Assembly: GCA_903813345.2 (NCBI GenBank)
Contig: CAIIXF020000001.1
Coordinates: 58,485,885-58,549,884 of the forward strand
Direction of reading: 5' to 3'
Length of the DNA: 64,000 nt
Source of the DNA: Owenia fusiformis
Lineage: Eukaryota; Annelida; Polychaeta; Sabellida; Oweniidae
A program made the translations under genes and the position numbers. The notes beneath the pieces are model-generated. The model saw nothing but the letters and a program-made list of their open reading frames with translations. It had not been told where the DNA came from and made no database searches. Below are positions 1-64,000 of the stretch, piece after piece (the first letter of the stretch is position 1; every line of letters starts with the position of its first letter).

Positions 1-100
1 ATATGGCGGGAAAGGAAGTAGTGTTTCGTCACTTCCGTGATCAGAGCTCTTCAATTCGAAGTAAAATATTTTCAAAACTCGCACCTGGCAACAAGAAAAG
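1..100 (+). CDS. Possible upstream (5'-most) exon of the annexin fusion gene, maybe untranslated
   Basis: The window opens in a segment with an ATG at position 3 in good context (ATGGCGG) and an open frame up to AAGAAAAG|GTACAT, a plausible donor after base 100. A matching acceptor, TTAAGCCAG|GAAG, lies at 1694/1695, five bases before the ATG at 1700. Splicing the two keeps the position-3 frame open into the main protein, adding about 34 residues. The segment also contains CACTTCCG, an ETS-type site common near TATA-less start sites. The DZANK1-like N-terminus aligns from the ATG at 1700, so this exon may be 5' UTR and the frame agreement chance (one in three). The true 5' limit is outside the window. 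Confidence 0.35.
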
Positions 101-1694
101 GTACATATTTTTGCCCATATCTCCACTGTACAGCAAGTTATTAACAGTATTTAATGTTCTCTGTAATAATGAATATTTCAGTCAGCAATGTTATGATGAT
201 TATGCTCATTGAGTGTGGATAGAGCTCATTATTAGTTGATGAAGTTCATGAAAATTTTAAAAATAAAAAATATTTTTAAGGTACAGCTGGAAAGTAACAT
301 TTTGGTAAAAAATTGCTATACCAGCACATGTTATTTTCTGGTACAAAATAAAGTATGAAGACATGTGTCAATTGCCTTGCTTTTTTCAGGAAAGTATCAT
401 TACACTGTCTTCTTTAAGAATATCTAGAAGAAGTTCAATGGGAACTCCAGGAAATTCTGATATTTCACAATTTCTTTTTTTCCAAATTTTCTTTCAAAGT
501 TTCCAGACAACACAGGAGCTACCATTGACCTGTTTCCAGGTTTACTAAAAGTAGACAGTGTAATGATACTTTCCTGAAAAAAGCAAGGAAATACACACAT
601 GCCTTCATACTTAATTTTGTACCAGAAAATAACATGTGCAGGTATAGCAATTTTTTACCAAAATGTTACTTTCCAGCTGAACCTTAAAGTGAAAGCAGAG
701 CTAGCTTTACCATTCTCTAGGCTATATGGCCACTGTATTGTGGCCATAATCGATACTCCATTGGTCTATTAGACTTGACTTTACATGGGCTGTTCGACTT
801 CTTTTCATTTTGATTGATGTAAATATAATCAGAAACATACCTTTATTATCTTCTCACGCAATGTTAGCCCATATAAATGTACAGGTAGCCTACATGAGTC
901 ATGACTGTTGTCTGAATCCCAGTTTTTTTTCATATTTTCAAGTTGAACAGTAAAATAATAATAAAAGTTCTTTCCTCCAATTTGGAAATGTGCCTGCAGG
1001 ACGACCCCACATTCTTATACCAGGGAGCTCCTGGGCTCATAAACAATAAAGGCCAATAATAACCCATAATTTTATGGGAGTACATATATATATAGACAAA
1101 ATATGAATGTGACCTGTATTGCAGGAGAGAGTTGACTTAATAGAAATCTAAATGGAGCCAGTCAGTAATGATACCCTTTCAAAAACTCATTGTGGTAGAT
1201 GGTGTTTAGATGAGAGTTAGTTCAACAAATCATAACCAATTCGGATTAATTTATTAATCTGAATTTTCCTGGAGTCCTATGCCACAAGATACAAAGTATG
1301 TCAGATAAGTAATAAGGCTCAGACTACAGGTTTAACTCGTTGAACTAGATGAGAGTGAGATCTCGGTCATTAGACCTTGGTCTCTTTTCAATGTGAGGTT
1401 TTGGTACAGGCACATTGATTGATTGATAAATTTTATATGAGTATATCACCCATTATAACATTTCTATTGATAGGGGTATGATTATATTCCCTCATTTGAT
1501 TTATATTTTTCCTTTCATTTTTAGGGGGTATGTTGTCCTTGTAGATGCACAGTACCTGCTTTGAACCAACAATCTAGAAAATCATGTCGGTGAATTCTTG
1601 AAGCAATAACAGAAACTACAAGTGGCATACTATGGTAACCGTTAGAGCATATTAGGAACTGAACAATATATTATTGTGCTGGTGTCTTAAGCCA
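101..1694. other. Putative first intron
   Basis: Non-coding. It holds the foldback element at about 274-689. I see no coding exon in the remainder; the short open frames lack splice context and compositional support. Confidence 0.4.
274..689. repeat. Foldback/MITE-like element with about 135 bp inverted arms
   Basis: Bases about 275-411 and 551-688 are near-perfect reverse complements. The outer ends read AAGGTACAGCTGGAAAGTAA and its complement, and the inner ends read ACACTGTCTTC and GTAGACAGTGT. A loop of about 140 bp separates the arms. There is no transposase. No clear target-site duplication was found. A transcript would fold into a long hairpin. Confidence 0.75.
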
Positions 1695-1699
1695 GGAAG

Positions 1700-4600
1700 A
1701 TGCCCAGTGCGGGGGCCATAGCCCCACCGTGTATTGTGCCTTTAAGGGCCCCTGTCCCTGGTGTGCCTACGACACATATAGACTGCTCTACATACATAGA
1801 GATTGAAACAGGTATAGCTGATGTATATCATAAAATCCCTTTTGTTATCATTGCATGTAACTTGACTGCATCATTGTGGGATCTACAGCATGTCCTATCA
1901 CTTGGAATGCACAAAATGCAGCACTTAAAGTGAGAGTGATAGCCCAAATTATCTAAAATGGAATGAAATGCGTACATGTACATAACCCAACTTACCCAAG
2001 CCTCAATATGTGAATAATGTAAATTATATAACCAAGGTATATTCATCAAAATTTTTAAAATATCAAACAGACATGCTTAATAAATAAAGAGAATTGTTTC
2101 TGTATTTCAGAATCTCCAAGATGTAAAATCTACTTCACAACAAGTGGTGCTAAACCAAACCCATTCCAACTGAAGGTTGCAGGCAGAGAGCAGACATTCC
2201 GCTATAAGGCACCATTCACTTTGAAGACAGGAAAGAGGACACTTAAGGCTATAGCAGTGACAAGGTAAAGATACAAAACACCTCACTGTTCTTATTCTTT
2301 GGCCATGCTTTGCTTTTGTTCATTCGTTCGCCCACCCAGGACAGGGGTTTTCATTAGCAATAGACAAATTTTGCCAGTTTTTTGAGGAATTTCGCTACTG
2401 TTTTTCCATTTTGAAATCCTGCCTGTTGCCAGAAATTCTTTTGAAATCCTCTCTGTAGAATACTGCACTTTATGGAACTTGCCGTGGAGGCCCTGAATGA
2501 GAATGCTCAAAATAATTAAACCACTGGTCATTGAGACCTGCATTGGGAAATACTGATTGATAAAGATGGAGCAAGCAGAGAAGTTTTTCCCTAATGATGT
2601 TACATGATTTATATATAATGTTTAAACTTAAGTATAGCATATTGACACTTTGAACAATTTTCAAGAAAAAATGGTACAGAACTCATACATGCACTTGGTC
2701 AAAATTTGTGACATTTCTTATCATACTAGCCTTGCCCAAGTCGGTCTCTTTTACTTATCTTAGATCAGATAAGTAAAAAAATACCGACTTGGGCAAGGCT
2801 ATTATCATACTTGAAACGTGATATTTTGTCAATGTTTTGTGCTGATGTGTGGACACCACAAGAAATCACGTCATCAAGATAGTGTATTTATCCTTTTAAC
2901 ATGAATGTTACAGATGCAAAGGCAGACCACTGCCAAGACCTAGTAAGGTTTTGAGGGTGTTGGACAATTTACAAGGCAAGTATTTTACTTTACAAGTGCA
3001 ATATTCATTACTGAGTGTCTTCTTGTTATCTTACTAGGGATGGACTCCAGGAAAGTGCAGTTGTTACAAAGACATTTACAGTAGACGACACATCAGGGTT
3101 TAATAATTACACAGCTGATGATGATGAATCCCTTGCCAGTGTCAGATCTGTGGACACATATGTTTCAGAATATAACCCCAAGTTCAGCAAAAATAAACCC
3201 AGAAGTACTAAAAAGGTAAGAATTGTTGAACCTATGTAGTATCAGTAGCTATACTAGAGGTGTGAACCTTTTACTTATTCAGAATCAAAAGTGTTAGGGC
3301 AAATAATTATGAGTCTATTTATTCTTTCGGTTGCATTCTTTGTACATCTCTGTACATTTATATGGTTCAGAGTTTTTCTGTGAATTGTTTCTGCAATATT
3401 AGTGCCAATGGAGTATGATTATTTTTTCAGCCAACTCGAAATTCTCGAAAAGAACCACCAAGAAGTAAATCAGTTGACTTTAAACAAGCATGGTCAGAAA
3501 GCAATGGGGTAAATAATGGAAGTGACCATGTTAATATTCCTGATGGACCATTCAATCCAACCAACTATAGCGGAACCCAGGTAAATGTGTGGGGGGTACC
3601 ACCACATAATATGGCAGGCTGGTTGACTGCCCCAGGGGGTCCTGGGGGTGTGAGTTACCCTACCCATGAACAACAACTAGGGTACATGACAGAGAAAATG
3701 TTACAAGTAAGTATGATTCTTGTTTAATTATATATTCATTCGATTCATCCCAATTTAATGATATTGAAATGATAATTATTACTAATATGGATATTACAAG
3801 AGTCACATTGTTGTGATTGGAATTGGAGTTTGCAGAATCATTCATTGCAACAGTAAACCATTTTATGACTTGATTCAACACAACTATATCTATTTAATGA
3901 GAGTGCGGTTCTCTTTCCTTCGTATATTATTACTCCAAACTATCCTAGTTTATCTCATACTTCTGCCCTGCTCTGATAGTATAAAATTTTAGCCATCATA
4001 TGGTACTGTAAATCCTTATTGCAGAGTTTAGATGAACAAAAGCAGCAGACAATGAATGACATGAGGACAGCCATGCAGCAAGAAATACCACCCCCTGCCA
4101 TAGAACCCCCACCACCCCCAGAACCCGTCATAGAATATGTAAAGAAAGAACCAGAGTTACGGCCAATCAGCAGAGGAAATGGTGAGCCTTCTCAGAATTT
4201 TGAAAGTTCTATTTTTATGAATATTTCAGTTAAAGCTCGGATTTGTTACTTTGGAACAATTTAAAAATGATTTTCCTCAGAGTATAAAATCTTCAAAGTT
4301 ATAAGTAAAGAAATATCTATTGGGATGATTAATATGAAAGATCAAAATGCCTCATTACCAATGTCAATCATTTGTCACCTTGACAATGAACTTGGAAGTA
4401 CTGGTTGCCTATTGGGCAATGGACTGAATGCCAATATGTTAATTGGGAAATTGTGGTATCGCAACTTGAACATTTTTGATATATACCATGTTACATTCAG
4501 GTGATTGGAAAGAGCAGCTGGAGCACATATACGCACACCTCATCGAACACACTAAAAATCATCCCAACTTCAAAAAGAATATTAGCAGCCCAAAATTTGG

Positions 4601-7600
4601 ACAGGTACACCTTAATATTTTTGAATTTTTTATTTTATATTATTACAGTGAAAACTGTTTAGTGAAACACCTCTTAAAGTGGAAAACTCTTCAGAGTCTC
4701 AAGACCAAATGACGTAATGTTAAATGAACCTTGATAAGTGGAACATATCCCAAGTGGAACACTTTTTATACGTAAAGGTGTTCCACTTAGACAGGTTCTA
4801 TTTTATATTGATTACAGAACATGTACATGTGTGACATCTGGCATTTGACATTCTAACTTCTGGGATAACTGCAGTTATCAAAAATGAGGAAAAATTTGTC
4901 ATTTTTGTCATATTTTACTCAAAAGTTGCTCAACTTATATGAAATAAACTATATTCGCTGAAGTGGTCATTTGACATATAATAGGGTTTTAATGTACATG
5001 TACCTGTATGTATTGGATCTTGTATTTTGTAGATATCAGGTGTTGTCTACAAGGAGGAAGAAGACTGTTTTAATCTCAACATCACTCTAGCCAAACCTGG
5101 TGTCAGACCCAAGCCTAAACTGAAGACAACAGTCAAGGCACTGGATACAGCAAAGAAACTTTCCAAAGCTGGATCAAAAAAGGCTGGTAGGTACCCTAGT
5201 TTACAAGAGCTGACTTTGCGTATGCACTCTTTAAATCCAAGATAATCATTTGATTTGCTTTATATGCAATCAGAAAATCATTTTGTAGCATTTTCTGCCT
5301 TAACACTTTTAGTTTCATATCCTCTGATATATCAATGTAGCCTTTAAGCAATCTCCCTATACATTTGAATTACCCTGTATCAGCCTTCACATTGAATTTC
5401 CAATCATCAGGTTTAGATTCGAATTGATGGGTCAACACATTACTTTTTTGGTATTTCAAACATGGCTTATAGTAAACATCTGTTTTTAATTCAAACTCCC
5501 ATGAAAGGCCATTTGATTGTCACTATCTTCTAATCAACAAAACTGTAGAATCATCTGAAACAGTCAGGGGAAAGTGTAGCTATCTGATGGACATTCAGAA
5601 GCTATTGGCATTGGTGTCTGTAACACATTGATACACTTTTGTAACAATATGCAACATCTTACCAGGTAATGACATTTTGTTTTCATTTATTCTAGGAAGC
5701 GACACTGAAGCCACTAAAAAGAAAAAAGAAAAAGTTGTTGATCCGTATTTTGAAACAGAAGAATATGAGGTAAGTGAAAGGGACAAACCAGAGAAATCTC
5801 TTTCTGAAACTTTTTGTCTTGTGTGGGTTTATTTGATTCTTACTGAATATTGTTTGTTATCATTAGTTTTACTTCGTCTTATTGATTTTAACACTAGATT
5901 CATTATTGAGCATGATCTTTCAATTTCTGTCTCACTTTGCAAGCCTCAGTATTAACTCATTGACTACTCAAGAGTTTCAAGCGACCAAACACTTTGTTTT
6001 ATATAAGATAAAAATGCTTTTTTGAATAACCTTTAGGTAGTTCCACTCTTTGAGAAAGAAACTGAAAAAGAAATGAGAACATCCTATGACTTTTTTATTT
6101 CAGAATATCATTTTAATCTACTCGGTGATAATTGATATCTGCATTCGTTCTCTTTATTCTTTCGTTTGCTACGCTCTCATGCAGATATCAATATCACTTC
6201 CTAGTTAAAAATGACATTCTTCAAAATCATAGGATATCCTATAAATATCCATAAAAAATGTGGAAATATTAATATTTTCACCATGTGGATCTTAATAAGC
6301 TCAATTGACTTGTAAGGATAGCATGCCTTAGTAAATCTAGTGATTTGCATAGATTACAAAGTCATTTAAAACCTTGGTTAGTCAATGGGTATAACAAAAA
6401 CTAGCTGTGACTATCACAAATCTATCACATATTGTGTATGCATGCTTGTATTAACTATTAGTCTCCAGGACACAATATCAATGTTTTTGGTTGAAGTAAT
6501 TTATTAAAAAGGATCAGAACCCCCCCCCCCCAATCTCTTTTTGTGAAAGCTGATTCTTATTTGAAATATCTTCAGCAGAAAGTTTAATTCCAGCATTAAT
6601 TTTAATTTCACAGAAGGTGAGCCTTACCCCCTCCCTCACCTAAATGAAATAATTCAGCTATAACTGAAACATTGGTATTTAACCTGGCTTCTTACATGGA
6701 TGTGTAGTCCAGTACTAACAATAACATGTATATCACAATTATCACAATAAGCCACCAAAGTATAGGCGTAAAAAGGTTGAACCAGTACCCAAACAACGAC
6801 TCTCAGATGAGTATGAGCATGGCAATCACAGAGACAAATTCTCTGAGAAATCTAGAGATTCTGATGATCTATCTGATTCTGGCAGTAGGAACAGTAAGCA
6901 AAAAAGAAGGAAAAATAGTCTAGATTTGGAAGTGAAAAAGGTATGTGAATAACATGATCCTTGGGCAATTCACCTATCACCTATAATGATTGTCATTTTG
7001 AGAATTGATTTATTCAAGCAATTTTGTTTGACACCAGGCCCGTAGCCAGCTTTTGCCAAAAGGGATTCAAAAAATGAAAGGGGTTCACATTTGACAACTT
7101 TGGCCAGGGGGGTTGGGGGCTACAGGCCAGGAGTGGAGACCTTGTAGATGTTAGATCTACTTTGCCTCTCGTTATATTCTTTTAATTTGTTTTTCTGGAT
7201 TTTTGAACATATGAGATGAATGCTTCAGTCTTTTGGCATAACTGTTCCACATTGACATAATTGCATATACTGTACATCTTTTATAATGTCAAATGCGCAT
7301 GGGATATTTGACAGATTTTCAAATAATAGGAAGGATAAATGCAAATATATAGCTGCTAAGAAAGTTCAATATTGATCTGAATGTACAGTACATGTACTTT
7401 TTGTTTTCTATGTCTTTCCAGGGATCACATATTGCTTTATAGAGAATTATTCACTATACTGCATTATTTCATGTCACACACTTCTAAATGCTTTAACACT
7501 AATATGTCACTTTTATTTTTTGCTTTAACACTAGTATGTCACACTTATTTTTGCTTTAACACTAATATTTCAACCTTATTTTTGCTTTAACACTAATATG

Positions 7601-10600
7601 TCACTCTTATTTTTGCTTTAACACTAATATGTAACACTGCTTTTACTCTAACATTTCATTGTTACTGTGTGATCAGGTACCCCAGAAACCAAAGCCTAAT
7701 ATCCGTCAGTCACTTTTGAAAAAAGCTGAAACAATTCGTAAAAATAAACTGACATTTGATGGCACTCCTGAATCTTACCACTTTGCAGAGGACTACTGGG
7801 TAAGATATAGGAGTATACTATGGGTGTAATAAGAGTACACTATGTGGGAGTACACTATATGGGTGTAGAATGGGAGTATACTATGGAAGTAATATGGGAG
7901 TACACTATATGGGTGTAATATGGGAGTACACTATGGGTGTAATTGGGAATATACTATAGATGTAATATGTGAGTGAATTATGGATGTAGGAGCACACTAT
8001 GGGTGTAATATGGGAGTACACTATGGGCTTAATATGGGAGTACACTATATGGGTGTAGAATGGGAATATACTATGGAAGTAATATGGGAGTACACTATCG
8101 GTTTAATATGGGAGTACACCATCGGTTTAATATGGGAGTACACTATCGGTTTAATATGGGAGTACACTATATGGGTGTAAAATGGGAGTATACTATGGAA
8201 GTAATATGGGAGTGCACTATTGGTTCAATATTGGAGTACACTATCGGTTTAATATGGGAGTAAACTATGGGTGAAATATGGGAGTACACTATATAGGTGT
8301 AAAATGGGAGTATGGATGTAATAGGAGTAGACTATGGGTGTAATGGGAGTACTTCATGGGTGTTATGGGAGTAATAGGAGTACACTATTGGTGCAATATG
8401 GGAGCACACTATGGATGTACCGGGTGTAATATTGGTGTAAGGGGTTTCTTTAATTTTCTTTGGTATTGTAAGGGTTTTCTCGTTTACTTTTATACTTTTA
8501 TTCATTATACAAATTCAATGTTTGTTTTCATATTGTTTGATTTATTAAAATATCATTTCATGCTTACTTCCAGCAAGAGGGTACTGTGAAAGCTTGGCCT
8601 GACTTTAACGCTGAAGGCGATGCTGAGATAATACGTAATGCTATGAAAGGATTTGGTAAGTTTATCAATGATTCTTCTTATATACATGTATTCTATTTTT
8701 TCCTCTGAGCTTGGAAGTTTTATGACTGTCCTCTGTAAGTTGGGTATTTGAAAGCACAAATTTAAAGCCATCATGTCCATGTTGAAAGCATGAGTAACCT
8801 GCCAAGATGTATGATTCTTGTAAGATGCAGCAATAGGGAAAGTTCATCAGGTTTCCATTTTCTCTTTCCTAATTCATGCTCCTTCTCAAAACCTTCACCA
8901 ATGATAAGTTCTGCTCTTACAATAACCATAATAATATGATCAGGTAACTCAGTCGGGATTATACCTGTACCTCTGATGTACATTGCAAAAAAGCCTGGTA
9001 TGCCCCTATATGTTACATTGCCTGTTTACAGGAATTAGTTTCCAAAATATGACAGCATTTAATATTTAATTGCTCCAAAGATTTAATATTATAAGGAAAA
9101 CCCCTTATGTTTTTGAAAATGTAAGAATAAATGTTTGACATCTGAGGTTTTATGGTAACATAAACAGACAATTAATTTATAGGGGCCTTGTAGGTGCATA
9201 TATGTTTAAGTTTACTCAGGTCCACATGATTTTGGGCATTGGCCATGAGGGTTGTTGCCATGGGACACAAGGAACCTCTTAATGTTGTTCTCAAACTGCG
9301 CACGCTGGTTGTCAAACAAATCCAACAGTCTTTTCATTTCCTTGACATCTGCAATACAAACATTTGATAACTTCAAGATAAAAAAAGGATTTAAAATTGA
9401 ACTTGAAGGAAATATTATGGATGGCCCCCCATGGATACACCACACTCATGTTTTTTTATTAGATATACTTGCCAGGTGAAATAGATGTAAGGTAGTTTTG
9501 TAGATCAAATTTTGTACAGCACTGTACAAGAAATGTCATTCTTAGCCAAGTTACCTCTAGTGATACAGATTTGGATGGAGAGGATAGAAAGACTTACGTG
9601 TACAGCATTTTTTGTAAGAGAGATACCCACGGCAACAGACTTCTTTATTTGAGGGACATGGTTGTGGAGTGTAGACTGAATACGATTTTGTTACTGTATA
9701 GGGTTTTTGACTGGAATAACAATGTCAGTATCCTGTAAAATTTTCTTTAATGTGACTCTCTGTTTATGCATTTTTTCATTTCAGTGCTATTTAGCAAAAT
9801 AAAGATTTACTTTTCATCCACCTTGTTTTTCCAATGCATTGATAAGTTCTCAAATTTTCATTTGATCCAAAGACTCAAATGGTCCACATTGGAGCTTACA
9901 ATAAATTATAAAAAATATTTTTGGTCTGTCAAATCTTTATGTCAACTATTTTGAAATGTCAATTAAAAGATGGCACTGATATTCACATTAATATCAGGCA
10001 TTCATTAATAATTCATGAATATAATGTCAACTATATTTGCCATCTATTTGTTCAAAAGTAGTTAAAAAACCTTGGTGAAAAGTGTGCACACGCTTCTAAT
10101 GATATCAGAACTTCTAATGCTTTTTCTAAATGAGTCATGTTTTTCTCGCTTAGATGATTACACAAAAATGAAAGGACGATTCTCGGTTTGGAGAACGAAG
10201 TTCATCAATCTAAATGAGCATTATCCCTGCTTCGGACAAATTTGATTTTTTTTACATAATATAGATTTGAATGTCTTCTTTTGAATAGTCATAATTTAAT
10301 TTGGGTAATTTTTCGCAAAAAAATATTCGCGCAGTACACTGATGAACTTCTTTCCCCAAATCGAGACTTGTAATTTATTGAATCGGTCAAATTGAGCGTT
10401 ATCCCTGCTTCAGACCAATTTGTTAATTTTACATCTTGTAGATCTAAATGTCCTCTTTTGAATATTCATAGTTTAATTTGGGTAATATTTCTATATTTTT
10501 CATGAAAAAAATTATTAGCCCAGGAGACTGTTCTCCAAACCGAGAATCGTCCTTTGCATCTACCTCCCTAGCATTAGATAAAATCCACAATTGAAAATAG

Positions 10601-13600
10601 TTTTTCAAAATTGTTAAACGTCATCATTTTTTTATTAGTACATGTATTCTGTTTTGACTTACTAATATCGAACCCTCCATTTAGTACAAGTCCACAACAA
10701 GAACAGACCACAGTCTGTATATAGCTTAGTATATCTGTGTGCAACATACATCTTTGTGACAGTGTACCGTTTGATAGTACGCTTGGGTGGAACATTCACC
10801 TTGCAACAGCATTCAGTAGCATGCAGTTGACCTTTGATGCTCCGTCGGCCCCTTGCCCTGTTTGGATGATCAGTTGGGTGGGCCACACTCCTGTGTCAAA
10901 AATTTAAATTATACATTAATATGTGGGTAATAGGCTTGCACAGATACATTGACTCTCTGATGTCATTACAATGACATATTAGTCACTTAAAAAAGAACTA
11001 CAGTAAAATATGAAGTGTATTTTTTCACGAAACACCCCTTTGAAAGTTTCTAAAGTATGTGGACTAAATGTCAATTTGTTAGAGGATAGAAATGTTGATC
11101 CAAAACTTAAAGGAGCAGGGAAAGTATCGCAACAGACTTTTGATAATTTTGGCAGTTGATAATTTTTTTGTGAGTAGTTTCTGGCTGTAAAAAGTAAATG
11201 CTTGGGAAAGGCGAATCTATAATCTTCAAGAAAAGTTCAAAGAATAGTTTCCAGATCAATTGGATTATCTTATAATCCATGTTTAATCCACCCATCAACA
11301 AGCTTTTTCAAAATACATTCATCATTTTCACCATCGTCCCTCATTTTTTTTACAATTTTTCATGCAAAGTTACATTGTACTTGAACACATGTTTCATCAA
11401 GTAAAATATCACTGGTGATCCACAAAATGTCGGAACATCGAAGGCACGATTTTTCTTTTTTCCTTATTTCACGCGTTGTAGGCAGAATCCCCACGACGTT
11501 TTTTCTCACAATGTACATCAGTATTATATGTTTTAGAAAATGCACATGTTTGCGAAACAATAGCTCAGAGGACAACAGAATCGTCGATTTACTTCCTCAC
11601 TCAAGTTACATAGACGATTTTCCGAAAAACAGTTAAGATCTGCACTTTTAACCCAAACCGTTTATGTAACTTAAGTGAGGAAGTAAATCGACGATTCTGT
11701 TGTCTTCTGAACTATTTGTTCGCAAATATGTACAATTTCTTAAACATATGGTACTGATACACGTTTGTGTTGAAAAATGTCGTGGGAATTCTGCCTACAA
11801 CGTGTAAAATAAGGAAACGAGAAAAAAGTACCTTCCGGATGTTCCGACATTTTGTTACCAAAACGAACCGTTTTGGTAACCAGCGTAATCGAGTGGATCA
11901 CCAGTGAAAATATGTAAGGAACTCCATGAAGTTTGTTTTTGAGTTTTTTTTTGAAAAAATGAACCTCTTAAAATGCATGTTTACAAAAATAATTTAGGAG
12001 TGATGTAAAAGATGGCAATGTTTTTCAATAATAACATGCATAGGTGGGTGAATTACTCATGTGTGTTGTGTTTTAATCCTGCATTCACTGACTGAGTTAG
12101 CCTATTGAAAAATCATAGAGATTAATAATACAAACAGTAATACTATGAATACTTCTACTTCAAGCTCAAATAGCGCTTTCAGGGTCCTGTGTTGAAATAC
12201 TAGATCACCTTATGTGCATGAACTTTCAAGAGAAACCATCAGTGCAAGCAATTAAATGAAAGCAACGTCCGAACATCACTTGAAAAGTACTAAAGTGGTG
12301 AAAAATTGCAGGATGTTGACAGAAAATGTGCCTAGGGGAGAGGGTCGTCTCTCAACCCCCCTCCTCCCCCTCCCTGGTCACGGGACTAATACATGTGATA
12401 TGGCAAAGTCCAATTCATAGATTAAGTTTCCCTTGCAGTCTTGTTGGCATTTTTATTAGAGTTCATGTTTTGTTTATGTTAATGGGTGAGTGGAAGACCC
12501 TTGGGTGGGAATCAAATATAAAATGTTTTCTAAAATATACATTTGAAATACTTTGTGTATGTACAGTCACAAACTCTAGGCAACATTAACTAGTAATGGG
12601 GGAACACCCCAACTCAACTGAGTGAATGTGTAAACCATATAAGGAACAAAAAACATTACATAAAACAAACTCAGCATGCAAACATGTAAAACTGGCATGG
12701 CAAAACAATAGATTGTGAAACTGAATAATAAAAGCACATACGACTAGAAAACAAGGGATTAAGGACCTGTTAAAATGACATGAATGGGGATTGGTCAATA
12801 TGAATAGTAGAAATATGAAAAATGTGAAAATTTTACATTTAGTTTTGATCATGAACATTAGAGAGGTTAAGTACACAGGCTCGTAGGCAGGTAGAGGGGG
12901 GTAGATAAAGGGAGCTGCTGCTCCCCCAAGAGATTCTTTCAAAATGATGCAGTTTCTCACCAATCTGAGCACTTCGCATGATTTTTTAGCCAAAACTGTC
13001 AAAAAGTTCATCCCTAGGCAAAAGCTTTGCCCTTGGTAAAACTGCTCCTACCCCTTGGTAAAAGCTGGCTACAGACTGTGTAAAACACTTGTGTGAGAAC
13101 TTGAACATGAACGAGTACTGTTACGACCCCCAGTAATGTTGTCCATCTCTCAACTGGTTTAACTGGGGACCATTACATCAATTGGCATTATATCAATCAG
13201 GCAAAAAGAGGCCAGTGATGTGAAAATAGTCAATAGCACGGTGTTATAGCATGGCGGTTACGCCACCTCTGAAAACGAGGTTGGAAAGCTACGTTCACTG
13301 ATTTATCCAATAAAATGGCCGCGATGGAAGAGAAAACTAAGGTTGGCGCATTATTTTCTACTTCTGTGTATCAATGAAAGGATGAACGATTTATGTAAGA
13401 ATCGCATTCGGTGATACTTTCAGTAATGTATATTTTGAACGTAGCCTTTGCAAATTGATGCCTGGGGATAACATGAAATAAAAGAAAAACTGTCGAGTTT
13501 GAAATTCAAAACTACACAAAAATTTAGTTATTTGTTTATTTTTGTTTTTGTTGTTATTAGGGCATGGTCTACATTGCCTAAAAACCTTGTGGTATATAGA

Positions 13601-16600
13601 TGTAACCTACATACGATCATACAAAGCCAATTGAGCATTGGAAACCACCTAATATGTTCTACTCAAGCCATAATAATGTATTTTGAATTTGCAGTAGTTA
13701 TACACAGTTTACTTATACTTACAGTTAATATTTTGAGTGGCTCATGTACTGAGACAACACGAGAATGGATCAAAACTTATAAACTTTGATATCTCAGTCG
13801 GTAGGTTTACAGATAATATTCTGTTTCTTGTAGACCACCTGGCAGATTTGACCCAGTCTTTATAACCATCCATATATACGTCACCGAATGGAACTAGTTT
13901 AAAAGGAAATCTTATCTGTGAATATTGCCTACAGGCGAGAAAGAGGACATGCTGCCTTTCCCATCCGCCATTTTTTGTTATCGTTACCGCAAAATTTTGC
14001 AAATCGCCTTGACGTAACCGTCATGCTATAACACCGTGAATAGGGGACCATAAGTTTATACATTCCATGTGTACGTTCATCAAAATAGTGCGATCTTAAC
14101 CTCCCTTATAACTGAAATTGTTGACTCAACCAATAGAATCATTCTATGTTTGTTTATATTTGTTCACATTAATATGGAAGAAAATCGGACATTTTGCTAA
14201 AAAGATGTTATTGTAAATCTTAGAAATAATGATAAAGGTAGTATACACACTCAATGGTATTGATTGTGGTTTTCAGAGACTCTCAATAGGGACTTAAAGC
14301 TTGCAATGTTTTTCACAACCTAAATGTGAATGGAAAATATTTAGCGATGCATTTGTATGGGCGATTGGTCATAGGTTGGCGTTTCAATTTTATATGCAAG
14401 CTTAATCTCCCTTAGTTGACATTAAGGTAAGAGTGTATGTTACTCATAACATTTTCTTAGGATAACATTTCTTGAATTGATGAATATGCAAAAATTATTC
14501 TTGGCATATCATCCTTCATTTCATTATTTGAATAATCAATCTGGAGATAAACTCAAATAAGGAAGTGTGTTATAACACATCATCATATAGAAACATGTTC
14601 AATGTTTTTTCAGAAGCTGGATCAAAATATTTGTCTTACTAAAATTATTGGCAAAGGTATGATGTACTAAATTCTTGTACTGTATTTATGATTTAAATAG
14701 CACTGTACCTCGTGAATCATTACTGATAAACAAGATACAGAAAACCTGTTCAAAGTAAATGCTATAATAAGGCATCATAGAAATTATCATAAAGAGAGGT
14801 ATTTAGAATTTCTTAGCAACTTACACACACACACAGGTTTAACTGCACTCAAACATTAAACAGTCAACTTGACAGGTATTCAGAATTTTTTGGGAGATGC
14901 TGCGGTTATGCTCTATTGATTAAACAGGGGATCAAACAGCAGGGGATCAAACAAGTCCAACCATTCATTTATGAAAACATTTTGAACTAACGTTATGGCA
15001 CACTAATGACATCTTATATGAGTATGCTGTACTAAAAGCATAGCCCCATTGGATCCCCTTATATTGGATTATCATAATCCTAATCCACGAGGAGTTCCTT
15101 ATATATATTAAGTGATGAAACATGTGTTCAAGTACAATGTAACTTTGCATGAAAATTGTAAAAAAAAAATGAGGGACGATGGTGAAAATGACGATTGTAT
15201 TTTGAAAAAAAGCTTGTTGATGGGTGGATTAAACATGGCTTATGAGATAATCCAAATGATCTTGAAACCATTCTTTGAATTTTTCTTAAAGATTATACAT
15301 TGGCCTTTCATATGCATTCATTTTTGTACAGCCAGAAACTACTAGAAAAAGATTATTTACTGTCAAAAATCTGTTGCGATACTTTCCCTCGCTCTTTAAT
15401 AATTGCTTTAAAGCTCTAGCTAGTAACGAATAGCAATATACTGAAATCAATTTTATTCTGTAATGAATAAACCATGAGTACTGGCTGTTAGCCTAAATAA
15501 TTTCTCCCTAAGAACCAGTACGAATGGTTTATACATGTATTACTAAAAACTCACACTGACTTTAAGGAAAGGTACAGGGTGGTCAAAAAAAACGGCAACC
15601 CTAATTTTTCCTCATATCTTTGTCATTTTTGGAAATTTTGTCCTGATATTTGGCACACATGTACATCATTCAATTTCATACTAGACTGTGTTATTTCATT
15701 GGAAATTGGACAGATAGTCGCAATGTTCCAGCACTTTAAACAAGATGCCCCAGTTCTCCAATATCGTGCTGTAGGCAAACCTGCACATGTTTTCCAAACC
15801 TGTCAATGACACAACAGCATTCCTCAGCAAGTATGGCCTGAATGACACATGTGATCTCTATTCATGAGGTCAAATGTCTTTCTGGTGTTATTACCCTACA
15901 CTCTGTCTTTTGGGTATCCCCACTGGTAAAGATTAAATGGGGCCATATCTGGACTATGGGGTGCCCATTCATTGTCTGTTGTACTGCTGATAATGTGGTC
16001 ATTGAAGTGGTCCCAAAGCCAATATTGTGCATCATTTGGTGTATGGGGTATGGTTCTGTCTTGTTGGAACCACTGTTGCTGCCTTTCAACCCCCCTGGGT
16101 TCACCTAAAGTCCCCAAGAACTCCATGGGAATCATGGACTTTGACTTTGATGTTGACAGTTATTGCATATCTGTTAGCATCATCAAAGGTAAAGGACCCA
16201 ATCTTCTGAGAACACACTAAACTGTGCATCTCTCTGTGTGAAGGTGCCTCTCCACAATTTCATAAAGTGCTTGGCTCCCCAAGAATACATAATTGTTACA
16301 GTTTACCAGTGTATCAAGTTGAAAATGGAGTTCATTTGGATAACAGACCAGCTCAGACAGCCCGAAAGTGGCCATCTGGGGTATGTTGCTGAAAATGCAG
16401 TAATATTGTGACTATCAGTCCGATGGTCATGAAATATGGTAGGTTGGTAGGAAATTGAATGATGTACAAATGTGTAAAATATCAGGGAGTTATATCTTAG
16501 AATGACAAAGATATTAGGAAAAACTAGGGTTGCCGTTTTTTGACCACCCTGTAAATGGTCCATGATCCATTGAAGTTTATACTCTACTATTCAACTGTAA

Positions 16601-19600
16601 AGTTAGATTGCTAACTATGTTATAATACATTTTTCAGGCCCGTTGATTTGCCGAGGGGGTGTTCACTTTGGCAAATTTGGCCCAAAATCACATGAAAATT
16701 CTCAGAATGGTGAAAAACTGCATGATTTTGAAAGAGGTTTTGGCGGGGGGGGGGTACTTACCATCCTAATGCCTGCTCTACACCATTATTTAAGTTCTCC
16801 AGTGCAGATTCAAGGTACCGTTTACTCTTTGTGGATATTCCTGGGTTGACCATGATCCTGTGTAGCCTCCTAGTGACTTCTTGACTCTCATGGTCCAGCT
16901 GAGAGTACACATTCACGGAATGGCACTTTAAGAAACACAAAATGAATGAAATCAGAATTATCAACTTCATTTTTTTGATTGATGCCTAGTGGAATATTGC
17001 AATATGAGAATAAATTAAATAAACTAGGATTTTCTTTACAAGTTACACAAACTTCCTGGTACTTACTGTAATCATGTGATATTCATCACATCTTATATTT
17101 TGACTCCCAAAATATAAAACATCACCATTTGTTGGATTTACACTGAGCTCTAAGACGTCTTGGCCAAAACGTTTTAGTGTTAAAACGTTTTACAAATGTA
17201 ATGTAAATCCAGATTTTCTCAAGAGCTCTTGGCTAAGAGCGCTTAGCTAAAACGTCTTAGGACCCTAGTCATAGCCAAGACGTTAAAACGTTTTACAAGC
17301 GAGTGCAAATCCATCGGTTTTAGCTAAGAGCTCTTAGCCCAGTTTTATGCATTGCGCTGAACGAAAAATTTGAAACTTCCTGATTACATATGTAGCATGT
17401 AAATAGGGCTATTGTTATCAACATCATTACATGATAATAGGCATTAGGTCCCATCTGAAAAAATGAGAAAAAACATTCTTATTTGTACATTTGAATTATA
17501 TGCTTTGAAATAAAAATACAGCAAAATACCGAGATATACAATATATGGGAGTGTAATTGTTAAGACATGAGTAAAGTCACAAGTTTTTGACTTTCCACTT
17601 TCAGTATGAGATAACAGTATACCAGGATGTATCTTATTCCAACATTCCAAGATTTTGCTTGATTTATCCAATGAAATTCAGCTTATTGGGTGGAGATGTA
17701 AAGAATCGTGCAAAATTCAAATTGTCCTCCACTTTTATTTATAGAACTGGAAGTATCACTTATCCACAAAGGCTCATATTTACAGAGTTTGGTCTGTGTT
17801 TTTATGATAAGGTTTTATCTTTACATTCTTCCTTTCTTCAGCTATTTATACCATTTTATTCAGAGGCATTTATTACCATTTAACCTAGCTTTAAAGGCAA
17901 TTTGAAAATGATGTTTGTTGCATAACTGTATTTTGTTTGATAATAAACATTGATTCTATAAGAGATGACAAACCCTGCTGTAGTCATCTTTGCATGCTCG
18001 GTCATCCCTGCTTTCATCAGGACCGACGGGAGCCAAGTGAACGAAGATGGCTGTAGTAGAGTTATGGAATATTAAAATTTTGAAAGCCTCTGTTAGCCAA
18101 GTGTCCAACATGTACCACATGATCACATCTGGCTAGGGGCACTGAACAGAGTAATGGATCTTGTAATGCGGTGTTCAAGATCCATGCATGGGGAGTAAGT
18201 CACCCCTCTTATATTCTCTATATGTAGAGCATAATAGAGAAGGGGGTGGCTTACTCCCCATGGATCTATGTCTTTAAGAGACTCATTCCTCTCATCTTTA
18301 ATATTTTTAGGTTTTAGGCTGATGGCAGTAGGGTAGTTCATATGTTACAACAAGGAGGTTAGGCTCCCAGGGTTCCAATTCAATATTCTGCCATCTATGG
18401 AAATGTCATGATCACAAAATATGAATTCAAACAAACACCATTTTGTTCAGTTAGAAGTGATCAAGACATTGATTGGAATCTTTTGGACCATTGATTATGA
18501 ATTTATAGTCAGTGATAATATCAGAAAAGAACAGCATTCTGGCATTTTCATTGTTGGAAAATATTAAGTTGTGTCCCTGGGAGCCATTCTTTTTGTGTTA
18601 TAAAGAGGACATATAAACAGGTTGACTGCTCCGCCATCTTTTTATGAACACTCTTTCAGTCACCCGACTTGTTATTTTAGGCTTACAAATCCTTTAACAC
18701 GCTACTTTTCATATTCTCTGTTTTTCAGGCACAGATGAAGCAACAATTATCAATGTCCTTGCGTACAGAAGCAACAGCCAGAGATTGGAGATTGCTAAAG
18801 TATTTAAAACTATGTTTGGAAAGGTATGAAGCAAAGTTACATGCTGTAGTGTAGTATGAGGGTTATGATGTAGTTCAACAAGTTAAGACAGGCCTTATTT
18901 ATTATCTGACGTCTCATAGGTGGCCTGACTAGATAGTGTACGATTTATTTAAAAAATGTCTTCAATTTATTGACATTTTTACGGTGCCTTTTTTGTTTAC
19001 ATATTTTTTGAAAAACAATAAAAAATATAGTATTTATGAAAACAAATTAGGTTGACAAAAGTATTTTGTTTTTAAAATGTAGTTTTTTGAATTTTGAAAA
19101 TTAAATTTTGAATGATTTGTCTCATAATTACATTGATAAATGTTTGAGGATTTTCTACATGTGATTTATAGGATTTAACGAAGGAATTGAATGGTGAGTT
19201 GAGTGGCAATTTCTGCGATATAATGGTTGGGCTTCTACTACATCCTGCTAATTATGACGCCAATGAAATAAGGAAGGCTGTTGAAGTAAGCGTCCACACA
19301 CAATCATTTATGCTATTTTTACCAACACATCTCTCAAATAAATAATTTCTCAACAGGCAGTTGGTATGTGTAAATATATATTTTTAATCTTGTCTTGTTC
19401 ATTTTGAATATACCAATACCCACCACAGTTAAGAACACCCCCCCCAATCTTTTTGCCACCACTGCTAGGAATGCTTATATATACCCTCATGGCAATAATA
19501 ACTTCAAGATGCTACATTGACAACTACCACATTATGTACTTGTACATCCATTATTGTGAATTCACAAAAAGCAACCCAACAAATACATTATTTATTTGAT

Positions 19601-22600
19601 TATATCATTTTTTATTTGATTTATTTCAGGGTTTAGGAACAGATGATGATGTCTTGGTTGAGATACTTTGTACAAGAACAAATAAACAAATTCAGGCCAT
19701 AAAAGCTGCATACAAAAACTGTAAGTCAAATCCATTTCTAAATTAAGTATAAAAGATCTGGATAAATAGTATAAATAAAGTAAAAAATATTTACATGTCA
19801 TTGTATTTATCTTAAAATATGTAATAGGTAAAAAAATGTTATTGAATTCCATACCTAAACAATGATCTAATTCATTACGTACGTGTGTACGTGTGTAAAT
19901 ATGTCAAAAACTGTGAATTAAAAATAACTAATCTACTCATTAAGATAGTTAACTGTACATATTGCATGCATTTTATGAATATACAATATAGATGTCAATT
20001 ATTAATAATTAAATATTCTTAGAATTAAGTACAATAACAATTGGTCCTTTTGTTAAGTTAAGAAAGTGGACTTATTCTTTTTAAACATTTTTAGTGTTCC
20101 AAAAAAGCTTGGAGAAGGATGTTAAGGATGATACATCTGGTCATTTCAAGCGTCTCCTAGTGTCTCAGATTCAAGCGAATAGAGATGAGAGTCCAACATT
20201 TGATAGGAACCAAGCAAAGGCAGATGCACAGGTTAGTACAGTCCATTTAAAGTGGCACGCTTTTCAAAGTCCAGTTACAATTAATTTTATGTAAATTGAA
20301 CCTCTGTAAATGGAACACCTCCCATATGGAAAATTATTTTTAAGTACCAAAGGTGTTCCACTAACATGGGTTTTACTGTAAATGGACATTGACGATTATG
20401 GTTCTATGTTTGGTGTTCTGCTTATCACAGAATGAAAGATATGACAGTGATACAATTAAAAACAGATGCCCAGCATCTTGAAACACCATGTAAATACATC
20501 TAAGTACCTTTTATATATAAATACACATACATCTACATGTTTTGAGGCTTTTATTACAGAGTCACACAAATCAGTTGTGCTGCTACACATCACATTTAAA
20601 AGTAACTACATCTTTGTACATTTAGTACATATTCAAATATTAATATGGTTCAAAGCCACAATGTCAAAAAGGTGCTAAACAACCATATTCACATGCTCTG
20701 TATTCACTATGTTCAGCAACTGATGATAGCCGAGTGAACAAAATTGTTAAACTATAACTAATGTGTATATTTGGTGTTACAACAGTGTTATATATAATCT
20801 ATACAGTCAATAGGAACAATGAGATGGATTCAGTCCATATGGCTTTATATTCATATATGATTATCTTGAGTACATAAACAGTATATCAATGAAGAGCCCT
20901 AATAGGGAAATAAATCCCATTATCCCGAATGATGATCTACAACATAACATACAAAGAAACAGTGTCTCATGCACCATTAACCCCTACATCCTGGGATATG
21001 ATCCCAGTCCTACATCCTGGGATACGATCCCAGTTGTAGCATCACGAATATCCTAGATGGTCAATGTCATGTGATCTTGGATTTTGATAGTGGCTCCTGA
21101 ATGGTGAGGAATGGGGTATAAGACATTGTTTATTTACATGTTAGATGATAGTCTGAGATATTTGGGGTTTGTTTTGCTTCTGACTGTTTTGTATTGTTTG
21201 GTCTCCTTAGTCCTTCTCCTTTTGCTCTTACGCATACATATTTATCCTAGTTATTTGCAAATGTTGTATCATTTTTCTAATTTGGGCCTCATAAATTTCA
21301 AAATGGCCGCCTTATGTGGGATTTCGCAATAATTTTCTGATCTTTTCAAAATATGGCTATATTATATTCAAATTGAAAGAAAGTTAGGGTAGATCACAAA
21401 TATGGTATTGTTTTTCTGATTTGTGCATCAGAAAATTCAAAATGGCTGCCTAGCAGGAATTCGTTGTTACTTAGAGATTTCTTTGAAGTATGGTGACGTG
21501 ATACTTTATTAGATCTGAAATATATTCTTTATTATTTGTGCCTTTGAAACTCTTCAATGGTCACCAAAATACTTGAATCGGTGGAAAATCTGATATATCT
21601 CTAATGCATGTATTTTAATATCTACCGATTATGTTTTCAAGGGAAGAGTAGATGGAACATATTACATTGTGACAAATACAGATTCATATATGTTATAGTG
21701 TTCGTTGGGATTTGCTACTCTGTGGAGTTGCCGTTTTCTAGTTATGTATAAATGACATCCATTAGTGGAAAAGTAGAGGCAAAGCTATTGCAATTAGTCC
21801 TGGATATTTGCCACCAATTTAGATGTGCTTCAAAAGTTTAAGTGCTCAGCTTAGAAATAACATTAACCCCAATTAATACCATTTTATAATGATCCACTTG
21901 AGTTACTGATTGAACCATTACATAATATTATTGTGTGAACTTGAAGTCTTATTTCAAATACTTTATTAAATTATGTTGCAAATTATGTTGCAATTAAGCC
22001 TAAAAGGTGTTTCAGCTAAAATATGACAAAGCCTTGTTCTTTAGGTGTGGATTATTAGAAAGGATAATATACATGTACGTGTAATTTGTAGATATGCATA
22101 AATGGCTAAATTGTTTGATAGACAGACATATATTGTGCCAAATTGTTCACAGACATTGTCAAAAATCACAGGTTTAGATACACAACCTGTGTTGCAGAAA
22201 TAGCCCCACATAGACTGAACAACGCTGCTGCTATAACAGGAACCATCGTTGTATTTACAGCCTCAATGATCGCCCCCATTGAGCCTGATAGCAACAACTG
22301 TGCATAGAACACCATACTACTCACTACAGCGATGTCTGTTCCCAATCCTCGTGTATGTTCCTTTGTAGACTTGCTCTCAGTGTTACTAAACTGAAAATGT
22401 AAAACAAATTTGAATCTAGTGTGAGAAAATTGGTGACTTTTTCGCAGTTGTACATGCCATAGTATATAGCCATTTGTTAATGATATTGATATCAATATCA
22501 CCAAGTAGATTGAAATGATATTCTGAAAAAATCATAGGATGTTCTTATTATCATACATTTAGTGTACTGAATGTATAAATCAACAAGCAGAGTACACAAG

Positions 22601-25600
22601 AATATCCTCCACATATTGGATTTCAGGAGTATATCAAGGTGATATCCTCTGCATATTGGTTTTCTGAATTATTTTGTAGCGATATCCTCTGGTTAATCAT
22701 TTTCCCATAGATTTACCAATTTACCAATAGATATCAAATTTATTTTTAATGTCATTATACATTTAGTACACTTAGTGTATTATTCCCAAGCTCTACAATC
22801 TCTTGAAGAGATAGATAAAAATTGATGACAGTCTTGGAGTTAATAAAGTCAAAATGTTGAAAAAAGAGTTTTTAGCACTGAACCATAGAAAAAAATAATC
22901 ACTCTAAAATCTTTGTATTTTTGACTTACCCATTTTTACATGAAGACTGATTGAATTACCTTATTATTAATGTGGTAGTGGGCCACAAGACTGTATGGCA
23001 TATTGAGTAGCGTTGCGTACATCACCCCTGCAGTTGGTGACAGCACTATAACAGCAATTGGGTGTCTTACTGTCGCCATTACTATCATCCCAACTGTGTA
23101 GACCAATTGACTTATCACATACACTGGCTTGGCACCTATTGTAAGAAACTTTAGTATTAGTTGACTATGCCTCAACATTCATGCAGTGGCAAATATCCTT
23201 TATACAGAGAAAAGGTGGCATAAATTGTCTTTGTTTGTTTCTATTAGGCTTTAAGTGCCTGTTTCAAGAAAACCCTGAATTACAATAGTTACCTAAATCC
23301 ACCAAAAGAGGACATTTAAATCTACAATATGTAAAAATATCAAAATTATCTGAAGCAGGCGTAACATACAGTAGACCAATTCAATAAAAGACAAGTCTCG
23401 GAAGTTCATCAGTCTACTACGCTGATAACTTTTTTATGAAAAATATAGAAAAACACCCAAATTAAATTATGGATATTCAAAAGAGAACATTTAAATCTAC
23501 AATATGTAGAAATATCAAAATAGTCCAAAGCAGACGTAACATGCAATAGACCGATGAACTTCGTTCTCCAAACCGTGCCTGGTCTTTGTTAGCTAGATTT
23601 TTATTTTGTTATTGCCCTTTGTGATTAATCATTATTACAATCTCTTTTAATTTGTATTGTTTGTTTTGATCAATAATGATTTTTATGGACGTCAGAATAA
23701 ATGGCACATATAGAAAATATTATGACAAGTGGATTGGCTTTTATAAGAAACAAAGAATTACATTTCAAGCTCTGAGGCCTACCATTGAAATAATATTTTC
23801 CTATAAATAATTGCCTGACATCAATTTCCTTTTTTCATCCAAGGACCATTTTTGTGTTGCACATACTTCATCTTTTATAAGTGTAGCTAGTTGAATGAAA
23901 GAATAAAATGGACGCGAATATTGCATTAGTACCTCTATTGTCTGTACTGTCCAGACTGACATTGGGAAGTTAAGGTGAACAGTCGGGTGAATGACTTATG
24001 AATGAAAGCCAGATTGCATGTTTAAGATCGACTTTAACTTTTACTGTTGACACAAGATAATTCTGCGCCGCAGTTATTAGGTCATTTATTTTATTCAAAA
24101 GAATCATTGTTAAGGAATCTAGCATAGATGTTTTAACTAGACTTAAGAGTTTAAGCTTGCTCTTAAACTGAAGGGTTATTGAGTTAGAAAAGTAAATGTA
24201 ATGTAAATGGGCGCTTGGTATTATACGTTTACGATGAGAAAAACAATGCAAGCTGAAACTCTCCAATATTGGGAAATTACGGAAACCAGAAATCAAAATT
24301 TATTCAGAAAATAATGAATGATTTATTCTAAAACATTCTCGTAGGTTTTGTCTGATTCATATAGATTTTCTTTTTTGAGTTTGCCAAATAGGCCTTTCTG
24401 ATCTGTCTTTGATTGATCTATACATCATTGACTCATTTTAACAACATTGTAAAATGGAAGTTTGATTTGTAAATAATATACTTACTGAATCTTGACCGTG
24501 CCTGGTCTTTGTTAGCTAGATTTTTATTTTGTTATTGCCCTTTGTGATTAATCATTATTACAATCTCTTTTAATTTGTATTGTTTGTTTTGATCAATAAT
24601 GATTTTTATGGACGTCAGAATAAATGGCACATATAGAAAATATTATGACAAGTGGATTGGCTTTTATAAGAAACAAAGAATTACATTTCAAGCTCTGAGG
24701 CCTACCATTGAAATAATATTTTCCTATTAATAATTGCCTGACATCAATTTCCTTTTTCCATCCAAGGACCATTTTTGTGTTGCACATACTTCATCTTTTA
24801 TAAGTGTAGCTAGTTGAATGAAAGAATAAAATGGACACGAATATTGCATTAGTACCTCTATTGTCTGTACTGTCCAGACTGACATTGGGAAGTTAAGGTG
24901 AACAGTCGGGTGAATGACTTATGAATGAAAGCCAGATTGCATGTTTAAGATCGACTTTAACTTTTACTGTTGACACAAGATAATTCTGCGCCGCAGTTAT
25001 TAGGTCATTTATTTTATTCAAAAGAATCATTGTTAAGGAATCTAGCATAGATGTTTTAACTAGACTTAAGAGTTTAAGCTTGCTCTTAAACTGAAGGGTT
25101 ATTGAGTTAGAAAAGTAAATGTAATGTAAATGGGCGCTTGGTATTATACGTTTACGATGAGAAAAACAATGCAAGCTGAAACTCTCCAATATTGGGAAAT
25201 TACGGAAACCAGAAATCAAAATTTATTCAGAAAATAATGAATGATTTATTCTAAAACATTCTCGTAGGTTTTGTCTGATTCATATAGATTTTCTTTTTTG
25301 AGTTTGCCAAATAGGCCTTTCTGATCTGTCTTTGATTGATCTATACATCATTGACTCATTTTAACAACATTGTAAAATGGAAGTTTGATTTGTAAATAAT
25401 ATACTTACTGAATCTTCTGACCAATTTCTCGATGATAAGAGAGTAGAACGAACAAGAGAGGGAATATAAGGACATCCCCCAGGAGCCTATTTGCACACCT
25501 TCCTGATATAGTGCCAGTTTCTCAGATCCCTCCGGGGCAGTCGGGTCCCCCCCATACACACTCTGACCGACAAAGTTTGTGAAGTAGAGAGAATAACTCA

Positions 25601-28600
25601 GCAATGACATCCAACAGAAAAAATTTGTCAAACAAAGAATGGCAAGTGATTTTGGCATTTTTATAATTGTTTTCAGGTACATTATAAGCGATTGGTCCTC
25701 ATTTTGTGGTTTATCGATCTCTGAATCAACTTCCCAAGTAGCTTTTGAAATATCATGTTCTGCATTTCTGTTGGTTTCAAATTCTAAAGTAATTCCTGCA
25801 GTGTCTGTGATTTTGGTGGAATTTTGTCCATCTAGGTGCCGCGGAATTACTTTAAGAACAATTTCCGATACTTCATTTCCTCCATTTTCCTTGGTCACTT
25901 TTGACAATTCTGGTTTTGCATCTTCATCTGGAATAAACGCCTTGTTAATTGCACTTTCAGAACTTTTGATCTTATCATCTTGATATGTAGCTCCATTATC
26001 AATAGAGAACACATTGTGGGCTGTATTTTGGTCCACTACTTTTGTGAAAGATTCTACCTCCTCGTGTGGCTTTGCAATCTTATGAGATGATTTAATATTT
26101 CTTTTAAAAGGTTTCTCTGGAAAACTTGTCACAGTAACTAAGATGCATGTTATGTAAATAACCAGCACTGCTGCATATACAAATGCAACTTGACCACTGA
26201 TGAATGACTTGTTTCCCGTTAGTGAACCCCAATCTATACCTCCAATGATATAGCCCAGGGTTCCACCAAGTCCCGCAAATATGGTGAATGTAGATAGTCC
26301 TGTTGAATGGTCACCCCCATTTGTGACATCCAGCATGTATGCCCTACATGATGGCTGGGAGGCATCCGCACTGAAGTCTAACAGAACTGCTCCCAGGCTT
26401 GTCAGGATTATCCCAGTCAGGTATGGTTTGCCTGTCCTTTGGTCAGACGTTGTGTTGATTGTACCATTGATGGTTATATTGCTGCTTAGGTGTGTTTCAT
26501 TACCAAGTGGGTCAAAGTATTTGGCTATCGCTTTACCATGGGGCACCAAAATTAAACCACATATAATCCCAATAGATAGGGTTATAATAAATGGTCGCCT
26601 TCGTCCTAAAGAGCATGTACATCTGTCACTTATAGATCCTAGTAATGGCACGATAAAGAATCCAAGCAATGGGCTGCAACACCATACTAGCGACATATAT
26701 GTAATTGGCATACCAATGGAAAGGAGGATTGGAACAACAAAAGCTGACTCTGCTGCATAGCAGAACTCAATCCCACAAACAGCAGCACTCAAGCGCATCA
26801 ATTGAAGCCTTGTCCTGTGCATTTTATAAACTTGCTTCTTTGGAATCTCTTCAAGTCCCACTAGAGCAGCATCAGAGTTAACTTTGTGCATGGGAGTGTC
26901 AGAATGAATTGGAATGGGGTTTGGTGTCTGAAGTATGATAACACTATTTGTAGTTTTCAGATTTTGATCCTGTAAGATGAAAAATGTAAAATACTTTTGA
27001 AATATGGCATTCTAAAATATAAATTTTTATCATGGTCATTATTGTATATGTCCAATTTGCATTTTTGACTTTTTTCTTGTTTAGGTGCTAAATTAAATAT
27101 AATTCAAATAGTTCACAGATGAAATAATTGATGTTTCATATTTATTTAGTTTTATAGAATGAAAGTAAAAAAAACATTTAACTTTAATACTACAAACTGT
27201 GTCTCTTGTATTTGTACAGTATGAGTAAAAATCAGAAATCTTTTAATACAATACCTACAAGACCAAACTTTTAACAAACCTGAATTTTGTCTCCAGGACC
27301 AATGATTCTAACATCTTCATCCCGCTTTCCTATCTTTACTAATGTGACATTATTTTCCATCTTCTTTACTAAATGTTTGTGTTAAATGAAAAATGGGTCA
27401 AACTACTTTTAGTATTCCCTGATAATGTGAAAATTTTTAATCGCATGAATATGACTCCTTGTATTTATTGTCATTTTTTTGTCATTCAATTCTAAATTCA
27501 TCCGTGTCAATGAACTTGTTACTTCAAAGCATTTTGCAAGTACTACCTGAAATCAAAGTGACCATTTCTTATACACTATGCCAGGGTTGTACCATTTGAA
27601 CCATCAGTTCATTACATTTCAGATAAAGGAATTAATGAAATGTTCCCAAGCAATCAACATCAAAATCAATATTATACTCCTTGTTTTGTATTATATATCA
27701 AATGATATGTGTGTATTTATACATTTATGAAGTCATCAATCTCACTGGTAATTATTAAGAAAATTAAAAATCAAAATTAAAGATTGATGGTTACCAAAGA
27801 AAAAGTAAAATGATGCATTGTTAGTTACAGGAAATTTAGGTACTTCTTGATTTTTACCCTGCACTCTGAGTCTAGTTATTAACTACTCTCTGCCTAGTGT
27901 AGATTATATTACAGTTTAGCAGCCCCGCCTTGATGACTGGTGCCTGTGACAGCCCGGGTCATAAATCATTTTAAACCTACCACGCTGATTTTTTCTCAAC
28001 TAATCCATGAACTGGAAGGAACACGTGCTACATGCGAGCTTATTAACTCCACAGTTATGTCAGAGAAAATGACCATATATAGAAAGTCGTTCGTTCGTTC
28101 GTTAATGACCTTCTCAAAAAGGTATTTTTTCAACTTGCTTCATATTGACCATTTTTCAAAATCACCTACAATATTATTATGAGCAACTAGGTGGTGAAAT
28201 TTTGTCATGTTAATGCCTTGTTAAAATTGTCTTCATGAAGATGAAACAATCCATAAAAACGTTTATATCTGTAAATATTGAGAGGGTGAATTATCCAGAT
28301 GATGCATGAACAAATATAAATCCTTGTATTAGTTTTGTTTCATTTACAGGGTATCTCATAAGGCCATGCGTTGCACTTATACTTGAAAAGTAAATCAGGA
28401 TATCAATTTTTCCTAGAAGATTTAATGTTCTATATTTAGACATTCAGAAAAATATATTCAGGATGAAAAATATTGAATATATAGAAGTTATTTAATGGGA
28501 GGTTTTTGATACTCCTCAGATATAAATTATATTTGCACATGTTAGTTACGATTGTTAAGATTGATCTTGGGCTTGCCACTATAAAACCACAACATGCTTG

Positions 28601-31600
28601 ATGGACTGTCAGGTCCATTACAGCGATCAGTAATGACTCTATTAGAATGGGCTGGAGGAAATCGGGAATTTTAGTCGTTATAGAGTAGAATGACTCCTAA
28701 TGTTTTAACATTTTTATTGATATTTTAGTTCAAGTATTTATTGTGTTTTTTAATAAATAGAGCACCGTGAAGACTGCATATTCTATTCTATATTCTATCT
28801 ATAATCATCCTTAGCCACGCCCATTTTGAGTACTGTATAAATGACTTCTGTAAGAAAGGATGGGTATCGATATTGCGAACTTTTTGAACCCACGTTTCTC
28901 TTAAACCAGTCATAAAAAAATTCTGAAAATTTTAGACATCGTCAATTAAATGGTCATCTTTTGAATGGTAACAATGTAATTTGAAAAATATATATATACT
29001 TTCATCTATGTTGTTTTAGAAAACACATCAAACACTTGTTTTGTTCTTGGTATCCTGTTTCCAGAGTGAAATGAAACATCTTTCCGAACCTCATTGGAAC
29101 AAAACGACATAAACACAACATGTTTAGGTCTCTCAATATTGTAATTATACAAAGGAAATTTTGGTTGATTTTAAAAAAGTATCTTGTTAATGAAATAAAA
29201 GGTTTATCTTGATTTTTATCTATTTTGAGGCGATTTTGTTTTAATTTTTTGAATACTTTTTTAAAATCAACCAAAAATTCCTTTGTATAACTATGATATT
29301 GAGAGGTCTAAAACATGTTGTATATACTATTTTGTTCCAACAAGGTTTGGAAAGACATTTTATTTCATTCTCAAGAATTGGTAAAAAGGAGCAAAAACAA
29401 TTGCACTAAAAAAAAAAAAAAATGTTAACAAAAACAGTTATATAAAATATTTCTAAATAATTTTTGCATTAAATTGTTGTCAATCAGTCAACATTACATG
29501 AAATACCGTGTTTTTTACAGAATGTTTTCAATGATTGGTTTAAGAGAAAAACATTGTTGAGTTCAGTTCTCCATATCGATACCAATCCTTTACTTGCTAA
29601 CATGTGAATCGACCGATCTGGGACCACTACAGTAAACATCAAATTTTCACATGCATTTTAATTTCGCGATTATTGTACACCTCGCTAAAACGCGAAAAAT
29701 AGATGCATGTGAAATATAAGTGTTATACAGTATAACACTACTAAGTATGGGATAAAACTGATTATCATTCTTTTAGTATGTTGTCTGACATAAATATGGT
29801 TCAAGTAGTATATGGTACATCCCCGAAATGATACGGATACATTACTGTTTATTTTCATGCCTTTTCTGAATCATATCATCCTACAATTCATATTAACTCT
29901 CGAGAAATATTGATTCTCTAAAGTAAATTATTACCAACCTATGTACTTGGTTACATAGGTAGAATTCTAGTAATTTAAACTGCCTAAACATACACCTTAT
30001 TATACACATATTGATTGACAATGAACTTTTCAGACTTTGATTCTCTTGTGCAGTGAAAAAAGCTTTCTGCCTTAGGTTGTTGAATAATGCAAACAATTTG
30101 TGTATAAGATCAATCCTAAGAGTGTGACCGCATCCTTGAACTTGTTAGAAACCACAATTGTTCCTTTCTAGAAATCTGTGAGTTTAAGATGACTTTGATT
30201 TAGCCCATACAGACTATACAGTTTTGCAAAAAATGATGACCAATTTAATCAATTACAGACATCACGTGACCATGTGTATCATGGGAAGGCATAGGCTGCA
30301 GTGGGGTTCCACCAATCAGATCACATTAGAGGGCTCTTAAAAGCATATACATGTAATCGAAATCCATCATATAAGTCAAGTTAGGGGTCATTAATAGTGT
30401 ATAACATTAAATGACTGTGACAAGAGTAGGTTTCAAATGATGTAATATTAATTTGTGCCTCTGAAAATCCAAAATGGCTGCCTTATGTGGGGATTATAGC
30501 TATAATTCTGAGGTCCCTTCAAAGTATGGCTTCATATACGGTATATAGTACTCAAATTAGAGATTATTTAGAGATATCAAATATTATATTGTTTTCTGAT
30601 TTGTGCCATAGGAACTTTTTAAATGGTCACAGTAGAAATTCACAATGATTTTGAGATATCTACAAGGTATGGCTATATTATAATTATTCAAATCTTATGG
30701 TATTTTTGAAGGGATCTTAAATAGCATATAGTGTTTCTGAGTTGTGTCTTTGAAAATTAAAAATGGACCTCCAAATTCTTAAATTGGTGGAATTCTGAGA
30801 TAAATCTCCTATATGTGCCTTTCTATGTGCAAATCAAGGCTATATATGAGCAGATAGTAAACCATTATTATTTTAAATTAATGATTTAAGACTTTGACTC
30901 AGTGCAATGTGGAATGACCATTTCTTGAAGGTAATTGCTTTCCAAAATTTGCGCGAGATACTTTGCACGGGGGTAAAGCAGACCCGATGATGCAATGAGC
31001 TTGCTCGGCGATATCATGACTGTGTAACGGGTCTGTATGTATAAGTGTGCTCGGCGGTAGGTTCAAACAACGCGGATCCTCAAAGCATGTGCTCATGGTA
31101 TATTCGTGTTTTAACACCCGTGCTTTGCATCAAGTGTTAATTTTAGGAAGCAACGCCTGAAAGTGAATAATAAAACAAATATTTCATACTATTTGCGTTG
31201 AATACCAGCTGAACTTTCAGTGATTCTGCAAGGTGTATTCCCCTGGCCTTTCGTGGAATACACCTTGCTAGAATCTTTGAAAGATGAACAGGTATTCAGC
31301 TAACAGCATACAGTAATATTTTATCTTTAGATATTCAAAAAAAGAAAACAAATTAAACATGACTGTTTTTTATTTCAATTTGGAATTACAAGTCCATCTG
31401 ATATTGTATTTACAGGCTCTATTTGAGGCAGGGGAAAATAAGTGGGGAACGGATGAGTCCAAATTCAACCAGATTTTATCGAGCCGCAGTTTTGCACATT
31501 TACGAGCTGTGTTTGAAGAATATGGAACGCTGTCAAAGAAAAGCATGGAAGACGTCATCAAAGCAGAATTTTCGGGAGATATCAAAAATGGCCTGCTTAC

Positions 31601-34600
31601 AATTGGTAAGGATGAAAACCATGTTATCCCTTAGAGGGTGTCTTAACAAGTCACACACCTTACATATTCGACAAAGAACTGTAATTTAACTAATGATTTT
31701 GATTCCAAAAATTAAGAAGATATAAATTTTAGAAAAATATTGGGCAATAATAGTTATATCCATCAGTTTAGCAATGTTACAGTCATAACAGTTGTTTGTT
31801 GAGGCTTATGTCCCATTATTATGCACCTCATTAAAATACTCAAATCTGACTGGTTAAGCTACAGAGTCTATTGCCATACATGGCAGCAAGATCTCGTTCT
31901 ATCCAGTATTGAAGCAACGAGATCTCCAACCATCCCGTATGCCAGAATACCTATCCTCGAAAAAAATACTAGGCTCGGCTTCTGTTTTAGTAGACCCATT
32001 CTTTAAAATAAAGTATTTCTTGACAATTTAACACCATCTCTTATTTATCTACTAACAGTAAATTAATGGTAGGAATATGATATTAACCAAGGGAGGTGCA
32101 TAATAAAATTCGGAGAGAAGTCTGTCATTAAGATATAAAAGCATACACAATTATAATTGCAGATGCAAAAAAACCTGCATCAATCATACATATAGCACAT
32201 ATGTCCCAGTCTGCAATCTGGTTAACTTGTATAATTTTTACCCAAAGAAGATGTTCAAATACTCACTACATTGATATATTGTAACTTAAACATTTTGTTC
32301 ATTTTAACTTTTAATAACAAATACAGGGTATCCCATAAGTAATGATAATTATAAATTGAAATTCACACAAATTAAAGATTTAGATATGAGCTTCATTTTG
32401 CTATATTACATATATTTATTATGTAACACAAAAATATTCCATGTCTAATTACAATATCTGTCTAGTCATGCCGCAATAACGAGTCCATTTTTGTTGCAGT
32501 GCGTGTCATCCAGAATAAACCCGGATACTTCGCCAAACAGCTACATAAGTCTATGCAGGGACTGGGGACAAATGATGATCTCCTGGTGCGAGTAGTCGTC
32601 ACACGCTGTGAATGTGACATGGTGCAGATCAAGGAGGAGTTCCAGAAGCAGTACAAAGGCACTCTCGCTGAGTGGATCATTGTAAGTATACTTGGAGTAC
32701 ATTTAATGGTTTGCTAGCCCTCTTGCTATGATCTACAGTATGTTCACCTGTTCACTGCATGTATGTTAAATTACTAATGTACAGGATAAGCCAAATAGAT
32801 AAATCTTAATAACTCAGTGATCAATTAAACCTTGCTCAATGTTCTTTCATTCCACCAAATTTCATTGGTCTATTCTGGCTACACGCTCGCAGATATCTTG
32901 TGTAATGGCTTTCATTTTCCTTCTAATCTCAAGTTGTTAATGTACATATTAGAGAGTTTAAGCTTCCAATATTTTTCACAACAGAATAGTTAACGCAAAG
33001 CCAATGAATCCATACAGTAATGTATATAGCGAGCATAGAAAACAAGCGCTACTCAGTCTACTTCAAATACCCAATCAGCTTCAAATATGTGTTTAGAATT
33101 GGGAGATTTGCAATTTCACGTTGGTGTCAACAGAAATCATTATACTCATGTCTATTGAATACTATGCTGGCAATTTTGATTTCGATGCACAGTATAATGC
33201 TTTCTGAAGAAATTGATGTGTGTCATACATGTTTTAGCCCCAAATATCTTACGAAACGAGCTTGTTTAAAATATGTATCATAGAAAACTAGCTATATAAC
33301 TACCAATGGCATTTTACACAATGATGTGTAGTCTATGCAACGGACTAATTAAACACTATAACTGAATGATTGTTTATGTGGGAAAACTACATGCATTTGT
33401 ATAGTGCAACTTGTGCGTACAGGTTGATGTTTCGATTTTTATATGCATTGCTTAAAGTCTCAAATATCTTCGAAATAGCCCTAGTGATAAAATTCTGTGG
33501 GTTCACAATGGGCGATTTTGGTATGTTTTGGTATTTTGACCATGTTTTGCAAAGTGGCCATAAAATAGTGACCATTTTGAATAGACCAATGAAACTTACT
33601 AGAATGAAATAACAGTAATCAAGGTTCAATTGTGTAAATTAGAGAGCTTTCTTGCAACTTTTACTTTTAAATTACGTTAACACCACTGGGGAGGAAGGTT
33701 TCTCAAAGAAACCAGGAAAGAATATTTCATAAGAAAAATTTTCCTCATTTCCTGATCAAGGGAATTGATTTGTGAATATCCCAGCAATGGCAGAATTTAT
33801 TTCTTCGTTGTAATCATATTTTGAAACTAGAACTCACGAACTACATACTTGCGAAATATTTGTTTTGATTTGAAGGATGAAAGCACCCTATCTTCATTTA
33901 CAGAGTTCCTCCTCAGTGCTACACCTGACTTGTACAATCATAAATTTGACTATACATATTCCAAATAACTTATATCGAAAGCTCTCTGATATCATTTTAA
34001 ACCCATACAGGATGACTGAGTTACTAAGATTTATTTGGGTTACCTTCTTTGGCTGACCCTGTGTATTTAGACCTAACTGAGAGGCAGAACTGTTTCATCA
34101 ATTATTTCCTAGTCTAGCCACAAACCCTTGTAACCCCCCTCCCCCTGTTTGGGTGAAGAAGATATGGGGATGAGTCCAGAAACTCAAAGCAAGACTTGTT
34201 TCTCTCTAGCGCTATGAAAAAAATGATTCATAAAAAAAAGTTTGGACTCGAAACCAGCCCAAGGCCATATTATTAATGAACCACTCTCATATGCAAATGA
34301 AATTTTGTTTCAATGCAATTCGATTTAAAAAGAAATTACTCAAAACATCAAGGTATGTAGTGATTTGGCATACAATTAATTGCCTATTCATTATAGTTCA
34401 ATCACCCGGAACTTATTTAACTATGTAACCTTGAATTTCTTTTTATTATTGTTTCCAAAGCTGGGCAATTATTTATTTACCAAATGAAGTAATGAACGTT
34501 TTTTGTATTTTAATGGACTAATTATACATAAAGCTTTATCATTAACTTCAATTGATCCAGTGATGCCATTAACCATATACTGACATTGGGCAACTACTTT

Positions 34601-35853
34601 ATTAATTACTGTATTGACCTTCATTTAGCTCAAAATAGTTTTCATTTTAGACATCTCATTTTTGCTGTATGTCATTACCCCGTTCCTTTTTAGCCTTGTT
34701 TGTTCATTTACCCTGAGCCTTGTTCAAACAAAATGTCCTGCTTGCTTAAATACTTCAACTTTTCTATTGGAGTAATATTTAGTTTGTACTGTGAACATAA
34801 CACCAAACCCAGTTTACATACCAGTCATTCTTTTTATCCAAGCACTGAAAGTGTGCAACTAAGCCCCCTATCACACCAAACTAGTTCTTACCCATTCTTG
34901 CCAGTCCAACGAAAACGTTGTAAAACGGGCTCAATCTGGCTGTGGTCGGGAAATATATCTAAAATAATTAGCTTCTTCGTTCTTAAACAGTCTTCAATAC
35001 GTCCATCTCGTTTGCAGTTCGTTCAGGTCGCACCACGTCGGTGTGCAACGTCGTAGAACGCGTCCCTTAGTCTAGAAGGTCAACATGACCTGATTACAGA
35101 ACGGTATGGTCGCCATCGAATTTTGAATCGATTCAAAATTCTAAAATCACATTCCCATCTGAGAACGTTCATAAAGTTCGTAAATAGACCTTAGAAAGTT
35201 GCAGCTACGTTCATTCTGTTCGCACACAGTTTCAAACCAGTTTTGAAGAACGCAGTGGCAACTTGTTTGGTGTGATAGCTATATTTTTGCTAACTCGTTC
35301 ATAAGCAGTGTTAAATACGTTCTTAATCAGTTTAAACCCGTTTGCAATTAGTTCTACCTCGTTCTCAACACGTCCTCAGACAGTTCAACTCGTTGTTAAA
35401 ACGTCCCTAGTAGGATTGAAGTACGACGGTTCCGTTCGTAGTACGTCCAGCTCGTCGTTAGAACGTTGTCACTCGTTTTAATTGTAGAACGTGACGACCA
35501 CGAGAACATTTTGAGCATTGTCTAAGTTCTAGAGGACCTACCCGTTCGAGTACGTTCGATGAAGCTTGTAAATAGATCCCAAACGGTTCTTAGTAGGTCC
35601 AGTCCGTTCGTACACAGTTGAAGCCCGTTTTCGAGAACGTAGTGAGAACTAGTTTGGTGTGATAGTAGGGTAATATAATTACATGTATTATAAAACACAC
35701 AATACATTTATTTACAGGGTGTGTCATACAAGTGTCCAATTAAAAATTTCTAAGACTTTTCAAAAGTGTAAATCTTTTCCTGTATTGAAGCCAGTAATTT
35801 TTGGGTAACCTGAAATTGTGGTCTAGTTGGACACCTTTGCCAACCCATTGTAC

Positions 35854-35888
<35 letters not shown>

Positions 35889-38800
35889 AAACAATGTTCA
35901 TGTATTATATACTGTGTTTTGTTAACATCATGAGATAACCTTCAGGGATTTTGGATACATATATAATTAAATTGCCGCCAATTGAAATCAATATCCCAGA
36001 TGCGAGTAGAAATAATCTTGATTTACGTCATTAAAAATTCAGTCAAACTGATATCATATTTGGAATCTACATGTAAAATTACATTTGGAAATGTGATTTT
36101 GAAAAGAGTTTATCAACTTTGAAAATTTAATTTTCTTTGAAAATGTGACTTCTAGGTCGGGGAGATTCCCCATAGACCCCATGTTGTAAAACCACAAAAA
36201 GTGAAATATCTTTTCATGTGTTGGGTAGATAATATTTTCTTTTACTGGACATATTTTAATTTGTATAACTATCAGATACATAAAGGTAATATGAAAAGTG
36301 AACCACTAAAACTGATGCATATTCAAGTTTAAGAGAATCTTGTAATACCCTGCCATGTTAATTCCCCCGAATCAGCCACCTGGTGGCAGAACTGGTAACT
36401 ACCTACTCGCATCTGAGTAATTGTACTTGTTTATATAAGAAATAAATTGATAACATGAAAAAAAAATAGAAAAGACTGTTTTGTAGGATGATACATCTGG
36501 AGATTACAAAGAGACTCTGTTAGCCTTGATAGGAGAGAGGGCATGTAAGCCTCCTGCTAAAGCTGCTGACCCTTACGATGTAGTAGTTGGAGAACCTGAG
36601 CCTGAGATGGAGCAAGATCTATATGAGGTATTAGAGCACAAAACATCTTTTGGATGTGACATATGAATAGTGTAGCTCCAAAAGCCATAAAGTTTTGATC
36701 TGGGGCAGTTGATTTCTCTCCGACATAAAGAAAAGTTATGTTGAATGAAAACAACCTTTCTTCATTCTTGCCCAAATAAAAACCTCCCAAGTTGGCCTTT
36801 ATTGGCATATTTCACATTATAGTAACATAACCTTCTTAACTTTAGCTCTTCTTTCCCCTGTTTACTTTATTCCTTATTTCCTTTTATGACCATGATCTAT
36901 CATTCTGAGGCCCAACTCAATAATTATTTTACAGGAAGAAGGTGTTGTTGGCCCAATTGAAAACTTCCAGGCTGAGAAGGACTGTGAAGTTCTACGTAAA
37001 GCTATGAAAGGGTTTGGAACTGATGAGAAGGCCATAATTGGTGTAATCCCTGCTAGAAGCAATGATCAAAGACAACAGCTCTTGACGCAATACAAAACCA
37101 TGTATGGGAAGGTAGGGCATGAATGTACCTAAAACTAAATTCTCCACTTTTTTGAGTAAACTTTTATTTCATATCATGTATTTCTTAAATAAAGTTTACC
37201 CTGTCATCATGATTCATCTACCTACAAATGTTGAGCAATTCTTGTGACAATCAGTGGTAAATGTAATTTCCTCAATCCACCATGAGAGGGATAAAATCAT
37301 TGTATACAAAACAATATGGTTACCATGAGATTTTTTTAGCTTTTTGATAGAAAATGAATACCTGAATAATACATGACAAAAATCGTGTAAGACACAATTG
37401 TTCATTAGATGCAGTACATCACCCCATGCAACTGTTTATGTTCTAGGACCTTATCAAAGAACTAAAGGGTGAACTGGGAGGTAGCCTCAAAGACACAGTG
37501 GTTGGCTTGATGAAGACTAGTACTGATTTCTCAGCCTCAGAGCTTCACAAAGCAATGAAGGTATGTAAATGTTTCATTTATAGAACATTTCTTTGCACTA
37601 AATTCAAATCGTCCATGTTACAAGGGTATCAGATACAGCTACATGGGCTGACCTTGCATGCTGCCTGCTAGTATCAAGCATGATTCATTTTTTGGAAATT
37701 ATCATTACTTATTTTTTACTTTTTGTTCAGTTGTACAGAACAGTTGGTATCCTGAGAAGTGTATGTTGCAACTATTGTATGTCCTTTTAAAAGCTGTATA
37801 TTGCAAATACATTTTATTCTAATGTGCCATTACAGGGAGATCGTGGCGAAACGGTGGGTGGTATTTAAATGTGTCTCATAGTCAGAATAGTTCTCAGAAA
37901 TTTCAGAAATTAGAGTTTATTTTCAATTTGAAAATGATGATATTTTATTTGGATTTAAGGTAGCCCAAGTGCATTGAGTATAACATGGACCTTTAGCATG
38001 TGTACACTGTCATCATGTGCAAATGCAAATCCATCTCACTAGGCACACCTTAACATAGGGCCCACATAGGGCATTTGATAAATTATGAATGAAAGCTTAC
38101 TTTTGTACTTTTGAGAAAATTTTGAGGCTTTTTGAGAAATATCTGACTTTGGCTCACTGCTTTGTTTTAATAGATGCACATTTTACATTCATATGTTCTT
38201 TATTTTGATTATTTTGTAACAATCTTATCACATTTGAAGCAGAGGATTTGGAGGAATCTGAAAGTAGCAAATTGCCTTAAAAAAGCTTGTATGCATTGTT
38301 TCAAAGTGCTTGTGTGATATTCTGTTTGAAAATAGAAGATTATAGTCTAGTAAAAATGCTTCTAGTAAAGTGAGTGTCTGAGTAAGGTACCTGTGTTAAA
38401 CATAGGACAAAATTAGATGTTGTTGGTCAATTACTATGATCATACATTAAACACAGTTCTGTCACAGTGCATGCTTTGAATTCACTAAAATTGTATCTTT
38501 TGAGAAATGTAGTACGTAGAGATTTGAGGTCTAACTGAGTATGGCACCATTATAGTGACACATACTATTTTAGATAATATATGAGTACTTCGTCATATTA
38601 CCAGAAACATGATAGCCAAGGGTATGCTACTTGAAAATTCCCTTATAGAGAAACATTATGTTTTTATCATTATTTGTCTAATATTATTTGGAAAAGGCAT
38701 TTGAAGAAGAAAAGATGTAATGTGTAAAACTACAAGCTATCAAGGCATTCATATTACAGTTCAGACCCTAAGAGCATTGGAAGTAAGCAGTGAAATGGAA

Positions 38801-41800
38801 CATCTTGCCATCTGATATTTAACTGAAAATCATTACATTCTATTTTAGGGCCTTGGTACAGATGAAGATGTCCTCATTGAGCAGATATGTACCAAGAGTA
38901 ATGCAGAGCTGGCAGCTGTTAAAGCAGCATACAGAAGATGTAAGTTCACAGTGACATCTATATATGTTTCTATATAATCTTCATTTTCTACCATTATTAC
39001 CATTTATTTAACATTTCAGCCCCTTTGAATGTTGTAAAAGTTACATTGGTGACCATTGAGATCTTATCGGCATTAAAACTGTTTCTAGTATTCAAAATTG
39101 TCTTATTTTTCAAAGTTCAATGCCAAGAGTAAAAAGTGGTTGCCATTAGCAGCCACCAGGCAACTGTGAGTTTTAAACTAAAGTAACATCCTCGCTGTAA
39201 CTTTTTTGATAACAGAAAATTGCATCATAAGAGATAATGTTTTTTTGTCACTACCACAAGTGGTGACATACTGTTATAGTCTCCAACTTTTTGTGACAGT
39301 GTTCAGCAATCGGGGGGTTGGCGTTTGGCATCTGTAACAAATGGTAGGTTATGGCATTAATCGTAGAGACCATTGCATTTTAATGATAATTTCTTTTTAT
39401 TTTAGTATTCAGTGCAGACCTTGAGAAGGACATTGTGTCAGAAACATCGGGTCATTTCAAACGCTTGCTTGTCTCATGTTTACAAGCTAACCGCAACGAG
39501 AACAGAGAATTTGATCGTGCAAAAGCCAGAGCAGATGCTGAGGTTCTTTATAAGGCTGGGGAGAAGAAATGGGGGACGGATGAATCACGATTTAATGTGA
39601 TTCTCTGTTCAAGGAGCTATGGACACCTCAGAGCGATGTTTGAGGAATACAAGAAATTCTCTAAGAAAGACATTGAAGATGCTATCAAGAGTGAGATGTC
39701 TGGGGACTTGGAGAAGGGCATGCTTACAACAAGTAAGGATATTCTGTTCAAAAAGGCTAAGTTTTGAAAAGCTTCTTTAAACATATTAAAGCAGTATGAA
39801 AGTATGTTAACTATATCTTTTATGATATCATTTATGTATCATGATATCATAAATCCAACAAATTATTTTTTGATTCTTCACTAACTAGGAAGATAACATT
39901 TCACTCAGTTCACTTCTGGTGGCTTCTACATATACTCCACCATGCATTACAAAGCAAGAAAAACTAAATACACATGTCCATTTATTTCTTTGCTTCCAGT
40001 CCGTGTTGTGCGAAACAAAGCTGCGTATTTTGCCAAATTGCTACATGATTCAATGAAAGGATTAGGGACAGATGATGACACACTGATCCGCGTAATGGTC
40101 TCTAGGTGTGAAGTTGACATGGTACAGGTCAAGCAGGAGTTCCTGAGATTATATAAGCAGTCTCTAGATGCATTTGTTGCTGTAAGTTGCTGTTGATAAT
40201 GTTTTCTGGGAAGATTCTTGAACTTCTTATAACTTAATTTTAAAGCCATTTTAGCTCAAAATTCATAAAAATAAAGAATTTAGAGACATTTATGGATATA
40301 CCTATTGATACTCTTAGAGCCCATCTGGTTATAAATGTTTGTGACCTGTTCAACCTTTGAATTTTGGGGCTAGCACTCATACCTAATTTTTTTTCACTCT
40401 ATCCCTCTCAGTCTTCCTTTCTTACGCTTTGATGGTAACAACTTATTACATTATTAACCAAGTTGTACATTTGAGCTGTATTTCATTTAATTGTATCTTT
40501 TCGGTTCTTCAGTTTCTTTGCATTCAACAATAATTTAAATACATGAATGTAAGAAGGGTAAAAAACTTAAAAGGAAGCATGTAAATGTACATATGGAATC
40601 TCAATATATTTTATGATATATTTTTACTGTAGCTACTTGTAGCTACTTAATATCCATAAATATTTTTCAGGATTTTTTTTTTATTAATCATTTTTATTTC
40701 AAGTTCATATATTATAACATTTAATTTCATACAATGAAAATTCAACAAGGTTAATCAATTTAACATTTGTGTTGAACTTCGCAGTAAATATACCATACAC
40801 TTATATGCAATACAAATTTGTTACAATTATTCGTAACTATTCATATATAAACAAAAAGGAAAAAGTACAATTAAAGCTGATATTGGAATGCTTTACAAAA
40901 AAGGTGTGCAGTGGTGTAAATTATGGGATGGTGTAATATACATGTTAGTCAATCTTGGTTGCTTGTAGGAATTTGAAAGTTGCTTTCAGCAGAAGTGTAT
41001 TATCTTCATTACTAAGTTCACTGTTACCATGCAAGAGCATATTTACTTTGCTAACAGAGTTAGCATCTAAGAATTTTTCTAAACAACCAGTAATATGGAG
41101 ATCTATAAGTAGTTGGATTCTATCATTTACAAATTGAGGGCATTTGAGGAAAAAATGAGTAGGGGTTTCATTTTCATGACCACAGTTACAGGCTGGTGAG
41201 TCAATGTTTGTAAAGTGATGAGCAAATAATTGACTTTTTAGAAATAGGTCCACTTTTAACCTGTTAAATATAATTTCAGTTTTTCTAGTGATATCAAGTG
41301 ATGCTATTATATTTATACATTTTTCATTCCCGAAATGCTTTCTAAGTTTGCCTTTAAAAGTTGATATTCTATTACAATTTCTTAAATCATTAGGCAGACC
41401 ATTCCATTCTTCAATCGCAGCAAAATATGTAGTTTTTCTAAATGAAATGCTGATATTTAGAGGCACAATATACTCTCTGACAGCCCTTAGAATTCTATTT
41501 GGTTCATGTAAGTATTTATTAAATAATTCAGTGACATATGAAGCTGATAAATTGATTCTACTTTTAAATAGAAATGAGCAAAGATGGCTTCTTCTTCTCT
41601 CAGACAAAGTAATCCAATTTAATGTCTTCAAGACCTTATAGGTGCTTGAACCATGCAGAGCACCGGAAATTAGACAAGCTGCATTATAATGCAGTCTTTC
41701 AAGTTTGCTGGTAGCTATATTTGGAGCACTAATGTAAATTATATCAGCATAATCAATTTTACTTAGAATAAAAGAATTATATATGGTTTCCAAATGATTC

Positions 41801-44772
41801 GAACGAAGAATGTGAGTTAATTGTTTAAATGGATTTAAGATTGTCTGTAATTCCTTGGTGAGCTCATTAACATGTTCCTTGAAATTAAGCTTTTGATCTA
41901 AAATAACACCAAGGTGTTTATGACTAATAGTTTTAGGAATGGGGTCACCTCCCAAATAGAGTATAGGTTCATTAACAGGGTTTGTTAAAGGTGATGTAAA
42001 AGTCAGGTCAGCACTTTTTGATGCCTTAAATTTCATTTGCCAGGTATCAGCCCAGGTTTTAATTGTATTTAGGTCCATTTGCAGATTTTGAGAGAGTAAA
42101 GGGCTTTTCTTAGAGTAAGGAAGGAAGATTGATGTATCATCTGCATAAATGAAAGTCTTACAATTTAGGTTATCAGGTAGATCATTTATATACATTAAAA
42201 ACATAAGCAGCCCTAATACACTGCCTTGTGGCACACCAGCATTGATAAAATCAGGTTCTGACCATTTCGAGAAAGAATTATTTACTTTAACCTTCACTTG
42301 TCTTTGTGACAGATATGAATTCATTAAAAGTAAGAGATTATTGTTGATGCCATAAGATCTCATCTTTTGTAATAGTAATTGATGCGGAACGACGTCAAAA
42401 GCTGACGCTAAATCAAGAAAGATAGTTCTTACATTGTTTCCATTATTCAATTCTTCTTGAATGCAATGAATAATATATGAAAGTTGGGAAGTGGTATTAT
42501 GCTTAGGAAGAAATCCTGACTGAAAACTGTAAAAGAGGTTATTTTGGATCATGTGATTGAAAATTCTATCATAAATAATCTTTTCCAGAACTTTAGATAA
42601 GGCATTTAACAATGTGACTGGTCTATAATTGACAACTTTAGATCTATCTCCTTTCTTGTGTAATGGAACAATAATACCCTCTTTCCAAATCTTTGGGAAA
42701 CAATGAGATGTAAAAATTTTGTTAAAAAGCAAACTCAATGGTTCACATATCGTCTCAGCTGATAAAATTAGCATTCTATTATTTATTTTATCTGTCCCCT
42801 CCCCCTTTGATGCATCAAGTTGTTGAAGTAGTTTTAAAACCTCATTCTTATCAGTAAAAATATCTTCCAAGTTTAGATTACACCTTAATGGAAAATTTGG
42901 TAATGGTTCGTGTATTTGATCTACGTTGTTCTTCTGGATAAAATATTTAAGAAAAAGTTCAGCTTTCTCAGAAGAAGATCCCGCAGATAGTTTAGGATTA
43001 TCTAAATGTAAATAAGGCAGTGACACATTAAATGACTTTCCAAGTAGCTTCTTCAAAAGTATCCAGTAATCTGTTGAGTTTCTATTTAAATCTGATAAAG
43101 TTCCACATGTTGATTCTATATGTTTACGCTTAGCTTCATTTATCATATTTACAACACATAAGCTTTGTTCTTTGTATTTTTGAAGAAAGGTTAAATCATT
43201 TGAATGTTTAAATTTATGATGAAGTCAATCTCGTTTATTAATTTGCTTCTTTATATCAGAATTGAACCAAGGCTGATCGTTTTCTTTTATTAAAACCTCT
43301 TTATGCGGAATTGTTTCCTTAAAAATGTTGAACAAAGTATCAACAAACCTATGAGTGGAAATATGAACATTTTGAAGTTCTAAGATCTCTCCCCAGTTTG
43401 AATTAAGTATTCTTTGATTCAATATTGTTTTATTAAGTTTATCATATTGCCAAATGATTTTCTTGGTTGGAGTTTCTTTAATAATGTTCATTTTTAGGTA
43501 TGTTAACAAAGTGCAATGATCAGTATTTCCTACTGGTGGTAGAACTTTATGATTAGATATTATATTAATATTATCTGTAAAAGACAAGTCTATACATGAT
43601 TTAGTAATAAAGTTGTTACGAGACTGCACTCTTGTTGGTTCATCTATAAGTTGTATAAAATTAAGATCAAATAAGATGTTGTGCAAGTTAGTCCCTGCTT
43701 CATCAACTTTATCATCTTTCCACCAAAAAGAATTACGTGCATTAAAATCTCCATTTACTACAGTTGATCCAGGAAGTTTCTGAGCATCCTCAAGGTTTTT
43801 ACCAAGTAATTTGAAATAGTCTAGTCTACTTATTTTATCTTGTGAAGGTGATCTATAAAATACTCCATAATTGAATAGTTTACCACTTACTTTAAGATTT
43901 AACCAAATATTTCCTAGTGTATCATTCATTAGTTCATGAATTATTTCAGCTTCTAATGAATTATGAACATATAGTATAAGACCTCGATTATTTGATCTGT
44001 AATGTTTAAGTTCAAAATTGTCAATTTTAAGATCTTTTTGTATGTCACTATTTGTCAAATTTCCCACCTCACATAGAGCAATAACTTTAATTTGTTGCTC
44101 TTTTACTTTGAACTTTAGTGCTTCAAAACGTGCTAAACTATTTGCTTTGAGACTATTAATATTAGAAAATAATATGGGTAATTCTGATATAGGACCTGGA
44201 TTTTTTTCAATGTCACCAGATAAATATAATAATTGAGAGCAATCATATAAGCAATCGAGTAAAGGTGAGCCAGGAAATATCAGCAATATTAAAAGTAATT
44301 TAAATATTCTAATTAAAATCTTGAAGTATGACGTATTTGATGTAAAAGAAATATAACCGATGCAATAGTAGACAATTAAAATGATCATACTTTGATATTT
44401 TTCAGGATGACCTATCAGGTGATTACAAGAAGATCATAGTTGCTCTGGTAAATGGTAATGGCTGTGGAGTGAAGTCATCCAGTGGGCAGACAGAGAATGT
44501 CTTCAAACCAGATGGTGTGTGGCAACTAGATTCTCTCTAAGAATGGTCAAAGAAAAAAATGGATATTTTTTAATCTTTTTGGTTCATTTCACCAAATCAT
44601 GATTATCATTGTCAAAGTAACCCTGTACCAAAGTAACAATCATCTGTGTACAGAACAGAAAATGTTTTTAACCAGACTTGTTTTGTTTCAATAAAAACAG
44701 TTTAAAAAGAATGCTAATGACTTCTATGTATGTTTTTCTGCAGATGCAGCCAGTGGGGATGAAGAGGACTAG
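1700..44772 (+). CDS. Octo-repeat annexin with DZANK1-like N-terminal extension (25 exons)
   Basis: Coding exons: 1700-1811, 2111-2264, 3038-3215, 3431-3706, 4025-4181, 4501-4604, 5033-5186, 5696-5769, 6752-6940, 7677-7799, 8574-8655, 18729-18823, 19172-19285, 19630-19720, 20095-20231, 31416-31605, 32500-32681, 36487-36627, 36935-37111, 37447-37560, 38849-38939, 39406-39732, 40000-40181, 44406-44514, 44744-44772. They total 3582 nt (1193 aa), and phases agree at every junction. Residues about 30-100 resemble the CHB_HEX_C-type fold at the DZANK1 N-terminus. Residues about 240-507 are charged and low-complexity. Residues about 508-1193 are eight annexin repeats, which by family knowledge bind acidic phospholipid in a calcium-dependent way on the cytosolic membrane face. 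Weakest points are the exon 9 acceptor (poor pyrimidine tract) and whether the N-terminal exons always join the annexin core rather than the core having its own promoter. Confidence 0.85.
2727..2801. repeat. Short near-perfect hairpin in intron 2
   Basis: TAGCCTTGCCCAAGTCGGT at 2727 pairs with ACCGACTTGGGCAAGGCTA ending at 2801, and the complementarity continues inward through TTTACTTATCT/AGATAAGTAAA to a loop of only a few bases. It is probably a tiny MITE or palindromic element. Confidence 0.7.
7036..7132. repeat. CAGGCCCGTAGCCAG-type miniature element (short copy)
   Basis: It starts with CAGGCCCGTAGCCAG and ends with the inverted remnant GGGGGCTACAGGCC. Between are TTTTGCCAAAAGGG and TTTGGCCAGGGG stretches that recur in the copies at 12877, 16636, 46919 and 58762. 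Non-autonomous, no coding sequence. Confidence 0.55.
7486..7650. repeat. 31 bp tandem array, about five units
   Basis: The unit AACACTAATATGTCACACTT plus ATTTTTGCTTT repeats about five times with substitutions, the last one decayed. It sits just before annexin exon 10 (7677) in intron 9. Confidence 0.7.
7803..8445. repeat. 24 bp-period minisatellite in intron 10
   Basis: More than 20 degenerate units of a GGGAGTACACTATGGGTGTA-type motif run from the exon 10 donor to about 8445. Most units are 24 bp, with some expanded by an extra ATAT. Because 24 is divisible by three, two frames stay open over parts of the array and give repetitive GVHYRFNM-like translations. These are not considered genes. 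Confidence 0.85.
9212..16970 (-). CDS. Nested small secreted cysteine-rich (EMI-like) protein, four exons
   Basis: Exons on the minus strand: 16970-16762, 10890-10663, 9710-9598, 9348-9212, giving 228 aa with matching phases (2, 2, 1) and consensus donors (GTAAGT at all three). Residues 1-18 form a signal peptide ([18 protein letters not shown]). A helical, charged N-terminal part follows. Then comes a Cys/Tyr/aromatic region with [42 protein letters not shown] and KKCCT, whose Y-x(3)-Y spacing, CG...W..C..(Y/W)R..Y and CC.GY pattern recall EMI-type extracellular domains. The C-terminus is a short helix and CPKSCGPE. I infer an extracellular matrix or secreted product. The domain name is tentative, but the coding nature is well supported by four-exon phase agreement. 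Confidence 0.8.
10171..10555. repeat. 385 bp MITE with perfect 25 bp terminal inverted repeats
   Basis: 10171-10195 and 10531-10555 are exact reverse complements (AAAGGACGATTCTCGGTTTG... outward). Inside are two direct copies of a roughly 110 bp segment (about 10221-10330 and 10398-10505) sharing TTATCCCTGCTTC and CATAATTTAATTTGGGTAAT-type stretches. A related, reverse-oriented copy lies at 23290-23575 in an SLC45 intron. It sits in intron 2 of the nested secreted-protein gene. Confidence 0.75.
11409..11911. repeat. 500 bp palindrome inside the left arm of the long inverted-repeat element
   Basis: Arms of about 205 bp (11409-11617) and 245 bp (11664-11911) are reverse complements with mismatches and indels, for example ATCACTGGTGATCCAC against GTGGATCACCAGTGA and TCGTCGATTTACTTCCTCA near the centre. 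The loop is about 45 bp. A transcript would form a very long hairpin. Confidence 0.7.
12877..13075. repeat. Degenerate CAGGCCCGTAGCCAG-type element
   Basis: It starts with CAGGCTCGTAGGCAGG, contains TTCTCACCAATCTGAGCACTT and a CCAAAACTGTCAAAAAGTTC stretch like the 46919 copy, and ends with GGTAAAAGCTGGCTACAGAC. Lies between the arms of the long inverted-repeat element. Confidence 0.5.
13237..14038. mobile_element. Transib/RAG-like non-autonomous DNA element (802 bp)
   Basis: The ends are CACGGTGTTATAGCATGGCG at 13237 and its reverse complement (one mismatch) ending at 14038, with TIRs of at least 25 bp. Both sides are flanked by AATAG (13232-13236 and 14039-14043), a perfect 5 bp target-site duplication. 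A 5 bp duplication and a CACxxTG terminus match Transib and ProtoRAG elements, whose ends resemble the RAG heptamer CACAGTG. The interior has no recognisable transposase, so it is a deletion derivative or MITE. Other superfamilies cannot be excluded without a full-length relative. Confidence 0.6.
15575..16551 (-). mobile_element. Decayed IS630/Tc1-mariner-type transposon with TIRs and TA duplication
   Basis: The ends CAGGGTGGTCAAAAAA (15575) and TTTTTTGACCACCCTG (ending 16551) are inverted, about 130 bp of arm is recognisable, and TA flanks both sides. On the minus strand (about 16135-15880) one frame carries [16 protein letters not shown], then [15 protein letters not shown] and QWGYPKDRV. 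This is the DDE_3-type pattern in which the second and third catalytic Asp lie in QQD and SPD contexts. The frame is interrupted on both sides, so the element is dead. It sits in intron 1 of the nested secreted-protein gene. Confidence 0.8.
16636..16757. repeat. CAGGCCCGTAGCCAG-type element, truncated
   Basis: CAGGCCCGTTGATTTGCCGAG is followed by TTCACTTTGGCAAATTTGGCC and AAAATTCTCAGAATGG, shared in reverse with the copies at 46919 and 58762. It ends in a G-tract (16744-16754) directly against the donor of exon 1 of the nested gene. Confidence 0.5.
17133..17345. repeat. Cluster of short palindromes (ACGT, AGCGCT and GAGCTC cores)
   Basis: Within about 210 bp there are AAGACGTCTT, AAAACGTTTT (three times), AAGAGCTCTT (twice), TAAGAGCGCTTA and AAGACGTTAAAACG-type units. 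Two halves each end in a (T)GCAAATCCA or TGTAAATCCA stretch. It looks like a non-autonomous element built from subterminal palindromic repeats. No coding potential. Confidence 0.6.
18183..18272. repeat. Hairpin in intron 11
   Basis: ATGGGGAGTAAGTCACCCCT pairs with GGGGTGGCTTACTCCCCAT across a loop of about 35 bp, and the match extends to ATCCATG/CATGGATC. Probably a small MITE. Confidence 0.6.
18824..20094. other. Introns 12-14
   Basis: Introns 18824-19171, 19286-19629 and 19721-20094 are AT-rich. A C-tract occurs near 19438-19446. I see no other feature. Confidence 0.6.
20983..21036. repeat. Two direct copies of a 26 bp near-palindromic motif
   Basis: CTACATCCTGGGATATGATC and following CCAGT is repeated immediately as CTACATCCTGGGATACGATC plus CCAGT. 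Each contains a CTGGGATATGATCCCAG near-palindrome. Confidence 0.6.
21270..21630. repeat. Dispersed AAAATGGCNGCC repeat, copy 1
   Basis: It contains two internal units of about 110-120 bp beginning TTTCAAAATGGCCGCC and TTCAAAATGGCTGCC, each followed by a TATGGCTATATTATATTCAA-type or GTATTGTTTTTCTGATTTGT segment. The same arrangement is found at 30455-30800. Confidence 0.55.
22166..27360 (-). CDS. SLC45-family sugar/proton transporter, nested in annexin intron 15, four exons
   Basis: Coding exons on the minus strand: 27360-27280, 26969-25409, 23135-22960, 22390-22166, giving 680 aa with matching phases. SLC45 proteins are 12-helix major-facilitator members thought to move sucrose or other sugars with protons. 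Six N-terminal helices begin near residue 84. The family motif LGRRRPF is at 148-154, following an SDRC loop. An Asn-rich lumenal loop ([11 protein letters not shown]) carries possible glycosylation sites. A large charged cytosolic loop (about 318-463) separates the halves. C-terminal helices run through [17 protein letters not shown] to the end. The start ATG at 27360 gives a short polar N-terminus, and the large exon also has an in-frame Met at 26891. TTTATT at 21962 could be the reverse-strand poly(A) signal. I cannot assign a specific paralogue (A1, A2 or A4). Confidence 0.9.
23290..23575. repeat. Related copy of the 10171 MITE, reverse orientation
   Basis: Two direct sub-repeats (GAGGACATTTAAATCTACAA and GAGAACATTTAAATCTACAA with ATATGTA) and the end CGTTCTCCAAACCG correspond to the interior and terminal repeat of the 10171 element. 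The element ends exactly where the 923 bp tandem duplication begins. Confidence 0.6.
23572..25417. repeat. Two-copy tandem duplication, unit 923 bp, in SLC45 intron 2
   Basis: 23572-24494 and 24495-25417 are nearly identical (a few substitutions, e.g. TATAAATAAT versus TATTAATAAT). The unit's right end includes the last 9 bases of the large SLC45 exon and its GTAAGT donor. That makes a duplicate donor in the upstream copy (24480-24486) within the intron. Both copies carry an identical 108-codon minus-strand open frame with no domain resemblance, which I do not consider a gene. Confidence 0.92.
28856..29592. repeat. Foldback element, about 735 bp
   Basis: The outer ends are GGATGGGTATCGATAT (28858) and ATATCGATACCAATCC (ending about 29589). 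Inner arms of about 140 bp (about 29040-29200 and 29245-29395) are reverse complements, sharing ACAAAGGAAATTTTGGTTGA against its complement. No transposase. An A-tract at 29409-29421 lies between. Confidence 0.7.
30455..30800. repeat. Dispersed AAAATGGCNGCC repeat, copy 2
   Basis: TGAAAATCCAAAATGGCTGC and later TTTTTAAATGGTCAC and TTAAAAATGGACC units occur at about 120 bp spacing, each followed by TATGGCT and TTGTTTTCTGATTTGTGCC, matching copy 1. Confidence 0.5.
31200..31297. repeat. Hairpin 120 bp upstream of annexin exon 16
   Basis: GAATACCAGCTGAACTTTCA...GGTGTATTCC (31200-31242) pairs with GGAATACACCTTGC...GGTATTC (31255-31297) with a 12 bp loop. Probably a MITE. It follows a locally CG-richer patch (30950-31080). 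Confidence 0.7.
31606..32499. other. Intron 16
   Basis: It holds a possible small TIR element at 31815-32107 (TTATTATGCACCTC inverted at both ends) and a lone terminal-repeat-like stretch, ACAGGGTATCCCATAAGTAA, at 32324. Otherwise nothing. Confidence 0.45.
32782..34061. repeat. Non-autonomous element with CAGG..GCCAAA inverted ends
   Basis: The left end is CAGGATAAGCCAAATAGATA then AATCTTAATAACTCAGT. The right end is the reverse complement, ACTGAGTTACTAAGATTTAT through GGCTGACCCTG. TA precedes the left end, but the right flank is TG. The CAGGG-like end and TA site suggest a Tc1/mariner-related MITE. No transposase frame was found in the 1.28 kb. Confidence 0.5.
34862..35676. repeat. TIR element built of many degenerate CGTTC/ACGTCC/GTTCGT motifs
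   Basis: The ends CTATCACACCAAACTAGTTC (34869) and GAACTAGTTTGGTGTGATAG (ending 35669) are inverted. A third copy, CTTGTTTGGTGTGATAG, occurs internally at 35261-35277. Between them, short motifs such as CGTTCGT, ACGTCC, AACGTT and AGTTCG recur every 10-20 bp on both strands. It is richer in CG dinucleotides than its surroundings. No coding sequence. Confidence 0.6.
35855..35888. repeat. TAAA microsatellite
   Basis: About eight uninterrupted AAAT/TAAA units. Confidence 0.9.
37561..38848. other. Intron 20
   Basis: 1.3 kb of AT-rich sequence with no exon, repeat or element I can support. Introns 36628-36934, 37112-37446, 38940-39405 and 39733-39999 likewise show nothing. Confidence 0.55.
40660..40673 (+). 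repeat. Target-site duplication of the LINE, carrying a duplicated splice acceptor
   Basis: ATATTTTTCAGGAT at 40660-40673 is repeated exactly at 44395-44408. The second copy is the functional acceptor of annexin exon 24 (CAG|GAT at 44405/44406). The first is an orphan acceptor 480 bp after exon 23. Confidence 0.85.
40945..43146 (-). CDS. LINE ORF, C-terminal part: reverse transcriptase
   Basis: 733 codons from an internal Met, in the same frame as the upstream endonuclease part with 26 codons between the TGA and this Met. Motifs: [18 protein letters not shown] (fingers, about 163-180), [13 protein letters not shown] (catalytic Asp, about 243-255), [10 protein letters not shown] (303-312) and [10 protein letters not shown] (332-341, catalytic YADD). 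A C-terminal Cys/His cluster [17 protein letters not shown] is typical of CR1, Daphne or Crack-like elements. The stop separates it from the endonuclease, so this copy is probably inactive unless the stop is read through. Confidence 0.9.
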   Translation of the reverse strand: MINEAKRKHIESTCGTLSDLNRNSTDYWILLKKLLGKSFNVSLPYLHLDNPKLSAGSSSEKAELFLKYFIQKNNVDQIHEPLPNFPLRCNLNLEDIFTDKNEVLKLLQQLDASKGEGTDKINNRMLILSAETICEPLSLLFNKIFTSHCFPKIWKEGIIVPLHKKGDRSKVVNYRPVTLLNALSKVLEKIIYDRIFNHMIQNNLFYSFQSGFLPKHNTTSQLSYIIHCIQEELNNGNNVRTIFLDLASAFDVVPHQLLLQKMRSYGINNNLLLLMNSYLSQRQVKVKVNNSFSKWSEPDFINAGVPQGSVLGLLMFLMYINDLPDNLNCKTFIYADDTSIFLPYSKKSPLLSQNLQMDLNTIKTWADTWQMKFKASKSADLTFTSPLTNPVNEPILYLGGDPIPKTISHKHLGVILDQKLNFKEHVNELTKELQTILNPFKQLTHILRSNHLETIYNSFILSKIDYADIIYISAPNIATSKLERLHYNAACLISGALHGSSTYKVLKTLNWITLSERRRSHLCSFLFKSRINLSASYVTELFNKYLHEPNRILRAVREYIVPLNISISFRKTTYFAAIEEWNGLPNDLRNCNRISTFKGKLRKHFGNEKCINIIASLDITRKTEIIFNRLKVDLFLKSQLFAHHFTNIDSPACNCGHENETPTHFFLKCPQFVNDRIQLLIDLHITGCLEKFLDANSVSKVNMLLHGNSELSNEDNTLLLKATFKFLQATKID
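43225..44388 (-). CDS. LINE ORF, N-terminal part: leader, 2A-like motif and APE endonuclease
   Basis: 387 codons to a TGA. Residues 1-40 are strongly hydrophobic ([10 protein letters not shown]). Residues 53-66 ([14 protein letters not shown]) match the 2A consensus D(V/I)ExNPG|P, where translation can skip the Gly-Pro bond and release the leader. The endonuclease follows with [14 protein letters not shown] (catalytic Glu), [15 protein letters not shown] and NTDHC, the APE signature motifs, so nicking of target DNA is expected. The reading frame continues in phase after the TGA into the reverse transcriptase part at 43146. Confidence 0.88.
   Translation of the reverse strand: MIILIVYYCIGYISFTSNTSYFKILIRIFKLLLILLIFPGSPLLDCLYDCSQLLYLSGDIEKNPGPISELPILFSNINSLKANSLARFEALKFKVKEQQIKVIALCEVGNLTNSDIQKDLKIDNFELKHYRSNNRGLILYVHNSLEAEIIHELMNDTLGNIWLNLKVSGKLFNYGVFYRSPSQDKISRLDYFKLLGKNLEDAQKLPGSTVVNGDFNARNSFWWKDDKVDEAGTNLHNILFDLNFIQLIDEPTRVQSRNNFITKSCIDLSFTDNINIISNHKVLPPVGNTDHCTLLTYLKMNIIKETPTKKIIWQYDKLNKTILNQRILNSNWGEILELQNVHISTHRFVDTLFNIFKETIPHKEVLIKENDQPWFNSDIKKQINKRD
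44515..44743 (+). promoter_or_regulatory. Last annexin intron with alternative stop and poly(A) signal
   Basis: If the donor at 44515 is not used, the frame continues GVWQLDSL to TAA at 44538-44540. An AATAAA lies at 44690-44695, still inside the intron. Retention or intronic polyadenylation would replace the acidic AASGDEED tail. The same arrangement is in the duplicated copy at 56356-56584. Confidence 0.45.
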
Positions 44773-47495
44773 GGATCTCTCCAATGGCCAGTTTTCCAGA
44801 TACTGTGCATCATAAGAAATTGGAACCTCTTGGTTAAAGTGAACAACTGATGAACATGTCAAATTAATTTGAAATATGCACAGAAACACTATTTGGCTGT
44901 GAGGCTCTGTGAGACTGTTTGTTGTTCCCTACCTGCGAATGAGCTATCAAGACATGAACGCTGGTAGAATCAGGGTTGAAACGTCAGGGAAATTCAGAAT
45001 TTCTTTAAAAGTGGCTAAAATGATCTGGAAATTTTCAAATTCTTTGAATAGTCGGTAGAGCTCAAGTGATTGAAGTTTTGAGACAAACTAAAGAGAAAAA
45101 ACTAAAAGATAACTACCTAGATAAAATCATGTAGTTGCAGTCAGTGCCCTTGTAATTGTTTCTTTTATGTACTTTATTTTTCTTTAATACTTTTACATTT
45201 AGATATAAATTATAAAATTTGCAATATGCCATATCTATTTACAATGTTGCTTATGCTGGCATACAGTGTGTTTATGATATTTTGTGTAAAAAATAGGAAA
45301 GATAATATAGCCTATATGCTGTTGTACTATATACATTTTATTGTATAGATATTTAGTATATTTAGTATATACAAAATGTATATGTAAATTGTGTACAAAA
45401 TTGGAATCATGCTTTATGTTACCACTTCAAGAGTAAAAATGGCAGGTGGTGACATTTGCATGTTAATGTCTTGTTACAGTATGGCTTAATAAAGAGGGTG
45501 GTAGTTTGAGTTGCTTCAAAGTATAAGCTTGAGATCAAAACATTCCAGTTCATGGTGTGTGTCATAAGATTTTAAGATTAAGTGGTTAAAATTGGATTTT
45601 ACATACCAGTATATAGGCTGGAATTATTATCGTGTCTAAAGTTCACTGGTAACTGTTCCAGTGCTTACTTTTTCCATAAAATGCACTTATGTTTCTTAAA
45701 GAGCTGTGCCGTCCAACATTGTTGCAATATTTTATCTATACAGTATACACTTTATTCCTACATGTATATACACAGTGACAGTTTACTGCACACTCTGTGA
45801 AGTTTATCTTACATTTTATTTTTAATCTACATGTATATATTATACATAATTATGACAAGTTCTTTTTTATATAAAAAGCTTGATTTTATGTTTAGAGTTG
45901 TAATATAGGAATTCTGTATTGTGCATTCAGTATGAAGCATCAACAACAATGAATAGACATCATAAAATCAATTGATCTAAGTGCTGATTGGTTTAGATTT
46001 ACTTTCCACAAATTATTTGTCTTCCCTCACAAGTTCTCAGAATCAAAATTCCCAAAATATATCCATTATATGTACTGTCATCCGTCCATGCATGTTTTTT
46101 GTAAAAGTATGCCTTTAGTACTATATTCACTTATTTAAAAATAGATTGCAAATAGGAACAAAGCTATTTTGAAGTACTTCATTGGGATATTTTTTTTTAT
46201 TTGAAAGGATGATTGTACAGTTTAGCTCAATAAGTAAAGCTAATTTTGCTTTAAAACTTTTATTTTGCAATATCTATATCAAATTTACATAGCAGTAGCA
46301 TTATGCATTTCACAAACCATCCTGAAAGGTTGGCAAAAGTATGCTGATATTTGGCACTGTAGTGGTTGTCATAGTAACTTGAAGTAGGGTTCAACGGAGC
46401 AAATCATAACCAATAAAAACTTGGCTATAAATATTCAATGCAAAATATTTTTAGAGCAGAATTAGCTTTACTTATTGAACAACCTGTAAATTGTTTTTGT
46501 TATTTTGTAGAATTTTAGATTAGTTCAAAATATATATTGATGTTACAAAGTACATTTGTTTGTTTTCTTGTGAATTGAATTGAATTGTGATGGGCACTAC
46601 ACCATGGTATGTAGTGGTAGCCACTACACCATGGTAACACAATATTTCAAAAGAAAACATATTCAAGGCAAAGACTTGAATGATAAAGCTTGACATTCAC
46701 TATTTATGTCTCAGCAATAAACCATTGACAAACCATTGAACGACCTATTTCAACAAAGTTGCATCTATATGTTATTTAAAGCAGCAGAATTCTCAGCTTT
46801 AAGCCCTGACTGCAAAGCAAAATGGGTTTGGGAGATAGTTTCAGTAATCAATTGGGGAAAGATCAATTTTTATTTTTATAGACAAGATATATGGATCATA
46901 TGCTTACAATGTATTGTCAGGCCTGTAGCCAGGGGATTCCCCCCCCACCTCCCTGGCCAAAAAATCTTTCAAAGTCATGCTCATTCTGAGCACTTTTTAA
47001 GTGATTTTGGCCATTTTTTGATCAAAATTGTCACAAGTGAAGCCCCCCCTGGAATTTTTCAAAAAGTGAACGTCCCCTTGGCAAATCCTGGCTACGGGCC
47101 TGATTGTCATTATCTGAATGTATATTTCAGTTTGTTATATTTATATGATATGGTGCACTTGGCTATCGCAACCATGGCTCACAACCCATGTGCCACTGAG
47201 AGCAATAAATAAATGAAAAAATAAAACAATGAGTTACCATCTTGGAGAATGCCAAAGCTCACTATTCTTCAACTTGTATTAACTAAATCAGTATTACAAA
47301 ACTTATCTCTATGCTCATTTCAAAACTAACAAACATCCAGCATTATCTATCTGTTGATAGGACTTCAGAATCACTGTGGATCCATTTATATCAGAACATT
47401 GCCGTCAAATTAAACACGTGCTTCTGTTTACAAACAAACAAATTGACCAATAAGAGCTCTTCCTTTTTTTAACCGCGGGACAGGTTTGTTGAAAA
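44773..47495. other. Annexin 3' UTR and intergenic region
   Basis: A poly(A) signal AATAAA lies at 45488-45493, 716 bp after the stop. The rest is AT-rich. A palindromic CACTACACCATGGT pair lies at about 46607-46637 and a CAGGCC-type element at 46919-47102. Near the next gene's ATG are an E-box CACGTG (47415-47420), a CCAAT box (47447-47451) and CCGCGG (47472-47477). Confidence 0.5.
46919..47102. repeat. CAGGCCCGTAGCCAG-type MITE, most complete copy
   Basis: It starts CAGGCCTGTAGCCAGGGG and ends CCTGGCTACGGGCCTG, clear inverted ends over about 16 bp. The inner arms also pair loosely, with TTGGCCATTTTTTGATCAAA in the centre. The same ends occur at 7036, 12877 and 16636, and in the duplicate at 58762-58945. 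Confidence 0.75.
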
Positions 47496-50400
47496 ATGGC
47501 GTCCATAACTGCACCAGTTTCTCCAGTTTTTCAAACTAATATCGACAATTACTTCAATACTACAGGAGGAAATGTTGCCGAAATGAATCTCCACGATGCA
47601 TTAGATATCGAGGAAGACGGAGAGTTTGTGAAGGGTGCACAATTTGCTGGGAAACAGGAATTTCGAGACAAGAAAGGAAAATGTGTTAGAATTTCGCCGC
47701 TGCTCGTTGATTTCCGAAGATTGCTAGGCTCAAAATTATCGGCGGAAGTCATTGAAGGGGTATGCACGTTGTTTGAGGATAATTTCATTTATACTTTTTT
47801 ATGCTTGCTCTATTGACTTCATTTTCTTTCTAGAGTCCATTTCATTGTTTAACTGCGTCAGTAAAAGCTAAAAAATAAGAAATCAAAATATCATTTTGCA
47901 ATAAGACTTATATAGGGGAAATGGTCCTATCACCGCACGGGTATGGAATTGTATGAAATTCTTCAAATTACAAGACGGCACAGGGTTATTCAATGCACAA
48001 AAAAACTAAAAAATCTGAAATATACAAATGTCATTCATGTACATTATGAATATACTTTTCCATATATTATTGCACAATGGTCTCCCAATTTCTTATTTTT
48101 GCCGTTCTACTGACGCAATGAAGCAGTGAAATGGACTCTAGACGAATTCCTGTGGATGGGGCAGCAGCTTACAGCTAGAATATCTACCTTTAGAGTCAAG
48201 TCTTGTTTTAACATTAGCTTAAAGGATGTATAAAACTATCAAGAGCTTGAAAAACGATAAAAATGAGTTTTTTTAAGAATACCATCAATTAAATTCAATT
48301 TCATCAATTAAATGCAATAACTACGCTTTCGCTTAGATAATCAAATGTGAAAGTGCTCTAATAACGAAAGTGAAAGTATTGGGCCATTGTAAGGAATTCC
48401 CCAAAACAACTATCACAATGATTGTCTGCATATTACCTAACGCATATTGATGTTGTCATACTCGTGGCCTGCTTTTTGGGAAATCCAATGTAATGTGATG
48501 TCATTACCCTAAGAACGATAGCTTTCGAGAAACCCCCTAACTGTTATTGGATAACTAGAGTGCAATAAACATTCTATCATATTGCAATCAATTCCTCATA
48601 TTAATACAACTATATGATAATAATAGCGCATCATGCTTTTAAGAAATAAGCCTAAAAACGTCAGTGTTATTGTAATTGAATTAAGGTGGGCCCCCCACTG
48701 AACGAAACATTCTTGTTTAAAGTGGGGTTCATTGTAACAGCTCACACTCCGTCAATATTTTATCAATTTCTGTTTTCTTTATATGGAATGAAAGATGGGT
48801 ATCCACTACAATAGTAAAAACAGTATTATAAATGCACTGCAACATGCTGTATTGAGGCTTTGAAAAGGAGTGAAAATCACTTTAATAGTTATATACAACT
48901 TGTAACATTTGAATGTGGTGCCAGGGAGCCCTACTTAAGAATTGAATGCTTAAAATCCCTCAGTATTATGTGTGATTGTCCAGTCCCATTCCCTACTACT
49001 ATTCTACTACTATGCAGGTTTTACATTTTACCAATCTTACACAATATACAATGACTGAATAAACTTTGCGAAACTGGTGTAAAACTCCCATTTACCTTTG
49101 CATGTATGAAAATGATAAAGGTATAAATGTTTTACATTTAGGTATCTAACAGAGAGCTGTTGCATGCTGTGATAGGCCTGTATGATGTTTCGTTGAGTGA
49201 GATGACACCTGAGGTCTTATATGGAACTGTCTGCGAGAAATGGGCAAGAACAGCTATCCTACTACGTGATACTAAAGGTACAGTGATTTACAAAGATAAC
49301 ATTTTCACTTCATTATAGTTACTGTGATATGAACTTGTAAATATTCCTATTATTAGCTCCTACTCCCTTATAATTGCCTGCACCACCTTTGCAATCTATT
49401 AAGGATGATGTGAAGAATGTCAAGGGAATATCTGTATTAAAGATAATGAGCATTTTATAGTTACGAACTAATACACACAATGTATTACTAAAACCTATAT
49501 ATTCCTTGAGAAAAAGCTTTTGGACTCTCCATGGACCATTCATGAGCTCCTTGTCCCATTTTTTGAATCTGAACTCAACCACCTGATCCAATGGAAAATC
49601 ATTTAAACATCAATATTGAATTTTTTGTACACACACCCATAATTCGAAACTCTTTTGAAATGCCCTACACACTTAACATTTTATATTTTCTAGATGTTTT
49701 GGAGGAGTTTGAAAGAAAACGAGCTAAAAAAGCAAAAAACACTGAAGCACCATCACCAAAAAGCATTCCAAATGAAACAACACCACTACAAAGCAATGAA
49801 GACATTAAAGTGATTGACCTTGAAGACAATAATCAATCCCAATCCCCAGTGACCACCCCAACCCCTCAAACTGCATCCTCCACAGAGGAAACACCTACTA
49901 GTCAAATCACCAAAGATCTCAATGCTCAAGTAAAGCAAAATGAAAATACCTCTTCTGATAATGATCTGATTACATATGAAGATATAGCTGCTGAGATAAT
50001 GCAGGATATAGAAGATGCTGTCAATGATAAAGGATCTGATATTCTTGAGCCTGAAGAAACTAAACCGTGCAAGTTTGCTAATTGTTATAGTGATACTGAA
50101 GATGAGGATGAAGATGATGACAGGTGAGATGGGGAACACTTAGATAACAAAACAGGAAATGATTTTAATTTCCAACCCTACAAAATTATTTATTTAGTAA
50201 TTTATAAATGATAAGCTATGTGCCATATTTGGGATTCATTGAAAGAATTCAGAAAATGTGAATATGACATAAAATATTGTGAATATAGAAAAAATTAATT
50301 TTGAAATGTTTACACTTTGTCCTTTTCTGGGATTTATGTGAAGTACACAAAGGTTGAATTCTCTTTTTATGAATGATTTTTTTCAGTGAAGATGATGAAG

Positions 50401-52998
50401 AAGATTTCAGTAAGGGCATCAATACATTTCTAGAATGTGTGCGCGAACGTCGTCAAATAAGAGACAACCATGTTGGCCCTTTCACTAGCAAACATGTAGG
50501 GATAGAAAATAGGGTTGTGGCTGCTGCTACCTTTGAAAAGGCATTTTGTGGGTAAGATTGATAGACCAGTTGAACTGTAATATGAACACTATTTGGTCTG
50601 TCTAAGAGGACAAATCATAATAGTATAAGTCAATATAACCTCAAAGTCATTAGTTTTCATTCTTAAAACACTTGACAAAATCAATAAATGCTCAAGTTTA
50701 TTTTTGGGTCTGAAGTGTTTTTTTCGATTTTCGGCTAACATCAAATATTGACCTGGTCTCTATAGGTGTTCATTTATGTGGTGTTCATAATTCAGGATAG
50801 GTTGATAGGACAGACTTGCAGTTCAGGGAAATAGAAAATTTTAATATTTTTATAATGTTCACATAATGATCGTATCACATTTTGGAAAATGCTTGTCAAA
50901 TGTGATACAAGAAGGTATTCTACATTTGTATGTTATATTTAAACAAAATATTTGTGACATTATCAAGTGCCATATATCATAATCATGTACCTGCATATTT
51001 TCTTTTTTTCCAGGAAACGTAGTGAAAAAGTCAATCATTTAACTGTAATAGCTGTGAGGAAACGCTACCAAAAATGGGGAATAGGCAGATATTTATTATC
51101 AGTAAGTATGAATACTTTAATATATCACAGGTACTAAACAAAACTCAATATGCAATAAGTGTTTTAATCTCCTGGTTAAGCTGATGATACTGCGAAGTTC
51201 ACTTATACAATCACTTGCCTCAGCTAGGAAACTGCTGAGCAAATTCAGAGAATAATGAAGCCTGTGTGTACCCGTGTGTTCTCTTCAATAGAAAATTATG
51301 TTCACGCTTTAATCACATTTTCTTCATGTTTGAAATATAGCATACATGTCTGTTCATTCTCAGTTCTACATTTATTCACTGAATCAATCATTTTCAGCAA
51401 TTAAAGAATCCTCAAGTCATTGGGCAGTATGATGTCATTGTGGTGCACGCTGATAACTCCGCCATTGATTTCTTTGAGCGTTATGGTTTTACAGATGATG
51501 TAGTTCTTAATAGTAAATGGAGGTTTGTGTAGGGATCATGTCAGTTCAAACCATTTTGACACCTCCTTTTCACTTAAAACCAAAACTTATCATTGATAAG
51601 CTAAAAGTTAAAACAATGTTTTCAACAGAATTGAACTGGTTATTGGCTGTAAATTGTTAAATCATCTTATCTGATTTCGAATAATTCATGAATTATATAA
51701 AAAGGAATGTTTTTAAACTTATAGATAACTGATATTAATTTGTTCATAGAGATGGCAACTTTATACATACATATTTACAGGTTATGACAGTTTACATATA
51801 AGGAAAGTGTTGTGCTATATTTATAAGTTATATGTATAACAGTTTATAAAAGGGAAGTGGGTATTTTATTAGATATATTCTATATGTTGTATTTCCAGTG
51901 AGTTAGCAGATCAATACACAAACTGCACTTTGATGTGTTACATGCCTCCTTTCACAGGTATGTAGCATAATCACATTTTGATTACTTAAAGTGGCAGTAA
52001 AGACTAGAGAGTGTAAAATGTTGGGAGCAATGTTTTCAAAAAGCAATGTCGAAGTCACCCTCATGATTGTTATTTCAGTATCTAAATGATGCACTGAAAT
52101 TTCTGAGAAAATATGGAAGTTATTGAAGATTTACGATGCAGACATGTCCAAATATGTCCTTTTTCAGTTTTTCGCCTGAAGCATTACCCTAAAATAAAGT
52201 CAGAATTACAGTATTGGACTTTGTAGGAAATAACCTTGACATGGAATCTTATGTTGAGACCATTTTAAAATGTTTTAAAAGTTACTTACAACTTATCTCT
52301 AGTCTTTTGTGCTCCTTTAATATATCTCTTATACCTGTAGGACTTATATATCTAATCTTGGAGAAAGCTGTAATTTTTAGCCATACATTCAGGGGCAAAA
52401 GTTGCACTTTTGAGATGTTGGTAAAATATTGGACACAATGATGGTTTGTAGTAAGTTGTGATTACAACATAAATAAATATCAACTAACTTGGTTATATAA
52501 GATCAGTTTTATATTTTTTATGCTCTCACCTGTTCCATTTCCAGGTCAGAGTATTTTGGGCAAGTCGGACCCTGCTCTTGATATTGTAGCAATGGAGAAA
52601 GAACTTGCATCATGGTGAGTAGTTTAGGTTATATTAAAAAGAAATTTTCTTTTACAGTAAAACCTGAACACATAATGAGCTGATGGGAATATTGCTAAAA
52701 GACTTCACACTTTATGAGGTCTTTAAATGTTGATACTTTTACTTGGAATCTTAGTCTTTTACGCCCGCTTTTACGTTTACTCCACTCATTTAAATGTTTA
52801 CATATATTGATAATGTCCAAATACCATTTTCTTGGGTCTGCATTCCTTCAATATTTATTTCATTGGTCACTTTCAAGAAAAGAAAGCTATGAATATTTTT
52901 GATTGACTTGCAGGAGGAACAAGAACCTAGAAGCTTACCAGGCCCAGGCATCTTGCTTACAGAGAATGAGGCATGAGATAATACACCTTAGAGCATTG
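47496..52998 (+). CDS. GNAT-fold acetyltransferase-like protein, copy 1 (3' end not found)
   Basis: Exons: 47496-47759, 49142-49277, 49694-50123, 50387-50551, 51014-51101, 51398-51522, 51899-51957, 52545-52614, 52914-52998. That is 474 codons so far, phase-consistent, with an open donor at the end. Residues 1-132 form a conserved-looking N-terminal domain (HDALDIEEDGEF, SPLLVDFRRLLGSKL, YDVSLSEMTPEVLYG). About 133-290 is a Ser/Thr/Pro-rich then highly acidic linker (DTEDEDEDDD). About 310-425 is a GNAT-like domain: HLTVIAVRKRYQKWGIGRYL with the acetyl-CoA loop Q-K-W-G-I-G, then ADNSAIDFFERYGF, the classic motif B. The C-terminus (WRNKNLEAYQAQ...MRHEIIHL) is helical, maybe coiled coil. I do not recognise the family. 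The start at 47496 follows CCAAT and E-box sequences. Terminal exons are missing before the duplication breakpoint at 55097. Confidence 0.85.
47831..48142. repeat. MITE with about 52 bp inverted ends in GNAT intron 1
   Basis: TCTAGAGTCCATTTCATTGT through AATAAGAAAT (47830-47884) is inverted at about 48088-48142 (ATTTCTTATTTTTGCCG through GAAATGGACTCTAGA). About 200 bp between. The duplicate copy is at 59673-59985. The remainder of intron 1 (48143-49141) shows nothing else. Confidence 0.65.
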
Positions 52999-55097
52999 GT
53001 ATGTAACATCATTTATCCCATAATCACGACAATATTAATAAATAAAGTTACATGAATATAAAAGTTCACACTTTGAATACTCAGGTTGATATCAGAAAAT
53101 ACATTGGTTATATCATCTCAATATTTTCATCTACATTCCCTTGGCGGATATCACATACCCTCCTTTAATACTATGTGTCCAGAGGATAAATTCTTATTTA
53201 TCTCTTATTTAGTAGGCTTAAAGGGAAATAACAGCAGGACATATATACTTTCTAATTGCCAATTTGCTCATTTAGTACATTTCTCGTTTGAACTTTTCAA
53301 TACCTTTCATTTGGTGCAAATCTCATCAAAATTGGGGAAACGTAGAAACAAGAGATGTCAGATTTCATAATTTACTCTTTAGGCGTGGTTTAGGACACTG
53401 ATGCCATTACCATAGCAACCTTATAGGAAAAATTCAGACGTATTTCTTCATAAGGATTCCAAAAATGTATAACAAGTATGTTTACTCAATGTCCCTTATT
53501 GAATCATTTTCTGCCCAGATCTGCCTGCATAAAAAATTAAAAACATATAGATGAAACAAAATTTTTGCTGTTGTCAAAGCCATATGTTCTCATTGATAAA
53601 TCGTCCTGGATGTGCATCAAAGGTTTGAATCTGGTATCTGCGTCTGTCAAGCATTCTTCCCTGAATGCATTAATCAACTAAAGACTTGATATGATCAATT
53701 AAATTAAATACAATCAAACTTGTTTTGATAACAAAATACCTAGCACATATCTCTCGTGTTCTATTTAAAATAACATAAAATAGGCCCATTTAGTCTAATT
53801 TGCCTTTCGTTTTTAAGTAAAGTAGAAAGTGAACATTTTTAATCTATTTTCTCATCATCTTTCTAAAAGAGCAAAAATAATGTTGATTACGGATTTTACT
53901 TTCTTAAACTTTACTTTTCTAAGAAAAAAATTATTGAATAGATGGTGTATGTACATGCTGAATAATTTCTGAGCAAATGTCAATGAAGTTGAACTCAGGC
54001 TATGATGACTGACTTCAATAATTCAAGAATTTATTAAAGACACTCTAATTAGGTACTTTATGTACTCCCCAGGTAAAGGAATCTGAGATTGTTTTATTTC
54101 AATAAAACATGCAAATAACATTATCACATATATCCTGACTGGCAGATGATATTACTGGGATTATTTTTCAAAGTCCTGCTTGTATTTTGAAAATCAAATA
54201 TATAAAGGATAACCTATTTTCATGAAATATGTATGCAACAAGTGTTAAAATGGGAAAAGGAAAAGAATAAGTGGTGTAGATAAGTACTCACATAGTCATT
54301 GAATCGTATCGCCAAGGTGTTATAGAATTTGTCTCGATTAGAAGTTCAGATTTTGCAAATTATTCAAAGAGTCTGAGATTCGCGAATTTGTATTCTCATT
54401 CGCGATTCAACAGTGAATCCTGACGTCAGATGCATTGTTTTTTCTCACAAACAGTGTCAAACTATGTACAAAATGATTGTTCCATGTATTATTTGTTTGA
54501 ATGAATATGAGTAATAAATCTGATTTGAAAAGTGACAAAACTGCCATGTCTGTGAAAATCAAAATAATTTGGATTTCCATGAACTACGCTTTTGCATCCA
54601 TCGAACACAGGCCTCCAGAACTCGCACCTCCTTCAGAATGAAAATAGTCAGAATTTCATCAGTCCAATAGCAACATCCATGTCCAAATATTTTACATATA
54701 ATTTTTCATTGGAAATCATAGCAAATATTTTCATTCCTAATTTATTTAATTAGACTTAAGGTACTTTTAAGTATTATTATCACAGCACTTCTTGTGATTT
54801 GTCTTTGACCTATGACTGCTGACCTATACCGGCGATTACTAGAGTGCTGCTAACTCGATAAAAGGCTGGCGCTGGCCAGAATTGTCTATGGTTCTAGCAA
54901 GGATAAAGATACCAGTTCTTCACCTCGACAATGGGAAGAACTGCTCTACCTTAGTGACTAATATGTCATGATATGACATCTAAAGAGTCAATAAAAGATA
55001 TATATCATCTATTTTGTCTTAATTGTTTAAAGGACAACTGAAATAGGTTTTCTCAACTTGCAGCTACAAAAATGCGATTTTCTTCATTGTATTAGCC
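52999..55097. other. Non-coding stretch up to the tandem-duplication junction
   Basis: Follows the donor after GNAT exon 9. I find no further convincing exon, repeat or poly(A)-linked terminal exon before the junction at 55097/55098. Confidence 0.5.
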
Positions 55098-56235
55098 CAG
55101 AATTGAACCAAGGCTGATCGTTTTCTTTTATTAAAACCTCTTTATGCGGAATTGTTTCCTTAAAAATGTTGAACAAAGTATCAACAAACCTATGAGTGGA
55201 AATATGAACATTTTGAAGTTCTAAGATCTCTCCCCAGTTTGAATTAAGTATTCTTTGATTCAATATTGTTTTATTAAGTTTATCATATTGCCAAATGATT
55301 TTCTTGGTTGGAGTTTCTTTAATAATGTTCATTTTTAGGTATGTTAACAAAGTGCAATGATCAGTATTTCCTACTGGTGGTAGAACTTTATGATTAGATA
55401 TTATATTAATATTATCTGTAAAAGACAAGTCTATACATGATTTAGTAATAAAGTTGTTACGAGACTGCACTCTTGTTGGTTCATCTATAAGTTGTATAAA
55501 ATTAAGATCAAATAAGATGTTGTGCAAGTTAGTCCCTGCTTCATCAACTTTATCATCTTTCCACCAAAAAGAATTACGTGCATTAAAATCTCCATTTACT
55601 ACAGTTGATCCAGGAAGTTTCTGAGCATCCTCAAGGTTTTTACCAAGTAATTTGAAATAGTCTAGTCTACTTATTTTATCTTGTGAAGGTGATCTATAAA
55701 ATACTCCATAATTGAATAGTTTACCACTTACTTTAAGATTTAACCAAATATTTCCTAGTGTATCATTCATTAGTTCATGAATTATTTCAGCTTCTAATGA
55801 ATTATGAACATATAGTATAAGACCTCGATTATTTGATCTGTAATGTTTAAGTTCAAAATTGTCAATTTTAAGATCTTTTTGTATGTCACTATTTGTCAAA
55901 TTTCCCACCTCACATAGAGCAATAACTTTAATTTGTTGCTCTTTTACTTTGAACTTTAGTGCTTCAAAACGTGCTAAACTATTTGCTTTGAGACTATTAA
56001 TATTAGAAAATAATATGGGTAATTCTGATATAGGACCTGGATTTTTTTCAATGTCACCAGATAAATATAATAATTGAGAGCAATCATATAAGCAATCGAG
56101 TAAAGGTGAGCCAGGAAATATCAGCAATATTAAAAGTAATTTAAATATTCTAATTAAAATCTTGAAGTATGACGTATTTGATGTAAAAGAAATATAACCG
56201 ATGCAATAGTAGACAATTAAAATGATCATACTTTG
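55098..56235 (-). mobile_element. LINE 5' fragment in the second duplication copy
   Basis: Identical leader, 2A-like motif and endonuclease as at 43257-44394, cut at the duplication joint. The frame runs nine bases past the joint-proximal NS into GLIQ and a stop at 55084. The reverse transcriptase half is absent. Only one copy of the target-site sequence (56236-56249) remains, as expected if the duplication cut through an existing insertion. Confidence 0.92.
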
Positions 56236-56246
56236 ATATTTTTCAG

Positions 56247-56613
56247 GATGACCTATCAGGTGATTACAAGAAGATCATAGTTGCTCTGGTAAATGGTAAT
56301 GGCTGTGGAGTGAAGTCATCCAGTGGGCAGACAGAGAATGTCTTCAAACCAGATGGTGTGTGGCAACTAGATTCTCTCTAAGAATGGTCAAAGAAAAAAA
56401 TGGATATTTTTTAATCTTTTTGGTTCATTTCACCAAATCATGATTATCATTGTCAAAGTAACCCTGTACCAAAGTAACAATCATCTGTGTACAGAACAGA
56501 AAATGTTTTTAACCAGACTTGTTTTGTTTCAATAAAAACAGTTTAAAAAGAATGCTAATGACTTCTATGTATGTTTTTCTGCAGATGCAGCCAGTGGGGA
56601 TGAAGAGGACTAG
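56247..56613 (+). pseudogene. Duplicated last two annexin exons, without the rest of the gene
   Basis: 56247-56355 and 56585-56613 repeat annexin exons 24 and 25 unchanged, including the acceptor and the acidic tail. The upstream 23 exons are not duplicated, so this piece cannot make an annexin by itself. It could be spliced to exons of the upstream GNAT copy if transcription reads through the joint. Confidence 0.85.
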
Positions 56614-59338
56614 GGATCTCTCCAATGGCCAGTTTTCCAGATACTGTGCATCATAAGAAATTGGAACCTCTTGGTTAAAGTGAACAACTGATGAACATGT
56701 CAAATTAATTTGAAATATGCACAGAAACACTATTTGGCTGTGAGGCTCTGTGAGACTGTTTGTTGTTCCCTACCTGCAAATGAGCTATCAAGACATGAAC
56801 GCTGGTAGAATCAGGGTTGAAACGTCAGGGAAATTCAGAATTTCTTTAAAAGTGGCTAAAATGATCTGGAAATTTTCAAATTCTTTGAATAGTCGGTAGA
56901 GCTCAAGTGATTGAAGTTTTGAGACAAACTAAAGAGAAAAAACTAAAAGATAACTACCTAGATAAAATCATGTAGTTGCAGTCAGTGCCCTTGTAATTGT
57001 TTCTTTTATGTACTTTATTTTTCTTTAATACTTTTACATTTAGATATAAATTATAAAATTTGCAATATGCCATATCTATTTACAATGTTGCTTATGCTGG
57101 CATACAGTGTGTTTATGATATTTTGTGTAAAAAATAGGAAAGATAATATAGCCTATATGCTGTTGTACTATATACATTTTATTGTATAGATATTTAGTAT
57201 ATTTAGTATATACAAAATGTATATGTAAATTGTGTACAAAATTGGAATCATGCTTTATGTTACCACTTCAAGAGTAAAAAATGGCAGGTGGTGACATTTG
57301 CATGTTAATGTCTTGTTACAGTATGGCTTAATAAAGAGGGTGGTAGTTTGAGTTGCTTCAAAGTATAAGCTTGAGATCAAAACATTCCAGTTCATGGTGT
57401 GTGTCATAAGATTTTAAGATTAAGTGGTTAAAATTGGATTTTACATACCAGTATATAGGCTGGAATTATTATCGTGTCTAAAGTTCACTGGTAACTGTTC
57501 CAGTGCTTACTTTTTCCATAAAATGCACTTATGTTTCTTAAAGAGCTGTGCCGTCCAACATTGTTGCAATATTTTATCTATACAGTATACACTTTATTCC
57601 TACATGTATATACACAGTGACAGTTTACTGCACACTCTGTGAAGTTTATCTTACATTTTATTTTTAATCTACATGTATATATTATACATAATTATGACAA
57701 GTTCTTTTTTATATAAAAAGCTTGATTTTATGTTTAGAGTTGTAATATAGGAATTCTGTATTGTGCATTCAGTATGAAGCATCAACAACAATGAATAGAC
57801 ATCATAAAATCAATTGATCTAAGTGCTGATTGGTTTAGATTTACTTTCCACAAATTATTTGTCTTCCCTCACAAGTTCTCAGAATCAAAATTCCCAAAAT
57901 ATATCCATTATATGTACTGTCATCCGTCCATGCATGTTTTTTGTAAAAGTATGCCTTTAGTACTATATTCACTTATTTAAAAATAGATTGCAAATAGGAA
58001 CAAAGCTATTTTGAAGTACTTCATTGGGATATTTTTTTTTATTTGAAAGGATGATTGTACAGTTTAGCTCAATAAGTAAAGCTAATTTTGCTTTAAAACT
58101 TTTATTTTGCAATATCTATATCAAATTTACATAGCAGTAGCATTATGCATTTCACAAACCATCCTGAAAGGTTGGCAAAAGTATGTTGATATTTGGCACT
58201 GTAGTGGTTGTCATAGTAACTTGAAGTAGGGTTCAACGGAGCAAATCATAACCAATAAAAACTTGGCTATAAATATTCAATGCAAAATATTTTTAGAGCA
58301 GAATTAGCTTTACTTATTGAACAACCTGTAAATTGTTTTTGTTATTTTGTAGAATTTTAGATTAGTTCAAAATATATATTGATGTTACAAAGTACATTTG
58401 TTTGTTTTCTTGTGAATTGAATTGAATTGTGATGGGCACTACACCATGGTATGTAGTGGTAGCCACTACACCATGGTAACACAATATTTCAAAAGAAAAC
58501 ATATTCAAGGCAAAGACTTGAATGATAAAGCTTGACATTCACTATTTATGTCTCAGCAATAAACCATTGACAAACCATTGAACGACCTATTTCAACAAAG
58601 TTGCATCTATATGTTATTTAAAGCAGCAGAATTCTCAGCTTTAAGCCCTGACTGCAAAGCAAAATGGGTTTGGGAGATAGTTTCAGTAATCAATTGGGGA
58701 AAGATCAATTTTTATTTTTATAGACAAGATATATGGATCATATGCTTACAATGTATTGTCAGGCCTGTAGCCAGGGGATTCCCCCCCCCACCTCCCTGGC
58801 CAAAAAATCTTTCAAAGTCATGCTCATTCTGAGCACTTTTTAAGTGATTTTGGCCATTTTTTGATCAAAATTGTCACAAGTGAAGCCCCCCCTGGAATTT
58901 TTCAAAAAGTGAACGTCCCCTTGGCAAATCCTGGCTACGGGCCTGATTGTCATTATCTGAATGTATATTTCAGTTTGTTATATTTATATGATATGGTGCA
59001 CTTGGCTATCGCAACCATGGCTCACAACCCATGTGCCACTGAGAGCAATAAATAAATGAAAAAATAAAACAATGAGTTACCATCTTGGAGAATGCCAAAG
59101 CTCACTATTCTTCAACTTGTATTAACTAAATCAGTATTACAAAACTTATCTCTATGCTCATTTCAAAACTAACAAACATCCAGCATTATCTATCTGTTGA
59201 TAGGACTTCAGAATCACTGTGGATCCATTTATATCAGAACATTGCCGTCAAATTAAACACGTGCTTCTGTTTACAAACAAACAAATTGACCAATAAGAGC
59301 TCTTCCTTTTTTTAACCGCGGGACAGGTTTGTTGAAAA
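56614..59338. other. Duplicated annexin 3' region and intergenic DNA
   Basis: Copy of 44773-47495, including the CAGGCC-type MITE (58762-58945), E-box and CCAAT box upstream of the second GNAT ATG. Confidence 0.8.
58762..58945. repeat. CAGGCCCGTAGCCAG-type MITE, duplicate copy
   Basis: Same as 46919-47102 with one extra C in the C-tract. Confidence 0.75.
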
Positions 59339-62300
59339 ATGGCGTCCATAACTGCACCAGTTTCTCCAGTTTTTCAAACTAATATCGACAATTACTTCAA
59401 TACTACAGGAGGAAATGTTGCCGAAATGAATCTCCACGATGCATTAGATATCGAGGAAGACGGAGAGTTTGTGAAGGGTGCACAATTTGCTGGGAAACAG
59501 GAATTTCGAGACAAGAAAGGAAAATGTGTTAGAATTTCGCCGCTGCTCGTTGATTTCCGAAGATTGCTAGGCTCAAAATTATCGGCGGAAGTCATTGAAG
59601 GGGTATGCACGTTGTTTGAGGATAATTTCATTTATACTTTTTTATGCTTGCTCTATTGACTTCATTTTCTTTCTAGAGTCCATTTCATTGTTTAACTGCG
59701 TCAGTAAAAGCTAAAAAATAAGAAATCAAAATATCATTTTGCAATAAGACTTATATAGGGGAAATGGTCCTATCACCGCACGGGTATGGAATTGTATGAA
59801 ATTCTTCAAATTACAAGACGGCACAGGGTTATTCAATGCACAAAAAAACTAAAAAATCTGAAATATACAAATGTCATTCATGTACATTATGAATATACTT
59901 TTCCATATATTATTGCACAATGGTCTCCCAATTTCTTATTTTTGCCGTTCTACTGACGCAATGAAGCAGTGAAATGGACTCTAGACGAATTCCTGTGGAT
60001 GGGGCAGCAGCTTACAGCTAGAATATCTACCTTTAGAGTCAAGTCTTGTTTTAACATTAGCTTAAAGGATGTATAAAACTATCAAGAGCTTGAAAAACGA
60101 TAAAAATGAGTTTTTTTAAGAATACCATCAATTAAATTCAATTTCATCAATTAAATGCAATAACTACGCTTTCGCTTAGATAATCAAATGTGAAAGTGCT
60201 CTAATAACGAAAGTGAAAGTATTGGGCCATTGTAAGGAATTCCCCAAAACAACTATCACAATGATTGTCTGCATATTACCTAACGCATATTGATGTTGTC
60301 ATACTCGTGGCCTGCTTTTTGGGAAATCCAATGTAATGTGATGTCATTACCCTAAGAACGATAGCTTTCGAGAAACCCCCTAACTGTTATTGGATAACTA
60401 GAGTGCAATAAACATTCTATCATATTGCAATCAATTCCTCATATTAATACAACTATATGATAATAATAGCGCATCATGCTTTTAAGAAATAAGCCTAAAA
60501 ACGTCAGTGTTATTGTAATTGAATTAAGGTGGGCCCCCCACTGAACGAAACATTCTTGTTTAAAGTGGGGTTCATTGTAACAGCTCACACTCCGTCAATA
60601 TTTTATCAATTTCTGTTTTCTTTATATGGAATGAAAGATGGGTATCCACTACAATAGTAAAAACAGTATTATAAATGCACTGCAACATGCTGTATTGAGG
60701 CTTTGAAAAGGAGTGAAAATCACTTTAATAGTTATATACAACTTGTAACATTTGAATGTGGTGCCAGGGAGCCCTACTTAAGAATTGAATGCTTAAAATC
60801 CCTCAGTATTATGTGTGATTGTCCAGTCCCATTCCCTACTACTATTCTACTACTATGCAGGTTTTACATTTTACCAATCTTACACAATATACAATGACTG
60901 AATAAACTTTGCGAAACTGGTGTAAAACTCCCATTTACCTTTGCATGTATGAAAATGATAAAGGTATAAATGTTTTACATTTAGGTATCTAACAGAGAGC
61001 TGTTGCATGCTGTGATAGGCCTGTATGATGTTTCGTTGAGTGAGATGACACCTGAGGTCTTATATGGAACTGTCTGCGAGAAATGGGCAAGAACAGCTAT
61101 CCTACTACGTGATACTAAAGGTACAGTGATTTACAAAGATAACATTTTCACTTCATTATAGTTACTGTGATATGAACTTGTAAATATTCCTATTATTAGC
61201 TCCTACTCCCTTATAATTGCCTGCACCACCTTTGCAATCTATTAAGGATGATGTGAAGAATGTCAAGGGAATATCTGTATTAAAGATAATGAGCATTTTA
61301 TAGTTACGAACTAATACACACAATGTATTACTAAAACCTATATATTCCTTGAGAAAAAGCTTTTGGACTCTCCATGGACCATTCATGAGCTCCTTGTCCC
61401 ATTTTTTGAATCTGAACTCAACCACCTGATCCAATGGAAAATCATTTAAACATCAATATTGAATTTTTTGTACACACACCCATAATTCGAAACTCTTTTG
61501 AAATGCCCTACACACTTAACATTTTATATTTTCTAGATGTTTTGGAGGAGTTTGAAAGAAAACGAGCTAAAAAAGCAAAAAACACTGAAGCACCATCACC
61601 AAAAAGCATTCCAAATGAAACAACACCACTACAAAGCAATGAAGACATTAAAGTGATTGACCTTGAAGACAATAATCAATCCCAATCCCCAGTGACCACC
61701 CCAACCCCTCAAACTGCATCCTCCACAGAGGAAACACCTACTAGTCAAATCACCAAAGATCTCAATGCTCAAGTAAAGCAAAATGAAAATACCTCTTCTG
61801 ATAATGATCTGATTACATATGAAGATATAGCTGCTGAGATAATGCAGGATATAGAAGATGCTGTCAATGATAAAGGATCTGATATTCTTGAGCCTGAAGA
61901 AACTAAACCGTGCAAGTTTGCTAATTGTTATAGTGATACTGAAGATGAGGATGAAGATGATGACAGGTGAGATGGGGAACACTTAGATAACAAAACAGGA
62001 AATGATTTTAATTTCCAACCCTACAAAATTATTTATTTAGTAATTTATAAATGATAAGCTATGTGCCATATTTGGGATTCATTGAAAGAATTCAGAAAAT
62101 GTGAATATGACATAAAATATTGTGAATATAGAAAAAATTAATTTTGAAATGTTTACACTTTGTCCTTTTCTGGGATTTATGTGAAGTACACAAAGGTTGA
62201 ATTCTCTTTTTATGAATGATTTTTTTCAGTGAAGATGATGAAGAAGATTTCAGTAAGGGCATCAATACATTTCTAGAATGTGTGCGCGAACGTCGTCAAA

Positions 62301-63800
62301 TAAGAGACAACCATGTTGGCCCTTTCACTAGCAAACATGTAGGGATAGAAAATAGGGTTGTGGCTGCTGCTACCTTTGAAAAGGCATTTTGTGGGTAAGA
62401 TTGATAGACCAGTTGAACTGTAATATGAACACTATTTGGTCTGTCTAAGAGGACAAATCATAATAGTATAAGTCAATATAACCTCAAAGTCATTAGTTTT
62501 CATTCTTAAAACACTTGACAAAATCAATAAATGCTCAAGTTTATTTTTGGGTCTGAAGTGTTTTTTTCGATTTTCGGCTAACATCAAATATTGACCTGGT
62601 CTCTATAGGTGTTCATTTATGTGGTGTTCATAATTCAGGATAGGTTGATAGGACAGACTTGCAGTTCAGGGAAATAGAAAATTTTAATATTTTTATAATG
62701 TTCACATAATGATCGTATCACATTTTGGAAAATGCTTGTCAAATGTGATACAAGAAGGTATTCTACATTTGTATGTTATATTTAAACAAAATATTTGTGA
62801 CATTATCAAGTGCCATATATCATAATCATGTACCTGCATATTTTCTTTTTTTCCAGGAAACGTAGTGAAAAAGTCAATCATTTAACTGTAATAGCTGTGA
62901 GGAAACGCTACCAAAAATGGGGAATAGGCAGATATTTATTATCAGTAAGTATGAATACTTTAATATATCACAGGTACTAAACAAAACTCAATATGCAATA
63001 AGTGTTTTAATCTCCTGGTTAAGCTGATGATACTGCGAAGTTCACTTATACAATCACTTGCCTCAGCTAGGAAACTGCTGAGCAAATTCAGAGAATAATG
63101 AAGCCTGTGTGTACCCGTGTGTTCTCTTCAATAGAAAATTATGTTCACGCTTTAATCACATTTTCTTCATGTTTGAAATATAGCATACATGTCTGTTCAT
63201 TCTCAGTTCTACATTTATTCACTGAATCAATCATTTTCAGCAATTAAAGAATCCTCAAGTCGTTGGGCAGTATGATGTCATTGTGGTGCACGCTGATAAC
63301 TCCGCCATTGATTTCTTTGAGCGTTATGGTTTTACAGATGATGTAGTTCTTAATAGTAAATGGAGGTTTGTGTAGGGATCATGTCAGTTCAAACCATTTT
63401 GACACCTCCTTTTCACTTAAAACCAAAACTTATCATTGATAAGCTAAAAGTTAAAACAATGTTTTCAACAGAATTGAACTGGTTATTGGCTGTAAATTGT
63501 TAAATCATCTTATCTGATTTCGAATAATTCATGAATTATATAAAAAGGAATGTTTTTAAACTTATAGATAACTGATATTAATTTGTTCATAGAGATGGCA
63601 ACTTTATACATACATATTTACAGGTTATGACAGTTTACATATAAGGAAAGTGTTGTGCTATATTTATAAGTTATATGTATAACAGTTTATAAAAGGGAAG
63701 TGGGTATTTTATTAGATATATTCTATATGTTGTATTTCCAGTGAGTTAGCAGATCAATACACAAACTGCACTTTGATGTGTTACATGCCTCCTTTCACAG
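59339..63800 (+). CDS. GNAT-fold acetyltransferase-like protein, copy 2 (continues past the window)
   Basis: Exons: 59339-59602, 60985-61120, 61537-61966, 62230-62394, 62857-62944, 63241-63365, 63742-63800. Exon 8 would start about 388 bp beyond the window. The only coding change I see from copy 1 is an Ile-to-Val codon (A51419 to G63262) in NPQV(I/V)GQYD, near the cofactor-binding helix, and it is conservative. Upstream promoter-like sequences are also duplicated. If the unit is real, this copy may be the one that keeps the true 3' end. Confidence 0.88.
59673..59985. repeat. Duplicate of the GNAT intron 1 MITE
   Basis: Copy of 47831-48142 within the second duplication unit, with the same inverted ends. 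Confidence 0.65.
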
Positions 63801-64000
63801 GTATGTAGCATAATCACATTTTGATTACTTAAAGTGGCAGTAAAGACTAGAGAGTGTAAAATGTTGGGAGCAATGTTTTCAAAAAGCAATGTCGAAGTCA
63901 CCCTCATGATTGTTATTTCAGTATCTAAATGATGCACTGAAATTTCTGAGAAAATATGGAAGTTATTGAAGATTTACGATGCAGACATGTCCAAATATGT

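Follow-up and report, generated by a model that had tools for sequence, protein, structure and literature searches.

A probable fusion of a DZANK1-like head to an octo-annexin core in the annelid Owenia fusiformis

A stretch of 64,000 nucleotides from the genome of Owenia fusiformis (referred to here as the window; C1:58485885-58549884 of a 498-Mb genome) contains a single open reading frame of 1192 residues, which is assembled from 24 exons on the plus strand between window positions 1700 and 44540. The frame opens with two blocks that are homologous to parts of the protein DZANK1 and closes with eight annexin repeats, all of which carry calcium-site motifs. Annexin heads decide the partners of these proteins, and DZANK1 is a little-studied ciliary, dynein-linked protein that has been connected with microtubule transport. 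We consider it probable, judging from the sequence, that all of the exons belong to one gene, which could make short forms beside the full form. With somewhat less assurance, we also favor the fuller reading, i.e., that the DZANK1-derived head and the octo-annexin are one gene product of 1192 amino acids that acts as an adaptor. The modules would be known ones in a new combination.

The spliced gene model has GT-AG borders at all 23 introns, and the phases are consistent throughout. The frame starts with the ATG at 1700 and its stop codon ends at 44540; a poly(A)-like signal (AATAAA, 44690-44695, plus strand) lies 150 bp past the stop. Upstream of the ATG there are three in-frame codons and then a stop, and this start aligns with the start of DZANK1 in the alignments to both the DZANK1 of the same genome and PDB entry 11xu. 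The head consists of residues 1-507, encoded by exons 1-10, and is followed by the annexin lead-in exon at 8574-8655; the annexin core is residues 508-1192. As the earlier note reported, ten phase-matched exons and the junctions 7799/8574 and 8655/18729 are present in the sequence, and their frame and phases check out; the fusion itself is predicted from them.

The first three exons encode the DZANK1-type N-terminus. Exon 1 (1700-1811, plus strand like all of the exons described here) contains the start codon and residues 1-37, and it leaves in phase 1 through a GT donor; exon 2 (2111-2264) encodes an Fn3_assoc/CHB_HEX_C domain, and exon 3 (3038-3215) encodes the end of this domain and a linker. 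Both Pfam families score above their cut-offs at residues 30-102 (Fn3_assoc, E=2.1e-11; CHB_HEX_C_1, E=1.7e-7). Exon 4 (3431-3706) is a low-complexity linker with no convincing homology. Exon 5 (4025-4181) encodes a Gln/Met-rich stretch and a Pro-rich linker, and its 3' end, from residue 282, runs into a second block that continues through exon 6 (4501-4604) and into exon 7 (5033-5186), which also encodes a basic linker after it; the aligned part of this block extends to residue 344. A search of PDB sequences to E=10 returned only four matches to the head, namely DZANK1 (11xu chain G1, 752 residues) at E=2.7e-27 and three others that were all at E=1.7 or worse. The DZANK1 alignment consists of two blocks in the same order, residues 3-142 against 11xu residues 2-136 and residues 282-344 against 11xu residues 467-527. 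Thus, the head has both the N-terminal Fn3_assoc/CHB_HEX_C domain and the central GYWRxQLxHI segment of DZANK1. The note had described a CHB_HEX_C-type, DZANK1-like domain in exons 1-3, on which the Pfam and 11xu matches agree; however, it had this one block only and had missed the central segment in exons 6 and 7. The solved structure 11xu contains four DZANK1 chains, and its accession is near that of 11yj, which holds CFAP20; 11xu itself is not among the entries listed for SPAG6 or among the 8 of 11 listed for CFAP20.

The head is without the zinc ribbons and ankyrin repeats of DZANK1, as had been claimed. The paired-CXXC pattern of the DZANK1 double zinc ribbons is absent from the plus-strand frames of 1700-8655, introns included, and no zinc ribbons hidden in the introns of the head were found. 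As a control, the same pattern gave six matches in a 50-kb stretch of this genome that contains DZANK1; by inspection, five of these are zinc-ribbon-like. Likewise, tblastn of the window with an ankyrin consensus and a piece of DZANK1 detected no ankyrin repeats (the one listed match, at E=0.46, has an internal stop), whereas identical queries do detect ankyrin in the DZANK1 locus on C8.

That locus bears on the origin of the head. In whole-genome searches, the two head blocks match only the window, C8:18.60-18.62 Mb and one weak place on C9 (E=0.56). The matched pieces at C8:18.60-18.63 Mb, although they are not a full gene model, identify this locus as DZANK1 because they include the N-terminal exons, several paired-CXXC exons, the central exon and, about 30 kb in, ankyrin exons. 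A whole-genome search with the Pfam DZR family gave no matches even though DZANK1 has plain paired CXXC motifs; single short exons probably fall below the threshold, and this negative was not counted. Read from the printed borders, the exon borders 1/2, 2/3 and 6/7 agree in place and phase between the head and the C8 DZANK1 (for example, the acceptor of exon 3 is in phase 2 in both, and the border 6/7, within the central segment, is in phase 0 in both). The central exon, exon 6, is 104 nt long in both genes with the same phases. Identities over the matched stretches are 61, 48, 47 and 37% for exons 1, 2, 3 and 6, respectively. Together with these identities, the common borders and phases suggest that the head is most simply a DZANK1 duplicate without the zinc-ribbon and ankyrin exons.

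The annexin core starts with the lead-in of exon 11 (8574-8655), which shares 53.8% identity with its counterpart in the second half. Repeats 1-4 and the linker between the halves are encoded by exons 12-18 (18729-18823, 19172-19285, 19630-19720, 20095-20231, 31416-31605, 32500-32681 and 36487-36627), and repeats 5-8 and the stop by exons 19-24 (36935-37111, 37447-37560, 38849-38939, 39406-39732, 40000-40181 and 44406-44540). In the spliced model, PF00191 matches eight stretches in the whole core (E=4.9e-188), and the best PDB match of the core is annexin VI (1avc, E=1.6e-174). The calcium-site motif G-x-G-T (or K-W-G-T) with an acidic residue 39 positions later is present in all eight repeats, where the 39-residue spacing is that of an annexin A5 repeat. 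Annexin cores bind anionic membranes with calcium, and the same would be expected of this core.

Annexin A6 (PDB 1avc and 1m9i) also has eight annexin repeats in two cores, and the earlier note had compared the window protein with annexin A6-type proteins. By descent, the core is not A6-type. The two halves of the core are 54.7% identical to each other over 329 residues by BLASTP and 56.9% in a multiple alignment, in which their identity to the A6 halves is only 43.4-47.1%. The window halves pair in an unrooted tree of eight sequences (ultrafast bootstrap, 89), and neither groups with the matching half of A6. Orthology to annexin A6 was rejected on these grounds; given that each half resembles the other more than it does the A6 halves, and that the two pair in the tree, the sequences indicate that this octo-annexin is not orthologous to A6. 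The head would differ as well. That of A6 is short (the PDB match starts at A6 residue 11), whereas in the window protein 507 residues would precede the lead-in, provided that exons 1-10 are joined to it.

The closest core found is an A7/A11-like tetra-annexin of the same genome (L016, C9:28.557-28.567 Mb), which adjoins the window halves in the same unrooted tree of eight sequences with a split from the rest of 88. Its identity of 58-61% to each window half is flattered by a partial sequence built from matching pieces, and it equals the closeness of the halves to each other. By inspection, its junction into the lead-in is in phase 0, as in the window. However, the fetched piece has a single four-repeat core and a Pro-Gly-Tyr-rich head, and no DZANK1 domain was seen there. 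Two versions of one repeat-2 stretch in this gene (L016 3593-3492 and 3296-3222, C9:28.56 Mb) look like mutually exclusive exons.

Other reading frames lie in the annexin introns. An MFS transporter frame (25356-27011, minus strand; MFS_1, E=5.4e-15), which we take to be SLC45-like, is nested in intron 15, and a further likely exon of this gene is at 22166-22531 by inspection. LINE-like endonuclease and reverse-transcriptase frames, also identified by inspection, occupy 40945-44433 on the minus strand of the last annexin intron and overlap the start of the last annexin exon. This exon lies in a tandem duplication (43257-52157 and 55098-64000, 99.94% identical over 8903 bp at an offset of 11841) and has a second copy near 56247-56381. 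The duplication is either recent or an assembly artefact. The open reading frames of a downstream gene at 47493-47816 and 49573-50127, with copies at 59336 and 61416, have no Pfam match at E<=0.01.

The linker exons 8-10 bear on whether the head and the core are parts of one gene. Exon 8 (5696-5769) has strong splice sites, exon 9 (6752-6940) encodes a charged, Lys/Ser-rich linker and has the form of a phase 0/0 cassette, and exon 10 (7677-7799) is a phase 0/0 linker exon flanked by minisatellites at 7489-7638 and, within intron 10, at 7845-8373 (plus strand, Tandem Repeats Finder). In a coding test that took annexin, DZANK1 and MFS-transporter coding sequences for training, left the head exons out and used stop-free intron segments as the null, nine of the ten head exons score as coding at p<=0.019; the exception is exon 6 (p=0.066). 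The values are 0.019 for exon 4, 0.0005 for each of exons 5, 7 and 9, 0.010 for exon 8 and 0.0155 for exon 10, and exons 8-10 combine to p=1.2e-5 (Fisher). Another test, which was trained partly on head exons, gave 0.31 and 0.061 for exons 4 and 5, and 0.005, 0.010 and 0.025 for exons 8, 9 and 10, respectively.

The splice sites of these exons are uneven. The acceptors of exon 9 (leave-one-out score, -7.9) and exon 10 (-4.3) are the weakest of the 23, the rest scoring 1.4 to 13.8, and the exon 9 acceptor at 6752 is equalled or exceeded by 76% of background AG sites. The 5' border of exon 9 as drawn is not credible, and of the alternative acceptors above 3 bits (6104, 6185, 6469, 6594 and 6713), none gave a convincing in-frame exon by inspection. 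Each of exons 8, 9 and 10 ends in phase 0; exon 9 or exon 10 can be skipped without loss of the frame, and the weak acceptors therefore hurt exon 9 more than they hurt the fusion. The sites of the junction from exon 10 to exon 11 rank among the top 2.3% (donor 7799) and the top 0.7% (acceptor 8574) of background sites with a matrix that includes both, and leave-one-out scoring gives them 2.8 and 7.2, respectively. A transcript would presumably cross from exon 10, or from exon 8, to exon 11. The earlier picture of an octo-annexin with a DZANK1-like head is kept for the type of head and, most simply, as one predicted gene, but not for an A6-type descent or for exon 9 as drawn, which has no usable acceptor.

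Two observations bear on separate genes. There is no methionine between residues 258 and 530 (Met 257 is followed by Met 531), i.e., across exons 6-10 and the lead-in; consequently, the linker exons need an upstream start, and neither they nor the lead-in could by themselves initiate translation of a full annexin core. Secondly, reading past exon 8 leads to a stop at 5953, and reading past exon 10 leads to a stop at 7827 after nine residues. The agreement in phase 0 at exon 11 has a chance of one in three, and this counts against the fusion. The main competing explanation is a pair of tandem genes. The first would encode a short DZANK1-like protein that ends after exon 8 or 10, and the second an octo-annexin that starts from a small first exon of its own within intron 8, 9 or 10. 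The weak acceptors of exons 9 and 10 fit such an arrangement, as do the two read-through stops, the AATAAA at 7743, inside exon 10, and the ATTAAA hexamers at 6503 and 8544, between exons 7 and 11. Intron 10 also contains seven formal ATG-donor candidates, which leave room for a micro first exon there. However, exons 9 and 10 look coding and have no methionine or stop of their own, so that they can serve neither as the translated 5' end of an annexin by themselves nor as a complete 3' end. Furthermore, the AATAAA at 7743 precedes the read-through stop at 7827, and cleavage just downstream of this AATAAA would leave the transcript with no stop codon. This AATAAA is the only one in 5187-8573, against 3.9 expected; the shortfall is not significant (P of one or none=0.10), and 77 of 1213 equal segments across the 64 kb have one or none. 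The scarcity of such poly(A)-like signals in this interval is, therefore, weak evidence at best for one gene. Adding a leader to exon 11 by trans-splicing is unlikely as well because the first methionine, residue 531, is inside repeat 1, unless the leader supplies an ATG. On balance, we regard two genes as unlikely.

A single locus could also make alternative products, the full fusion together with a head-only form that retains intron 10, an annexin-only form from an internal promoter, or both. The phase 0/0 cassette form of exon 9 would suit this arrangement, and so would the fact that a retained intron 10 runs into its stop after nine residues, with the ATTAAA at 8544 beyond it. As the primary explanation of the locus we consider it rather improbable. 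Least probable by far is an assembly misjoin, at the 0.5-kb minisatellite within intron 10 or at a nearby error, that united two unrelated loci. The minisatellite itself and the 99.94% duplication downstream mark the region as repeat-prone. However, the window contains no N, the minisatellite is immediately preceded by a coding-like phase-0 exon and followed by an annexin exon that is also in phase 0, and the head blocks have no match beyond the window, DZANK1 and the single place at E=0.56.

If the gene is single, its function may be considered in the light of what is reported for DZANK1. According to passages of PMC4617706, DZANK1 binds NINL through its zinc fingers (residues 244-317) and co-purifies with DYNLL1 and DYNLL2; when expressed in cells, it is found on microtubules as well as at the ciliary base, and zebrafish in which it is knocked down accumulate vesicles. 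The link between DZANK1 and vesicles, which the earlier note had offered as a new hint, had thus been published in 2015. None of the partners in these passages is mapped to the portions of DZANK1 that the window head retains. NINL binding is predicted to be lost because it was mapped to the zinc fingers, which the window protein is without. In our proposal, calcium binding would place the eight-repeat core on anionic membranes and the DZANK1-derived head would be the protein-binding end, so that a membrane or vesicle could be coupled to that part of the DZANK1 network (a microtubule, the basal body or a dynein light chain) which is independent of zinc ribbons and ankyrins. Even given the gene, a calcium-switched membrane adaptor of this kind is a tentative suggestion that may well not hold, and that the head would reach microtubules or dynein light chains is inferred. 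A scan of the head for a conserved LC8/DYNLL-binding motif, in the form given in the abstract of PMC3078936, found only the core GTQV at residue 197. This is at chance level (689 of 2000 shuffled sequences have one), and direct binding to a dynein light chain is therefore unsupported.

The window protein shares with DZANK1 the N-terminal domain and the central segment in the same order, and it differs in having an annexin core in place of zinc ribbons and ankyrin repeats. For annexin heads, passages of a 2025 review (PMC12249911) give a range from a few to more than 100 residues, with AnxA11, AnxC1 and a Ciona annexin among those above 100, and they describe the heads as mostly disordered and the information on invertebrate annexins as limited. 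Like the window protein, these three have an annexin core with an extended head; in contrast, the predicted head described here has about 507 residues and is homologous to domains of another named protein. No description of a DZANK1-annexin architecture was found among the papers listed in the literature searched, which was mostly outside subscription journals, and automatic annotation may hold it.

A still broader reading is that the protein represents a new annexin class, a calcium-switched membrane tether with a stripped DZANK1 head. The annexin repeats would replace the zinc-ribbon and ankyrin surfaces, and a module that elsewhere reaches vesicles via NINL and dynein would be wired directly to the membrane. 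We consider this doubtful; if it is true, the two kept blocks would be the functional minimum of DZANK1. In conclusion, an annexin head derived from a known transport protein would be unusual and testable as an architecture, and the core is an example of an octo-annexin other than an annexin A6 orthologue. The gene would also dissect DZANK1: the first domain and the central segment have been retained, the zinc ribbons and ankyrins have not, and the retained blocks would be worth testing alone.
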